Shown here one piece after another: positions 1 through 64,000 of a stretch of 64,000 nucleotides of DNA. Position numbers and translations under genes: made by a program. The stretch is from Adineta ricciae (Eukaryota > Rotifera > Eurotatoria > Adinetida > Adinetidae), in the NCBI GenBank assembly GCA_905250025.1, contig CAJNOJ010000372.1, forward strand, positions 24,856-88,855, in the 5' to 3' direction. Position 1 is the stretch's first letter. Each line of letters starts with the position of its first letter. A model generated the notes under the pieces. The model made no database searches, was not told where the DNA came from, and saw only the letters and a list, made by a program, of their open reading frames with translations.

Positions 1-1324
1 TCTGCATTAGATTTGAATTTTTGAGTATAGGGTATGGTAAAGTTAAAATGAGAAGAAGGTAACCGAGAATATTGATCTTCACCCGAACCAAACGTAATTA
101 ACAAAGGCAATGCATCATTGATTGTTCCTAATTTTGGAAAAGGAAAATCAGGTTAACATTGAACATTTATCTGCCATTGTCTCAATCACCATAGTAGGAA
201 AATTAGTTGTTTCAAACCGAAATTATTCATCAAGATTTATTTCTCAAAAACATTTGCATCAGAAAATGTTATGTTGTGAGTCTATGAATGGGATCATTAG
301 TTAATATTACGTTTCAAATATATACAAAACATAAATTCGTTTTTCTATCAAAATCATGTTTACTAGTTTATGTCATTTACATGACAAAAAAGTGAAAGAT
401 TTTCTAAATATTAGTTTCCTGTTATACGTGAAAATATCGACTTTTATTTAGAATCGAAAGTATTCAATTAGCAGAAATTCACTCAGCTATGATAAACTTT
501 GATGACTGTCGTATTCTACTAGGAAGGTGTGTCTATCGGATCTGTCTGACGAAAACTATGAAGTTCGGTATCGAATGCGAATATGTAATAGGTGAACCTT
601 TGGGAATAATGTACTTTTCTTTTTATTAACTTTTACGAATATCATGTCTTGGAATTATGATATACAAAAGATAAACGAATGTGTTATTTACCTGAACAAA
701 GTTATCTACTTTGAATAAATGACAATATTTTATCGTTTTGTTCACTGAAAAAAGATGATTGTTGCTTTTTACTCTTTCTATTTACAATAGAAGACTTTTT
801 CATAATGTTTTTAAGGATGAGAATGCGAATATAGAAACAATGAGATGCTTATTTATCTTGAAAATAGGTGAAACAAGAATGATGACGTATGTTGAAGGAT
901 TAGCTACAACTTTTTCTCATTTCCATCCACACTCTCACCAATTATCAATCTCGGTTCGTATCATTTTATAGCCTCCGTCGTTTTCTCTATAATTTGCCGT
1001 TGAACTTACGCTTCTTCAACATTATTTGGTACTGCGCAGATAGATTTTCAGTGTGTCGTATAGTTAGTTCTGTAAATATCGAAGATAAGATAAAAAAATA
1101 TCCGTTGATTTCATTTGCTGCTAAAAGAGAAAGAGAATTTGTTTCATTTTACCAGTGTGTAAAGTAGAAGATAAGCAAGAATTAGGAACGTTTTGTGATA
1201 AGTCTAATTATAGCTTGAATCAACTAATTCTGTAGTTTGTATAAGTTTAATAAAGAAATACGATGAATTTTGATTTATATGACATGATTTTAGATCTATT
1301 CTATATCGCACATTGTTTTCAAAA
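1..1324. other. AT-rich stretch without a recognisable gene
   Basis: I see only short open frames (the longest about 70 codons, at 759-971) with biased composition and no recognisable domain, splice structure or repeat. Nothing is annotated here. Confidence 0.5.
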
Positions 1325-1628
1325 ATGCGTGCACCTCTAATTTTTACATTCTGTGTTGTATATTGTTCATCAAGTTTGTTGCTTGGAATTGAGCTGGTAA
1401 AAACTACAAGTACAATTGCTTTGTTTTATCTCTATCAAAGAAGTAAAAGTTTCTAACAATAATTTTTGTTTGTTAAAAGGCTTTGTTCATCCCGGTGGCA
1501 TCCATCCTCAAGAACAGTTAGACTTTGTAAAAGAAAAAGTTGCTCAAAAAGAACAACCATATTTCAATGCATATCTCCAATTACTCAACAAGACTGCACA
1601 AGCATATGCATCGAATGAATCCGCTTGA
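1325..1628 (+). pseudogene. Truncated alginate-lyase-like secreted protein (N-terminal stub)
   Basis: Two exons fit: 1325-1373 from an ATG encoding a hydrophobic signal peptide, then 1480-1628 after an intron with a GTTTGT donor and an AAAAG acceptor. The phases match and give 65 residues. The mature start carries FVHPGGIHPQEQLDFV and then a KEQPYFNAY segment. This resembles the N-terminus of alginate-lyase superfamily proteins, where a conserved HPG..H motif precedes a long alpha/alpha toroid. The rest of the catalytic domain is missing, because a TGA follows at once, so I read it as a truncated gene. The short exon 1 and its donor are inference; the second exon is clearer. Family assignment is from motif memory only. 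The truncation sits just upstream of an inverted repeat and a single N, so an assembly break is an alternative to real loss. Confidence 0.45.
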
Positions 1629-1742
1629 AGTGGCCAAGATCTGTTAATATGCATAGACGAATTAACATAATAACCAGGAATAGAAAAATTAGCGACGGCA
1701 TGAGTAGGATGAGTGAATGCTTGTGCAGTCTTGTTGAGTAAT
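1580..1742. repeat. 26-nt perfect inverted repeat ending at an N
   Basis: Bases 1580-1605 (attactcaacaagactgcac and six more) recur as their exact reverse complement at 1717-1742, with a 111-nt loop. Base 1743 is N. The left arm is coding sequence of the alginate-lyase-like stub. A copied inverted fragment stopping exactly at an N looks like a fold-back read or a contig-end artefact, but a real small inverted duplication is possible. Confidence 0.75.
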
Positions 1743-1938
1743 NCAGCCGATATATTGATTATGTTCAGTCAGCGAGACCGATCATTTATCCAACACACCA
1801 TTTTGCTTGGACATTTCCAACATTGATGAGAATTCAACTGAATGACTATTTCTAACTGTGTAGAAGATATATTCTTCTAATACGTCTTAATGAATGAGTA
1901 TTTTCCCTTCTTTGAGTAGATGTGTTGATGGCATCGCA

Positions 1939-2691
1939 TTAATCCTTTTTTGAAATGTTAAAAACTTTATTTCGAAAACAAAACTCCATGTTCGGAAAGA
2001 ATCTTTTTCCTAAAATATAATCTCGTCCGATTTTAATCAGTTTATCGTGCATTGAAATTGCTCTAGACAGATCACGATTACAATGCATCTCACACGTTGC
2101 TATCAAACGAAATTTCTTTGCATCGTTTATCACAAAAAACGATACATTGACAGAACAATTCACGATCTCACTACAGTACAATCAGCGATTATTTTCGTTG
2201 CCAATGGTCTTTTTCCAATAAAACAGATTCTATCAGCACGATTAATAGTTCGATTAGATAAATCATGATAATACTTCAATCGTCGAAGAAGTTTTTCCGG
2301 TTTCTTCGATCGTACAATAATCATTGGTGCAACAATAAACAACTGTATCCATACAGAATGCCTCACATGAAGAAGATTCCGTCATTTAATTGGTTCAAAG
2401 AAACAAACATTTGTTTCGCTTCTTCGGGTTGGAATTTATGATCGAATTAGATTTTGTAACAATTGAATTCGATATTGGACTCCACCAAACATAAACATTA
2501 TTGATGAAATATTCAATTGAAAGAAATAATTTGTATAAACCAATGTCTTCTTCGGATAATTCACATTCAACTGGTAATGAAGTTCTTTTCGGATCTGAAT
2601 CGCCGATTTTCAATTGAAATTCACATGATGGATATATTAATGATTGAACAACTGAGGTAAAGATCATGAAAATGAAAATAGTTGGAAGCAT
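1939..2691 (-). pseudogene. Frameshifted gene for a secreted protein of unknown function
   Basis: On the minus strand an ATG at 2691 opens a frame beginning MLPTIFIFMIF, a plausible signal peptide, followed by about 75 residues. Protein-like sequence then continues in other frames: an EEAKQMFVSLNQLNDG segment near 2420-2370, a frame starting near 2366 with VRHSVWIQLF, and a third from about 2181 to 1939. No convincing GT..AG introns connect the pieces. I therefore favour a gene broken by at least two frameshifts over a spliced gene. No domain is recognised. Chance open frames are a real alternative in such AT-rich DNA. Confidence 0.35.
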
Positions 2692-3060
2692 TGCAATCAA
2701 ATTGAACAGCAGATAATTGTGAGCAATGCGCTTTTTTTCGACTTTTGCATAGATTTATTTCGAATCATTTACGCAAAAAGCTTTTTTTCAGAATCAAATC
2801 GAATAAAAGCCATGGTAAACGACACGAAGATGTTTGCGGGTAGTAGTAGTAATATTAAAAGTCGCCCTTTTATTCACACTCGTCACTCATCGTGTAATCG
2901 CACAGTAACATCGAAATTATATTCAATCTGCATCAAAGTCTAAAAGATTTCGTCGAACATGTTCTTTTTTTATTTTCCATACATGACGAAGGCTTAGAAA
3001 CTCCTGTGAGATCGAAGACGGATAATCCATTTGTTTAAGACTATATCAAATTCGCATGAT

Positions 3061-3802
3061 TCAGTGAAAAAAAAAGAAAGGCGGCATTATAAGTGTTTCT
3101 TCCTCGTTGAAAGTTGAATAAGGTGCCACGTCACGGCTATCATCTTCATTTATAACGAGAATAAAAAGAGTATTATCAGCAACGAATTCTGCTTCATCAC
3201 GACTTCGAGTTCTAGAAAGAAAGCTTAAGCCCTGGAACCTGTCACCAGCTGACTGGCGATATTGTTCAACTAAACTCTCGGATAAGTCGACTGCACGATA
3301 GAGAGTCATTTTTTTGTCAGTACGCGGATTTGGAAGCATCTCTCGAAGGAAAGCAAAGAGACCGAGAGTGCGCGCTTTTATTCTCCACAACGTCTGATGT
3401 TGCTCGTCCAATTCGTCAGTCTGAAGTCGCATTGCTTCATTTAATCTCCTGAATAGAAACGAGCCGTGACTATAGAGTTCAGCGCAACTCTCAGCCACCT
3501 CTTTCCTTGATGCTTAGCAGCTTTCGAGCGATTCATTCGGCGTGCTTTTGTTTGCTTATTTTCTCTCCTTCATTAACAATGCCATCAGCTGCTTTCTCGA
3601 CGATTACTGACAGAAGAGTTAAGTCATCTGCTTCCTCACAACTGAGACCAAAGTTCTCTTGGAAAGCTTCTTCTAAGAAGTCACAGCTACTAAACAAACC
3701 AAAAGATGTCTCAGAAATAATAGCATGGGCTGCGAATCTCTCTTCTCGAAGTCGCCTCGGGAAGTTCGTGTTGAAATGCTTCTTCAATGATGGCACTGTC
3801 AA
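3061..3802 (-). CDS. R-S-E type ADP-ribosyltransferase (5' end uncertain)
   Basis: The minus-strand frame ending at 3061 carries the three landmarks of arginine-specific mono-ADP-ribosyltransferases: LYRAV (the NAD-binding Arg), GLSFLSRT (the Ser of the S-x-S strand) and FNEEETLIMP (the E-x-E catalytic motif). Members of this family transfer ADP-ribose from NAD to protein arginines; similar genes are numerous in bdelloids. An upstream frame (3802-3533) holds an acidic, helical-looking region. It cannot be joined by simple reading, because a TAA lies six codons before the GTG at 3498. A small intron (donor GTTAAT, acceptor GCTAAG, about 75 nt) would join them, but a frameshift is as likely. 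No ATG is in place: the upstream frame opens at TTG next to an acceptor-like TTGACAG. So either an earlier exon is unseen or the gene is decayed. The catalytic motifs themselves look intact. Confidence 0.6.
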
Positions 3803-4555
3803 TATTACATAGGGACTCCATTTCTAGGGTTCTTTGGAAGACCAGACGTCCTCGTTTGATTTCCACTAACATTCAATGAATTGCTTTTGTAAATGGGCTG
3901 TCAGAACGTGTGACATAGTTGAAACAATTTGCTACAAGCGATCGTCTTAGCAGTTTGCACTATAACTGAATTTTAAAGAGCTTTTTATAGAACTGATAAG
4001 AAGCAAGCTTGCTACCGATGCACGTTTGTCTTTAGCAGTCGGGTTGATTAAAATAATCATGGATGGAAAGTTAAGGGCAAGTAGATAACTTGTATACATT
4101 GAGTGCCAGTAGAATAAAGAAAGACATGATTCATGTAATACAAATAAGAAGAAAAAGATCATAAAACTGTTTTTTCCAGATACACAATTGCGACGTTGAA
4201 TCCGACCAGAGTGAGAGTATGAGCAAGGATGAAGACGCTATACACACGTCAACGCCAATTCTACTTATTTCGATATACTAAGGATAGAATCATGCGCAAT
4301 AAGGATTATTCATCCTGTGCATTTGTACACGATCAATTCTATTTTGACAGCACTCAAGGCGTGACTTTTGCATTTATTAGGTTGAATTCTGGTTGCCAGT
4401 ATTTATAATAAGAATACTTCATGTTGAGAAAGAATCAACAAAGTATTCCAGAAAATCTTGTTCGTACAACTCATGATTGATGTGACTTAAAACAAGTTTG
4501 ACTTCTCATTTCAATCATCTCTGGATTTTGTTCAAGCACTTTCCTAACATCGTCA
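3803..4555. other. No gene recognised
   Basis: Minus-strand frame 4162-3947 is rich in F, L and S and lacks any motif; I treat it as chance. Nothing else stands out. Confidence 0.4.
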
Positions 4556-4803
4556 ATGAATACTTATTCGAAAGTCGCTGTTGTAATCATCATACTTACC
4601 ATAGTGATTGTAGTTATCACTGTACCAACTGGTCTCTCTTTCCAAAAGGAGAACAAGCAAAGTTGTCTAACAGGTATACTATACTGTTTCTTTTGTTATA
4701 CATAATAAGTTTCATTTATTGATCAGATGCATCTTCAAGTTCTCCGACATATAGATCGCCTTATCCTCTAATCGCAAGAGAAACAACTTTAATCCAGCTC
4801 TAA
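4556..4803 (+). pseudogene. Membrane-anchor stub of an FG-GAP-type protein
   Basis: Exon 1 (4556-4673) starts at an ATG and encodes a short cytosolic tail (MNTYSK) and a strong transmembrane helix rich in V and I. A short intron 4674-4726 (GTATAC..GATCAG) keeps the frame into exon 2 (4727-4803), a Ser/Thr/Pro-rich stalk that ends at TAA after 64 residues in total. The architecture (single TM near the N-terminus, low-complexity stalk, small introns) is the same as in the intact FG-GAP protein at 61304-62927. FG-GAP motif fragments reappear downstream at 6251-6468. I infer that this is the start of a decayed gene of that family, not a functional small protein. The splice structure is directly visible; the family link is inference. 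Confidence 0.5.
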
Positions 4804-6250
4804 ATATACAAATCTAATAGCTATAAATGAATATGGTCCATTTACATCGGCCAACGAGATACAGATTATGTTCAAATACTACAGTGAAATACACTCCGTT
4901 AATTGCAATTCCATTTGCTTACGAAGATTGCAAAATATTGACTAATGTAAGTGGTCCTGATTTTTTTCATTTTACTTCAATAAAGATTTCACGTACGAGG
5001 AGATGAATTGATATTCAATAGGTCAGTTCATACCATGGTAAGGGGTGGGTGAGGGTGTGAGGGGACTAAAAGAGCAAATATAGATGAAAGGACAGGTGTA
5101 ACAAAGATACTCTTACCTTCACCCTCAGTCTCAACTCCGTACTAAGCAGACAGTATTGATATTGTTCGAATAATTCATATGTGTACTATTATCCGAAATG
5201 ATAGTTGTCGTTACAGACAATGGTTCCACTACTGTGTGGCTTCTCATCGAGTTGTTTTGAAGTTCTAAACAAAGAGAATATTACTATATAGTTAAAATTG
5301 AAACGAGGAAAAGCTGTCTTGCCCATTAAGCTCTGTGCTGCCCGCTGACACTCGATAGCTTAAAATGCTGCTATCAGATATTCAAAATTTCCATCAGAGG
5401 TTTTCCATCGCTCAAAGAGCTGTTGAAATACGTTTTATGTCCCACCACTAGTCGGATCATGGACGATACGTCGTGCAATATCGCTTTCCGACAGGAAATT
5501 TAAGCTTTTTTCGTTCGTTATCACTTGGGTGGTCTAAGATATCAAGCAATACTTTTCGAAACTGTAACTTTGCGTCTTCCATGAATGAAAAAATTCACAC
5601 AACCATTAGCAAAAACAACTAGTGTGAGGATGATCCGCATATAACTGTACAGATGAAGGAAATATTCACTATTATCTCCCGACATCTGCTACCAATGCAA
5701 AAGTTTTACATGATCAAAATATAGTAAATTCACATCTACACCGATCAATGTTGCCATTTTAAAATGATGAATAGATTCAATCTGGGCATAAATGTCTTAC
5801 GAAAAAAAAAACAATAAGTTCGCAGGCGAAGAAACTTGAAGCATATTGATATCTTTGTGTTCGACCGCTTTTCAACGTGTAATGTTTTGATGTAAATATG
5901 TCTTAATTGACAACGGGTAATTCCGGTAGTCTCCTTCATATTAAGCATTTTTTGTAGAGAATCCCAAATGAATATCTGTAATCTTTGATGAAGTAATGCG
6001 TTGTTTCGATTTGTATGGACGGTGAACTTGTCAACCATCACGAATAAAAAGTATGCGGAAAAATTACCTTTACTTATGATCTTTCACTGAAGCAGTAAGA
6101 GCACCCAATTGCTATCCACCTGAAAAAGATGTTCCTAGAACAAATGACATTTACAACTCGATTTGTGAATGATCTAACCTCAGGTGCATTAATGTGAGTT
6201 TTGAAGATCAAAAAATATGTTTTGTTGACAGCAGATTCGATACAGAAGCT
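4804..6250. other. Gene debris and a G-rich tract, no intact gene
   Basis: This stretch lies between the membrane-anchor stub and the FG-GAP fragments and probably represents decayed sequence of the same gene plus insertions. It contains a telomere-like G-rich tract at 5038-5064. Minus-strand frame 6041-5745 has no recognisable domain. Confidence 0.4.
5038..5064 (+). repeat. G-rich telomere-like tract
   Basis: The G-rich strand reads GGTAAGGGGTGGGTGAGGG and continues TGTGAGGGG. It is degenerate but resembles TGTGGG-type bdelloid telomeric repeats. Similar tracts occur at 41401, 42575 and 56614. Confidence 0.5.
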
Positions 6251-6468
6251 ATTGAGATTGATGATTTCAACGGTGGCGATCGACAAGACATTGTTGATAT
6301 ATTATTTCAGCATGAAAATAAAGTCTTGAGTGCAAGAAGCTCACTTCTTGCTAGAAATCTAGACAAATAAAATCCATGGCTGCCAAAGATTTTAATTGTG
6401 AAGGCATTTTAGACATTGTTGTTCGTAAAGATTCATCTCGCACTTTCTATGTTATTACGATTTATTGA
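6251..6468 (+). pseudogene. FG-GAP repeat fragments
   Basis: Two calcium-loop-like motifs are visible: DDFNGGDRQDIVDILF from 6263 and, in the frame from the ATG at 6376, AAKDFNCEGILDIVV. They match the D-F-N-x-D-G-x-x-D-I-V pattern of FG-GAP/VCBS beta-propeller blades, which is intact seven times in the gene at 61304-62927. Frames change and stops intervene (TAA after the first motif, TGA at 6466-6468), so this is a relic, presumably the body of the gene whose membrane anchor survives at 4556-4803. Confidence 0.6.
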
Positions 6469-7250
6469 TGGTGAAATTCGGCGTTTAAATAGTTGATTTG
6501 TCAAGCTATGGATTAATATCAATGCTTTTAATGGAAGTGAATGTTCAGTTATTATCGATAAGGATTTAGATTCTGATTTCATAGACATTTTTTTATAGGT
6601 TGGTCAAAAAGATTAAAATTGGTTTGCTTCTCAGTAATATTTGACTTTTTTTGTGCATTATTACATTGATTCATCTATTCATTTTGCTTATTAATCGAGT
6701 AATTATCTGTTTTCTTCTAGAACTTGAATTGATTTTGGCTTGCCAATGTTTGTATGATTTTTCTGTGTAGTCGCTATTTCAAAATCGAAATATCTCGGCT
6801 ACACGTGTTACTTTTCTTTTCTTTATCTCTCCTCCGCCGCAAAAACAAATAAATATATAAAAAAATGTAAGTCTGCAATAAGATAAAAGAGAACGGTTTC
6901 TTTCTTCTAACAAGTAACTTACATCGAATTTACTTTTATTACTCACAAATGTGATAAATGCTCTACTTCGCGGCTATTTGACAATAGATGATCCAATTGA
7001 TATTCTTCGTTCGATGATGTCATACATGTTTCTTTTATTTTTTTCCCCTCTTTACGACGTTGTTGGAATTTTCCTCCTTCTATAACCTTATATATCGTGT
7101 ATCTTTAATCATAACAAGATAAAAATATTTCACTATTATCTCATTTATCTCTCATAAAATACGCTAGTTGGCAATAAGTTAATTAATAAAAGAAACCGCT
7201 ATTAGGGAATAGTCAGCTGTATGTTCTTCTTTTGTAGATTGAATATTACA
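6469..7250. other. Intergenic / 5' region of the LRR gene
   Basis: AT-rich, without a recognisable gene. An acceptor-like TTTTGTAG at 7231-7238 just before the LRR-gene ATG suggests a 5'-UTR intron. Confidence 0.4.
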
Positions 7251-10200
7251 ATGACCGACAAATCCCTATCAATATTACCTAACGAACCATTGTATCATAT
7301 TTTGAAGTATCTTGATACACACTTTATTATTTTCACGTTACGTCGTATATCCAAACAATTCTATGATATTACCAATCGTTATAATGGATATCTACTCGAT
7401 GTTAATTCGATATCATCATTACATTTGAAAATCATATCACGAATTATCCGACCGGAAAGTATAACTGCACTGAAGTTTCATGACGAACCAAATCAACAAA
7501 GTCAAATTGGATTATTTTTCTCAATTTTCAATATCGATCAATTGGTTTCATTGAAAATGATTGTAGTGGGTGATTGTTTTCATTCGGAAAATTATCAACA
7601 TTTGCAAAAAGTTGTNCAAACAATAGTTATAGCAAAATTCACTATGGATCAATCTGGACCTTCAAAACACTGTTCACAATTGTTATCATTGACAATTGGT
7701 GATAGTGTTTTATCCATGTTGGATTTCGGATTGCTTCTTTCGTTGACACCGTCATTAATCAGACTCAATCTAAGATCTTATCGAACAACGTTGGATTCAA
7801 TTAGCAATGGATCAGATTGGTCCGACTTAATTCAAACAAAACTATCCAATCTAAGAATATTTCATTTTTTCTTTTCTTATTCTTTAAAAGAAAGAAGCGA
7901 AGCGAAAGATTTGGATTTATTGATCAATCACTTTCGAACTCCATTTTGGTTGCATGAAAAGCAATGGATTGTCACATGTGATTATTACTTACACAACAAT
8001 CTGGTGAATATTTATACAACACCTCAATGCACCATGGATTTTGAAAAACAAATACGCTGCATTAAGTCAAAGCAAGCTTCTTCGATTATGCTAAGGTTTC
8101 ATTCAATCGTTGATTTGCTATCAATGACGAACGACGCTACAGAATCAACTCCGTTGACGACATTGAACTTGGATGATGAAAATATTCAAATGCACGATAT
8201 CAAATATTTGGCATATGCATTACAAACGAATAAAGTAATTATTGCTTAACTTCATCGCGTATGAGAAAAATTGAGATTCCTGTAGACAGTCAAACATTTT
8301 ACAATGAAAAACAATGCCATTGGAGAAGAAGGAGCACGATACATTGCTGAAGCTTTACGAACGAATACGGTAATAGAGACATTTCGATATTTTTCATTTC
8401 GAATTCATTTTGAAGACATTGATATCAATTGATTTGGACGGAAATCGAATCGGAAATAAAGGAGTACAGTACTTGGTTGATGGATTACAACACAATACGG
8501 TGAAATTCTAAAAAACAGACATTTGATATATTTTGTACGATTGATTGTGTAGGTTATTCGGAGTATCTTTCTTGGAGGGAACGATATTGGTGAAGATGGC
8601 GCGTTGCACCTGGCTGAAGGAATCAAGCGTATGAAGACACTTACGACGCTTGGTCTAAATGACAATCAAATTGGAACATGTGGAGCAAAATACCTGAGTG
8701 ACGCTTTAAGAGATAATCAAGCCCTTGTTATTTCCCATCTTCTCCTACGGGGAAATAAGCTTGGTGATGAGGGTGTACAGAGTTTAGTTAAGGGCTTCAG
8801 AAATAACACGGTAATCTTCTTTTTCGAAGCGAAAATGTCTTCGTATTCTTGTCTTCATTAAGACACTCGTGACCCTTCAACTTAGTGACAATCAAATTGG
8901 AGTGAAAGGAACACAGTATCTCAGTGATTTCCTGCGAACTAATACAGAAAGTTTCCACCATTTGTGATATATGAGCGAATTAGATGTTGGAGTCTTTTTG
9001 TAGACGATTTCTCATCTTCATCTTGACAATAATGACATTCGAGACGAAGGAGCACGGTATCTTTTCGAAAGTTTAATGAAGAACACGGTATGTTTTCTGA
9101 TTTGACACTACTTCATTAGCTTTTTTCTCCAAAATAGACACTTACTTTACTTACTCTCAATGGAAACAAGATTGGAATTACTGGTGCACAATGTTTAGCC
9201 AATGCGCTCAGAAATAAAAGGGTAAATAATTTTCTTTTACAAAGATTTGATTGAATATTTGATAACACAGGAACTAATTCAACTTGATTTGAGGGATAAT
9301 AATCTTGGAGATCAGGGTGTATTACATGTTATTGAAATTCTGCAAGATATGGAAGTAATTCAGCATTTTGATTCGTCTCCCTTTGGTTCATTTATTTTTC
9401 GTAGACATTAAAATCACTCAATTTGAGTGCAAATGGAATCAGTGCTGCAACTGCAGAACGAATCTATGAATTATTTCAAAAGAAACATGTAACTTTCAAA
9501 TTTCGTCACTATATATTCATATCTGATGTTCTCAGAGATTGATCTATTTCGACCTGACAGATAATGACGAGTGTGCTGCTGCTGCAATGAATGCAGATTT
9601 TCAACTTCGAAACAGCGAGATACTCACACTGAATCTGCAATCGAAGAACATAGGAGACAAAGGAGTTACATTTATTGCTGATGCGTTGAAAAACAATACC
9701 GTTAGTGTTATTGAAGAACTTTGCTGGTATTTATAATGTTATTTTTGATATAGACACTTCGAGAGTTGGATCTGCGATCGAACAAGATTGGAGAAAAGGG
9801 AGCAGAAGCACTGTCTTTTGCATTACGCAATAATACAGTTTGTTTTGGAGTATTACGTACGGATTTATCTTATTTTTTTTTTACATAGATCCTGAAAAAA
9901 CTATGTCTTAGTGATAATGAAGATGTCCGTTGTGATATTATCGAGATGATTTTTATTCGAACTAGAAAAAGAAAGGTTAATAGAATCTATTTCTGATATA
10001 TTTTCGAAAACATCTCATTGACTAGACCCGAAAAATCATGTCATTCTTAGGAGAGAAGATGAATGACTTCGGAATTGAATATTTGCTCGGCACACTAAAC
10101 AACAATACAGTGAGTATCATCTATTTTCACCTTGCAACACATACAAAATTTACTATGTAGACTATTGAAGAACTCGAACTCTCTGCCAATGAAATCACAG

Positions 10201-12574
10201 ATCAGGGTGTTCAGTTAATCACCGATTGGTTGAAAACTAACAGAGTAAGTATTGATTGGTATTTATACACAAACTCATCTTTACTTTGTTCAGCCTCTTG
10301 AAAAACTCAGTATCTGCTACAACTACATCACTGACATCGGAGCCGTATACATAGCTGATATGCTAAAAGAGAACACNGAACTCGAACTCTCTGCCAATGA
10401 AATCACAGATCAGGGTGTTCAGTTAATCACCGATTGGTTGAAAACTAACAGAGTAAGTATTGATTGGTATTTTTACACAAACTCATCTTTACTTTGTTCA
10501 GCCTCTTGAAAAACTCAGTATCTGCTACAACTACATCACTGACATCGGAGCCGTATACATAGCTGATATGCTAAAAGAGAACACAGTAAGCTGTCTCTTT
10601 TTGATTTTGAATTATCGCATCGATTGAATCATTCTTAGACTTTGAAAGTCTTGGATTTAAGATCGAATAAAATTGAGACTAAGGGTATCGAAAGTCTTGC
10701 TGATGCAATGGAAACAAATACAGTAATGGCTGCTTTCTATTCTACACATTTTTTTACTTACTGTTCTTTTTTTCAAGACACTTACAAAACTTGATCTAGA
10801 AGGTAATCGGAGCGATCTGTGTAAAGCATTAGAGCAATCTGTGCATATCCGACATGACAAAGTATAAAGATAATCTTCTATTCATTCATTTGCAGTTTAG
10901 TTCTCCTGTAGGATTTGAAGATATTTAGAGCAATACCGAGATGTCTGGGACATGAAGGAGCGAAAATGATTGGTCGAGGATTACGGAATCATATGGTAAA
11001 TCTAATCTATCATTTGATTTTTCAATATATGCTTGTATGATTGAAGTGTCTAACGGAATTATCTTTCGATGACTGTAAAATTGGATATGAAGGAATAAAG
11101 TGCATTTCTTCTATTTTGAAAACTAACAAGGTAGATATTGTTGACTCAATTAAATGAATTGCTTTTCTCTTGTTTTGTTCACAATTAGTCATTAACGAGA
11201 CTTTGTTTCAATGGCAATCTGATCGAATGCAAAGGCGTACAGTGTTTGACTGAAACTTTACAACATCATTCCGTATGTCGCAACATAAAGCTTCACGTAT
11301 TTATTTTTATTTATTGCAAAATAGGCCTTAGCTATTCTAGAACTTCAATACAATTCAATCGGTGATGAAGGAGCAAAATATTTGGCTGATCTATTAAAAA
11401 CTAATCGAGTATTTCTGGTTCATATATTTTCACATGTTCATTTTACTCTTTTATAGATGCTTACTACATTAGATTTACAGAGAAATCTAATAGGATACCA
11501 AGGAGCTCAATATTTCATTGATGCATTGAAAACCAATACGGTTTACTTGTTTTTCCTCATCTCTTTGTGTGACTATGAGTTAACAATTCATTTAGAATCT
11601 TCAATATCTGAAACTACGACACAACAAGAGTCCAGCATGCGAAGCCATATCGATCATCCGTGGAAGTCTGCATGTGGAAGTAATTTGTCAGTATTGTTCA
11701 TTATTTTCAGTCATCAATAATCCTTTTCTAGCATGAACGCGATGTAGATCTTGAATGTTGCGGTGTCGGAGATCGGATAATTGAATACATGTCATCTCTA
11801 ATACCAACAGCGAATGTAAACCATACATCCCTTTTGTCTGGCATAGAATATATTTAGCATACCTTTCTTCAGAGAATACAATGCCTCAATCTCATTTCAA
11901 ACAATATAACCGATACTGGTGCTCAGTACTTAGCTACGGCGATCAAACAATCGACAGTAATTGTTGTACTTAGTGGAGTTTTTACGGTTGACTACGATTC
12001 TAGACACTGATCCAATTATATCTTCATTCGAATGCTATTGGAGACGAAGGAGCATGTCACCTTGCTGAAGCATTAAAATATAACCAAGTAACATGAAGTT
12101 CGGTCAAATCGATTCATATCTGTTGCTCTAATTCGTTTAGACGCTTTCTACGCTCCATCTTCGTGGCAATCAAATTGGTCCAGCAGGCATACGAGACTTG
12201 GAAGATGTTAAACGAATTAGAACAGTCAGTTAATCATTCTTTTCTCCTGTAATGTTTTCATTATACTCAACAATTTCATTTAGACACCAATAGAATTCGA
12301 TCTTAACAGTAAGTCAATTGAAAGGGAATGAAGACACGTGCTGACAGAATCTATAATGTTTCCGATAGGTGTAATTCAATTGCTATGTCCGCAAAGACAT
12401 CGGCTCAAGTTGTGCAACAGCCAACAACGTAAAAAGAACAATACGGAATCATACGAAACGAATGGATATAAATGTGATATATGTTCACAAGAATTACTGT
12501 GTCTCTCATGGCACTGCTCTTGTACAATAACTGGATTTGACATTTGTGAAAGATGTCCAGATCGACAGGAATAA
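7251..12574 (+). CDS. F-box / 28-residue LRR / Cys-His zinc-finger protein, about 31 exons
   Basis: Exon 1 (7251-8234) encodes an F-box-like start (LPNEPLYHILKYLDTH, residues about 6-50), then a less conserved domain, and ends in the first LRR. It is followed by exons 8286-8369, 8416-8499, 8553-8810, 8863-8946, 9004-9087 and so on to 12141-12224. Most are exactly 84 nt in phase 0, each encoding one ribonuclease-inhibitor-type LRR (L..L.L..N.I...G...L...L..N). Exons 8553-8810 and 9536-9700 hold three and two fused repeats. About 32 LRRs are countable. Exons 12284-12308 and 12369-12574 add a C-terminal finger with CPQRH, CDIC, HCSC and CERC (C1/ZZ-like). The spliced frame gives about 1271 residues. 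Likely role (inference): a cytosolic recognition or ubiquitin-ligase adaptor. The start is the ATG just after the acceptor at 7238. Oddities: N at 7616, a mutated splice donor at 8947, and a 208-bp tandem copy at an N (10377). Confidence 0.8.
10170..10585 (+). repeat. 208-bp tandem duplication inside the LRR array, split by N
   Basis: Bases 10170-10376 (most of one LRR exon, its intron and the next exon) recur at 10378-10585 with a period of 208 and, as far as I can see, one substitution in the intron (TATTTATAC versus TATTTTTAC). Base 10377 is N and is the exact junction. Read through, it fuses exon 10294-10377 directly to a 5'-trimmed exon (10378-10452, 25 codons) with the frame kept. A contig overlap left unmerged is the simplest explanation. 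Confidence 0.85.
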
Positions 12575-13810
12575 ATATTCATTCTGAAGCTGTGTGTGAC
12601 CGAGAACTTGCACATCCACTTAGATGTTCAATCTCCTTTTCTTCTTCTTACACATCTGCTTTTTTTGTTTTCATTAACTCTGTATAATCAATAGGTTAGC
12701 GAAAACACTCATGCATACAACGCATGTTTCCGGCAAAAAGGGTGAAATTACATGAAAAACATCAATACATATGTTAGTAACATGGTTTTTCTATGCATCC
12801 ATAGTGTCTGCTTGACTGGTGGACATTTGACACATTATCATTTCTATAAAACAAGACGACACAGGTATTTGACAACGTGTAACTGAGCATCTTCAAAGCA
12901 CGTGACCATTTTGAAGACAAAAGAAACATAGGTAGATCGATCAACTATACTTACAAATTATGATTTTTCACTCACAGTCATATTCGATGTCATCCGACAA
13001 AAACGGCTCCCAGTGCCGTCTGTACACTCTCAATTGCTGCCATACCTCTAGTGGTTATGATTATTCGATGCTATAGGCTTTCTCATTTTGTTTGATATTC
13101 ATAGCTAAAGTACAATCATTCGATGACAACGAACCTGAAGCACAAACTTATGAGTGGATCTATGAGCATTGCCGATCATTTGGGTCGTTGGCTTTCTATT
13201 GGAATTCGTCTGTCGACCGATAGTAATCTTTGTTCGTCTGATGATCTTACACATCTGCCTATAAACGGAGAAAAACCTTAACATCGATCAGACCATGGAT
13301 AGAAGTCCATTTACAAAAATAATCGAATAAATCTAGTTAAAACAGACTATGATGCTCTGATCTAGAAAGGTATTGGTACAAAATTGATTCTGAACACTTG
13401 TAACAATTTGTGCGCATGAAAATATTGTGAAGGGTAACCGATTGTAACTTTTGTTCAAATCTTCGAAGTTAATATACATTATCTAATTATTTAAAGGAGA
13501 ATGTAGTGTTCTAAGATCTTGAGAATAGGAGCATTTGTATCCGTTGCTGACATTCTTACCCTCAAGATGGGATTTTTTTCATCTATACTAAAAAGTCATT
13601 TGTTGATGACGACTGATACTAATTACATATTCAGTATTCCTGATTTACGAGATATATGACAACGGTCAAACAGCAATCGTTATGCCTTTATTGACGCAAT
13701 TCTGAGAAAGTGATCATAGTAACATTTGACAAGCTTCTGTTGTGCAAATACATGTTGCGAATACCACATTGCTGAAATAAAATGTGCATAGGCCTGAAAA
13801 ACAAGTGACG
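12575..13810. other. No intact gene
   Basis: A short exon-like segment follows an acceptor near 13105 and ends at TAG 13222 (it contains EAQTYEWIYEHC), but no start or domain is seen. The rest is featureless AT-rich DNA up to N 13811, where the retrotransposon sequence begins abruptly. Confidence 0.4.
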
Positions 13811-13815
13811 NTCTG

Positions 13816-15276
13816 ATGGGTTACAATTACACTATTCATTACAAATCCACTCATCATCATGCCAATGCTGATGCACTTTCGCGCTTACCGATCGGACCCG
13901 ATGATTCTTTTATCGATGATGATGCGAACCAAGTCCATGCTGTTCAAGTTGAATTACTTACTGACTGTCCAGTCAGCGCGCACGAAATTTCAACCTCAAC
14001 GGAAACTGATTCGATATTAGCAGTTATCAAACAATTCGTTTCCACAGATTGGTCTTCGTGTAAACCGAAATCTCTCGATCCGTCACTCGTTTCGTATTAT
14101 AATAATCGTCATTTACTCTCGATTGTTGATGGTTGCCTGATGAAAGATAACCAAGTTATTATTCCTCACAATTTACAACCTCGTGTCCTTCAAATGCTGC
14201 ATTCGTCGCACTTGGGCACAGTGAAAATGAAACAATTAGCTCGTAGTCATTGCTGGTGGCCAACCATGGACAAAGACATTTTGAACCTATCGAACGCTTG
14301 TTTTACTTGTTCGATACTGAAGCCTTTACCGAAATCCGAATACAAGTCTTGGCCTGAACCGGACCATGTCTGGTCTCGTGTCCACATGGATTTCGCTGGT
14401 CCATTTTGGGGATCAAAATGGTTGTTACTTGTTGATGCCAAATCGAAATTTCCATTCGTGGCTGACATGCAGAATGACACTTCGGCTTCAAATCTTTCGA
14501 AAGTGTTGGACCACGTTATTGATTGGTTTGGGCCTCCAGACAGTTTAGTTTCCGACAACGGTCCGCCATTCAATTCTTACGCAATGCGCCAGTTTTATTC
14601 CAAATATGGTATCACACATGTGACCACCGCACCTTATCATCCTGCAAGCAATGGGCTCGCTGAACGTTTTGTTCGGTCTTTTAAGGATACCATGAAGAAG
14701 CAACTACAATCTGGAGAAACCGATAAGCACATAGCCTTACGAAATTTTCTTCGCACTTATCGTTGGTCTCCGCACACGTCGACTGGTGTCTCTCCGGCAA
14801 ATCTGATGTTTCAACATACAATTCGTACAGATCTCGAACGCATGAAACCGATTTCTAGTTCACCGACAGCACCATTACAATCCAAGTACGTAGTCGGACA
14901 GTCGGTTTGGGCTCTGAAACCACTACTCAATCACCGTTCTCAATGGAAAACGGCTGTCATCACACGAATTATTAGTTCAATGGTGTACGAAGTTACTTTA
15001 GCTGATGGTCAATGTATTAAGCGGCACCAAAATCAGCTGCGTCCGCGACACTCCACGGATCAATCGTTTTCAGATATCGATAGTTTACCGGATGATATCA
15101 GTCCTGATAAATTATTACCGATGTCGACAGATGTGACAACTGCGCCGATTTCATCGCCATCACTCTCATCGAACTCTATTCCAGCACCACCACCTCCAGC
15201 GATTTTGCATCCGTCGTCATCGCCACGTTATCCAACTCGAACTCGTCGAGCTCCCGATCGCTACTCACCATCGTAA
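13816..15276 (+). CDS. Ty3/gypsy RNase H tail plus integrase (partial pol)
   Basis: A single 486-codon frame. Residues 1-25 (YNYTIHYK..HANADALSRLP) are the classic end of the gypsy RNase H domain. A zinc-binding H-H-C-C module follows (HSSHLGTVKMKQLARSH through CFTCSILK, about residues 133-175). The DDE core has the first Asp in HMDFAGPFWG, the second in VSDNGPPF and the Glu in HPASNGLAERFVRS. A C-terminal segment (VWALKPLLNHRSQWKTAVI, then a beta-rich VYEVTLADGQ) resembles the GPY/F region. Integrase inserts element cDNA into host DNA. The frame is open with no internal stops, which suggests a young copy. The initiator is lost: the first ATG is internal to RNase H, so this is the C-terminal part of a polyprotein. 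Confidence 0.9.
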   Translation: MGYNYTIHYKSTHHHANADALSRLPIGPDDSFIDDDANQVHAVQVELLTDCPVSAHEISTSTETDSILAVIKQFVSTDWSSCKPKSLDPSLVSYYNNRHLLSIVDGCLMKDNQVIIPHNLQPRVLQMLHSSHLGTVKMKQLARSHCWWPTMDKDILNLSNACFTCSILKPLPKSEYKSWPEPDHVWSRVHMDFAGPFWGSKWLLLVDAKSKFPFVADMQNDTSASNLSKVLDHVIDWFGPPDSLVSDNGPPFNSYAMRQFYSKYGITHVTTAPYHPASNGLAERFVRSFKDTMKKQLQSGETDKHIALRNFLRTYRWSPHTSTGVSPANLMFQHTIRTDLERMKPISSSPTAPLQSKYVVGQSVWALKPLLNHRSQWKTAVITRIISSMVYEVTLADGQCIKRHQNQLRPRHSTDQSFSDIDSLPDDISPDKLLPMSTDVTTAPISSPSLSSNSIPAPPPPAILHPSSSPRYPTRTRRAPDRYSPS

Positions 15277-15291
15277 AATTAAAAGGGGAGG

Positions 15292-15598
15292 TGTAGAGTG
15301 TCTGCGTACATTCATCACGCGTCTCTATGACGCATTTGTTTTTCTCTCGTTTTCGCTCGTGCACATATATATATATGTCCGAGTGTTTTCGTCTCTCTCT
15401 TCTTTTCTTTCGTGGATTTTCCCACGAGTTGTTCTCTCTGTCTCGTGGTGTGTGTGTTTCACAACCAACCTAGACAGAACGTTTTTTTTCTTCTCGTTCG
15501 TTCGTTAGCGTTTCGTTTTCCGTTTGTTTTGTTTTAATCAATAAAACAACAACAAAGTTGAAACGCGTTTCCTTCAAGCAAATCTGCACAGATTTACA
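15292..15598 (+). repeat. Putative 3' LTR
   Basis: Begins TGTAGAGTG immediately after the polypurine tract and can be ended at the TTTACA around 15598 (TG..CA ends). It contains a TATA-like run (CATATATATATATG, about 15364-15377) and AATAAA near 15539, the usual promoter and polyadenylation signals. The right boundary is inferred because no second LTR is present for comparison. Confidence 0.65.
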
Positions 15599-15945
15599 GT
15601 GAGATGAGATGTAAGAGAAAATGACAATATATGCAGATTGAAGGCAAATATCCTCACTTCACTTCGTCTGCGTCCTTCTCGCATCAGGATAGCTGTACCG
15701 TATTTTTCTTATCCTTATTTACGCACTTTAAAGTCATCATCCAAAAATAATTCGGGTAAGCATAGAAGCAACAAAAATGGCATGAAAATAATTTTTCTCT
15801 TCTAGAGAAGAAAGTAACTTTTTTTCATAAAATAACGCCACTTTTCTGTTCGTCCCGCATCAGTGTAGTGCGTATCTCCATAAGCATACCTTGCTTGTTT
15901 TCTCTTGTAGAGTATTACAAACAAATTCGATAACCAACAAAAAAA
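15599..15945. other. Intergenic between the LTR and the C2 gene
   Basis: No gene seen. An acceptor-like TCTCTTGTAG at 15901-15910 upstream of the C2 ATG suggests a 5'-UTR intron. Confidence 0.35.
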
Positions 15946-16432
15946 ATGAGTCACGGAGTTTTACAAGTGACTATTGTTGAAGGTCGCAATTTAAAAGACA
16001 AGGATATCGTCGGTAAAGATGATGCGTATGTTGAACTTTATTTGGAGTAAGATTACAAACAACGCACAAAGACCGTCAAGGATACCAACAATCCAACATG
16101 GAATGAAACTTTTACATTGTTTGCTGATTTGTTTCAATGTTCTCTTTTCATTCTGCACCTTCTTATTTTAGTAACTTGCGCAAACATCAGGACGAATTGC
16201 ATTTGCATGTTTATGATGACGACGTCGTCGGTCGGGATTCAATTGGATCGAAAACGGTTAATTTGAAAAAACATGTATTCGGAAAGGGTCCATATGACGC
16301 TTGGGTCAAATTGCCAGCTCATTTAGGTCTTGGTTCACACGGTGAACTTCATGTTATCATTCAACATAATGTAAGTTGATTTCTTTCGAAGTATGACATC
16401 ATTACTTAATCTCTTCCTTTTCTTAGGCTTGA
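15946..16432 (+). pseudogene. Single C2-domain protein with one in-frame stop
   Basis: Exons 15946-16118, 16172-16370 and 16427-16432 join in frame to 125 residues covering one complete C2 domain: LQVTIVEGRNLKDKD, then GKDDAYVELYL (calcium loop 1 Asp residues), DTNNPTWNETFTF, and HVYDDDVVGRDSIG (loop 3 Asp cluster). The family binds phospholipid membranes in a calcium-dependent way, and the acidic residues are retained. Codon 35 is TAA (16048-16050), between ELYLE and DYKQRTKTV. Everything else, including splice sites and the terminal two-codon exon, looks intact. So this is either a very recent nonsense mutation, a sequencing error, or a stop that is read through. It sits 348 bp downstream of the LTR. 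Confidence 0.8.
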
Positions 16433-16639
16433 GTGATTCACCCTCAAGATCAAACTGAGACATTACTGATTTTTTTCATATTTACTTATGTGTGTTTGAG
16501 TGACGAAAAGCTTTGAAACTACTTAAAATAAAACCAGCGATCATATAACATCACCAAACAGATATTGCGTATTTTTTCCGATTGAAAAAGGACAGTTAGA
16601 TGAAAGAGTGTATTGAGTTAGAAAAGATGACAAATTAAA

Positions 16640-17340
16640 ATGTAAATATGTTAAAGAAACAACAATGAAAAAGACCCACAGCGGATGATACTGTTGCTGT
16701 GTTCGTACATGGTGTGCAGTTGGTTTCTATCAGAAAACTCTCCAAAGTCGTCGTGAAAAATTCCGAATCCTGTATAAAAGTGAAATGACTCGTTCGGGTA
16801 GAATCAACTCTCCTGCTTGAGGAATCCAACTTGTCATTGTATCTGGTTGATTTCGAAAGGAGAAGTGGCCCACATTATTGTTAAATAATTGAACAAATTT
16901 GAATAATTCGCTGCTGAATTCATGAATTCGTATTCAACTTGAGATCGTCGAAGGAAAGTCGTAAAAACAGTCGAATTCGAAATATCTTTCACACCCAGAA
17001 GGAACATAATTCGCAGGAAATGCAAATAGTGAATTCAATCTGCTTGGATATTTCATTGCCACATTAAGACCGATGATCGCTCCAAGTCACCGAATGTGTT
17101 CGTTGAATACCAAAATGATCCAGTAACCCAACGACATCAGGAACGGTCGGATCATACGTAATCCCATGTGATGACACCGTACTTCTGCCTTGTCCTCGTG
17201 AATCCATCAGTATACAGTGATAAGATGAGTGTAACTCGGCCACTTGTAATCTTCGGTAAGCACTATGAGCAAATCCGTCGTGAACAAAAAGCAAAGGAGC
17301 ACCCGTCTTCGGACTCAGTAGTAGTCAACTCATTGACACT
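16640..17340 (-). pseudogene. Decayed alpha/beta-hydrolase
   Basis: Minus-strand fragments in order: an oxyanion-side strand (LLFVHDGFAHSAY), the second-strand motif YHCILMDSRGQGRST, DVVGLLDHFGI, and a degraded nucleophile elbow (VTWSDHRS where a G-x-S-x-G or G-W-S-D-G would be expected). Further fragments near 17025-16834, and a C-terminal SHFTFIQDSEFF that would contain the catalytic His, lie in other frames with stops between. I read this as an inactivated hydrolase of the epoxide-hydrolase/lactonase type. It lies just outside the left edge of duplicated block A and is not visible next to copy B. Confidence 0.65.
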
Positions 17341-17640
17341 ATCTGGATTTTGTGGCAAAGAAATCAAATAAATCGAATTGTCTTCTGCTGACAGAGTTGT
17401 TTTAGACGGTGTTATTACTTTTTCACCGGAGTCAACGATATGTGCTTCTCGAAGAGACGAACAATATTTCCAACTAGTATTGTCATTGATAACAAGTGAT
17501 CATTCACGGGGGATACACAGAAAGACAACGAAGGCGTTAAGAAGTTGTCATCTTGCATCCAATTCGAACTAAAAGGTATACCTCCATTCGTACTTCGATC
17601 GATGACGTTAATGGTTGGCGTTAGAAACAAATATCTAACT

Positions 17641-18279
17641 CAAGTTTGAATGTCAATAGGTATTTCGAAAACAAATCTTCGTATAAAATTGATTGTGAAA
17701 GAGAAGATTGTCTGAGTTAGAAATACATCTAGCTCGTATTCAGTCACAGATGTGTGTATTATTTTAAAATGTAGAGAAATGAATACTGCCACTGATGAAT
17801 AGAAATCTTTTCTAAAAAGTCAAAATATCAGTGTAGGAGTATTCAATCTGCATTGAGAAGAAGAGAGTGTAAAAAGATCGCCCAATTTTATATTCTGTTA
17901 AAAAATAATTCTACTGTGGATTTTGATCTTGCACATCATATGTATTTCATCGCGATTGAAAAATCTGATGTTGCTATAATGATAGCTTAAACGATCTCTT
18001 GATTGTCAAGCAGTTGATTAGTTTAAATGACTAAATTCATCAAGTTTCACAGTAAAACACCTTTTAATATTATGAGATTCAATGTGAATCCTTTTACATG
18101 TGCTGATATTATTCACGTAAATTGTGTATGAATTCGATCATTTATTTGGTAAATTCTTGAAAATGAGGATGTTTACCTGCCACCCTCACCTTCGCATCAC
18201 AAACTTAAACAACATCTACACATGGTTTCAAGTTAAATAAATTTTTAAAAGCATGTTGATCGGTTCTCCGCTGTTGAGC
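17641..18279. other. 3' flank of receptor gene A, no gene
   Basis: AT-rich and conserved in copy B (44510-45165). No coding frame is shared between the copies. Confidence 0.45.
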
Positions 18280-19287
18280 TCAGACATCTGCTGCACCCGT
18301 TGGTACTGCTCTTCTCGCAGGTACGACAGTAGATCCCAAAGGCAGTTGTCTTGCTGACATGCAAAAAATCTTTTTGATCACCTTGCGTAGTTCGGGATAT
18401 TGACTTAAAGATGTGAACGGAAACAGCAACGTAACGAGATAACTGAAAAAATAGAAATAACTGCTAGCTTGAACGCCATACTGTGACGGTAGGCCGCATA
18501 GATGAGCGAACGTAATGAGGTAGATCGGCAGATTAATACACATGTTGACACCGGACACCAAACATAGTTGGATAATCATTCGTTGTTGCTTCCGCCATTG
18601 ATCAGATTGACGAAGACGTCGCTTCTGCCATTGAACGCGTAGAATAAGGCCAATGCTAACAACACTCTCCAATATAATTGGTGCACAGTTATTGGCAAAC
18701 AAATCCCATTCGCCAAAAACACCATAGGATTGATAACAAGGAGACTCACCACATACTGGCACTGTGTAATCATACCCATTTTCACAAGGTATAAAGAAAA
18801 AGGCGATGATATAGAAGACAAGAGTGTATATGACGAGAACAACCAGAGGAAGGTAATGAAAAAGAAAACGTCTTCTTCGATTCATTATCCATCGATAATG
18901 AAATATTAAAATATGCCGTTCGATGGCCATCCAAGCCAAGAGAATAACACCTCCGTTATAAAAAGTAATGTCAATAAACCACCAAGTGAGACAAGCAGCT
19001 GGACTCGAGGGTTGCAGAAGACCATTCTGATAAGCATTGAGATACAAAATGATATCCGGCAATTGAACCGGTAGATTTATGAGAAGGATAACGAGAATCG
19101 TATGATTCTGTAATGCATGTCGCCGAGCTCGATTGGTGACGATATGGATAATGATACAGAAAGTGCAGACGACAGACGGAACATCGATTACAAGTAGAAA
19201 CCAGAAACGAGCCACACGCGGTGGAGAAATTTCTGAATCTCCGGATGAAGCATTGCCATCGTTATTAGAGCTGTTGATTGTAGACAT
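18280..19287 (-). CDS. Rhodopsin-like seven-TM receptor, copy A
   Basis: A single-exon, 335-residue receptor. The start is the ATG at 19287 (MSTINSSNN), because copy B begins at the same place and the upstream in-frame extension (to 19518) is not shared. It has a Ser/Asn-rich N-terminus with a possible N-glycosylation site, then seven hydrophobic segments. After TM3 there is IERHILIFH, in the position of the DRY motif. Cys residues in the TM3 region (AACLTWWF) and in extracellular loop 2 (PCENGYDY..CGESPCYQ) could form the usual disulfide. TM7 ends LFPFTSLSQYPELRKV instead of NPxxY. The ligand is unknown; peptide- or chemo-receptor type is a guess. It pairs with 45166-46176. Signalling through G proteins at the plasma membrane is family knowledge. 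Confidence 0.85.
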   Translation of the reverse strand: MSTINSSNNDGNASSGDSEISPPRVARFWFLLVIDVPSVVCTFCIIIHIVTNRARRHALQNHTILVILLINLPVQLPDIILYLNAYQNGLLQPSSPAACLTWWFIDITFYNGGVILLAWMAIERHILIFHYRWIMNRRRRFLFHYLPLVVLVIYTLVFYIIAFFFIPCENGYDYTVPVCGESPCYQSYGVFGEWDLFANNCAPIILESVVSIGLILRVQWQKRRLRQSDQWRKQQRMIIQLCLVSGVNMCINLPIYLITFAHLCGLPSQYGVQASSYFYFFSYLVTLLFPFTSLSQYPELRKVIKKIFCMSARQLPLGSTVVPARRAVPTGAADV

Positions 19288-20180
19288 ATTCTGACAGGAG
19301 TGAAAAATATGAAAATGAACGATATTTTTTATTTGATTTCTGCATGAATGTAGTGTCAGCATGAATATCATGAATTTAGTTTGGCAGATGTTTATCTGCC
19401 GCGATGGACCGAAGTTCGGCATTAGACGTAAAAAGAGAAAATCAGTCAAATCAGGGAGAATTCTGGTAAACATAAATTGTTTAATATGTCTCCTTGCTTG
19501 ATTGAAAATAGAGCCCAAACGAAAAGATATTTTTTCTTATGCCGATTAATTGAAGAATAATCACAGAAAAAGCAATGCGAATGTTGTATGTGCATCATCA
19601 GTAATACATGATGACATGAATAGTCTTGTCGTTTTTCATTCAACCATTCCGACAAATATTTTTTCGAGCGGAAAGGGGGATGGTTTTTTCTCTCTCTCTC
19701 TTCACAAGATGGTATGAAATCTCACGTTGCCTATCAAATATTGACTAACGAAAAAAAAAGAGAAAACTAAGGCTTCTCTGTAGAATTCAATGCATATTAC
19801 CATTGTTGAAACGTCTAGATCGCTTTTCGAGAAAAAATTGTAGAGTAAATCACAAGCTGATTATATGATCACGTGACATCGAGTAGCGTCAAGGATGAAA
19901 TCAAATATCGAAACAGAATTTATGCGATTTCAATATTACATACATATTATAATCTCCTTTTCAAAAAATCGTTTTAACTTTCACTACGATTATAGATTAC
20001 AGATAGATCAAAGCACTACAACATGAGATGTTTGTAAGCCTTTCGTTACCGAACATAATTTCACTTTTTGTCTGTGTTGGTTCTCAACGATTATAGTATT
20101 TAATCACGGTAAAAAAATCTCTGACTTCGCAGAAAAAGCGAGCAATACATCACTAAAAAGTATCCATTGGATGTTTAAGT
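19288..20180. other. Intergenic, conserved between copies, no gene
   Basis: 5' region of receptor A. It holds a CT-rich microsatellite near 19690 and no coding frame conserved with copy B. Confidence 0.45.
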
Positions 20181-20744
20181 CTATTGAGATTTCTGTCGTT
20201 GTTGCTTTTCCAATGAGTAATTTCGTCGTTTCCAAAACCATTGTAAGACATTGAATGTGAAAAGACTCACTGAGGCGATTACAGCTGACATCTTCACTAG
20301 TCCAAAGTAGCAAGCCAAGTTCATAACAAAATCATTTCGTTCCGGGAAAATTTCCAAAACATATCTCTCCGCAATATTTTCCAGATAATCAAAAACCATG
20401 CAGACCAATGGAGCAATTAGATAGTAACGCCCTTTTCCAAACGCGATATTTGATGAACTTATTGACAAAAACATTAGAAATGGGAAAACAAAATCGACAT
20501 AATTGACTAAACGGTACGCATTACGTCCACCTTCACCCAGGTTCGATAGCACTTGGTATCCTTCATCAGCAGTGTAATAAGTCATTGTGTCAAGAACTGT
20601 TGGTATGGTGGTTAAGGAGGCTGAAATAGTATAATCGTTCAGTGGTTTCGCGAGAAAATAGAGATTAATGGTCGTTAAAGACCACAAGAGTAGAATAATG
20701 TAAATATTATCCAACGATTTCAGAAGTTTATAAAGTTGTTTCAT
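20181..20744 (-). CDS. Four-TM membrane protein of unknown function, copy A
   Basis: 187 residues from the ATG at 20744 (MKQLYKLLKSLDN); copy B confirms this start. Four hydrophobic segments are visible: about 15-33, 85-105, 112-130 and 150-170. After TM1 lies a soluble loop with a striking motif, TYYTADEGYQVLSNLGEGGRNAY. This Y-x-x-x-E-x-Y ... G-x-x-G-R pattern reminds me of small bacterial four-helix membrane proteins that carry a similar YGxxGR loop, so bacterial origin is possible, but I cannot name a family with certainty. The C-terminus is basic and Gln-rich. Eight of 187 residues differ from copy B, mostly at the ends, and the loop motif is unchanged, which suggests constraint. Confidence 0.75.
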   Translation of the reverse strand: MKQLYKLLKSLDNIYIILLLWSLTTINLYFLAKPLNDYTISASLTTIPTVLDTMTYYTADEGYQVLSNLGEGGRNAYRLVNYVDFVFPFLMFLSISSSNIAFGKGRYYLIAPLVCMVFDYLENIAERYVLEIFPERNDFVMNLACYFGLVKMSAVIASVSLFTFNVLQWFWKRRNYSLEKQQRQKSQ

Positions 20745-21536
20745 GGTAATCGCAAAAAAATACTGTATAATAAGCTTGCTTACTATAACTGTCACGCGGG
20801 TGTCTATGTTCGTTACCTTTTCTTATATACATAGACGACGAAGTTTATTGATTTTTTTTCTGCATTCTGTCCTTGCACTAAAATAACACCACGTTGCACG
20901 ACTTTTCTTCTTCTCTAATCACATTTTTTGCGAAAGAACGTGGTATATATTCGGGTAGGCGAAATCAACACAATTATAGTTATTCGTACGAAAAGTTGAA
21001 GGGGACCCTCGTTCTTTCCAATTTTAACCAATACAAGAATCAATAAAGACTAAAAATAATCTATTTGATATGCAAAGGCTCCTTCGATAGTTCTATAAGC
21101 ACATCAAAACTTAAATATTACACTCAATATTGTACCAAAACCATGTTTTTGGCATTGATACATACCTATTTCAGCTATGGGAAATATGTTAAAAGCTACT
21201 TAAGTAGTTTTAACAAGGATAATATTTAAGAGCATTCCAATATAGCTTTTTGTCTTCACGGTTCGAACTCTTTGAATAGATTCTCGCATGTAGTGGTCTA
21301 AATCCATGTAATGAAATCCCAATCATGATTCATTTGACACACATACACCTCATGCTGATAAAAGAAATATTATCTCATATAACGTCATACGACTTCGTTT
21401 TTCGTATCATGTACTTATCTATATTCTTTGACATGACTCATCGATAAACAAACGGAATCTTTAAAAGCGCATCTAAAACAAGGGCAAATGATTCATATTA
21501 CTTCTTATCGACAGCTTCATAGGACTTTCTGTATTC
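20745..21536. promoter_or_regulatory. Divergent intergenic region between the 4-TM and S33 genes (copy A)
   Basis: 792 bp separate two divergently transcribed genes, and the arrangement is repeated almost unchanged at 47675-48464. Position and conservation suggest both promoters lie here. I see no convincing TATA box or named operator. Confidence 0.35.
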
Positions 21537-23225
21537 ATGTTAGTTGTTTTCACGTTTCCTATTTTTCTTACTCTTCAACTGGCAAAAGCTGGAGCGATTA
21601 ATTATGTTCCATTGAATGGTTGCCAATGGTCTAATTGCAATGTGGACGATGCAATTCCACCTCTTGCAAATTACTCAATTGATTGTTGTGAACTCAAAGT
21701 TCCTCTCAATTATGCCAAGACAAATGGAACGAAGATTTCTATATCAATGACACGTCTCACTCCTTCCAATAAGAATCATACCACGAACAATACTCTTTTC
21801 TTTCTGACAGGTGGCCCAGGTTCATCCGGTTGGACGGCCATTCAATATATACCAATTCTTTTTCCAGCACATTACGGTATAACTGTTATACTTCCTGATC
21901 ATCGTGGTGTTGGACTGTCAACTCCATTGACTTGTGATGATCATGGATCACAGAATCTAACCATTGACTGTATTTCTTATTTGACTTCAAAATGGAGTAT
22001 AGATGGTTTAAATCAATTTTCAATTACTTCAGCAGCTCAAGACTTGTCAGTTCAAATTCATTCTTATCAATCTGTCAGTTCTGGTCGCGTGTCCGTCTAT
22101 AGTTTGAGTTATGGAACCATATGGCTCGATCGTTTTCTTCAGATCTATCCAAATATGGTTCAGTCAGCTATTATGGACGGTGTTATGCATCCACAACTGT
22201 TTTCTATGAGTCGCTATGATCTTTGGACATCATTAGTTGCTTCGCGATTTTTAGGTTACTGTCAATTTCAACCGGAATGTAATCGATATTTTCCTGTCCA
22301 TGAACCACCTCAAATAATGCTAGCTAGGATACTTAAGGAAGTAGATCAAAACAACCAACCATGTATTAATGATCATCTTTTGCAATATCATATAACTAGC
22401 GATAAGCTTCGAGGTCTATTTCGTGGTTTGATGTCATCGAGCCGCTCATTTTATAGTCGTACTGTTATACCAGCCGTTATCTTTCGTTTAAATCGTTGTA
22501 ATTCTGATGATGTCAAAATACTGAATTTTTTCTTCAAAGCTACTCTTGAAAGAACAGAAAAGTTAAGCGAAAGTCGTTCAACTCCTCCGCCCGCACTTTA
22601 CGATTCTCTTGTACTCGGTTTTAACATAATTCAATCAGAACTTTGGTTAGGTAAAGATGAAGAAGAAGTCGACGAAGGAACACTATCCGCTTGGCATAAT
22701 TCAACATTAATGGCTCTTGAAAATTTTAAACTGTTTACATCTCTACGATCTGTATGGCCTAAGTATCCATTAGATGAATATTATCACAGAATAGCCATTA
22801 ATGCAAACGTACTAATGTTATCAGGTCAACTCGATCCAGCAACACATCTTGATTATGCTACTCATCTTGCAACAATGACACGTAAATCACGAACATTTTA
22901 CACTATTCCATTGGTTGGCCATGTCGCTATTCTTACAACAGTAGTTGATTATAAATGTCCACTAAAACTTATTTGTTCATGGGCATTTCCAAATTTATTT
23001 CCATCTGAATGGAATGATCCAAACTGTATCCAGGAATTTCCAACGACGATAGATTTTGTTGGAAATGGTGAAAAAGAGCAAGAATATTCGATAATGTACT
23101 TGAATATATCAAAACCATTTGAAGATATTAACTTAACAACTCCGTCGGGTTCAAATGTTCGCTCAATAAGTGCATACCAGTTCCTCACATACTTTGTACT
23201 AGTATTTCTAACATTGTTTATCTAG
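21537..23225 (+). CDS. Peptidase S33 / tripeptidyl-aminopeptidase-like hydrolase, copy A, likely GPI-anchored
   Basis: 562 residues in one exon. An N-terminal hydrophobic stretch to about residue 20 is a signal peptide. The alpha/beta-hydrolase core shows TGGPGSSG (residues 91-98, oxyanion hole), LPDHRGVGLS (119-128), the nucleophile elbow SLSYG with Ser191, Asp433 in SGQLDPATH and His462 in GHVAI. The triad is complete and spaced as in S33 (prolyl/tripeptidyl aminopeptidase) enzymes, with a C-terminal TAP-like part. The first Gly of the usual G-x-S-x-G is Ser. The protein ends with a hydrophobic tail of about 15 residues (FLTYFVLVFLTLFI) and no cytoplasmic residues, typical of a GPI signal. 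Expected role: extracellular release of short peptides. It differs from copy B at 12 residues, none catalytic. Confidence 0.85.
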   Translation: MLVVFTFPIFLTLQLAKAGAINYVPLNGCQWSNCNVDDAIPPLANYSIDCCELKVPLNYAKTNGTKISISMTRLTPSNKNHTTNNTLFFLTGGPGSSGWTAIQYIPILFPAHYGITVILPDHRGVGLSTPLTCDDHGSQNLTIDCISYLTSKWSIDGLNQFSITSAAQDLSVQIHSYQSVSSGRVSVYSLSYGTIWLDRFLQIYPNMVQSAIMDGVMHPQLFSMSRYDLWTSLVASRFLGYCQFQPECNRYFPVHEPPQIMLARILKEVDQNNQPCINDHLLQYHITSDKLRGLFRGLMSSSRSFYSRTVIPAVIFRLNRCNSDDVKILNFFFKATLERTEKLSESRSTPPPALYDSLVLGFNIIQSELWLGKDEEEVDEGTLSAWHNSTLMALENFKLFTSLRSVWPKYPLDEYYHRIAINANVLMLSGQLDPATHLDYATHLATMTRKSRTFYTIPLVGHVAILTTVVDYKCPLKLICSWAFPNLFPSEWNDPNCIQEFPTTIDFVGNGEKEQEYSIMYLNISKPFEDINLTTPSGSNVRSISAYQFLTYFVLVFLTLFI

Positions 23226-23266
23226 GGTGATTGTACGGTTAAAGATGTCAACACACGTATTTAGCC

Positions 23267-23580
23267 TCAGTTCGAGCAGAAATTTTCAGATTTGGATTTC
23301 TGCGTATATTGAAACTGTACTGGAAAGGATGTTAAGTTTTTTATAAACATTATTATCGATGGGTGGGTGAGGGTAGATGACCGTTGAGTGCCCGAGTGCG
23401 CTTTGTGGTTGATGTTTTCGTCGTTATGAAGAAAAGTAGAACAGATGCGATCTTCGCATCGCCAGTACTTCACTTTCCCATGATTCTGGTTTAATGTGTA
23501 GATATATTCATCGTACGGAGCCACACGCCTTCCCTTTGTCGTCTTACTAAACTTGAGGATAGTCGTGCTATAGTTGCCAT
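23267..23580 (-). pseudogene. FLYWCH-type zinc finger, copy A (frameshifted at the start)
   Basis: The minus-strand frame contains YIYTLNQNHGKVKYWRC, then DRICSTFLH and a C-terminal His-containing part, the layout of a FLYWCH finger (aromatic core, W-R-C, second Cys, two His). The orthologous ATG (MAT, 23580) is present, but a 2-nt insertion after codon 3 (ACTATAGCACG versus ACTAGCACG in copy B) moves the downstream finger out of frame. The in-frame finger has no ATG of its own. Compared with copy B it retains the second zinc Cys and has a 12-residue segment before the C-terminus that B lacks. FLYWCH fingers are often found in DNA-binding or transposase-derived proteins. Confidence 0.65.
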
Positions 23581-23934
23581 GATGAAGGAAAAGGATCCTG
23601 TATATATAGCAGGACAGGTTGATTCACCGATACTACGCCTATCAGCGAGCGAAACGTTAGCCAATTAATACGAAAATGCTCATAATTTATTGATAAACTA
23701 CATATACGTACGAGCATAAAGACAAAAGGTAATAAAATAATAATATATTACGGTTAAAAGATTGATTTTTGACGCAATGAATAGTTGACGGAATACCCAT
23801 CGATAAGATGTTTGTTGACAAACGGTGCTGTCGATGATTGATATGTGATTCTTGTCGAGAACGAACAAATTCGGCATAAACAATATCATCAACGCGTTTT
23901 ATTTTTTGTGCTTTTGTAATCTGAACATTAATGT
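23581..23934. other. Intergenic, no gene
   Basis: Shared with copy B (50471-50933), which has about 110 extra bases here. No conserved reading frame. Confidence 0.4.
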
Positions 23935-24133
23935 CGGCCTGTCCACGCAAAACGTGATTCCGTCACGCTGTATTTTTTGAATTATTTATAAGGAAAGTAA
24001 CCCTAGGATCCCAGGAGCTCATAATTTTGAACATTCAATTGTGCTTAACAAAACCTGGTTTCGGACAATTACAATCAATTTTCCGCTCATTCAGAGCAGC
24101 GTGACGGAATCACCCTTCTCCGTGGACAAGCTG
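23935..24133. mobile_element. ~200-bp terminal-inverted-repeat element, present only in copy A
   Basis: Copy B reads straight from aacattaatgta to ttgcttgatgcag, whereas copy A has about 199 bp inserted. Inside are exact inverted copies of gtgattccgtcacgctg (23954-23970 and 24097-24113) and imperfect outer arms (tgtccacg / cgtggaca). It has no coding capacity, so it is a MITE-like non-autonomous DNA transposon. The target duplication is short or unclear (possibly GT), so the superfamily is not assigned. Confidence 0.8.
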
Positions 24134-24199
24134 TGTATTGCTAGATGCAGCGTAATTACTCTTAATATTCTATTTTATGGTCAGCTTGACCGTTTTTTA

Positions 24200-24740
24200 A
24201 AGAAAGTTTATCGACGTCTTATCAAAAGAAAAGGAATGAGAAAGAGGCATTCTTCCAATGATACGAGATGAAGGAATGATTTTTGCATCACGGGGAGCAT
24301 TAGATCGAGGCAATTTCAAAACGCAAGAACAAATTGAAGACATGGAGACGGCTGGCGAGATAGGAAGATCATCTATTTGGCCGCTCGAAGCTAATGAATA
24401 ATGATTCTGGAGCGTTTTTTATGTTATATACCCAAATATTCCTAGGTCCATCCGAACAAGATCGAGCGACGATTGTGGCATTAAGCCAAAGTGCACTTGC
24501 TTATGTTATGGTGAAACAACCGTATATCTTTCCCATTGTTGGTATTCGAAAACCGAAACCTTTGTGAGGTAACATTAACGCGTTGAAAGTAAGTTTAAAT
24601 AAAGAAGAAATCAACCGCACATGTGATTTCAAACTTGGCTATCTGTTTGATTGTATGGATAGGTATCCAGGTAAAAAATGGCTCATAGAAGCGACTGGTA
24701 ACCATGATTGAACGGAATGGCCTGAAAGTATCGATGTAAG
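24200..24740 (+). pseudogene. Aldo-keto reductase (aryl-alcohol dehydrogenase-like) relic, copy A
   Basis: In one frame, RGILPMIRDEGMIFASRGAL is followed by GNFKTQEQIE. After stops and a frame change come LGPSEQDRATIVALSQSAL, AYVMVKQPYIFPIVGIRKP, a TGA, then GNINALKVSLNKEEI. These match the C-terminal half of fungal-type NADP aryl-alcohol dehydrogenases (AKR superfamily): the P-M-x-x-x-E-G-M strand, the PIVG-x-R-K cofactor-binding loop, and the G-N-I-x-A-L helix. Upstream catalytic parts (the Asp/Tyr/Lys/His tetrad) are missing and several stops interrupt, so it is dead. Fungal affinity is recognised from motif memory; transfer from fungi is inference. Confidence 0.7.
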
Positions 24741-25001
24741 ATAATGTCAGACAAATATGTAGTTAATTATTGATTAGTATTCTTGTCACTTATATCAAGA
24801 GATACGCAAATATGAATATCGTTTGTGTTGTCAAAAACTCCACCTACGTTTTTACCTCCACTCATTTTATTTCAGAAAAATAAGCATGAAATAAACTACA
24901 TTATATGGTGTTTTTCATTAGCATGAGAGTGAAATTTTTCTTCTGAGAATGTTTTCACTTACTTATTTGTTTAATTAAATCAACGTGACCCCGCAACACA
25001 A
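24741..25001. other. Intergenic, no gene
   Basis: Conserved with copy B; no feature recognised. Confidence 0.35.
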
Positions 25002-25169
25002 ATGAACACAACGATAGAACAACCATTTTCTAAATTGGATGACGATCGGTCTTCTCATACGAATACAACAACGAAAATCAGAAGAGCTGAAAAATGCATA
25101 GCTGTATGTAACTGCTGTTATCACTTTTGCTGCATAATTTTAAGTTGTATAGACTTTTTTGAACAATAA
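25002..25169 (+). CDS. 55-residue Cys-rich small ORF, copy A
   Basis: ATG 25002 to TAA 25167-25169. It encodes a Ser/Thr/Asp N-terminal half and a Cys-rich hydrophobic end (CIAVCNCCYHFCCIILSCIDFF). The same 55-codon frame is preserved without indels in copy B (51624-51791). Of about seven substitutions, four change a residue, so selection is not proven. No family recognised. It could be a small membrane-associated or palmitoylated protein, or a leftover exon. Confidence 0.35.
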   Translation: MNTTIEQPFSKLDDDRSSHTNTTTKIRRAEKCIAVCNCCYHFCCIILSCIDFFEQ

Positions 25170-25410
25170 TAAAACCAAAATTTACCTTTTATTCGAAAAC
25201 AATGTTTGCTCTTGCTATCATAGCGTAGGAAACCACACGAATACTTACATTCGAAGTGTATAACGAACCTCAGCTGACTACAGTATAAGACGTGCTACCG
25301 GTCCTACTTACAGGTCCATTAGACACTATCATTCTTGCCATCTACTTTTCCTTTCGTGTAGTTTTACACTGATTCAAACTCGATGCGCATAGTATCAATA
25401 TTTTTTCCGT

Positions 25411-25884
25411 TTATGGTGCAGAAAAGGTAATTGGCGTATGACCGATCAGTATAATGATACGAGTGTCGAATATAACATCTATTTTGATCAATTTTCCTGA
25501 ATTCTTTTTGCACACATATTTTTTATTACAAACAGCACATTCCTTCGCTTTCATTGAACAGTAAGTAGAACGCTCTGATTTAGATTGATCACATTCGAAG
25601 AGAATAAATTCGAGGCTCGAGACATCTATCGTAGTCTGAAAAATTCTTTGAAGGTCTTGTAGTATTACACTAATACTCTGTTCGAAACAGTGCAGCCGTA
25701 TCGAAAGTATATCCGGATTTTGTACACATTCTTCTATGTTAATTTTTGTAGTGGGCATCAGAGTAACTACGGAAAAGCTCTCCAATGAATCCAAAACAGA
25801 AGTGAAATACAAATCGGGCAAAAAGTTCCTGGAAATCAAGCTAATGAATATCGTTGAATCAACTAGTCGCTTGAACGGGATCAA
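25411..25884 (-). CDS. 157-residue protein of unknown function, copy A (5' part broken)
   Basis: The same 157-codon frame exists in copy B (52030-52503) with about 20 differences. It has a hydrophobic/helical N-terminal part and a C-terminal Cys cluster (YCSMKAKECAVCNKKYVCKK) that could bind metal. Neither copy has an ATG at the start: the frame opens at TTG. Upstream sequence (ELNNAFIDQMKLIVDS in B) continues in another frame, with the octamer GTTGATTC duplicated 22 nt apart in B and nearly so in A. That suggests an ancestral 22-nt duplication causing a frameshift, or an unusually short intron. Copy A also has a TAA just before that upstream part. Probably an old pseudogene; a real spliced gene is possible. 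Confidence 0.4.
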   Translation of the reverse strand: MIPFKRLVDSTIFISLISRNFLPDLYFTSVLDSLESFSVVTLMPTTKINIEECVQNPDILSIRLHCFEQSISVILQDLQRIFQTTIDVSSLEFILFECDQSKSERSTYCSMKAKECAVCNKKYVCKKNSGKLIKIDVIFDTRIIILIGHTPITFSAP

Positions 25885-26368
25885 CGATCAATTTCATGCG
25901 ATCAATAAAAGCGTTATTCAGTTCAAAAGCAATGCCAGTGAACGTTTGACATTACATTGAGAAATAGACGCTAGACTCGGTATGAAAGAGAAAAACTACT
26001 TCTGTGATTTTTTTCTTTTGTTTTAGATAGACACACGAAAAACTTTTAATAACAAATTTTGCTTACTTTCTCTTCTGTAGAGAAGGATTTTTCCCAAATA
26101 TAAGAACAATATTCTAATAAAAAACGCTTGCTTTAATAATTGCACTGTGGTTAGGTAGTGTCAGGGACAGGCTGAATATATAGTGCGTTAACTTTTTTTA
26201 TTTGTCTAGTTGAGTTAAACTGACTCTCGGAGTTTCAGGTAGAAAAAGCACAATTGTGCAGCGTACTCAACAGAAAAAGAAATTGTAAAATATACACATA
26301 TACATTATTTGCTTCATTCCATAACAAGTACTATTCATAGGCTTCTTTCGTTATATTTGTGAGATAAT

Positions 26369-26785
26369 ATGATCATATCAATTACTTTTCTTTTTCTGAA
26401 TCTGGTTATCATCTGTGCAAATGTCATAGCTATTATTGGTTCTATTAGGAGCGCAGTATACGCTTCCAATGTCACGACTACTGTTATCGACTAGAACAAT
26501 TCCTGTTCAGAATATGTTTGTGGTGCATTCTTGTCAAACATTCTATCTTATGTATTAGGATTGAATTCTTATTCTAATAATAAAAAATGCCATTCATTTG
26601 CCAATTATTCATCATCGAGAAGAATAATCACGGATCTCGACTCGACATCTGTATCTATACAACAGTCGCCATTTCTAAATGAGACTAAAAGTCAATGTAA
26701 AGCGAGTATTTGCCTAAGAATAGGTATAGGCGTTAGTGTCTCTGTTATACACATCAGCACTTACACTCCCATCCGACTCTTTTAA
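26369..26785 (+). pseudogene. Secreted/membrane ORF interrupted by a TAG shared with copy B (copy A)
   Basis: From ATG 26369 a 41-codon frame encodes a hydrophobic leader (ITFLFLNLVIICANVIAIIG) and an Asn/Thr-rich segment, then hits TAG at 26492-26494. The same frame stays open for another 96 codons, with Cys and Asn-Xaa-Ser/Thr sites typical of an ectodomain, to 26785. Copy B has the identical TAG (53101-53103). So the stop predates the duplication, or it is functional. I call it a pseudogene with modest confidence; stop readthrough is the alternative. Confidence 0.4.
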
Positions 26786-26846
26786 TTGTGCAAGTTTTGT
26801 TTATTTTTTTGTTTCGCTCAGAAGCATGAATTATACCGATCAATAT

Positions 26847-28249
26847 TTAGGCTATGACAGTGCGGAATACAAGAATAATAGAAATAAAGAGTCCAAAAAG
26901 ATTTCCTTTTGTACGGAATGCAGATGCATGAACCAGATCGGGGTCCAAACATTGAAAAAATGACACATAAATATCTTCGTAAGTTTTCCAAATCTGTTGC
27001 GTTAAATTAATCGGTGCGTTCGTATCTGCATTTGATAGGATAATCACACCTATATTCTTCTTATTAGTGAGCATCACATGTGCCATGCCCGGCAACTCTC
27101 CAGCGTGACCAAAGTATCGATCACCTTTGTCTGTGGTTACCCAATACCAACTAAGGCCATATTCTAGTCGTCGTTGTATCGTATTATTATTAACCGGTTC
27201 TGGAGTAAACATCGGTATGACACCACAGCCGACCACTGTTCGTATTTCGGCAATGGATCGCGGATGGAGGATAGACGATCCATTGTTGAGAAACATGCGA
27301 AGATATACGGATAAAGCACGAGCCGACATACGCCACAGACCAGCCGGATAGGTGCTCAAACTGAAATATGGAAAATGTAGCCACGTGGGAATATTATCCT
27401 GAGAAGAAAACGATTAAAATCAATTCAATTAATGATTTTCATGCTGGTTACCGAGATCTGTGTGATATTGAATTGTGGCATCATCTGGTGCCATTGTTCA
27501 ATATAGAATGCATCGGACGCATAAGCATAACTCTTGACAAGATCATCTGGATTTTCAAAATCGGACAAATGCACACCAGTTTTGGTGATATCAATACCAA
27601 GTGGCTTAAGAATTTTTTCTTCGACATAATCGCTGTAGCTCATATTCACAATTCGTTCAACAACCAATGCAGCCAGTGACGAGCCCACATTTGAATACAA
27701 TGACACACTGCCAGGTGGTTTTGGTAACCAGTTGGATGTGTTTGGATTCGCATATTTGAAACACACATCAGCCAGCGATTCTTTGAATGCTTCGTCACCC
27801 GGTTTAAAAAGGGAATCTTCGGCTTGACGATTGACATAGATTGAAGCTGAGTGCGAGAGTAACTTGCGTAGAGTAATCGAATGCGAAGGATAATGTGGAT
27901 GGAAGATGCGTCTCTGCGGTTCCGATAAATATTGATTAATGTCCGCATCAAGATCGACGAGTTCTTGCTCGACAAGTTGCATAACAGCGATACCTATAAA
28001 AGTTTTCGAAATCGAACCGAGAGAGAAAATGGATTTGTCAATATCTATAGGCTCTTTTGGTGATAAAGATTTGTAGCCAACAGCTTGTTCATAGAGGACA
28101 TGAGTGGCATTGACCACGATGATCGCAGCGCCTGGTACATGGATTTTCTTGAGAGATTGTTCTATCCATTCTTGATTCGGGCAAGTTGAACCGTTGCCAA
28201 TTGCAATGTGGAAAACAAGAGCAAACACAACCAACAATATATGCACCAT
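26847..28249 (-). CDS. Serine beta-lactamase-like (S12 / LACTB-type) secreted protein, copy A
   Basis: Two exons: 28249-27452 (798 nt) and 27398-26847 (552 nt), with a 53-nt intron (GTAACC..TTCTCAG) in phase 0, giving 449 residues. A signal peptide covers about residues 1-20. Catalytic motifs of the S12 fold are all present: SISK with Ser79 and Lys82, the Tyr-Ser-Asn at 185-187, and HAG at 364-366 (the KTG-equivalent HxG typical of esterase-like members). The C-terminus is hydrophobic (FGLFISIILVF), so the protein is probably membrane-attached or GPI-anchored. Expected activity: hydrolysis of an ester or amide, or a D-amino-acid peptide; the substrate is unknown. Origin from bacteria is plausible but unproven. 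It is intact and paired with 53480-54882. Confidence 0.85.
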
Positions 28250-28588
28250 GCTTAGATTTCGTTTAACAAAAAAATAATCTTTTCTCGCTAATGTAATAGA
28301 CTGACGTAGCTTTTGTTATGATAAAACTTTATATGTCAAGTACGATGAATCATCAACAAAGCCAAAAGCAAATATGAATGATGCTATATCGTTATCGTCG
28401 ACTTTCGTTTTCTCTTCTGTTAGCTTTGTTATTAATCATATGTACCGAGAAAAGAATGATGTCAATACTTAAAACTATTGAAGAACGACATAATTCATCG
28501 AGCTATCCCCACTAGCTGCAAAGTGATTGAAAACTTGAATAGAACCATATAGAATGCACCAAATAGATTTTTGTTAAAGAATAGATTT

Positions 28589-28747
28589 ATGGAATCAACA
28601 TTAGAATGGGAGAAAATAGTACTCGATGCTATTGAAACTCGTCGATTGCGTATGATTGAACGTGGATATTATATCAAACAATATCGTCTGGCACCACAAC
28701 AAAAGAGCGATGATAATCTACAGCAATCAATAGGCTTCAGTGGCTGA
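28589..28747 (+). CDS. 52-residue small ORF, copy A
   Basis: ATG 28589 to TGA 28745-28747: a charged helical peptide (WEKIVLDAIETRRLRMIERG) with a Gln-rich end. Copy B (from 55221) keeps the first 30 codons but then has TAA and a further TAG, so the frame is broken there. No family recognised. Composition looks protein-like; it may be a single exon. Confidence 0.35.
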   Translation: MESTLEWEKIVLDAIETRRLRMIERGYYIKQYRLAPQQKSDDNLQQSIGFSG

Positions 28748-28996
28748 TTAAAAAAATAAAAGATAATGAATTATTGCGTCTCACGACTTTTATTTTATAA
28801 CTTTTATTTCTGAATTTTTTCTTCAAATATTTTACTTTTTCGTTTTTCGTTTCGATAACATACAGCTGTAGTAAAAAAACATACATATCTTTGTCATGCA
28901 AATATATTCTTATCAGTATTCATCCTTCAAGTACTTTTGTATATGTGTGGCAGCTCATAGAAAATATGGCGCATACTATATTTCAGTACTTCATTC

Positions 28997-29963
28997 CAGA
29001 GAGCGAAACGAGGCAATATTTTGCTGCCTCGGCTCGACATTTTTGGACGTTACAGAAATTACTATTGAGAATATATTTGTTAACCCTACTACTACCAAAC
29101 TCTCTTCCAGTTTCTCAGCGTACGAATATATTCTAGAATAAGTTTCTATACGAATATTTACTGCGTCTAAGACACATTCATTTAGTCTGAAAATCACTGA
29201 TCTTTCATTCTTGAGACTTCTGTTCCTTATTGACACTGTCGATTCCAGAGAATAGATCAAACATACCCCACACTGCATTCACACAGATAATCTCACTCGT
29301 CATATATTGATGAAAATGTTGCGCTAATAAAAACTTTAACTCTATTATTAAGTTTATTGTTGCTACGATCAAAACGGTTCCAGTTGGTGGCACTACGGCT
29401 AAGAATATAACAGTTTCATGATACTTTCAGTGTCCACTGTGTGAGAGTTTTTTACCTATCTCTTGGGAATGATTTTTATTATTCCTAATAAGTCAACAAA
29501 CAAAACAAGATATGAATCTTGAAATAATTTGAAAGTGATGTCTATCTGCTATCCGATCAGAAAATACAGATGATATAAGACATAATATTATTAGTCCTTT
29601 CCTTATATCATTTATGTTTCTATAGTCATCTTCACTATCCTTCAAAAGTGTTGCAATTGATTATACAGTGTGAGAAAAAACTACTAGATGTTTCAGCGGA
29701 TTTTAGAGAAAAGTCAGAATTTATATGCCATTCATAGATATCTGAATAAAAATGGATCTTAGATTTTCAAATTAATAGTTAATAACGTGGGATTTAATGA
29801 TAAAACTACACCAAAGAGCACACAAATAAAGTTGCCCATTCAGTGAGAAATATTATGCACTTGTTGTCTATAAAATCAAAGAATCAAGAACATGGGTCAA
29901 TTCTCAATAATACTGGTATCAGTGAAAGTCGAGGTGACACTGCTCGCCTCGTTTCGGGCTCTG
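28997..29963. mobile_element. Non-autonomous hAT-like DNA transposon, 967 bp
   Basis: The left end CAGAGAGCGAAACGAGGC is matched by the inverted right end (CAGAGCCCGAAACGAGGC read from 29963), 16 of 18 positions. It is flanked by a perfect 8-bp direct repeat CTTCATTC (28989-28996 and 29964-29971). Copy B has a single TTTCATTC at the equivalent site (about 55627), i.e. an empty site. An 8-bp target duplication and CAGAG termini are hallmarks of hAT elements. Internal frames are short and show no transposase. Confidence 0.9.
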
Positions 29964-29974
29964 CTTCATTCTTT

Positions 29975-30165
29975 CCATTTGGAAAAGTGAAAACTCAACC
30001 TCAATATTTTTAGGTCCGATTGCGGCTAGTCCGTAACTATCAATGGAACCACATCTCGAACTATATACAAGAAGAGAAAACATAGTGTTCTTGCATACAT
30101 TCATGTAATTTACGCTAGTAATAAGCTTTCTTTTATTTGGTTCACGATTATTGCATAAATTTTCA
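29975..30165. other. Distal end of duplicated block A
   Basis: Homologous to 55722-55915 (shared cctcaatatttataggtccg-type sequence). No gene. It marks the outer limit of the duplication beyond the hAT insertion. Confidence 0.7.
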
Positions 30166-30272
30166 TTGATTTAACAAATGCTGCTCTCTGATTGAATAGG
30201 ACAGACACAAACAAAATTTACGCTCTTCGAGCCATGGATTTAGCCGCTGTATAACCCTTTCTTTCAGAAAAG

Positions 30273-30499
30273 GGAATTATCGTGTGGTAGATGGCGAAGG
30301 CATTGGAAAGACTGCAGTTGGTTCTGACGACTCTGATCCTCATGATCCATCGCAACCAACACCTGGACGGAATTATACTATAGCAGCTGTTGATATTGAT
30401 TATAATGCGGCAAATGGTTACTGATTACATGATGGCAGTTACCACCCAACGGCTCCTGTGTCTGTTTAAAACTTTGAAGTTGAATTTCACAATGATTAG
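30273..30499 (+). pseudogene. Relic of the CBM9-like secreted protein family
   Basis: The frame reads YRVVDGEGIGKTAVGSDD, PGRNYTIAAVDIDYNAANGY, stop, LHDGSYHPTAP and NFEVEFHND, closely matching residues of the two intact genes downstream (for example YRVADGGVIGKTSVG and HGGAYHPTAPGFDG). In-frame TGA and TAA codons and the missing ends make it a dead third member of the array. It starts just after the end of duplicated block A. Confidence 0.8.
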
Positions 30500-30743
30500 T
30501 GATGAATAAAATTTTATTCGGAAAGAGTGAGTAGCCGCTATATAAATTTGACTTCTTTTCTGGTTTCATAGAAAAAAAGAAAATGTGTCCCTAGTGCAAA
30601 GGACATGATGATGAAAGGAAGAGAAGTAAGTCAGAATGACCTCACAAAAACTTTACAAGCAAAGTTAACAGGTAGGTTTCGTATTATTTTTCTTCTTCTT
30701 TTTCCTCTGTCATAAAGGTAATGACTCAATCATGAGTTTGAGG

Positions 30744-30750
30744 TATAAAA
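30744..30750 (+). promoter_or_regulatory. TATA box upstream of CBM9-like gene 1
   Basis: TATAAAA lies 85 bp before the ATG at 30835, in the expected orientation. Inferred core promoter. Confidence 0.5.
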
Positions 30751-30834
30751 ACTAGCACACGCATATAGCAATATATATAGACATTTTTCTAGTTTGCCTT
30801 CATAGATTTTGCTCTTCGATTTTCAAAAGTCATA

Positions 30835-31851
30835 ATGAGTATTTTAGCAAAGATATTATTCATTTGTTTCATATTCGAAACGGTAACATCTGATCCTATC
30901 AATCGTCATATGAAAATTGATGGGAATTTTGATGATTGGAGAAACGTACCATCTTATAGTGATCCTGAAGATAATCTAAAAGGTACTGTGTACGATGTTA
31001 GTCCATGGTTTCCATCATTCAAATTTCCTGATTGTCATGATGCAGATACCCGTGACACAACAACTACACCAAAACATGTCTACAATCCAAACGTAAATAT
31101 TGTTGAATTCAAAATAGCACATGATAATACTTCGATATATGTATATTATCGCGTGGCAGATGGTGGAGTCATTGGAAAAACATCAGTTGGACCTAGTGAA
31201 TTCAATAAGAACAATCCATCGGAACCATCAGCTGGAAGATTTTATGTTATAGCAGCAGTGAATATTGACCATAATGATACAACTGGGTATTGGTTGCACG
31301 GTGGTGCTTATCATCCAACAGCACCGGGATTTGATGGAAACTTTGAAATTGAATTTTACAATGGTTCATTCAATCAGAATTATTATCTTGACCATGGTGC
31401 TAATAATGACACACAAGCAAATTATTTAAAACAAGAAAACAAAAAGAATCGCTTTGTAATGCTTCCATCTATTTATCCATATTATACTCAATATGTTTAT
31501 TGGAATCATCAGCCTACTTCGGATGAAACTCAAAGATGTTTCGATGGACCGTACCGACTACCACGACCATATAGTAATAGATACATATGTTATAGTAGAG
31601 ATATGGCACCAGGACCATTCAATGGTAGTCTGACTTATGCTCGAAGTGAAAAAGGAAATGAATTTGAAATGCGAGCACCATTCGAAGGATTCTTATTCAA
31701 TCAACACACAGGTGGACGAACTCTTCAATTAGGAATGACAATAAATGTATCATTATCATTAGAAACAAGTGCGGAATATTCAATACCACGTGATTGGTCA
31801 TCGGATACAACAGCAACAATTCAATATACGCTATCTGATACTGTTGTATAA
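30835..31851 (+). CDS. Secreted CBM9/DOMON-like beta-sandwich protein 1
   Basis: 338 residues, one exon. A signal peptide covers residues 1-20 (ILFICFIFETVTS). The mature start IDGNFDDWRNVPSYSDPED is the typical opening of carbohydrate-binding module family 9-like and DOMON-like domains (V/I-D-G-x-x-D-D-W). A beta-rich body follows, with conserved YNPNVNIVEFKIAHDNTSIYVYYRV, GGAYHPTAPGFDGNFEIEFYNG and APFEGFLF segments and several N-glycosylation sequons. One domain fills almost the whole protein, so it is probably a lone extracellular sugar- or heme-binding protein and not part of an enzyme. A polyadenylation signal AATAAA is at 31876. It is tandem with a paralogue 217 bp downstream and a relic upstream. 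Confidence 0.75.
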   Translation: MSILAKILFICFIFETVTSDPINRHMKIDGNFDDWRNVPSYSDPEDNLKGTVYDVSPWFPSFKFPDCHDADTRDTTTTPKHVYNPNVNIVEFKIAHDNTSIYVYYRVADGGVIGKTSVGPSEFNKNNPSEPSAGRFYVIAAVNIDHNDTTGYWLHGGAYHPTAPGFDGNFEIEFYNGSFNQNYYLDHGANNDTQANYLKQENKKNRFVMLPSIYPYYTQYVYWNHQPTSDETQRCFDGPYRLPRPYSNRYICYSRDMAPGPFNGSLTYARSEKGNEFEMRAPFEGFLFNQHTGGRTLQLGMTINVSLSLETSAEYSIPRDWSSDTTATIQYTLSDTVV

Positions 31852-32067
31852 GTGTTCTACTTTTTTATTATATCGAATAAAATCTGGCACTAATTATGAG
31901 AAATCTTTATTCTGAAAGTGAACTCTCTCTGTTTTATTTTTCGGGAGGAAAAGATTGCAGTGGTAAAACTACATGAAAAACACTAGCTCAGAATGAGTAA
32001 ATAGAAAAAAAAAAGAAATAGAAGTAAAAGGTGTGCTTTGTTTTATTTAAAGTATTCGTTTTTTGTT

Positions 32068-33093
32068 ATGACAATGAGTGGTTTACTGAAGATATTATTC
32101 ATTTATTTTCTATTCGAAACGGTAACATCTGATCCTATCAATCGTCATATGAAAATTGATGGTAATTTCGATGACTGGAAAAATGTACCATCATATAGCG
32201 ACCCTGAAGATAACATGGAAGGTACGGTTTATGATGTTAGTCCATGGTTTCCATCATTCAAATTTCCTGATTGTCATGATGGTGATTCTTTGGATACATC
32301 TACTGTACCAAAGCATATTTATAATCCAAATGTAAATATAGTTGAATTAAAAGTAGCTCACGATAATTCATCGTTGTATATATACTGTCGAGTGGTAGAT
32401 GGTGGCGTCATTGGAAGAACGTCTGTCGGATCTAATGAGTTTAATCAAAAGAAAAATTCATCAGAATCATCAGCTGGCAGATTCTATATAATGACCGCAG
32501 TTAACATTGATCATAATCCAACAACAGGTTGTTGGTTACATGGCGGTGGCTATCACCCAACAGCGCCAGGTTTTGATGGAAATATTGAAATTGAATTCTA
32601 TAATGGTTCATTCAATCAGAATTATTTTGTTGATCATGGAGCTAATAATGATAATGAAACAAATTATTTAAAGCAACAAAATAAAGAGAACTATTTCGTT
32701 ATTCGTCCTGCTACTCATGAGTATTTTACACAATATATTTATTGGAATCATCAACCTACTGCTAATGAAACGAATCGATGTTTAGAAGGACCGTATCAAT
32801 TACCTGGTTCAACTAAAACAAATTATATTTGCTTTACTAAAGACAAAGCTCCTGGACCCTTCAATGGTGTTATTAGCTATGCTCGAAGTGTAAAAGGCAA
32901 TGAATTGGAACTACGAGCACCATTTCAAGCTCTACTGTCGAATTCACAGACGGGTCGATCTACTCTTGAGCTAGGAATGACCGTTAATATATCGTTATCG
33001 TTGGAGACAAGTGAAGAATATTCAGTACCACAGGACTGGTCATCGGATACAACAGCAACTATTCAGTATACCTTATCCAATGACAGTGCATAA
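32068..33093 (+). CDS. Secreted CBM9/DOMON-like beta-sandwich protein 2
   Basis: 341 residues from ATG 32068 (or the ATG two codons later, which aligns with the paralogue's start). It has a signal peptide, then the same IDGNFDDWKNVPSYSDPED opening and a colinear body about three-quarters identical to gene 1 by eye. Differences concentrate in loops (for example RTSVGSNEFNQKKNSSE, and CLEGPYQLPGSTKTN near residue 245). Extra Cys residues occur (YIYCRVVDGG, GCWLHGGGY), so disulfides may differ between the paralogues. Same proposed role: secreted ligand-binding protein. No introns. Confidence 0.75.
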   Translation: MTMSGLLKILFIYFLFETVTSDPINRHMKIDGNFDDWKNVPSYSDPEDNMEGTVYDVSPWFPSFKFPDCHDGDSLDTSTVPKHIYNPNVNIVELKVAHDNSSLYIYCRVVDGGVIGRTSVGSNEFNQKKNSSESSAGRFYIMTAVNIDHNPTTGCWLHGGGYHPTAPGFDGNIEIEFYNGSFNQNYFVDHGANNDNETNYLKQQNKENYFVIRPATHEYFTQYIYWNHQPTANETNRCLEGPYQLPGSTKTNYICFTKDKAPGPFNGVISYARSVKGNELELRAPFQALLSNSQTGRSTLELGMTVNISLSLETSEEYSVPQDWSSDTTATIQYTLSNDSA

Positions 33094-33559
33094 TCGTTGA
33101 TTTGAAAGCGTTTTTTCTCTTTTCTTATCTATTTTAATATTAGGACACGCATGTGCATTTCTTATCTTTCTTTTGTTTTGAGGACTGATTGAGTTGTCAT
33201 CATGACGAAATTGAATTATTTGTATATATAATTAGTGAACAAGTTTGTAAAGGTAAAGTTAAATATCAGACTCATACTTTGGGGGCATAGAGGGTTCCTC
33301 TAGACGAGAACAAACATATAAGGATTCGTGCTCATGACAGTTCTTTCCATAGATGTTGAATATTCAAGTTATGGAATAATATAGGGCTTTTGGTTCAATG
33401 TACGTACCTTATCGTCAGACCGGTTAGTTCGCGTTCAAGCCGTATGAAAGCTTCTAGCTTCATTTGTTTGGAATTTTTATCGTCTTCCTTAGTAGACTTT
33501 TTTCGATAAAACTGATGTATTGATAGCGTACATTCAAGTAAAATGTCATCATTAGCTTT
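33094..33559. other. Intergenic, no gene
   Basis: AT-rich, no recognised feature. Confidence 0.35.
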
Positions 33560-33937
33560 CACGAAACATTTTCCTATGATAAAATGAACAGCTGGAAGTT
33601 CAACCGATTCTCAGATGAATATGTGATGAATCAGAATCAGTTGAAATCGTTCGAAATCAATAAAATAAAAAAGAGCGGTTGGGACAATTCTCCAGCATTT
33701 ATCGATAAAGACGATTGACTACCCAATAGCTCTGATCTCAACCCATTGGATTACCGTATTTGAAGTGGATTTGTGAAGGCCACCAACTGAAATAAAGTGA
33801 CACCTAGTGCAACATTAATCCAAGAATTAAAAAGAGCAGTAGACAAATTCGGGAAAACATTGTTTTTAAAAATTCTAATTCTTGGACAGATCGATTGTAT
33901 CGTATGTCACAGAGTGATGGAGATCATTTAAAATAAT
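33560..33937 (+). pseudogene. Tc1/mariner-type transposase relic
   Basis: NSSDLNPLDYRI (about 33725-33760) matches the S-P-D-L-N-P-x-D-Y block that contains the third acidic residue of Tc1/mariner DDE/D transposases. In a shifted frame, SATLIQELKRAVDKFGK and then NSWTDRLYRMSQSDGDHFK (TAA near 33935) match the C-terminal helices of the same family. Multiple frameshifts and stops show it is dead. Terminal repeats were not found. Confidence 0.65.
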
Positions 33938-35588
33938 AAAAACATAGGGATTTGTAGCGATATTGGCGAGGACTCTTTTTGCCGAAACATTTTCTTGTAA
34001 ATACTAAACTATGAGTAAAAGAAATGGAAAATACGGAGAGGCTCATTTATTCTGATACACCCGTTACATCAATAGAAACGAAAACTGTTAAATGCATCTT
34101 TGGAGGTTTATGTAGACGATTCGGAGCACGTTTTGGCACGATAAATGCGAAGATGCACTGAATAATTCTCATTTCTCATTATATATAGATTTCAAATAGT
34201 AATAGATCAGTAGCATTATATATACAATATAGCTGGTAAAAAAGCAGATTTTTCTCATGTGCAGATGATGTGACACAAATAAATAAATGTTCGGATGCCA
34301 GTCAAGTTGATCAACTCCATATGTATGTGTGTGTTGTTCTTAAGAAGACAAGTAGCGTACGTTTTTAGCGCATATATTTTATCGAAATTAGGAGTAAATA
34401 AGATGAGAAAAGAGAGCTACCTGCATGATGATATAGTAAGAAAAAACTAGCTATTGTTAGATAGTCCGTGTATGATAGTAATGATGATTCATGACTTTTT
34501 CGCTTGGGTCCTAATAAGAAAAATAGAATGTGACGAGACTGCCTCGATCCCAATCTTGTCCTAAAACCGGCCCTGTCCAATGGGAATTGAGATGAAAATC
34601 CCGACTTCCTTTCTGAAGTAGCGAGATTGAGACGGGTATCACTGCTAAGAACGGAATGAGGACTACGAAATTCCGGGAACATATTTTGTTGGGGCCGAAA
34701 TCGGAATGAAAAAAACGGTAAAAAGTCATTCTGCCGGCTCAAAAAGTTGTCGGAGTATCATCAAAATTCTGCCAATTGGCAGAAAAGTGAGTTGGTAGAG
34801 TGACATAGATCCAAATCAAGAAGAAGCTCTCTGTCCAATAACATGATCATCTTGATCCATATATATATATATAGCACATTCAGACTCTCAAGTAAATAAG
34901 CAAATACTTTTTTTCAGAAGTTTTATTTCATATTACAACAAACACGCTTTTAGAACTATTTTTGAGAATGTGTTAAGGCTATGAAAAGACAATTTCATTC
35001 TATTCACACTTTTTAATGTATTTATAAAAATGAAATACCATTTTTGGTAATTTTGAATTGTTGTTGACTGCAAATCAATGAGCTTTGATGTTATTTTAGA
35101 GAAAGAAATGTTCAAACGTGTCGCCTCTGGAAACATTGTTGAAAAATTTGTTTCGTTTTCGCTCGATATGTTGCCGATGATAAAGTGTAGATGTAAAAAT
35201 TGAGCTAAAAATCAAGAAACTATTTGAAATTTTTTCGAACGAGTTGAAAAATATGTCTATCGCATTGTTTTTGTTTCAATGATATCTTAAAAGAATAGAT
35301 GAGAGTGTAATATTCAGATACACTTAAATCTTTGACTTGTAAGGAAAAATGACTAAATTAAATATTTTGAATTCTTTTCCTCAGACTATGCTCTCATGGA
35401 TGTTAATACCCAAGCTACGTATCATATCATCATGTTTTGTATAAATGAAATAAAACTACGTCATAGGAAACCTTGACATTTTCTTCAGTAAGAAATATAA
35501 ACTATGAAAGTCTACTATTTCTTTATAACTCTGGTAATTAATTTTTGAAGAAAAATGTTCTTAGAGAACAATAATGTCATGCTGTAAA
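33938..35588. other. Gene-free stretch with possible repeat DNA
   Basis: It contains an (AT)n microsatellite near 34860-34873. The block 34500-34760 is GC-richer than its surroundings and could be a dispersed repeat. Its 125-codon minus frame (34742-34365) is Arg/Ser/Phe-rich, without domain or signal, and I do not call it a gene. Confidence 0.35.
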
Positions 35589-36704
35589 TTATGAGAGCCT
35601 TTCAGAAATCATAAATCTCTTTTTTGACATGATTATACAGATGACTGAAGGTGACAAATCAAAATAAATAACTTTATATTGCATGAAGTCTTTATACTTT
35701 TTTTCAAAAAGTTCGAAAAACACTCTTACCGTACAATAAATATAAGTTAAGATGGATACGAATAAACTAGTAAAACTTTCGATTGCCGATCGATCAGCTG
35801 TTTTCTTTTCATTAGTTACAATCAACATGTAAACAACATAAACAGCATTAGGTAAATTGAATATAATATAGATGAGAACTTGTACAGATGAAAGTCGAGT
35901 TAACTGTTTTTCTCTTCGTCGTTCTGTGTTATGACCATTGAAATCTTGACTTCTACCATCTTGATAACTAATTGCATTTGTCGTAGTAGTTCTCATCTGT
36001 GATCTAACAGTAGTCACTTGTCTTATTGTAATAACAGCGTTTCTCTCTCGACGTAATCGTAGTGCACGAATCTGTTTCATCAACAGTAAAGTAAATATTG
36101 TCATAATAATAATAGGTATGATTGCATCAATAGATATGGTACATACAGTTGTGAATGTACTGTAAAAGCCTGCTTGTCGACCACAACTTGTTCCAGTACG
36201 ATTATTCTCATAACCGACCAAAGTATGAATATAAAAAATTGCCCAACTTAAACAACTTATTGGTAAAATCCATCTTGCTATTTTGAAAGAACTTAATTGC
36301 CTTATTGAAGCACGAGTTGATGTCATCAAAATCCGATCAATGGCAATTAGACATAAAAAATGGCGTGCAATTGTTAAGGATAATCCTGATATATAGGCAC
36401 GACCTTTACAGTACCAAGCTACATTACGAGATGGATCAGGTACATCAAGTGTGGATAATATTCTTGTTAAAAGACCAATGTTGATTGAAACAAGATTAGC
36501 AATAGATACGATAAGAAAATAGATAGAACACACACTTGTACGCAATGGTTCTCGAGAAAATACAAGAATATTGAGAATATTACCAATATTACCAAGAATA
36601 AATAATGGACAATAGACGTATCGAGTAAGTTGTACTCGTACATCAGCAAAGATTCCTGTTAATACTGATGTTCCACTAGTTGTAGATACACTTGTTGATG
36701 TCAT
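35589..36704 (-). CDS. Rhodopsin-like seven-TM receptor (unduplicated; 3' end may be spliced)
   Basis: From ATG 36704, 371 codons. A Ser/Thr-rich N-terminus precedes TM1 (LFILGNIGNILNILVF, with the conserved TM1 Asn). TM2 follows (SIANLVSINIGLL), then Trp/Cys before TM3 (AWYCKGRAY) and IAIDRILMTS at the DRY position. The loop-2 Cys lies in GTSCGRQAG. There is a long basic third intracellular loop, and TM6 has FNLPNAVYVVYML. TM7 ends ILTYIYCT and is followed at once by GTAAGA, a good donor. The remaining 40-odd codons may therefore be intron, with the real C-terminus in a downstream exon (for example after the TTCTCTAAG acceptor near 35550). It resembles neuropeptide-type receptors expanded in rotifers and is not closely similar to the duplicated receptor pair. 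Ligand unknown. Confidence 0.8.
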   Translation of the reverse strand: MTSTSVSTTSGTSVLTGIFADVRVQLTRYVYCPLFILGNIGNILNILVFSREPLRTSVCSIYFLIVSIANLVSINIGLLTRILSTLDVPDPSRNVAWYCKGRAYISGLSLTIARHFLCLIAIDRILMTSTRASIRQLSSFKIARWILPISCLSWAIFYIHTLVGYENNRTGTSCGRQAGFYSTFTTVCTISIDAIIPIIIMTIFTLLLMKQIRALRLRRERNAVITIRQVTTVRSQMRTTTTNAISYQDGRSQDFNGHNTERRREKQLTRLSSVQVLIYIIFNLPNAVYVVYMLIVTNEKKTADRSAIESFTSLFVSILTYIYCTVRVFFELFEKKYKDFMQYKVIYFDLSPSVICIIMSKKRFMISERLS

Positions 36705-37329
36705 TTAATTTTCTTTTTACAAATAACAACAACAAATCATTGATAAAGTATGTATTCTTATTAATGTAGGAATATTAACTTATCTTACTCTAATAATCTA
36801 TCGGAGACTCAAGAAATGCGTTGTTACATTAGGAAAATTAAAAAAAGGATAACATATTAACGGATTAAAAATGCTCAACCGAGATTTATATAGCTTAAAG
36901 ACGACCTGGCACAAGGATCTGATTCTATTACATATTTCAAATATCTATACTGAAACATTAAAAAAAAGAAGAAAAAAAGTTTTGCCAAGAGAAAGAGCAG
37001 AACCTCTATTTTCAAATTACTATGATTTCTTTTGTTTTCAATATTATCTCTTGCTTCGACTCAACTATTCAATATTTCTATAGATTTAATTTCGCTTCAT
37101 CTGCAGAGCACAGCTTTGATATATAAGGAATTACTAAATATCTTCATATCAACAAGAATATGTTATTAACACATACCTCTCGGTGTGACCTTCTTTTGTT
37201 AATTAATTTATATGTCGTAGTGTAAACTAAAAGATACTGTTGCAAATTTCAAAAAGAAAAAAAAACATCTTGATAAAAGTCTTAATTAACTCTCTTTTGT
37301 ATTCGTTAACCTTCCTGAAAAATCAAATT
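36705..37329. other. Intergenic, no gene
   Basis: AT-rich with poly-A runs; frame 36871-37083 has no protein-like features. Confidence 0.35.
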
Positions 37330-37450
37330 CCCTCGACTGAAAGGAGGGTCATACGAAAGAAAGGTTTTGGAGGGGTGTTGAGTTTAGATCTTGGTCGAGG
37401 GGGAGGTGAGGGTCAGGGTCAAAGGTCGAAAGAACATTTTTTTTTGCGAA
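37330..37450 (+). repeat. Dispersed repeat, copy 1
   Basis: Shares CCCTCGACTG..GAGGGTCATA.GAAA and then CAGGGTCAAAGGTC.AAA.AACATTTTTT with 44162-44262 in the same orientation, with a variable middle. Nature unknown; no coding capacity. Confidence 0.6.
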
Positions 37451-38221
37451 AATGCTCGCAACTTCATGAAACGTCATTTGGGAGGGATCCTGAGGCTCGA
37501 GATTGGCTGGATAAGGGGTGAAGGGGCAAGGACGTGACAGAAATGAAGAAAACATTTCATCCGCACCTGAGAGGAGGGCTATATAGAAGAGTTGATTACG
37601 AAAAAGTAAAAGCACACTCGGTTGACTGTCGCATACTAAAGGCCAGTAATCCAAAAATGCATTCATTCACAAGTTACATACTGGAAAGCAATCTTAAATG
37701 ATGAGCTTCGATATATTGAAAGTTTTTGTAGGCCTTTAAGCCTTTTGATTAAGAAAATAGCCTCAGATGTTCGGCAGCGGATAATTTTATCTATGAGATA
37801 CTGATGGAATGCTAATTAATTTTCGATACTTTTTAGTAGCACACGGGTAATTATATGATAGATAGGGACAGCTTTGGAGCGGCGAGTAGTGAGTGGCGCC
37901 TGTGAATCTAGCCAGTTACCAAAGTATGAACAATCCGACACGTTCGAATGCGAAATCTATACAGAGTCTCATTTGGTCTTACCGAAATTATCTTTCTTTT
38001 AGAAAAAGGAGAGCATGTTTAAAAGTGCAAATCCATAATAGCCATTTATAGCGAACTTCAGCTTTCTGTGAAGAGTGATTGTCAATCAGGAATATAGAAT
38101 AATTAAAAGCAGCACAAGTAGTCCTTTGACTCTTTTGAAGACTGTGAGACGAATGAAGATGAGTTTCTGGGGACCCCTTCAAAAGTTATATTTCTGTCTT
38201 TTTTTGCATAAATGCATATAA
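37451..38221. other. Intergenic, no gene
   Basis: No feature recognised. Confidence 0.35.
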
Positions 38222-38985
38222 GACTATTCTCCCAGCGCCGAAATAAAGTTAAATACTGCATTTAATTTTTGCGTCATCTATTAAACTATTTTGAAAAAAT
38301 AAAGTATATCAAGAGATGCATCGTGAAAAACACTACATCCTACAAATATCAGCTTATTTTGTAGTTGTAATTTTTATTTTCAAAATTAACAAAATTCAGA
38401 AGTATTATTCGACGAACCAGAAAAAAGGGGCCTCTCAATATTTGGAAGATCTCTACTTCATGATCGCTATGATTGAAGACCTTTTTGGTATGGAGAGATA
38501 GTGCTTAAAATTCTCTGCAAAACTATTTATAGCTAGGTCTGAAAACTGTTTCAGTTTTATTTATAAAAAGACTGGAATGTAACAATGTAAAAAACCTCTT
38601 CTGCGACCAAAACAAATTTAAGTGTTGTACTTCATTTTTACAGCATCTGTTACCCTGTATTAAGAAATACAATATATAACAAGATGCAGCATGAAAAGCT
38701 CTACAATTTACATAATACTGCTTATTTTATAATTGTTCTTTTTTGTTTTCAAAATGAATAAAATTTCGAGTGATCGAATTTCGACAACACGAGGTGACAA
38801 ATCTTTTTGGTCCAAGAGGAATTTGTTTTTTCCGATTTCATTCTTTTATAACTGATCATTCTAAATTGTAGAGCTTTTCACGCTGCATCTTGTGATATAT
38901 TTTATCTTTTCGAAATAGTGTAATAGGTGGTATAAAAATGAAATGCAGTAGTTAACTTTATTTTGTCGCTGGGAGAGTATAAAAT
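38222..38985. mobile_element. Fold-back element with ~150-bp inverted arms
   Basis: The left arm (from ctcccagcgccgaaataaag, about 38231) and the right arm (ending gtcgctgggag, about 38975) are inverted copies over about 120-160 bp. Shared blocks include ataaagttaa.tactgcattt and aagatgca.cgtgaaaa. A third, direct copy of the arm lies between them (about 38600-38770). No transposase frame is visible. This is consistent with a long-TIR, non-autonomous or fold-back DNA element. Exact ends and target duplication are unclear. Confidence 0.65.
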
Positions 38986-39113
38986 ATAGAAGACAAAAAA
39001 AGAGAAACAAGAATGTTTGTTAGCGAATAAATGAGTATAAATATGAAAATCATAGAAGGACAACTGTATGTGATGAGACAATCATATATTGAGACAAGTA
39101 TATTGGAAAAGAG

Positions 39114-41131
39114 TTATTTCGGAACTACATCGAAAGTCTCCCATTTGTCGGCCTTATCTCGATCTGCTTTTAGTTCGCTGTGGCCATGATTGTCAGCACA
39201 GACGTATTTTCTGTTGACTGCTCTGAAAGCCACCTTGCCATGGCCGCGATCAACTATTATAAAAGTTTCCCAAGCATCGATTTTTTTACTACTGGCTACC
39301 AATGAGCCGTTACCTCCATTTTCGGCACAAACATATCGCCCATTGGCATGTGATTTTAATGCAACATGTCCTCCTCCAAGATCAATCATATCGAAAGTTT
39401 CCCAACCAGAGGCAGAATCGCGATTCGCGATCAAGGAACCTTTTCCTCCATTCTCAGCACAGACAAATTTTCCGTTGGCGTTAGAACGAAGAGCAATCAC
39501 ACTGTGTGCTCTTTCTGACGGTCCGGAAGCAATTTCATTATGTGCAGTTTGATGAACATTTGATAGTACATCTCGAAAAAATTCACTAACAACATTTCTC
39601 ATTTTTGAACTATCGTGTGCTGCGTGTTTCACTAAATCGTATTGCACATGCTGTATTCCAACGTGTTTATAGTTGTCTCTCAATTGTTTCGCTTTTCCCA
39701 AACGGTCTCTATCGAAATCCGAATCACCGATACAAATTTGAATTGGTAAAACTTTCATAGTTTCCATATCAAAATTACCTCCATTGGAAACTGCTTCAAG
39801 ATTTGCAATGCCTGTATGCCAATCGCTTTGAAAATCTAAAGACAAAGATTTGATAAAGTTGCATTTCAAAAGTTGGTTGTGCTAGGGTCAGTTGGAATTC
39901 GCTTTATCTCACATCAATAGTCGAACAACTGGATACCTTCTCACATATTTTTGTTTCACCATAGATAACAGCGATGCTCGCAAAAACCTATCACCACTCA
40001 ATAAATCAGTGAACCATGCGGGGAAATCTGTCTGTCATATAGCATTTTTTTTCGTTCTTGTAGATATAAAAAAGTACATCTTCAAGCCACGAAAATCATA
40101 CAATTTTAGATAGATTTATATCATTCTTTATAAGGCGAATGCTTGAAACATCTAATAATTACACGGATAAATAGCTTTTGACTTAAGAGAATTTAGAACC
40201 TAAAAGTCTGGCTTTTGAAAAGCAGTTTCGTCTTGTCTTTATATTTGGATCCTGTAAATGTTCTTCACTAAGATTTAAAAAAAAGAGCGAAGTGATAGTT
40301 TTGTTCAATTTTCCTCGATAGCCTCTTCAATTGGCGAAGACGAAAAATCTATAAATTAAGGATAATTGGTTATACAATTCTCAACCGTGAAAAAATGTGC
40401 ACATCATAAAGTCCCTGAATAGTTCGTTTATACATAAAAAGCATGACTTTAGTTAGATAATACAATATTTTCCAAGATAGCGTCTATTTTGAATTTATTT
40501 GTAGTTGTACTATCAAAAAAACAGTTCAGGTGCGGTGCAACAGAAACTTCTCAGTATAGAAATTATTCAAATAATAGCACCAGAACCATTGTGAAAAAAT
40601 CTACTTCAATATCCCTACTAATTATATCTAACTTTTTAAAATTTCTCCCAAACTCCTACGCGACTTAGAATCAAAAGTTTATTTACCGATCAAAGTAATT
40701 CCACCTGGAGCCCCGATTGATAGACCTAAAATTCTACTGGCATGTAAATAGGCAAATCGATGTACAAACTGCCCGCCAGCACTGAAACCATGAAGAAGAA
40801 ATTTGCTTGTATCAACGTGCTGGTGCGCGCTTTTCATTTCATCTAACATTTGAAGGAGCACGAGATCAGAACGAAAAGATGGATCACCTTCATCGATCAT
40901 CATATTGTAACGATAGTCGTCAGGAAAGTAGGGTAAGAAGAGTGCACAATGATTTTCTCGAGAAAAATCTTTGTAATCATCGAGCATTTCTCGGACATTA
41001 TGTTTTTTGCCATGAATAATAACTGCGAGAGGTAACAGATTAGTGGCGGCGACAGGTGACGGTATATAGAGAGTATAGGTAATTGCATGATTTCCAGAAA
41101 AGGAGCCATGGTGATGATGCTTCTGCGACAT
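39114..41131 (-). CDS. Alpha/beta-hydrolase (esterase/depolymerase-like) fused to a fascin-like beta-trefoil
   Basis: Exon 1 (41131-40687) encodes the start of an alpha/beta-hydrolase: LAVIIHGKKHN (oxyanion), the LHGFSAGGQF nucleophile elbow and LGLSIGAPGGITLI. Exon 2 (39835-39114) restores the frame through G|AT and continues DFQSDWHTGIANLEAV, IQICIGDSDFDRDR (catalytic Asp) and LVKHAAHDSSKM (catalytic His). It ends with three ~42-residue fascin-type trefoil repeats (ALRSNANGKFVCAENGG..WETF, and so on). The spliced product has 388 residues. There is no evident signal peptide (MSQKHHHHG start). Fascin-like trefoils in microbial enzymes usually bind carbohydrate, so a polysaccharide- or polyester-directed esterase is plausible. 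The 851-nt intron is about fifteen times longer than neighbouring introns and may carry an insertion; its splice sites (GGTAAAT; TTTGTCTTTAG) are good. Bacterial or fungal origin is possible. Confidence 0.75.
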
Positions 41132-41599
41132 TTTGGTAAAGTAAAAGAAATTTGTTTTACGTTCTTTCAGTGACTGAACGATCTGAAAAACTGTGAATGT
41201 GTTAAATTAATTATTCTACAAGCGTACTTTCGACGACTGAGAACAGAACGAGAAAAAATGATGCATTTATATATCGTCGGCTGTGAATGGTAAACAAAAA
41301 ACAAAAGAAAAACGTGAGCAAGCAAGCTAGTCACTACATTTATGCTTGATTATGGACAAGAAAAGGAGAAAAAGCGAGGAAAAATGCATTTAATTGTCTC
41401 TGAAGGGTAAGGGTAAAGGTAACGATAAAGAACAGAGATCGACATCTATCTTCCACCCTCAGTCCTATAATTTATTGATCAAATCAGAATGAAAAGGATG
41501 AAAGGATTCTGTCAACGCAAAAGAATAATTTTTGAATATATTATTCGGTAGCTTACCTTTTTCAGACCAGTGTAGGATTTCTCACGATAAAATCATTCA
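41132..41599. other. Upstream region of the esterase gene, no gene
   Basis: It contains a G-rich telomere-like tract (gaagggtaagggtaaaggta, from 41402) and CCACCCTCAG at 41452. Nothing coding. Confidence 0.4.
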
Positions 41600-42265
41600 T
41601 AAAGGATAATTTTAATTCATATAATAATAATTGATGAACATATTCATTTTTGTTGATTTTGTAACAGAATAATATAATTTTGCTGTGATTGTGCTTGAAA
41701 TAAGCTTTTTTCTTTTGAAAATGTTTATTTTGAGTTGGATGAGTTGAGTTGACGATGCTTTTTTTGAGTTGATGAATTGTGTTGAGTTGAATTGATAAAA
41801 TTTTTCTGCATTGACGAATTGAATTGAATTGAGTTCAGAAAAGTTTTCGAAAGTCACTGAATCGAATTGAATTGAGTTGAAAATTATTTTTTGTTATCTC
41901 CGAATTGAACTCAACTCAATTCAGAAAAATATTCTATTAATTGAGAGAGATAATAATTTATTTATCAAATTTCATCAAGATAAAGTGTTGTGTTCTGTTT
42001 AACAATGTTTTATTATATTGTGAAACGTAATTTTCCTAATTTCTACCCATTAAAAACTACATATTTTACCTAAAAACGGCACAACTCGGGGCCCAATTCA
42101 ACTCAATTCAATTTGATTCACGAGTTGAATTGAATGAGTTGCAAGAAATTTTCATGCTACATGAATTGAATGGAATTGAGTTGAGAAAATTTCTAGAAAC
42201 CACTGAATTGAATTGAATTGAGTTGCATATTACTCTCAATGAATTGAATTGAATTGAATACCTTT
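41600..42265. repeat. GAATT/GAGTT pentamer-rich low-complexity arrays
   Basis: Blocks of gaattgaattgaattgagtt-type sequence occur at about 41730-41880 and 42100-42260. Inverted blocks (aactcaactcaattc) at about 41905 and 42098 allow hairpins such as caactcaattcaatttgatt pairing with the following gagttgaattgaatg. This is simple-sequence DNA; overlapping minus-strand frames rich in NSIQF and QLNS are its translation and not genes. Confidence 0.8.
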
Positions 42266-42363
42266 TTTAGTTGATTTGCCCAGCTCTGCTCAAGATGAAA
42301 GGTTCGAAACCGGTCATGGTAGTAATATCTCACACCCTCACCCTCATCCTGACTGAAGTGATA

Positions 42364-42434
42364 TTTCAAATAGTTCAATTGGTAGAATACCCGACCGGTT
42401 ATCGGAAGATATGGGTTCGAGTCCTGCTTTGATT
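42364..42434 (+). tRNA. tRNA-like sequence (pseudo-tRNA or tRNA-derived SINE head)
   Basis: It contains a good A box (tagttcaattggtagaatac) and B box (gggttcgagtcc) at tRNA spacing. The acceptor ends tttcaaa/tttgatt pair at five of seven positions. An anticodon stem cccga/tcgga pairs at four of five around the loop ccggtta, which would place GGT as anticodon but lacks the usual T33. The T stem is also weak. I favour a decayed tRNA or the head of a SINE over a functional tRNA gene. Confidence 0.4.
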
Positions 42435-42574
42435 TAGTGATCTTCTCGAACAAGTCTCTCGTACTTATTTGAACATGTCTCTGTGGATACATCTACTGAA
42501 ATGTCTTGTATGGCTTTCGTGGACGCATGAAATGATTATTTTAATTGAATTCCTTTATGTCGTCATTTCAAACT

Positions 42575-42607
42575 GACCCTCACCCTCACCCACACCCACA
42601 CCCTCAA
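42575..42607 (-). repeat. Telomere-like repeat tract
   Basis: The C-rich strand reads CCCTCACCCTCACCCACACC and continues CACACCCTCA. It includes CCCACA repeats, complement of TGTGGG, mixed with TGAGGG units. A matching shorter tract (cacaccctcaccctcat) is at 42331-42347. Confidence 0.6.
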
Positions 42608-43988
42608 GAATGTAAAGTTGTGTTATGACACACGTGCTTTATACAAAATCAAGTAGTTTTTATTGCTTATTTCTGAGAAACTTTGAAGAGCAGAACGCCA
42701 ATTACTGCGACTGGCTGTCTATGTAAACACAACGAATAGTCAGAGTGTACTATTGTACCTGACTAAGAATGTTCTTCGTCCGCAAAAGTAATTCTATTGA
42801 CGTTAATAAGCACGGTAGGAGAACGTATGTTGGTAAAAGTCGTGTATAACGTACCACTCTATTATGTTTAATGTTTCGGCGAAAATCTTTCTTTCCTATT
42901 CTTTTTTCTCTGACGTAAGTGAACAAGTAGCGCTCGTCGTGCCGACTCACTTAACCCTCGAGTGTAGAGAACAGGTATTTTTTCGTGTCCGCAATATGGC
43001 ACAAATTAGTCTAACAATTTTTCATACACGAAGAAACAATTCAGATGTTTTGCGCAGATATGTTTCGTAACTTTTGAAAACAAAATACTGAATTTTTCCT
43101 ACTCTTTTTGGAGAGACATGAAAAAGCCTCAATTTTATATTAGTAATACAATATGCAATAATAAGAAAGAAACCGTGGCGCCATACAATAAGCACTACGG
43201 CCACTTCAATCGAACAACATCACAACCATACACAACATATCAAATGCGCCACGAAGCATACACAAGAGTAAAAAATATAGAACGTCAAACAGAAATCTTA
43301 GTGTGCCCTAAGTCTATCCAACTTTCCAGGCATCCTCATCCTCATCTGCATACTTCTGCCCATCAACTTCACTACCACGAGACCACTCGCCATTCCATCC
43401 AGAAATAGGCAACTCCGCCAAAAACCATCTCCAACTCCCATTTATGAGTCCAACTGGAACAAACACTCAACTACAAAAGAATACTTTTACCATTAATGCA
43501 AATTTACTACAAACACCAACAGCAATCATCACTTACTCCTGTCCGTTTTCTTTCTTTGCCTTTGTCAAATTTCCATATACTGAACAGGTTTAACTCAAAG
43601 AATTCGGTTACATTTGACACATCTGAGTCTAGCGAATGTATCTTCTGATATCTGTATTTCTCGCCTTCAGTGTATTTAGGTACGGTAATACATACGATTA
43701 TTTATTGGTCGCTCTTTTCTTACTCCAAAAATCAGTTGCAGCTGCATAAAAGTTGGAACACCTAGCCATTTCAGCTGCCTTCTGACACCACTCCTAGCCA
43801 TTCTAAACCCCCATCAACTTCTTATTCCATTATGAACAGCTTGACAAAAACTGAACACCAGACCAACATAAAATCCTCCACTAAGGGCACAGATCCGCCG
43901 ATCATCGCTTCCAGCCACCTACCTGTAGGCACTCGCCCCAAAAAAACCACTGAACGTTCACCCACACTCAAACATCAACCCATAGTTT
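42608..43988. other. No gene recognised; C-rich towards the end
   Basis: Frames such as 43118-43408 and 43832-44038 are His/Thr/Pro-rich low-complexity translation with no conserved features. Confidence 0.4.
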
Positions 43989-44155
43989 CACCCAAGACCC
44001 CCACCCACGCTCATACAATCACCCATAGTTTCATCTAAGACCCCACCCAACTTCATACATCAACTCAGTTTCACCCGAGACCACCACCCACGCTCATACA
44101 TCAACTAATGTATTCACCCAAGAGCCGCACCCACACCCATACACCCACCCGATAG
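43989..44155 (+). repeat. Minisatellite, ~40-43-bp unit x4
   Basis: Four imperfect units starting CACCCAAGACCCCCACCCAC or similar begin at 43989, 44032, 44072 and 44115. Each contains a CATACA(T)C segment. The last units contain CCCACACCCATACACCCACC, again telomere-like. Confidence 0.75.
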
Positions 44156-44161
44156 ATTATT

Positions 44162-44262
44162 CCCTCGACTGTAGAGAGGGTCATATGAAATAAAATAGTT
44201 TGTCTGTCTGTCTGCTTGTGCCAGGGTCAAAGGTCAAAAAAACATTTTTTCCTACAATTATT
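44162..44262 (+). repeat. Dispersed repeat, copy 2
   Basis: Partner of 37330-37450. A (GTCT)n microsatellite (gtctgtctgtctg) sits in its middle. Confidence 0.6.
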
Positions 44263-44324
44263 GAAACAGATTGAAAACTTCTCCTGTGCTGGTCTTAGAA
44301 CGAGCGCGGATGAAGAGTGAAGGC

Positions 44325-44347
44325 GGGGGGGGGGGGGNNNNNNNNNN
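44325..44347. other. Poly-G run and 10-N assembly gap
   Basis: Thirteen consecutive G are followed by ten N, immediately left of duplicated block B. The left junction of copy B is therefore not observed. Confidence 0.9.
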
Positions 44348-44510
44348 ACGGATTTGGTCAGTGATAACAAGTGATCATTCAGGGGATACACAGAAAGACA
44401 ACGAAGGTGTTAAGAAGTTGTTATCTTGCATCCAATTCAAACTAAAAGGTATACCTCCATTCGTACTTCGACCGATGGTGCTAATGGCTGGCGTTAGAAA
44501 CAGATAGCTA

Positions 44511-45165
44511 ACTCAACTTCGAATGTCAATAGATATTTCGAAAGCAAATCTTCGTATAAAATTGTTTGTTAAAGAGAAAATTGGTTGGGTTAGATATACA
44601 TCTAGCTCGTATTCAGACACAGATGTGCGTATTGTTTTAAAACGTAGAGAAACGAATATTGCGACTGACGAATAGAAATCTCTTCTAAAAAGTCAAAATA
44701 TCAGTATAGGAGTATTGAATCTACATTGAGAAGGAGAGAGTGAAAAAGATGGACCATTTGTATACTTTGTTAAAAAATAATTCTACTGTGGACTTTTATC
44801 TTGTGCATCATATGTATTTCATCGCGATTGAAAAATTTGGTGTTGCTGTAATGATAGCTTAAACGATCTCTTGATTGTCAAGCAATTGACCAGTTTAAAT
44901 GATTAAATTCATCAAGTTTCATAGTACAGTACCTTTTAGTATTATGAAATTCAATGTGAATTCTTTTAGATGTGCTGATATTATCCGCGTGATAGTAACT
45001 TGTTTAATTGTGTATGAATTCGATCATTTATTTGGTGAGGTCTTGAAAATGAGGATGTTTACCTGTCACTCTCGCCTTTGCATCACAAACTTAAACAACA
45101 TCTACACAAGATTTCAAGTTAAATAAATTTTTAAAAGCATGCTGATCGGTTCCCCGCTGTTGAAC
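44511..45165. other. 3' flank of receptor gene B, no gene
   Basis: Homologous to 17641-18279; no conserved frame. Confidence 0.45.
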
Positions 45166-46176
45166 TCAGACATCTGCTACACCCGTTGGTATTGCTCTTC
45201 TTGCAGGTACGACAGTAGATCCAAAAGGCAGTTGTCTTGTTGACATGCAAAAGACCTTCTTTTCGATCACCTTGCGTAGTTCGGGATACTGACTTAAAGA
45301 TGTAAACGGAAACAGCAACGTGACGAGATAACTGAAAAAATAGAAATAACTGCTAGCTTGAACGCCATACTGTGACGGTAGGCCGCATAGATGAGCGAAC
45401 GTAATGAGGTAGATCGGCAGATTGATGCACATGTTGACACCAGACACCAAACACAATTGGATAATCATTCGTCGTTGCTTCCGCCATTGATCGGATTGAC
45501 GAAGACGCCGCTTCTGCCATTGAACGCGCAGAATAAGACCAATGCTAACAACACTCTCCAATATAATCGGTGCACAGTTGTTAGCAAACAAATCCCATTT
45601 GCCAAAAACGCCATAGGATTGATAACAAGGAGACTCGCCACATACTGGCACTGTGTAATCATACCCATTTTCACAGGGAATAAAGAAAAAGGCGATGATA
45701 TAGAAGACAAGAGTGTATATGACGAGAACAATGAGAGGAGAGTAATGAAAAATAAAACGCCTTCTTCGATTCATTATCCATTGATAATGAAATATTAAAA
45801 TATGCCGTTCGATGGCCATCCAAGCCAAGAGAATAACACCTCCGTTATAAAAAGTAATGTCAATAAACCACCAAGTGAGACAAGCAGCTGGGCTCGAAGG
45901 TTGCAGAGGACCATTCTGATAAGCATTAAGATACAAAATGATATCCGGTAATTGAACCAGTAGATTCATGAGAAGGATAACGAGAATCGTATGATTTTGT
46001 AATGCATGTCGCCGAGCTCGATTGGTGACGATGTGGATAATGATACAGAACGTGCAGATGACCGATGGAACATCGATTAAAAATAGAAACCAGAAACGAG
46101 CCACACGCGGTGGAGAAATTTCTGAATCTCCGGACGAAGCATTGCTATCATTATTAGAGCTGTTGGTTGTAGACAT
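45166..46176 (-). CDS. Rhodopsin-like seven-TM receptor, copy B
   Basis: 336 residues, single exon, ATG at 46176 (MSTTNSSNN). It is nearly identical to copy A throughout the seven TM segments, with the same IERHILIFH after TM3 and the same extracellular Cys pattern (CENGYDYTVPVCGESPCY). Differences are scattered: LLMNLLVQ for LLINLPVQ, GKWDLF for GEWDLF, and one extra Lys at the start of the C-terminal tail (VIEKKVF versus VIKKIF). No frame damage. The tail is Arg/Pro-rich and ends GVADV. Expected at the plasma membrane; ligand unknown. Two intact near-identical copies imply either redundancy or a very recent duplication. Confidence 0.85.
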   Translation of the reverse strand: MSTTNSSNNDSNASSGDSEISPPRVARFWFLFLIDVPSVICTFCIIIHIVTNRARRHALQNHTILVILLMNLLVQLPDIILYLNAYQNGPLQPSSPAACLTWWFIDITFYNGGVILLAWMAIERHILIFHYQWIMNRRRRFIFHYSPLIVLVIYTLVFYIIAFFFIPCENGYDYTVPVCGESPCYQSYGVFGKWDLFANNCAPIILESVVSIGLILRVQWQKRRLRQSDQWRKQRRMIIQLCLVSGVNMCINLPIYLITFAHLCGLPSQYGVQASSYFYFFSYLVTLLFPFTSLSQYPELRKVIEKKVFCMSTRQLPFGSTVVPARRAIPTGVADV

Positions 46177-47110
46177 ATTCTGACAGGAGTGAAAAATATG
46201 AAAATGAACAACACTTTTTTTTATCTATTTTCTGCATGAATGTAGTGTCAGCGTGAAAATCATGAATTTAGTTTGGCAGATGTTTATCTGCCACGATGAG
46301 CCGAAGTTCGGCATTATACGTAAAGAGAGAATCAGTCAAGTAAATAAATCTCTATCTCTCTCTTGTCGAGGAGAATTCTGGTAGACATAAATTGTTTATA
46401 TGTCTCCTTGGTTGATTGAAAATAGAACCCAAATGAAAAGTTTTTTTTTCTTATGCTGATTAATCGAACAATAATCGCAGAAAAGACATTGTGAACGCTG
46501 TATGTGCATCATCAGTAATACATGATGACATGAATGGCCTCGCCGCTTTTCATTCAACCATTCCGACAAATATTTTTCCGGGCGGAAAGGGGGATGGTTT
46601 TTTCTCTCTCTTCACAAGATGGTATGAAATCACACGTTGCCTATCAAATATTGACTAACGGAAAAAAAGAGAAAACTAAGGCTTCTCTGTAGAATTCAAT
46701 GCATATCACCATTCTTGAAACGTCTAGATCGCTTTTCAAGAAAAAATTGTAGAGTAAATCACAAGTTGAATATATGATCACGTGACACCGAATAGCGTCA
46801 AGGATGAAATCAAATATCGAAACAGAATTTATGCGATTTCAATATTACATAAATATTATAACCTCAGGGTAAGTTATAACTTTTGATTTTTCAAAAAATC
46901 GTTTTAACGTTCACTACGACTATAGATTACAGATAGATCAAAGCTGTACAACATGAGATGTTTGTAAGCCTTTCGTTACCGAACATAATTTCACTTTTAG
47001 TCTGTGTTGGTTCTCAACAGTTACAGTATTTAATCACGGTAAAAAAATTTCCGCCTTCGCAGAAACAGCAAGCAATACATCACTAAAAAGTATCCATTAG
47101 ATGTTTAAGT
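46177..47110. other. Intergenic, conserved between copies, no gene
   Basis: Homologous to 19288-20180, with small indels only. Confidence 0.45.
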
Positions 47111-47674
47111 CTATTGAGATTTCTGTTGTTGTTGCTTTTCCAATGGGTAATTTCGTCGTCTCCAGAACCACTGTAAGACATTGAATGTGAAAAGACTCCC
47201 TGAGACGATTACAGCTGACATCTTCACTAGTCCAAAGTAGCAAGCCAAGTTCATAACAAAATCATTTCGTTCCGGGAAAATTTCCAAAACATATCTCTCC
47301 GCAATATTTTCCAGATAATCAAAAACCATGCAGACCAATGGAGCAATTAGATAGTAACGCCCTTTTCCAAAAGCGATATTTGATGAACTTATTGACAAAA
47401 ACATTAGAAATGGGAAAACAAAATCGACATAATTGACTAATCGATACGCATTACGTCCACCTTCACCCAGGTTCGATAGCACTTGGTATCCTTCATCAGC
47501 AGTGTAATAAGTCATTGTGTCAAGAACTGTCGGTATTGTAGTTAAGGAGACTGAAATAGTATAATCGTTCAGTGGTTTCGCGAGAAAATAGAGATTAATG
47601 GCCGTTAAAGACCACAAGAGTAGAATAATGTATATATTATCCAACGATTTCAGAAGTTTATAAAGTTGTTCCAT
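47111..47674 (-). CDS. Four-TM membrane protein of unknown function, copy B
   Basis: 187 residues from ATG 47674 (MEQLYKLLKSLDN). Same four membrane segments and the same loop motif (YTADEGYQVLSNLGEGGRNAY) as copy A; 8 residues differ, 5 of them in the last 35 (for example NYPLEKQQQQ for NYSLEKQQRQ). Transcribed away from the S33 gene across a 790-bp shared intergenic region, as in A. Function unknown; the preserved frame argues that both copies are, or recently were, functional. Confidence 0.75.
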   Translation of the reverse strand: MEQLYKLLKSLDNIYIILLLWSLTAINLYFLAKPLNDYTISVSLTTIPTVLDTMTYYTADEGYQVLSNLGEGGRNAYRLVNYVDFVFPFLMFLSISSSNIAFGKGRYYLIAPLVCMVFDYLENIAERYVLEIFPERNDFVMNLACYFGLVKMSAVIVSGSLFTFNVLQWFWRRRNYPLEKQQQQKSQ

Positions 47675-48464
47675 GGTAATCGCAAAAAAATACTGTATAA
47701 TAAGCTTGTTTACTACATGTGTCGTGCGGGTGTTTATGTTCGTTACCTTTTCTTATATACATAAACGACAAAGTTTATTGAATTTTTTTCTGCGTTCTGT
47801 TCTTGCACTAAAATAACACTGCGCTGCACTGCTTTTCTTCTTCTCTAATCAAATTTTTTGCGAAAGAACGTGGTATATATTCAGGCAGGCGAAATCAACA
47901 CAATTATAGTTATTCGTATGAAAAGTTGAAGAGGACCCTCGTTCTTTCCAATTTTAATCAATACAAGAATCAATAAAGACTAAAAATAATCGATTTGATA
48001 TGCAAAGACTCCTTCGATAGTTCTATAGTCACATCAAAACTTAAATATTACACTCAATATTGTACCAAAACCATGTTTTTGACATTGATACATACCTATT
48101 TCAGCTATGGGAAATATGTGAAAAGCTACTCAAGTAGTTTTAACAACGATAATATTTAAGAGCATTCCAATATAGCTTTCTCTTCACGGTTCGAACTCTT
48201 TGAACAGATTCTCGCATGTAGTGGTCTAAATCCACGTAATGAAATCCCAATCATGATTCTTTTGACACACATACATCTTATGCTGATAAAAGAAATATTA
48301 TCTCATATAACGCCATACGACTCCGTTTTTCGTATCATGTACTTATCTATATTCTTTGATATGACTCATCGATAAACAAACGGAATCTTTAAAAGCGCAT
48401 CTAAAACAAGGGCAAATGATTCATATTACTTCTTATCGACAGCTTCATAGGACATTCTGTATTC
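47675..48464. promoter_or_regulatory. Divergent intergenic region (copy B)
   Basis: Homologue of 20745-21536. Only small substitutions and short indels (for example TTTTTGTCTTC versus TTTCTCTTC near 48178). Probable bidirectional promoter region; no motif assigned. Confidence 0.35.
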
Positions 48465-50153
48465 ATGTTAGTTGTTTTCACGTTTCCTATTTTTCTTACT
48501 CTTCAACTGGCAAAAGCTGGAGCGATTAATTATGTTCCATTGAATGGTTGCCAATGGTCTAATTGCAATGTGAACGATGCAATTCCACCTCTTGCAAATT
48601 ACTCAATTGATTGTTGTGAACTCAAAGTTCCTCTCAATTATGCCAAGACAAATGGAACGAAGATTTCTATATCAATGACACGTCTCACTCCTTCCAATAA
48701 GAATCATACCACGAACAATACTCTTTTCTTTCTGACAGGTGGCCCAGGTTCATCCGGTTGGACGGCCATTCAATATATACCAATTCTTTTTCCAGCACAT
48801 TACGGTATAACTGTTATACTTCCTGATCATCGTGGTGTTGGACTGTCAACTCCATTGACTTGTGATGATCATGGATCACAGAATCTAACCATTGACTGTA
48901 TTTCTTATTTGACTTCAAAATGGAGTATAGATGGTTTAAATCAATTTTCAATTACTTCAGCAGCTCAAGACTTGTCAGTTCAAATTCATTCTTATCAATC
49001 TGTCAGTTCTGGTCGCGTGTCCGTCTATAGTTTGAGTTATGGAACCATATGGCTCGATCGTTTTCTTCAGATCTATCCAAATATGGTTCAGTCAGCTATT
49101 ATGGACGGTGTTATGCATCCACAACTGTTTTCTATGAGTCGCTATGATCTTTGGACATCATTAGTTGCTTCGCGATTTTTAGGTTACTGTCAATTTCAAC
49201 CGGAATGTAATCGATATTTTCCTGTCCATGAACCACCTCAAATAATGCTAGCTAGGATACTTAAGGAAGTAGATCAAAACAACCAACCATGTATTAATGC
49301 TCATCTTTTGAAATATCATATAACTAGCGATAAGCTTCGAGGTCTATTTCGTGGTTTGATGTCATCGAGCCGCTCATTTTATAGTCGTACTATTATACCA
49401 GCCGTTATCTTTCGTTTAAATCGTTGTAATTCTGATGATGTCAAAATACTGAATTTTTTCTTCAAAGCTACTCTTGGTAGAACGGAAAAGTTAAGCGAAA
49501 GTCGTTCAACTCCTCCACCCGCACTTTACGATTCTCTTGTACTCGGTTTTAACATAATTCAATCAGAACTTTGGTTAGGTAAAGATGAAGAAGAAGTCGA
49601 TGAAGAAACGCTATCCGCTTGGCATAATTCAACATTAATGGCTCTCGAAAATTTTAAACTGTTTACATCTCTACGATCTGCATGGCCTAAGTATCCATTA
49701 GATGAATATTATCATAGAATAGCAATTAATGCAAATGTACTAATGTTATCAGGGCAACTCGATCCAGCAACACATCTTGATTATGCTACTCATCTTGCAA
49801 CAATGACACGTAAATCACGGACATTTTACACTATTCCATTGGTTGGCCATGTTGCTATTCTTACGACATTAGTTGATTATAAATGTCCACTAAAACTTAT
49901 TTGTTCATGGGCATTTCCAAATTTATTTCCATCTGAATGGAATGATCCAAACTGTATCCAGGAATTTCCAACGGCGATAGATTTTGTTGGAAATGGTGAA
50001 AAAGAGCAAGAATATTCGATAATGTACTTGAATATATCAAAACCATTTGAAGATATTAACTTAACAACTCCGTCGAGCTCAAATGTTCGCTCAATAAGCG
50101 TATACAAGTTCCTCACATACTTTGTACTAGTATTTCTAACATTGTTTATCTAG
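48465..50153 (+). CDS. Peptidase S33 / tripeptidyl-aminopeptidase-like hydrolase, copy B, likely GPI-anchored
   Basis: 562 residues, intact. Oxyanion GGPGSSG, nucleophile Ser191, Asp433 and His462 are all kept, as are the signal peptide and the terminal hydrophobic tail. I count 12 substitutions relative to copy A: D37N, D279A, Q283K, V310I, E338G, G381E, V406A, V469L, T504A, G538S, A546V and Q548K. None lies in a catalytic motif; several cluster in the C-terminal stalk before the anchor signal and in the lid region (279-381), where substrate preference would be set. Expected to act outside the cell on short peptides. The first ~750 nt of the gene are almost unchanged between copies while the 3' half carries most differences. 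Confidence 0.85.
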   Translation: MLVVFTFPIFLTLQLAKAGAINYVPLNGCQWSNCNVNDAIPPLANYSIDCCELKVPLNYAKTNGTKISISMTRLTPSNKNHTTNNTLFFLTGGPGSSGWTAIQYIPILFPAHYGITVILPDHRGVGLSTPLTCDDHGSQNLTIDCISYLTSKWSIDGLNQFSITSAAQDLSVQIHSYQSVSSGRVSVYSLSYGTIWLDRFLQIYPNMVQSAIMDGVMHPQLFSMSRYDLWTSLVASRFLGYCQFQPECNRYFPVHEPPQIMLARILKEVDQNNQPCINAHLLKYHITSDKLRGLFRGLMSSSRSFYSRTIIPAVIFRLNRCNSDDVKILNFFFKATLGRTEKLSESRSTPPPALYDSLVLGFNIIQSELWLGKDEEEVDEETLSAWHNSTLMALENFKLFTSLRSAWPKYPLDEYYHRIAINANVLMLSGQLDPATHLDYATHLATMTRKSRTFYTIPLVGHVAILTTLVDYKCPLKLICSWAFPNLFPSEWNDPNCIQEFPTAIDFVGNGEKEQEYSIMYLNISKPFEDINLTTPSSSNVRSISVYKFLTYFVLVFLTLFI

Positions 50154-50194
50154 GGTGATTGTACGATTAAAGATGTCAATACACGTATTTAGCC

Positions 50195-50470
50195 TCAGTT
50201 CGAGCAGAACTTTTCAGATTTAGATTTCTGCTTTATGAACATTATTATCGACGGGTGAGTGAGGATAGATGGCCGTTGAGCGCCCGAGTGCGCTTTGTAG
50301 TTGATGTTTTCGTCGGTATGAAGAAAAGAAGAACCGGTGCGATCGTTGCATCGCCAGTACTTCACTTTCCCACGATTCTGGTTCAATGTGTAGATGTATC
50401 CATCGTACAGAGCCACACGCCTTCCCTTTGTCGTCTTACTAAACTTGAGGATAATCGTGCTAGTTGCCAT
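50195..50470 (-). CDS. FLYWCH-type zinc finger, copy B (open frame, one zinc ligand lost)
   Basis: 91 residues from ATG 50470 (MATSTIILKFSKTTKGRRV). Layout: G-R-R-V-A-L-Y-D-G-Y-I-Y, KVKYWRC, FLH and a distal His, as in FLYWCH fingers. The frame is intact, unlike copy A, but the second zinc Cys is Gly here (DRTGSSFLH versus DRICSTFLH in A, TGT to GGT), so zinc binding is probably impaired. A 12-residue segment before the C-terminus is deleted relative to A. It could be a small DNA-binding protein or a detached domain of a larger transposase-related gene. It is convergent with the S33 gene, with 41 bp between stops. Confidence 0.6.
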   Translation of the reverse strand: MATSTIILKFSKTTKGRRVALYDGYIYTLNQNRGKVKYWRCNDRTGSSFLHTDENINYKAHSGAQRPSILTHPSIIMFIKQKSKSEKFCSN

Positions 50471-50956
50471 GATAAAGGAAAAAGGAAAAGGAACCTGTAT
50501 ATATAACAGAACAGCTTGATTCACTGATACTACGCCTATCAGCGAGCGAAACGTTAGCCAATTAATACGAAAATGTTTATAATTTAGAACAAAGAAAGTT
50601 ATAGTGATCTATTTTTCTTCCTCATGTTCCGAAAAAGGAATACTTTTCATCAAAGTGGTCAGTGCAAAATTAGATTATGAGCTTAGATTTATTGATAAAG
50701 TGCATATACGTACGAGCATAAAGACAGAAGGTAGTAAAATAATAATACATTACGGTTAAAAGATTGATTTTTGACGCAATAAATAGTTGACGGAATACCT
50801 GTCGACAAGATGTCTGTTGACAAACAGTGTTGTCGATGATTGATATGCAATTCTTGCCGAGAACGAACAAATTCGGCATAAACAAAGTCATCAACGCGTT
50901 TTATTTTTTGTGCTTTTGTAATCTGAACATTAATGTATTGCTTGATGCAGCGTAAT
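50471..50956. other. Intergenic, no gene
   Basis: Matches 23581-23934 plus about 110 extra bases. It is the uninterrupted (empty) site for the TIR element of copy A near 50936. Confidence 0.5.
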
Positions 50957-51366
50957 TACTCTTAATATTTTATTTTATGGTCAGCTTGATCGTTTTTTAA
51001 AGAAAGTTTATCGACGTCTTATCAAGAGAAAGGGAATGAGACAGAGGCATTCTTCCAATGATACGAGATGAAGGAATGATTTTTGCATCACGGGGAGCAT
51101 TAGATCGAGGCAATTTCAAAACGCAAGAACAAATTGAAGCCATGGAGACGGCTGGCGAGATAGGAAGATCACCTATTGGACCGCTCAAAGCTAATGAACG
51201 ACGCGTTGAAAGTAAGTTTAATAAAGAAGAAATCAACCGCACATGTGATTTCAAACTTGGCTATCTGTTTGATTGTATGGATAGGTATCCAAGTAAAAAA
51301 TGGCTCATAGAAGCGACTGGTAACTATGATTGGGCGGAATTGCCTGAAAGTATCGATGCAAGTTAA
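50957..51366 (+). pseudogene. Aldo-keto reductase relic, copy B (internal deletion)
   Basis: A frame with ATG 51058 encodes 102 residues: MIRDEGMIFASRGALDRGNF and TQEQIEAMETAGEIGRS, matching the C-terminal region of aryl-alcohol-dehydrogenase-type AKRs. It then jumps to NKEEINRTCDF and LIEATGNYDWAELPES. Relative to copy A about 180 nt (24399-24578), which encode the PIVG cofactor loop, are deleted. One further base is also lost, which by chance returns the tail to the same frame. The cofactor-binding and catalytic parts are missing, so it is not an enzyme even though the frame is open. Confidence 0.65.
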
Positions 51367-51623
51367 CGTCAGACAAATATGTAGTTACTTATTGATCAAT
51401 ATTCTTGTCACTCATATCGAGAGATACGCAAATATGAATATCGTTTGTGTTGTCAAAAACTCCATCTACGTTTTTACTTCCACTCATTTTATATCAGAAA
51501 AATAAGCATGAAATAAACTACATTATATGTTGTTTTTCATTGGCATGAGAGTGAAATTTTTCATCAGAGAATGTTTTCACTTACTTATTTGTTTAATTAA
51601 ATCAATGTGACACCGCAACACAA
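51367..51623. other. Intergenic, no gene
   Basis: Homologous to 24741-25001. Confidence 0.35.
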
Positions 51624-51791
51624 ATGAGCACAACGATAGAACAACCGCTTTCTAAGTTGGATGACGATCGGTCTTCTCATACAAATACAATGACGAAAAT
51701 CAGAAGGGCTGAAAAATGCATAGCTGTATGTAACTGCTGTTGTCACTTTTGCTGCATAATTTTAAGTTGTATAGACTTTTTTGAACAATAA
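51624..51791 (+). CDS. 55-residue Cys-rich small ORF, copy B
   Basis: Same length and frame as 25002-25169, with substitutions N2S, F9L, one Thr to Met and one Tyr to Cys. The C-terminal Cys-rich hydrophobic segment is preserved (VCNCCCHFCCIILSC). Function unknown. Confidence 0.35.
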   Translation: MSTTIEQPLSKLDDDRSSHTNTMTKIRRAEKCIAVCNCCCHFCCIILSCIDFFEQ

Positions 51792-52029
51792 TAAAACCAA
51801 AATTTACCTTTTATTCGAAAATAATGTTTATTCTTGCTATCAGCGTAGGAAGCCACACGAATACTTACATTCGAAGTGTAACAAATCTCAGCTGACTACA
51901 GTATAAGACGTGCTACCGGTCCTACTTACAGGCCCATTAGACACTATCATTCTTGCCATCTACTTTTCCTTTCGTGTATTTTTACACTGATTCAAATTCG
52001 ATGCGCATAGTATCAATATTTTTTTCCGT

Positions 52030-52503
52030 TTATGGTGCAGAAAAGGTAATTGGCGTATGACCGATCAGTATAATGATACGAGTGTCGAATATAACATCTA
52101 TTTCGATCAATTTTCCTGAGTTCTTTTTGCACACATATTTTTTATTACAAACAGCACATTCCTTCGCTTTCATTGAACAGTAAGTAGAACGCTCTGATTT
52201 AGATTGATCACATCCGAAGAGAATAAATACGAGGCTCGAGACATTTATCACATTCTGAAAAATTCTTCGAAGGTCTTGTAGTATTACACTGATACTCTGT
52301 TCGAAAAAGTGCAATCGTGTCGAAAGTATATCCAGGTTTTGTACACATTGTTCTATGTTAATTTTTGTAGTGGGCATCAGAGTAACTACGGAAAAGCTCT
52401 CCAATGAATCCAAAACAGAATTGAAATACAAATCGGGCAAAAAGGTCTTGGAAATCAAGCTAATGAGTACAGTTGAATCAACTAGTCGCGTGAACGGAAT
52501 CAA
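52030..52503 (-). CDS. 157-residue protein of unknown function, copy B (5' part broken)
   Basis: Partner of 25411-25884 with the same Cys cluster near the C-terminus and the same absence of an ATG. In B the upstream frame (SSVYFSKECQ, then FELNNAFIDQMKLIVDS) is open further than in A, but it is joined to the main frame only through a 22-nt direct repeat (GTTGATTC), which shifts the frame. Either an old frameshift or an atypical tiny intron. Confidence 0.4.
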   Translation of the reverse strand: MIPFTRLVDSTVLISLISKTFLPDLYFNSVLDSLESFSVVTLMPTTKINIEQCVQNLDILSTRLHFFEQSISVILQDLRRIFQNVINVSSLVFILFGCDQSKSERSTYCSMKAKECAVCNKKYVCKKNSGKLIEIDVIFDTRIIILIGHTPITFSAP

Positions 52504-52977
52504 CGATCAGTTTCATCTGATCAATAAAAGCGTTATTCAGTTCAAAAGCAATACCAATGATGGTTTGACACTCCTTTGAGAAATAAACGCTAGACTCGGT
52601 ACGAAAGAGAAAAACTACTTCTATTACTTTTTTTTCTTTTGTTTTAGATAGACACATGGAAACAAATTTTGTTTCTTTTCTTTCTTGTGGGAAAGCACTT
52701 TTCCAAATATAAGAACAATATTCTAATAAAAAACGCTTGCTTTAATAATTGCACTGTGGTTAGATAGTGTCACGGACAGACTGAATATTTAGTACGTTAA
52801 CTTTTTTGGTTTGTCTAGTTGAATTAAACTGACACTCGGAGTTTCAGGTAAAAAAAGCACAACTGTGCAGCGTACTCAACAGAAAAAGAAACTGTAAAAT
52901 ATACACACATACATTATTTGCTTCATTCCATCACAATTACTATTCATAGGTTTTTTCCGTTACATTTGCGAGATAAT

Positions 52978-53271
52978 ATGATTACATCAATTACTTTTCT
53001 TTTTCTGAATTTGGTTATCATCTGTGCAAATGTCATAGCTATTATTGGTTCTATTAGGAGCGCAGTATACGCTTCCAATGTCACAACTACTGTTATCGAT
53101 TAGAACAATTCCTGTTCAGAATATGTTTGTGGTGCATTCTTTTCCAACATTCTATCTTATGTATTAGCACGGAATTGTTATTCTAATAATAAAATATGCC
53201 ATTCATTTGCCAATTATTCATCATCGAGAAGAATAATCACGGATCTCGACTCGACATTTGTATTTATGTAA
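52978..53271 (+). pseudogene. Secreted/membrane ORF with TAG shared with copy A (copy B)
   Basis: ATG 52978, hydrophobic leader, TAG at codon 42 (53101-53103) exactly as in copy A. The frame then continues to a B-specific TAA at 53269-53271. More decayed than copy A. Confidence 0.4.
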
Positions 53272-53479
53272 CAGTCGTCATTTCAAAATGAGACTAAAAG
53301 TCAATGAAATTCGAGTTTTTGTCTAACAGTAAGTGTAGGCGTTAGTGTCTCTGTTGTACACATCAGCACTTACATTCTCACCCGACTCTTTTAATTGTGC
53401 AAGTTTTGTTTATTCTGTCGTTTCGCCCAGAAGCATGGACAACGAGCTTAGATGCGGCATGAATTATACCGATCAATAT

Positions 53480-54882
53480 TTAGGCTATGACAGTGCGGAA
53501 TAGAAGAATAATAGAAATAAAGAGTCCAAAGAGAGTCCCTTTTGTACGGAATGCAGATGCACGAACCGGATCGGTGTCTAAACATTGAAAAAACGACACA
53601 TAAATATCTTCGTAAGTTTTCCAAATCTGTTGCGTTAAATTAATCGGTGCGTTCGTATCTGCATTTGATAGGATAATCACACCTATATTCTTCTTATTAG
53701 TGAGCATCACATGTGCCATGCCCGGCAACTCTCCAGCGTGACCAAAGTATCGATCACCTTTGTCTGTGGTTACCCAATACCAACTAAGGCCATATTCTAA
53801 TCGTCGTTGTATCGTATTATTATTAACCGGTTCTGGAGTAAACATTGGTATGACACCACAACCGACCGCTGTTCGTATTTCGGCAATGGATCGCGGATGG
53901 AGAATAGAAGATCCATTGTTGAGAAACATGCGAAGATACACGGATAAAGCACGAGCCGACATACGCCACAAACCAGCCGGATAACCACTAAGGCTGAAAG
54001 GTGAAATTTGTAGCCATGTAGGAAAATTGTCCTGAAAAGAAAACAACTAAAATCAATTCGACTAATCATTGATGTGCATTTTACCGAGATCTTTGTGATA
54101 TTCAATTGCGACATTGCATGATAATATTTTTCAAAATAGTCTACATTGGGTGCATAAGCATAGCTCGTGACAAGGTCATTTATGTTTTCAAAATCAGACA
54201 AACGTACTCCAGTTTTGGTGATATCAATACCAATTGGTTTCAGAATTTTTTCTTCGACATAATCGCTGTATCTCATATTTGCAATTCGTTCGACAACCAA
54301 TGCAGCTAGCGATGAACCCTGATTTGAATACAATGACACACTGCCGGGCGGCTTTGGCAACCAGTTCGACGTGTTCGGATTCACATATTTGAAACACACG
54401 TCAGCCAACGATTCATTGAATGCTTCGTCGCCCGGTTTAAAAAAAGTATCTTCCTCCTGGCGATTGATAGAAATCGAAGCCGAGTGCGAAAGTAACTTGC
54501 GTAGAGTAATCGAATGCAAAGGATAATGTGGATGGAAGATACGTCTCTGCGGTTCCGATAAATATTGATTAATGTCAGTATCAAGATCGACGAGTTCTTG
54601 CTCGACAAGTTGCATGACAGCGATGCCTATGAAAGTTTTCGAAATCGAACCAAGAGTGAAAATGGATTTGTCAATATCTATAGGCTCTTTTGGTGATAGA
54701 GATTTGTAGCCTACAGCTTGTTCGTAGAGTACGTGAGTAGCATTGACCACGATGATCGCAGCTCCTGGTACATGGATTTTCTCGAGAGATTGTTCTATCC
54801 ATTCTCGACTCGGGCACGTTGAACCGTTGCCAATTGCAATGTGAAAAACAAGAACGAACACAACCAACAATATATGCACCAT
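53480..54882 (-). CDS. Serine beta-lactamase-like (S12 / LACTB-type) secreted protein, copy B
   Basis: Exons 54882-54085 and 54031-53480, 53-nt phase-0 intron, 449 residues. Signal peptide; SISK (Ser79, Lys82), Tyr185-Ser-Asn187 and HAG (364-366) are intact; hydrophobic C-terminal tail. Compared with copy A, most of exon 2 from YPAGLWRMS onward is nearly unchanged. In contrast, the end of exon 1 (YAPNVDYFEKYYHAMSQL versus YASDAFYIEQWHQMMPQF), the intron and the first 17 codons of exon 2 (PTWLQISPFSLSG versus PTWLHFPYFSLST) differ strongly. That segment is likely a surface or substrate-access loop. Same inferred role: extracellular serine hydrolase of unknown substrate. Confidence 0.85.
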
Positions 54883-55220
54883 GCTTAGATGTCGTTTAAC
54901 AAAAAACTAATTTCTTTTTGCTAACGTAATAGACTGACATAGTTTTCGTTATGATAAGATTTTATATGTCAAGGACGATGAATCATGAACAGAGCCAAAA
55001 GCAAATATGAATGATGCTATATCGTTATCGTCGATTTTCGTTTTCTCTTTTGTTAGTTTTGTTATTAATCATATGTACCGAGAAAAGAGCGATGTCAATA
55101 TTTAACAGTATTGAAGAATGACATAATTCATCAAGTTATCCTCACTAGCTGCAAAATGATTGAAAACTTGAATACAACCACACAGAATACACGAAATGGC
55201 TTTTTGTTAAAGAATAGATT

Positions 55221-55314
55221 GATGGAATCAACATTAGCATGGAAGAAAATAGTACTCGATGCTATTGAAACTCGTCGATTACATATGATTGAACGTGGAT
55301 ATTATATCAAATAA
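55221..55314 (+). pseudogene. Small ORF homologous to 28589-28747, truncated in copy B
   Basis: ATG 55221 and 30 codons shared with copy A (KIVLDAIETRRLHMIERG), then TAA where A has CAA; another TAG follows. Copy B is the broken one here. Confidence 0.4.
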
Positions 55315-55915
55315 TATTGTCTGGCGTCACAATAGAAGAGCGATGATAATCTATAACAATCAACAAGCTTCAGTGGCTGATCAACAAAAAAAAAAGAGAT
55401 AATGAATCATTACATTTCACGACTTTATTGTATAACCCTTATTTCTGGACTTTTTTCTTCAAATATTTTACTTTTTCGTTTTTCGCTTCGATAACATACA
55501 GCTATATAGTCAAAAAAACATACAGATCTTATGATGCAAATATATTCTTATCAATATGCATCTTTCAAGTACTTTTGTATATATGTGACAGCTCATAGAA
55601 AATATTGCACACACTATATTTCAGTATTTCATTCTTTCAACTTGAGAAAAATACAACACAAACATCTATTATCCAGGGACTGTACGTAATTAACTATGAC
55701 ATCAATATTGATGTTTTGTAATTTTCCATCTGGAAAAATGAAAACTCAACCTCAATATTTATAGGTCCGATTGCGGCTAATCTGTAACTATCAATGGAAC
55801 CACATCTCGAACTACATACAAGAAGAGAAAGCATAGGGTTGTGGCATATATTCATGAAATTTACGCTAGTAATAAGCTTTCTTTTATTCGGTTCGCAATT
55901 ATTGCATAAATTTAG

Positions 55916-57473
55916 CGAATACTACTGACAGATAACTTTTCCCGTGTACCACGTTGGAAAAATTCTTTTGATAGAGGGGACACTGTCATATTTCCAAATA
56001 GAGTTACTAATACATTTTATACCAAATGAAAGCTCTCCAAAAATGGGATTAAGTGGTACTAAACAATACGGTTTATAGGAACCTTCGTATTCAGAAACTG
56101 ACGAAGTTCGAAGAAATCGGCATAGTGCGACTATGTTTTTCATTTTTAAAAGACTATATAACGAAGAAAAGAAGGAAAAAGTGAAGAAAATACTGTCCTG
56201 GTGGTCATAAGACCTTACTATGATTCAGAAGGTGCAGTTCTTCGTTCGCGTTCTGTTGTTTGTTGTATGTTTATATTATAATGATGATAGAGAAAAAAGA
56301 TGTTTTATTTTTCTTGTTTTCGAAAGTTAGAGAACAGAAAAATTCGAGAAGTTTGTGACGCCACATATAAGGTCCTTCTCTAGTTTATATCTTTCATAAA
56401 AAATCAATCCGTTGGGTGTCTCAATTAAATTTGATCCTTCTAAAATGGCTGGAACTTATGATACTGAAGAGCAAAGAATTACCAATGGGATCAAGCACAT
56501 AGCTTTTCGTGAAGCTCGAGATGCTAGTGCAACATTTATTAATCGACATTAGTTTGCAGAAAAATTTCATCGTTCGATCCAATTTGTCACAGACTGGTAA
56601 CAAAAGCCATCTTGAGGGTGTGGGGTGGGTGGGTGAGGGTGAGGGTGGATGAAATTTTTTGATCGGAATCGATAGAGCTCATCGAATTATATCTGGAATA
56701 GGTGCTGGAATGGTAACTGAAAATGAAGAAACGAATCCGTGTCCAAGGTATCCTGCATACTTTTCATAATACTCGAAGTGATACACGATATTTCTGCGTT
56801 GACTGTGATGCTCCTCGAGGCATTGTCGATGGCTCCAGAGATTATCATACAAAGATGAACTACGAAAAGACTTTTTACACAAGAATAATGTATCTTCCTA
56901 AATAAATAAAGATATCTTATAAAAAAATCCAATTTTCGTTATAAAAAAGTCGGGAGCCAAAGCTTTAAATATTATTCGTCATGGAATTTCATCTTTTTCC
57001 GATGTTCTGATTACCAATCTCAAAAGCAGTGTTTTTCAAAGAATTTTCTTAAAGTCATAAGTAGAGTAAAGGTGAGAAGATAACGCTCTCATGAACATTA
57101 ATGGATTAATAGTAAGTACGACTATTGATTTATATCAAATTAGAGAAAGTCATGAAATATAGAACGAGCTTACAGAACTATCCACTTTTTCGTGTTTTGT
57201 GTAGTAGAAATCGCATGTGAGAATGATTGAAAATGAAAGTAAAAATTAACAATGAATAGTTAAACCTATCGATATTTTTTCAAATTCAACTATAAAAATT
57301 ACTATCTTCTTCTTCATTTGTATTATACAACATTTTTCTTCAAGTTTACTCTTTAAAATATCACACCAGTTGGCATTCACCTTTCTAATAAAAGAAAAAG
57401 AGGAAAAATGATGAACTTCTTTTTTCAATGAGATGGATCATCGTATACCATCTGTCACCATTATATAAAACTT
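55916..57473. other. Right flank of block B, no intact gene
   Basis: A 35-codon frame at 56445 (MAGTYDTEEQRITNG) and a fragment with SGIGAGMVTENEETNPCPRY near 56690 look protein-like but are isolated and cannot be assembled into a gene. A strong G-rich tract lies between them. Confidence 0.4.
56614..56648 (+). repeat. Telomere-like G-rich tract
   Basis: TGAGGGTGTGGGGTGGGTGG followed by GTGAGGGTGAGGGTGG. Contains TGTGGG and TGAGGG units and is the longest such tract in the window. Confidence 0.65.
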
Positions 57474-57480
57474 TTTCCTT
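57474..57480 (+). promoter_or_regulatory. TATA box of the three-module gene
   Basis: TATAAAA 49 bp before the ATG at 57529, followed by a pyrimidine-rich leader. Inferred core promoter. Confidence 0.5.
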
Positions 57481-57528
57481 TTTCTTTCATACATTCACAA
57501 CTATATTTTCTCTAGTTCAATACAAATC

Positions 57529-60500
57529 ATGGCCTTTTTAAAGACTTGTTTTCTTGAAATAAACATATTTGAATCTACTACTAATGACACTGAGCGAACC
57601 AATGAACAAGAACTTCATTCAAATAGAATTGCGACTCGAATCTATTTTCTAATTCTTATTCTATGTCTTGTTATCTTTGGTTCAATATTTTGGTTAAGAC
57701 ATCAAATAACTTTAGAGTTTATTGAATATCCAATCATAGACCAATTTGAATCATTACCGATTGATGCAAATTGTCCATGTTCTCATAGTTCATTAGGATA
57801 TGGTGAATTTATTTCATTAGAAATAACATTTCATCAAGTTTGTTCAAGTGAATTTGTATCTGATCGTTGGATAAAAACACTTCATTTTGGATTAAACTCA
57901 ACATATTTTCATATAAATGATATTCGAACATATGGCAGTGCTCAATTTCAAGCACTTGCTGGTTTTTGTCGTTTAACAAAAACCAATGTTTATCAAAATA
58001 TTTTATTATTTAATCAAACTCTATTAATTAGTCCACAAGTAATAACAAAAGATATATTTCAATCACAAATTTCATCAATAATTGAACAATTTCAATTAAA
58101 TTTACCAATTACATTTCTATCACAATTACAATTAATACGTGAAATAACAAGAAGTAATCGATTATTATCAGGATTACAGACAAATCTCTTTTTTACATTT
58201 AATAATGTTATTGGACAATCATTTCAAGCAGTACTCACTCGTATTGGTTATATAAGTAGCAATGGATCTCAATGCAATTGTTATACTACAATTGATTGTA
58301 TAGGACCCTCTATAATTCTTGATTCATTTGATGAATCTAATCAACTTGTTTTTAATCAAAGTAAAATATTAATGGAAATTCCTGGATTTCTTTCTGGTTG
58401 TTTACCTGTTAATAATATTCTTTTATCAACACTTGAATGTTTTTATAATCAGACATGTTTAAATCAACTTCTTTTCTATCTTTCGTCAAATGAAACTTTT
58501 ACAGCAATGAATACATTTCAACAAAGTCAATTTCATCTCGATTCAACTATACAAACACTACTTAATAATCTAATGATTGAAAATTGGATAAAAACTATCT
58601 CGTATGAAAAGTATTATCAACAATGTGCACCTTTATTTTGTAGTTATTCACAAATAAAAAGACATGATTTTAGATTTGTTCTAGAAAAACTACTAAGTTT
58701 ACTTAAAGGATTAACAATTATACTTGGATTCTTCATTCCAAGAATAGTTCGATATATCCAACGAAAACGTCATGGTATACAAACACCAAAAGTTTCGTGT
58801 AAGTAGAACATTTTCGTTTTTGAAATTGTTAAAATGTTTCATTTCAGTTTGTAATCGTTTGTATCAGCTTAAAGATCGTCTAATAAAAAAATTGCTCAAT
58901 ATGAATATATATATAAATAATTCAACTGATCAGCAAGAAATTCAATATGAAATTTATGCCACACGAATCTATATAGTTCTATTAATTCTATCATTAATTA
59001 TTGTAGCTATGTATACTTTATTAATTAAGGAAATTCATCGTAAAATAATACAAAATCCAACAGAATTTGAATATATTCAATTAGAAGAAATTTATTTCAA
59101 TAGTTTATCATGTCCATGTCAGTCTACTTCGATAGCCTATAGAAATATTTTAAATTTTGATGTTCAATATCATCAGATATGTTCAAGTGATTTTCTATCT
59201 AATGAATGGATCGATTATACAACATATTCTTCTCAATCAATTGATCTATTTTATTACGTTCTTGACTTTCGAAATTATGTTACAATACATTTTCAATCTT
59301 TATTAATGTTTTGTCAACAAGCAAAACAAACATTTGAATATAATAAAAAGAATTTTCTTCAAACACAATTAATTAATTCTCAACTTTTATCTCCAAATCT
59401 ATTTGAAACTGAAATAAACGTTTCTATTGAAATCTGGCAAACAAATCTACTTAATCAATTTACGCATACAATTCAATTCATTTTAGCAACAACACGTGGA
59501 AACCAATTAATAAATGAACAAAATGTAGCATTTTATAAAAATTCCGATGTTAACAAATTCATACTTATACAATTACTTTATAATGATTGTTTTTGTGGAT
59601 TTAATCAATCATGTTATTCTTCAATGAGCATTTATAATAAAAGTGAATCTTATGGTTATTATCCATTATATACAATTCCCAATTTTAATATCGGTTGTTT
59701 TTTAATTGATGCTTTACTTACATCAACATTAGAATGTTTTTATAATTTCTCATGTTTATATGAAATTGATAAATATATGTGGAAATCTCTTGGAGAATTA
59801 TTTCATTTTAATCCTTTAAATTCTAATCTGAATTCTCCAAATGAAACTATTGAAATAATTCTTAATCGACTTATGATTGATAAATGGATAATAAACAAAT
59901 CTTTTTCATCTTATTATAAGACATGTGCACCTTTATCATGCACAATTGAATATATTGGATATAATGATATTTTATTTGTTCTTATAACAATAACTGGCCT
60001 CTTTGGAAGTTTATCATTTATTTGGAAAATATTCATTTGGATTATTTTAAAATTGATTATTACGAAAAAAAATCGAATATATCGTTTAAATTTTAAACAT
60101 TTTATTAAAAATATTTTTATTGTTCATGATGAATACGGAATTATTCAAAGAATTTCGATTCTTTTAGTTATTTCTATTCTTTGTATTCTTTATTTATTTT
60201 TAGTCTTAACATATGAAGTAAATTATATGACAATTGATAAACCATCATTAGATATTTATCAAAATTTATTTCAATCTTATTCAAAATCACTTCAATGTTT
60301 ATGTAAACATTTTTCAATACAATATCAAACATTTCTTGATATAAAATATCATTTTCATCAAATATGTTCAAGTGATTTTATATCAGATCGTTGGATAGAA
60401 TATATCTATAGCAATACTTATTATATTTATCTCGTATATCCAAGATATTTTACATATTCAACAAGTGGACAATTTCAATTACTTCAAATATTTTGTCAAT

Positions 60501-61222
60501 TATCACATCAATTTGTTAATGATACATTTTTGCAACTTCTAACTAGTTATTTTATTAATATTCAATTATTATCATTTGATACATTTCATCAACGGATTCA
60601 AATGCAAATTAATCAATCACAACTAGAAATGTCATATTTATTTACTAATATTCTTTCTTTAATTCGTGAAACAACTCATGCTAATATGTTAATGACTGCA
60701 TTCGCTAGTAGTTGGACATTAATAAATCCATTAGAAATCATAAGTGATTCAACTATACATACAAAACCCCAAATTTATCAAGAATGTTATTGTAGTTTAT
60801 CATCAAAATGTATTGAATCATATAAAGATATGTATGTTGGTTGTTATTCATTAGAAACTTTATTTCAATCAACATTTCAATGTTATTATAATCAGCAATG
60901 TATTGATAAAACAAATAGATATCAAGCTATGAATACGTCCATAAAAAGTCGTTTTGATTTTAATACAACTATTGAAGATATTTTAAATCATTTAATGATT
61001 GAAGAATATTTTAATGAAATATCCTATGAAAATTATTTTAATCAATGTTCACCATTATATTGTTCTTATTCATTGACAAAAAAGAAAACTTTTATTCAAT
61101 GTATTACATTTCTTCTTGAGATTTATGGAGGTTTATTTGTTATTTGTTATTGTGTTGCCGTTCTTCTTGTTAAAATCTGCTTTTATCGAAAACAAATAAT
61201 AACACCAACAACAAGAAATTAA
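57529..61222 (+). CDS. Three-module membrane protein: (TM - Cys-rich ectodomain - TM) x3, 1214 residues
   Basis: Two exons, 57529-58798 and 58848-61222, joined by a 49-nt intron (GTAAGT..TTTCAG) that keeps the frame. The product has three homologous units of about 400 residues. Each starts with a TM helix (RIYFLILILCLVIFG; RIYIVLLILSLIIVA; RISILLVISILCILY). Each has a CPC or CLC motif, then FHQ(V/I)CSS(E/D)F(V/I)S..WI (YHQICSSDFLS in unit 2). A central helical part follows, then C-N/F-C, LECFYN..C or FQCYYN..C, and (L)MIE.W....SYE.YY.QCAPL.CSY. Each ends with a second TM. The Cys pattern implies conserved disulfides in extracellular loops with many N-glycosylation sequons. I recognise no described domain; I infer a rotifer-specific surface protein family. 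Alternatively the two frames are separate genes, but the perfect splice and missing second promoter argue for one. Confidence 0.8.
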
Positions 61223-61303
61223 AACATTTTCATTTAGATAAATAAATTAGTTTGATAAAATATTTTTTTCGAAAACATTTCAATTACATAGATAGAAATG
61301 AAA

Positions 61304-62927
61304 TTAACATGTATTTAAAAGAATGTTTAAAGTAAAATAATTACTACTTAGAGCAACAATATCTAATCGACCGTCATTATTAAAATCACTAATAGCTACG
61401 TCCCATGGACCTGCCTCAGTTGTGATATTCATTGCTTTTCGAAATGTTCCATTGCCATAACCAAGAAAAACATTGATAAATTTACTGTTACTATTAGCAA
61501 CAACAATATCCACATATGTATCCTCGTCTACATCACCGGTAGCTACAGACCATGGCCAAATACCAGTTGAATAAACTATTTGTGTTTGAAAAGTTCCATC
61601 ATTATTACCAAGTAAAATACTTATACTATTGTCATCGACATTAGCAACGACTAGATCAAGTTTATAATCACCATTGAAATCACCGGCAGCCGTTCCAAGA
61701 GGACTTGTCATTGTATTAGAATTTATCGGTAAATGAAAAGTTCCATTACCATAACCAAGAAACATACTTACAGTATCATTATTACTATTACTAACAACAG
61801 TATCGGTGAAATTATCATTATTAAAATCAGCAGCAATTACTCCAAATGGAGCACTTCCAGTTGAAATATTCATGCTTGAAATGAAACTGTTATTTTGAGA
61901 ATTAATCAGTACAGTTGTACTATTATCATCATAATTAGTAATTACAATATCTAGATAATTGTCATTATTAAAATTGCCCACAGCAGCATAATACGGACTG
62001 TTACCAACAGAAAAATTCATTGGCATCGCAAATGTTCCATTACCAAAGCCCAAAGAGATACCTATACTGGCGCTACCATGATGTACAACAGCAATGTCTA
62101 ATTTTTTATCGTTGTTAAAATCAGCATTGGTGACAAATATAGGTTCACTACTAGTTGGGATACTTGTTGACTTTCGAAACGTTCCATTACCATTACCCAA
62201 AAATATTGCAACATTGTTACCGAAACGATTGGCAATAGCAATATCAGAATGATTGTCTCCATTAAAATCATTTACAGTAATAGATTGGGGAAAATAACCA
62301 GCTAAAATCGATGTATACGGTGCAAATGTCAACAATTGACATTTTGAATCTAGAATGAATGAATTAAAGAGCAAATTATCTGTATACTACTTACTATTGT
62401 TCGTAGTCTGTACTGATGTACTCAATTGTTCAGTCGTAACTATTTGTGTTGTGTACGATGCACTACTTGATATAGCTCTTGTTGCTGCTGTTGTATATAC
62501 ATCGTCTGTCGAGACTACAAATAGATTTGATACAAGATCTTTCTTTTCTAGTAGTAGGTTTTGAATAGCGAATACCCATTACAGAAGTTGTATTAAACGA
62601 ATCTGATAATATGTGTGTCTTACGGCCAGTGAAAACTACGACTATACTGATAATTGAAGCTATAACACATAAACCGACTATAATTGCTAAAGTAATCAGC
62701 AGTAATCTTATGCATGAAGTCAATCTAGTAATATAAGTTTTTTTGTAATTAAAATTTCGCTCCTAAAAGTCATGAGTTATACCTAACAGAATTTGTTGCT
62801 ACTAATAACGATGGATTGTGATTGTTTACATCAACAGAAAGTGGTTCTATGATATTCTAATGAAGAGAATTAATTTTGAAAAAATATCAATTTAAAATTG
62901 TTCATACATATACAAACTTACTGTCAT
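61304..62927 (-). CDS. FG-GAP / VCBS-repeat type II membrane protein
   Basis: Proposed exons: 62927-62922, 62856-62783, 62724-62624, 62547-62395 and 62349-61304, all with GT..AG ends and matching phases, giving 459 residues. The N-terminus (MTNIIEPLSVDVNNHNPSLL) is cytosolic. Then CIRLLLITLAIIVGLCVIAS is a signal-anchor TM helix. A Ser/Thr-rich stalk follows (TTAATRAISSSASYTTQIVT), then seven beta-propeller-type repeats, each with a calcium-loop motif such as DFNGDNHSDIAIAN, DFNNDKKLDIAVV or DFNNDGRLDIVAL and a GNGNGTF-like turn. Seven blades would close an integrin-alpha-like propeller. Likely an extracellular adhesion or ligand-binding protein. An upstream ATG at 63089 in frame with exon 1 would add 54 residues; I prefer 62927. 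It is convergent with the three-module gene, 81 bp between stops. A dead relative lies at 4556-6468. Confidence 0.8.
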
Positions 62928-64000
62928 AATTGTGGTGTTTATTTTGTGGAGACTTCTATTTGAAAATGACGTATGGATGTAATTTACTCCGAATAAGAAA
63001 TACAGAACTATTTCTAATGTATATATATTTCCAATCTGTTCTGTTTTTCTTTTCAATGGCTTCATTTTAAGTATGCAAAAAAAGTTCATTTTATATTATT
63101 CGAGTGAAAAATAATCAATATAATTCTTGTTCAACAGCTGCTCAATTTTTTTCTAATCTAGTTAATGAATAAAAAAGAAAATACTGTTTATAGCTTTATC
63201 CAGGTAGAAATTTAATATAACTTATGACAGCCATAACTCGTTATCATTAGTGGCAGTAAAATTTGTTTTCAGATAGAATATTTGTAAAAATGTTGATTTT
63301 TCATTGATTGAAAAGCGTAAAATAAAGCATTAGTAAACGCGTAACGAATTAATTCGTTCGAATCCATGAATTCTGAATGAAATCCAATACAGACAAGCAT
63401 AATCTCTTGTGTTTCATAAGAACAACCATAATAAAGACTCGAAATTTATAGTCATTATGTTTTCATGCTATTAACTTTAATTAAAACTAATACTCTTACA
63501 GGTAGCGCTCATCCGTTGGATTCGCTGACCCTTTTCTGAAAGTAGTAAATAAAAACTCAGTTAGATTTCAATATAACCGACTTCAAGTTGGAGTCACATT
63601 TATGCATAAGTTTCCGTCTAATCCTTTTCTACTTTATTTATGTCAAATTACTTTGAATCCATCTGTTCAAAGATATAAGCAAAGTGGACACTCTATGAGG
63701 CAACTAAGAAATCGGTGTGAAGCTAGCAACCATTTAGCTAGCACCATCAAACTAAGGATTTTCTGAAAACGAATTCCGGTCGATAAAACCGAGTGTATTC
63801 GATGCAGAATTTAATTCTGAGTCCAATGGTGACATTTTTATTCACCGGAAAACGTTCGGAGAAAAATTTTCTTTGATCTTTCTTTATCCTCAATACATGT
63901 ATGTGCATCATTTTTCGGCCGTCGGCACACAATATCTCTGCCCAGAACGAATTCCGGTTCATGGAAAAGAGTCGATTCGGCGCGGGATCTGGTTCTGCAC
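62928..64000. other. 5' region of the FG-GAP gene and unannotated flank
   Basis: No gene recognised. A short direct repeat, gaattccggt, occurs at 63771 and 63950, and a small hairpin (gctagcaaccatttagctagc) lies at about 63722. Nothing else seen. Confidence 0.4.

Follow-up and report, generated by a model that had tools for sequence, protein, structure and literature searches.

Two direct copies of a 12-kb block on an Adineta ricciae scaffold are probably alleles joined by scaffolding

Results

Gene content and extent of the two copies

We studied a 64,000-nt window of the draft genome of the bdelloid rotifer Adineta ricciae (GCA_905250025.1), corresponding to positions 24856-88855 of CAJNOJ010000372.1 (C372). 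C372 is 88,855 bases long with a GC content of 34.7%, and the right end of the window is therefore the end of the contig. Coordinates below refer to the window unless a contig name precedes them. Self-BLAST showed two direct copies of one block, both read here on the positive strand: A at 17482-30162 and B at 44357-55913, matching in five colinear pieces with 90.7-95.8% identity. This bears out the preliminary description, which had placed direct colinear copies at 17480-30165 and 44355-55915. Each copy, putatively one allele of the locus (see below), lies within a single ungapped contig, 13812-44337 for A and 44348-64000 for B. Pfam matches in the block were a 7tm_1 receptor, an alpha/beta hydrolase, beta-lactamase-like ORFs and a partial FLYWCH domain, the last one found in B, the copy searched for it. 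The block had been described as containing seven genes; what we compared between the copies was six ORF pairs. Between the copies, 12 of the 562 residues of the S33 protein differed and 8 of the 187 of the 4-TM protein, exactly the figures claimed before. Two indels, of 2 and 7 nt, distinguish the copies in the FLYWCH region, and another of 36 nt lies close by; the reading frame is thus shifted by the first two, in accordance with the frameshifted FLYWCH gene reported earlier.

A global alignment of 17482-28996 with B gave 93.7% identity over 11,066 sites, with 32 indels, 515 transitions and 186 transversions; with the 3' tail included, which the aligner misplaced, identity was 92.5% over 11,315 sites. 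In 500-bp bins the copies differed by 3.4-13.8%, an identical tract in the S33 gene aside (see below). Two transposon insertions had been proposed in A, and three A-specific stretches were compared here. About 23933-24134 (202 bp) is present in A only, has inverted ends and has relatives on other contigs (the best 92% identical, on C925), and is therefore taken as a short inverted-repeat transposon. The segment 28997-29971, to which only 88 bp correspond in B, is likely an insertion in A, since a 77% relative on C89 matches across the B version. For 24399-24577, a deletion in B is more likely than an insertion in A, because a 67% relative on C114 continues through the stretch.

The assembly searched for further copies comprised 130,461,839 bases in 1033 contigs, and the queries were B 44360-47360 and B 47360-55912, for which 13 of 13 and the best 40 of 41 candidates, respectively, were scored. 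Among these candidates A and B were the only copies, exactly two as in a haplotig (false) duplication, and any other match either fell below 120 bp in length or did not exceed 82% identity. A true tandem segmental duplication, in which the doubling of a unit starting at 17482 was followed by about 6% of divergence between its copies and the loss of different portions from each, would agree with the direct orientation, the colinearity and the independent decay of A and B. That neither a third nor a fourth copy was found among those candidates speaks against it, although the searched assembly may be haplotig-reduced, in which case the missing copies would count for little. C769 was tried as an ohnologous locus and rejected, as it had only short matches of 71-77% to C372.

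Contig joins and scaffold layout

The contig carrying A and the spacer is linked to the contig carrying B only by a run of 10 N at 44338-44347, and the left edge of B lies 10 bp past this run. Both edges of A and the right edge of B lie in the interior of contigs, where there are no joins. A second direct pair was found on C372, between C372:9621-22563 (copy 1) and C372:23923-38665 (copy 2). Most of the matching pieces have 88-97% identity, the least similar one 84%, and a single piece of 148 bp is inverted. Copy 2 starts one base after the N at C372:23922 and stops one base before the N at C372:38666. Its part within the window thus occupies 1-13810 (positive strand), and a single-N join at 13811 marks its exact right end. 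Within copy 2, both sides of the N at 10377 (C372:35232) carry an unmerged contig-end overlap of 207 bp, 99.5% identical, at 10170-10584 (positive strand). A 492-aa ORF at 13798-15276 overlaps the N at 13811; it has integrase zinc-binding (H2C2) and rve core domains, as in retroelement-type integrases.

The ungapped contigs of C372 are the one holding copy 1 (C372:1980-23921), four short ones forming copy 2, one with the left flank, A and the spacer (13812-44337), and one with B and its right flank R (44348-64000), so that the order on the scaffold is copy 1, copy 2, A, B. On C372 no ungapped sequence links A to B, or copy 1 to copy 2. In other words, gaps separate the copies of each pair, and contig ends coincide with the left edge of B and with both sides of copy 2, the edges of A and the right edge of B being internal. 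These observations count against a tandem segmental duplication: there is no ungapped junction, a 10-N gap stands between A and B, and the scaffold would have to hold two such events, both of which coincide with assembly joins. A single tandem duplication would moreover give the order unit-unit instead of copy 1-copy 2-A-B, although two separate duplications would not need unit order. The same layout bears on the possibility that a single chromosome truly carries both alleles, as in the ameiotic organization put forward on the basis of the 2013 Adineta vaga assembly. Both copies do lie on the same scaffold, but A is linked to B by the gap only, with no ungapped junction, and the scaffold would require a further tandem event in which the second copy likewise starts and stops exactly at joins.

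We examined single-N joins in eight contigs (five whole and three partial), which were picked for matching the window and are not a random sample; two longer N runs were excluded. A self-repeat edge lay within 2 bp of 13 of the 18 joins, against 0.10 expected from the density of edges. All six joins of C372 had this signature, as did seven of the 12 in other contigs, and five of the 18 had none. Among the joins with the signature were unmerged contig-end overlaps of 207, 224, 221 and 130 bp, 99.5-100% identical (the last one offset by 41 bp). We take a single N to be a negative gap estimate of SSPACE, and the 10 N to be an artificial gap of SPAdes. If the former holds, the scaffolder itself took these contigs as overlapping. 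Two points here weigh against reading A and B as haplotigs, namely the five joins lacking the signature and the fact that the 10-N gap differs in kind from the single-N joins.

Three further observations concern these regions. In C769, C754, C428 and C539, repeats or unmerged overlaps also flanked seven of ten single-N joins, so that the assembly may commonly contain local duplications that are false. The match between C372:829-1847 and C372:4321-5312, a third candidate pair, was dropped as evidence since it belongs to a multi-copy family; the adjoining N at C372:1979 is still counted among the 13. C985:3020-4528 matched C372:7350-8877 at 90% and is perhaps a further allele fragment.

The spacer, the flanks and their counterparts

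The left part of the spacer (S, 30158-37329, positive strand) was colinear with C881:16621-8758 in reverse, in pieces 94, 89, 90, 78 and 92% identical, and three ORFs in it gave Ks values of 0.110, 0.147 and 0.124. Two adjacent ORFs, 30793-31851 (352 aa) and 32005-33093 (362 aa), are 78% alike in DNA and are both kept on C881 (352 and 346 aa); neither had a Pfam match. C881 could, under a segmental duplication, continue the second unit instead of being the allele of the spacer, and this would be a point against the allelic reading as well.

The right part of the spacer (37330-44337) matched many contigs at its ends, whereas its middle matched one or two contigs partly. The multi-copy stretches run from about 37.4 to 38.2 kb and from about 42.9 kb up to the gap; because many contigs match the latter, about 1.4 kb of multi-copy sequence adjoins the link to B on its left. 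Its last portion, 44149-44337 (positive strand), is a dispersed repeat with a 99% copy at C539:40068-40256 and others of 76-95%, and its poly-G end, a run of 13 G, is directly left of the gap.

To the right of B, the sequence R (55914-64000, positive strand) reaches the contig end at 64000, and its only matches exceeding 90% fell in a repeat of the last 300 bp. Many contigs carry this repeat of about 290 bp (63709-64000), and in several of them it forms foldback-like inverted pairs whose members are about 150 bp from each other. Farther to the left in R, two overlapping ORFs (57469-61222) lie amid internal repeats; they had no Pfam match and have a 64% relative on C885, and an FG-GAP repeat protein (61304-62386) follows them on the other strand. 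For the left flank (13812-17481), no allele was found elsewhere in the searched assembly, which may be incomplete; this, together with the position of A's edges inside a contig, counts against the haplotig reading.

At its far end (C881:626-3589), C881 was colinear with C223:124770-129444 at 79-95%, and the latter is possibly the other allele of this end, judging by the alignment. The same C223 segment may be what actually follows the spacer on its right; no match of C223 to the spacer appeared among the best 40 of 448 and the best 40 of 341 candidates.

The breakpoint between A and the spacer

Homology between A and B stops at 30162 and that between the spacer and C881 starts at 30158, so the junction lies at 30158-30162, within a transposon. 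The right flank R of B begins at this same point. The motif AAATTT is present at all three junctions, i.e., between A and the spacer, at the right end of B and beside position 16621 of C881, with one extra T in A. The transposon runs unbroken across the junction in C881 and in copies on C744 and C367 (78-81% identical there). C881 therefore keeps the old arrangement, and the A/spacer junction is the breakpoint of a deletion that ended inside the transposon, with 6 bp of microhomology. An insertion between B and C881 with a target-site duplication, suggested by the shared AAATTT, was dropped given the continuity of the transposon across the C881 junction. The stretch adjoining that junction in C881 has relatives on many contigs. 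In the simplest picture, one haplotype would be B-R-...-X-S', where X is the end of C881 and R would be linked to X, and the other would be A-S.

Divergence and a conversion-like tract

The preliminary description had named Ks of the paired genes against genome-wide allele divergence among its checks. Nei-Gojobori estimates for the six A/B ORF pairs were 0.157 for the receptor, 0.061 for the 4-TM protein, 0.036 for S33, 0.067 for a 158-aa ORF, and 0.144 and 0.327 for the C-terminal and N-terminal beta-lactamase ORFs. The mean was 0.13 (range 0.036-0.327), which accords with the homologue mean of 0.135 reported in PMC5916493 for A. ricciae, as opposed to 1.267 for ohnologues. Between copy 1 and copy 2 we obtained 0.103 and 0.087, plus 0.231 for an antisense ORF pair that is probably not a gene. 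All three comparisons (A/B, copy 1/copy 2, and spacer/C881 at 0.11-0.15) come close to the homologue mean and are well removed from that of ohnologues, and the divergence of the copies thus equals the published allelic divergence of the genome. In A. vaga, allelic regions have been defined by a collinear fraction of at least 0.7 and a mean Ks of at most 0.2 (PMC7749112); A and B fall within this definition with a Ks of 0.13 and colinear BLAST pieces and ORF pairs. Divergence at the allelic level (PMC5916493) argues against a segmental duplication and is also consistent with alleles linked on one chromosome. The high value of the beta-lactamase N-terminus (0.33) and the low one of S33 weigh against the haplotig reading.

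In the S33 gene, A and B are identical over 727 bp (21645-22372), and codons 1-333 showed no synonymous differences at 239 sites and five nonsynonymous ones. From its sequence, this tract looks like recent allelic gene conversion or loss of heterozygosity, and it may instead be an assembly switch.

Discussion

We consider that A and B are two alleles (haplotigs) of one 12-kb locus, in a genome of high heterozygosity, that scaffolding has interleaved and concatenated, with a probability of about 0.88 on the evidence of sequence and assembly structure. The apparent tandem duplication would then probably be an error of the draft assembly and not an unusual chromosome structure. The preliminary description had offered three readings, and we favour the one in which the gap at 44338-44347 falsely connects two haplotigs over linked alleles or a segmental duplication. 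The order copy 1-copy 2-A-B points to interleaved haplotypes, since one tandem duplication would place whole units side by side. The B contig would have been set after the A-spacer contig because reads sharing alleles or repeats tied both to the same neighbours; the link across the 10-N gap would be false, and the 88.9-kb scaffold would alternate between two haplotypes that share one orientation, each contig being tentatively assigned to one of them.

The pair resembles the uncollapsed haplotigs of heterozygous genomes as presented in PMC8178825, where two versions of a locus are kept at allelic divergence with an edge at a contig join, and differs from the usual case in that A and B stand in one scaffold in direct order. 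Erroneous scaffolding has been reported to make artificial palindromes (PMC7953838); A and B would thus be an artefact of a known kind, here in direct order. With a tandem segmental duplication they share the direct colinear copies and lack a contiguous junction, the unit order and any extra copies found, and we regard such a duplication as unlikely.

The counts of homologous blocks on the same scaffold given in PMC5916493 are 23 palindromes and two tandem cases for the 2013 A. vaga assembly, and only two, both tandem (ARIC00305 and ARIC00659), for the 2018 assembly of A. ricciae. The latter two would suit alleles truly linked on one chromosome. In both species, though, many of the collinearity breaks described there span scaffold gaps, and a single palindrome was reported for another A. 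vaga assembly (PMC7749112). The A/B pair is like these bdelloid cases in having tandem homologous blocks on one Adineta scaffold. If the scaffold were correct, an Adineta chromosome would carry two allele-like pairs in direct order (copy 1-copy 2-A-B), with the haplotypes interleaved on one molecule; this seems very unlikely to us, and so do linked alleles of the ameiotic kind.

Reported assemblies of A. ricciae are that of 2018, with 174.5 Mb and 35.6% GC (PMC5916493), and ARIC003, with 135.6 Mb, 35.5% GC and an N50 of 283.8 kb; the assembly section of PMC7943196, which describes the latter, does not give its scaffolding method. The 2013 A. vaga assembly had 217.9 Mb and 30.8% GC (PMC5916493). 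Allele pairs on the same scaffold were once taken as evidence of ameiotic chromosomes in bdelloids (PMC5916493). The case of A and B illustrates, from the assembled bases themselves, how a draft assembly can yield an allele pair in direct order, and it suggests that gene counts and 'duplicates' drawn from this assembly need to be checked at single-N joins.
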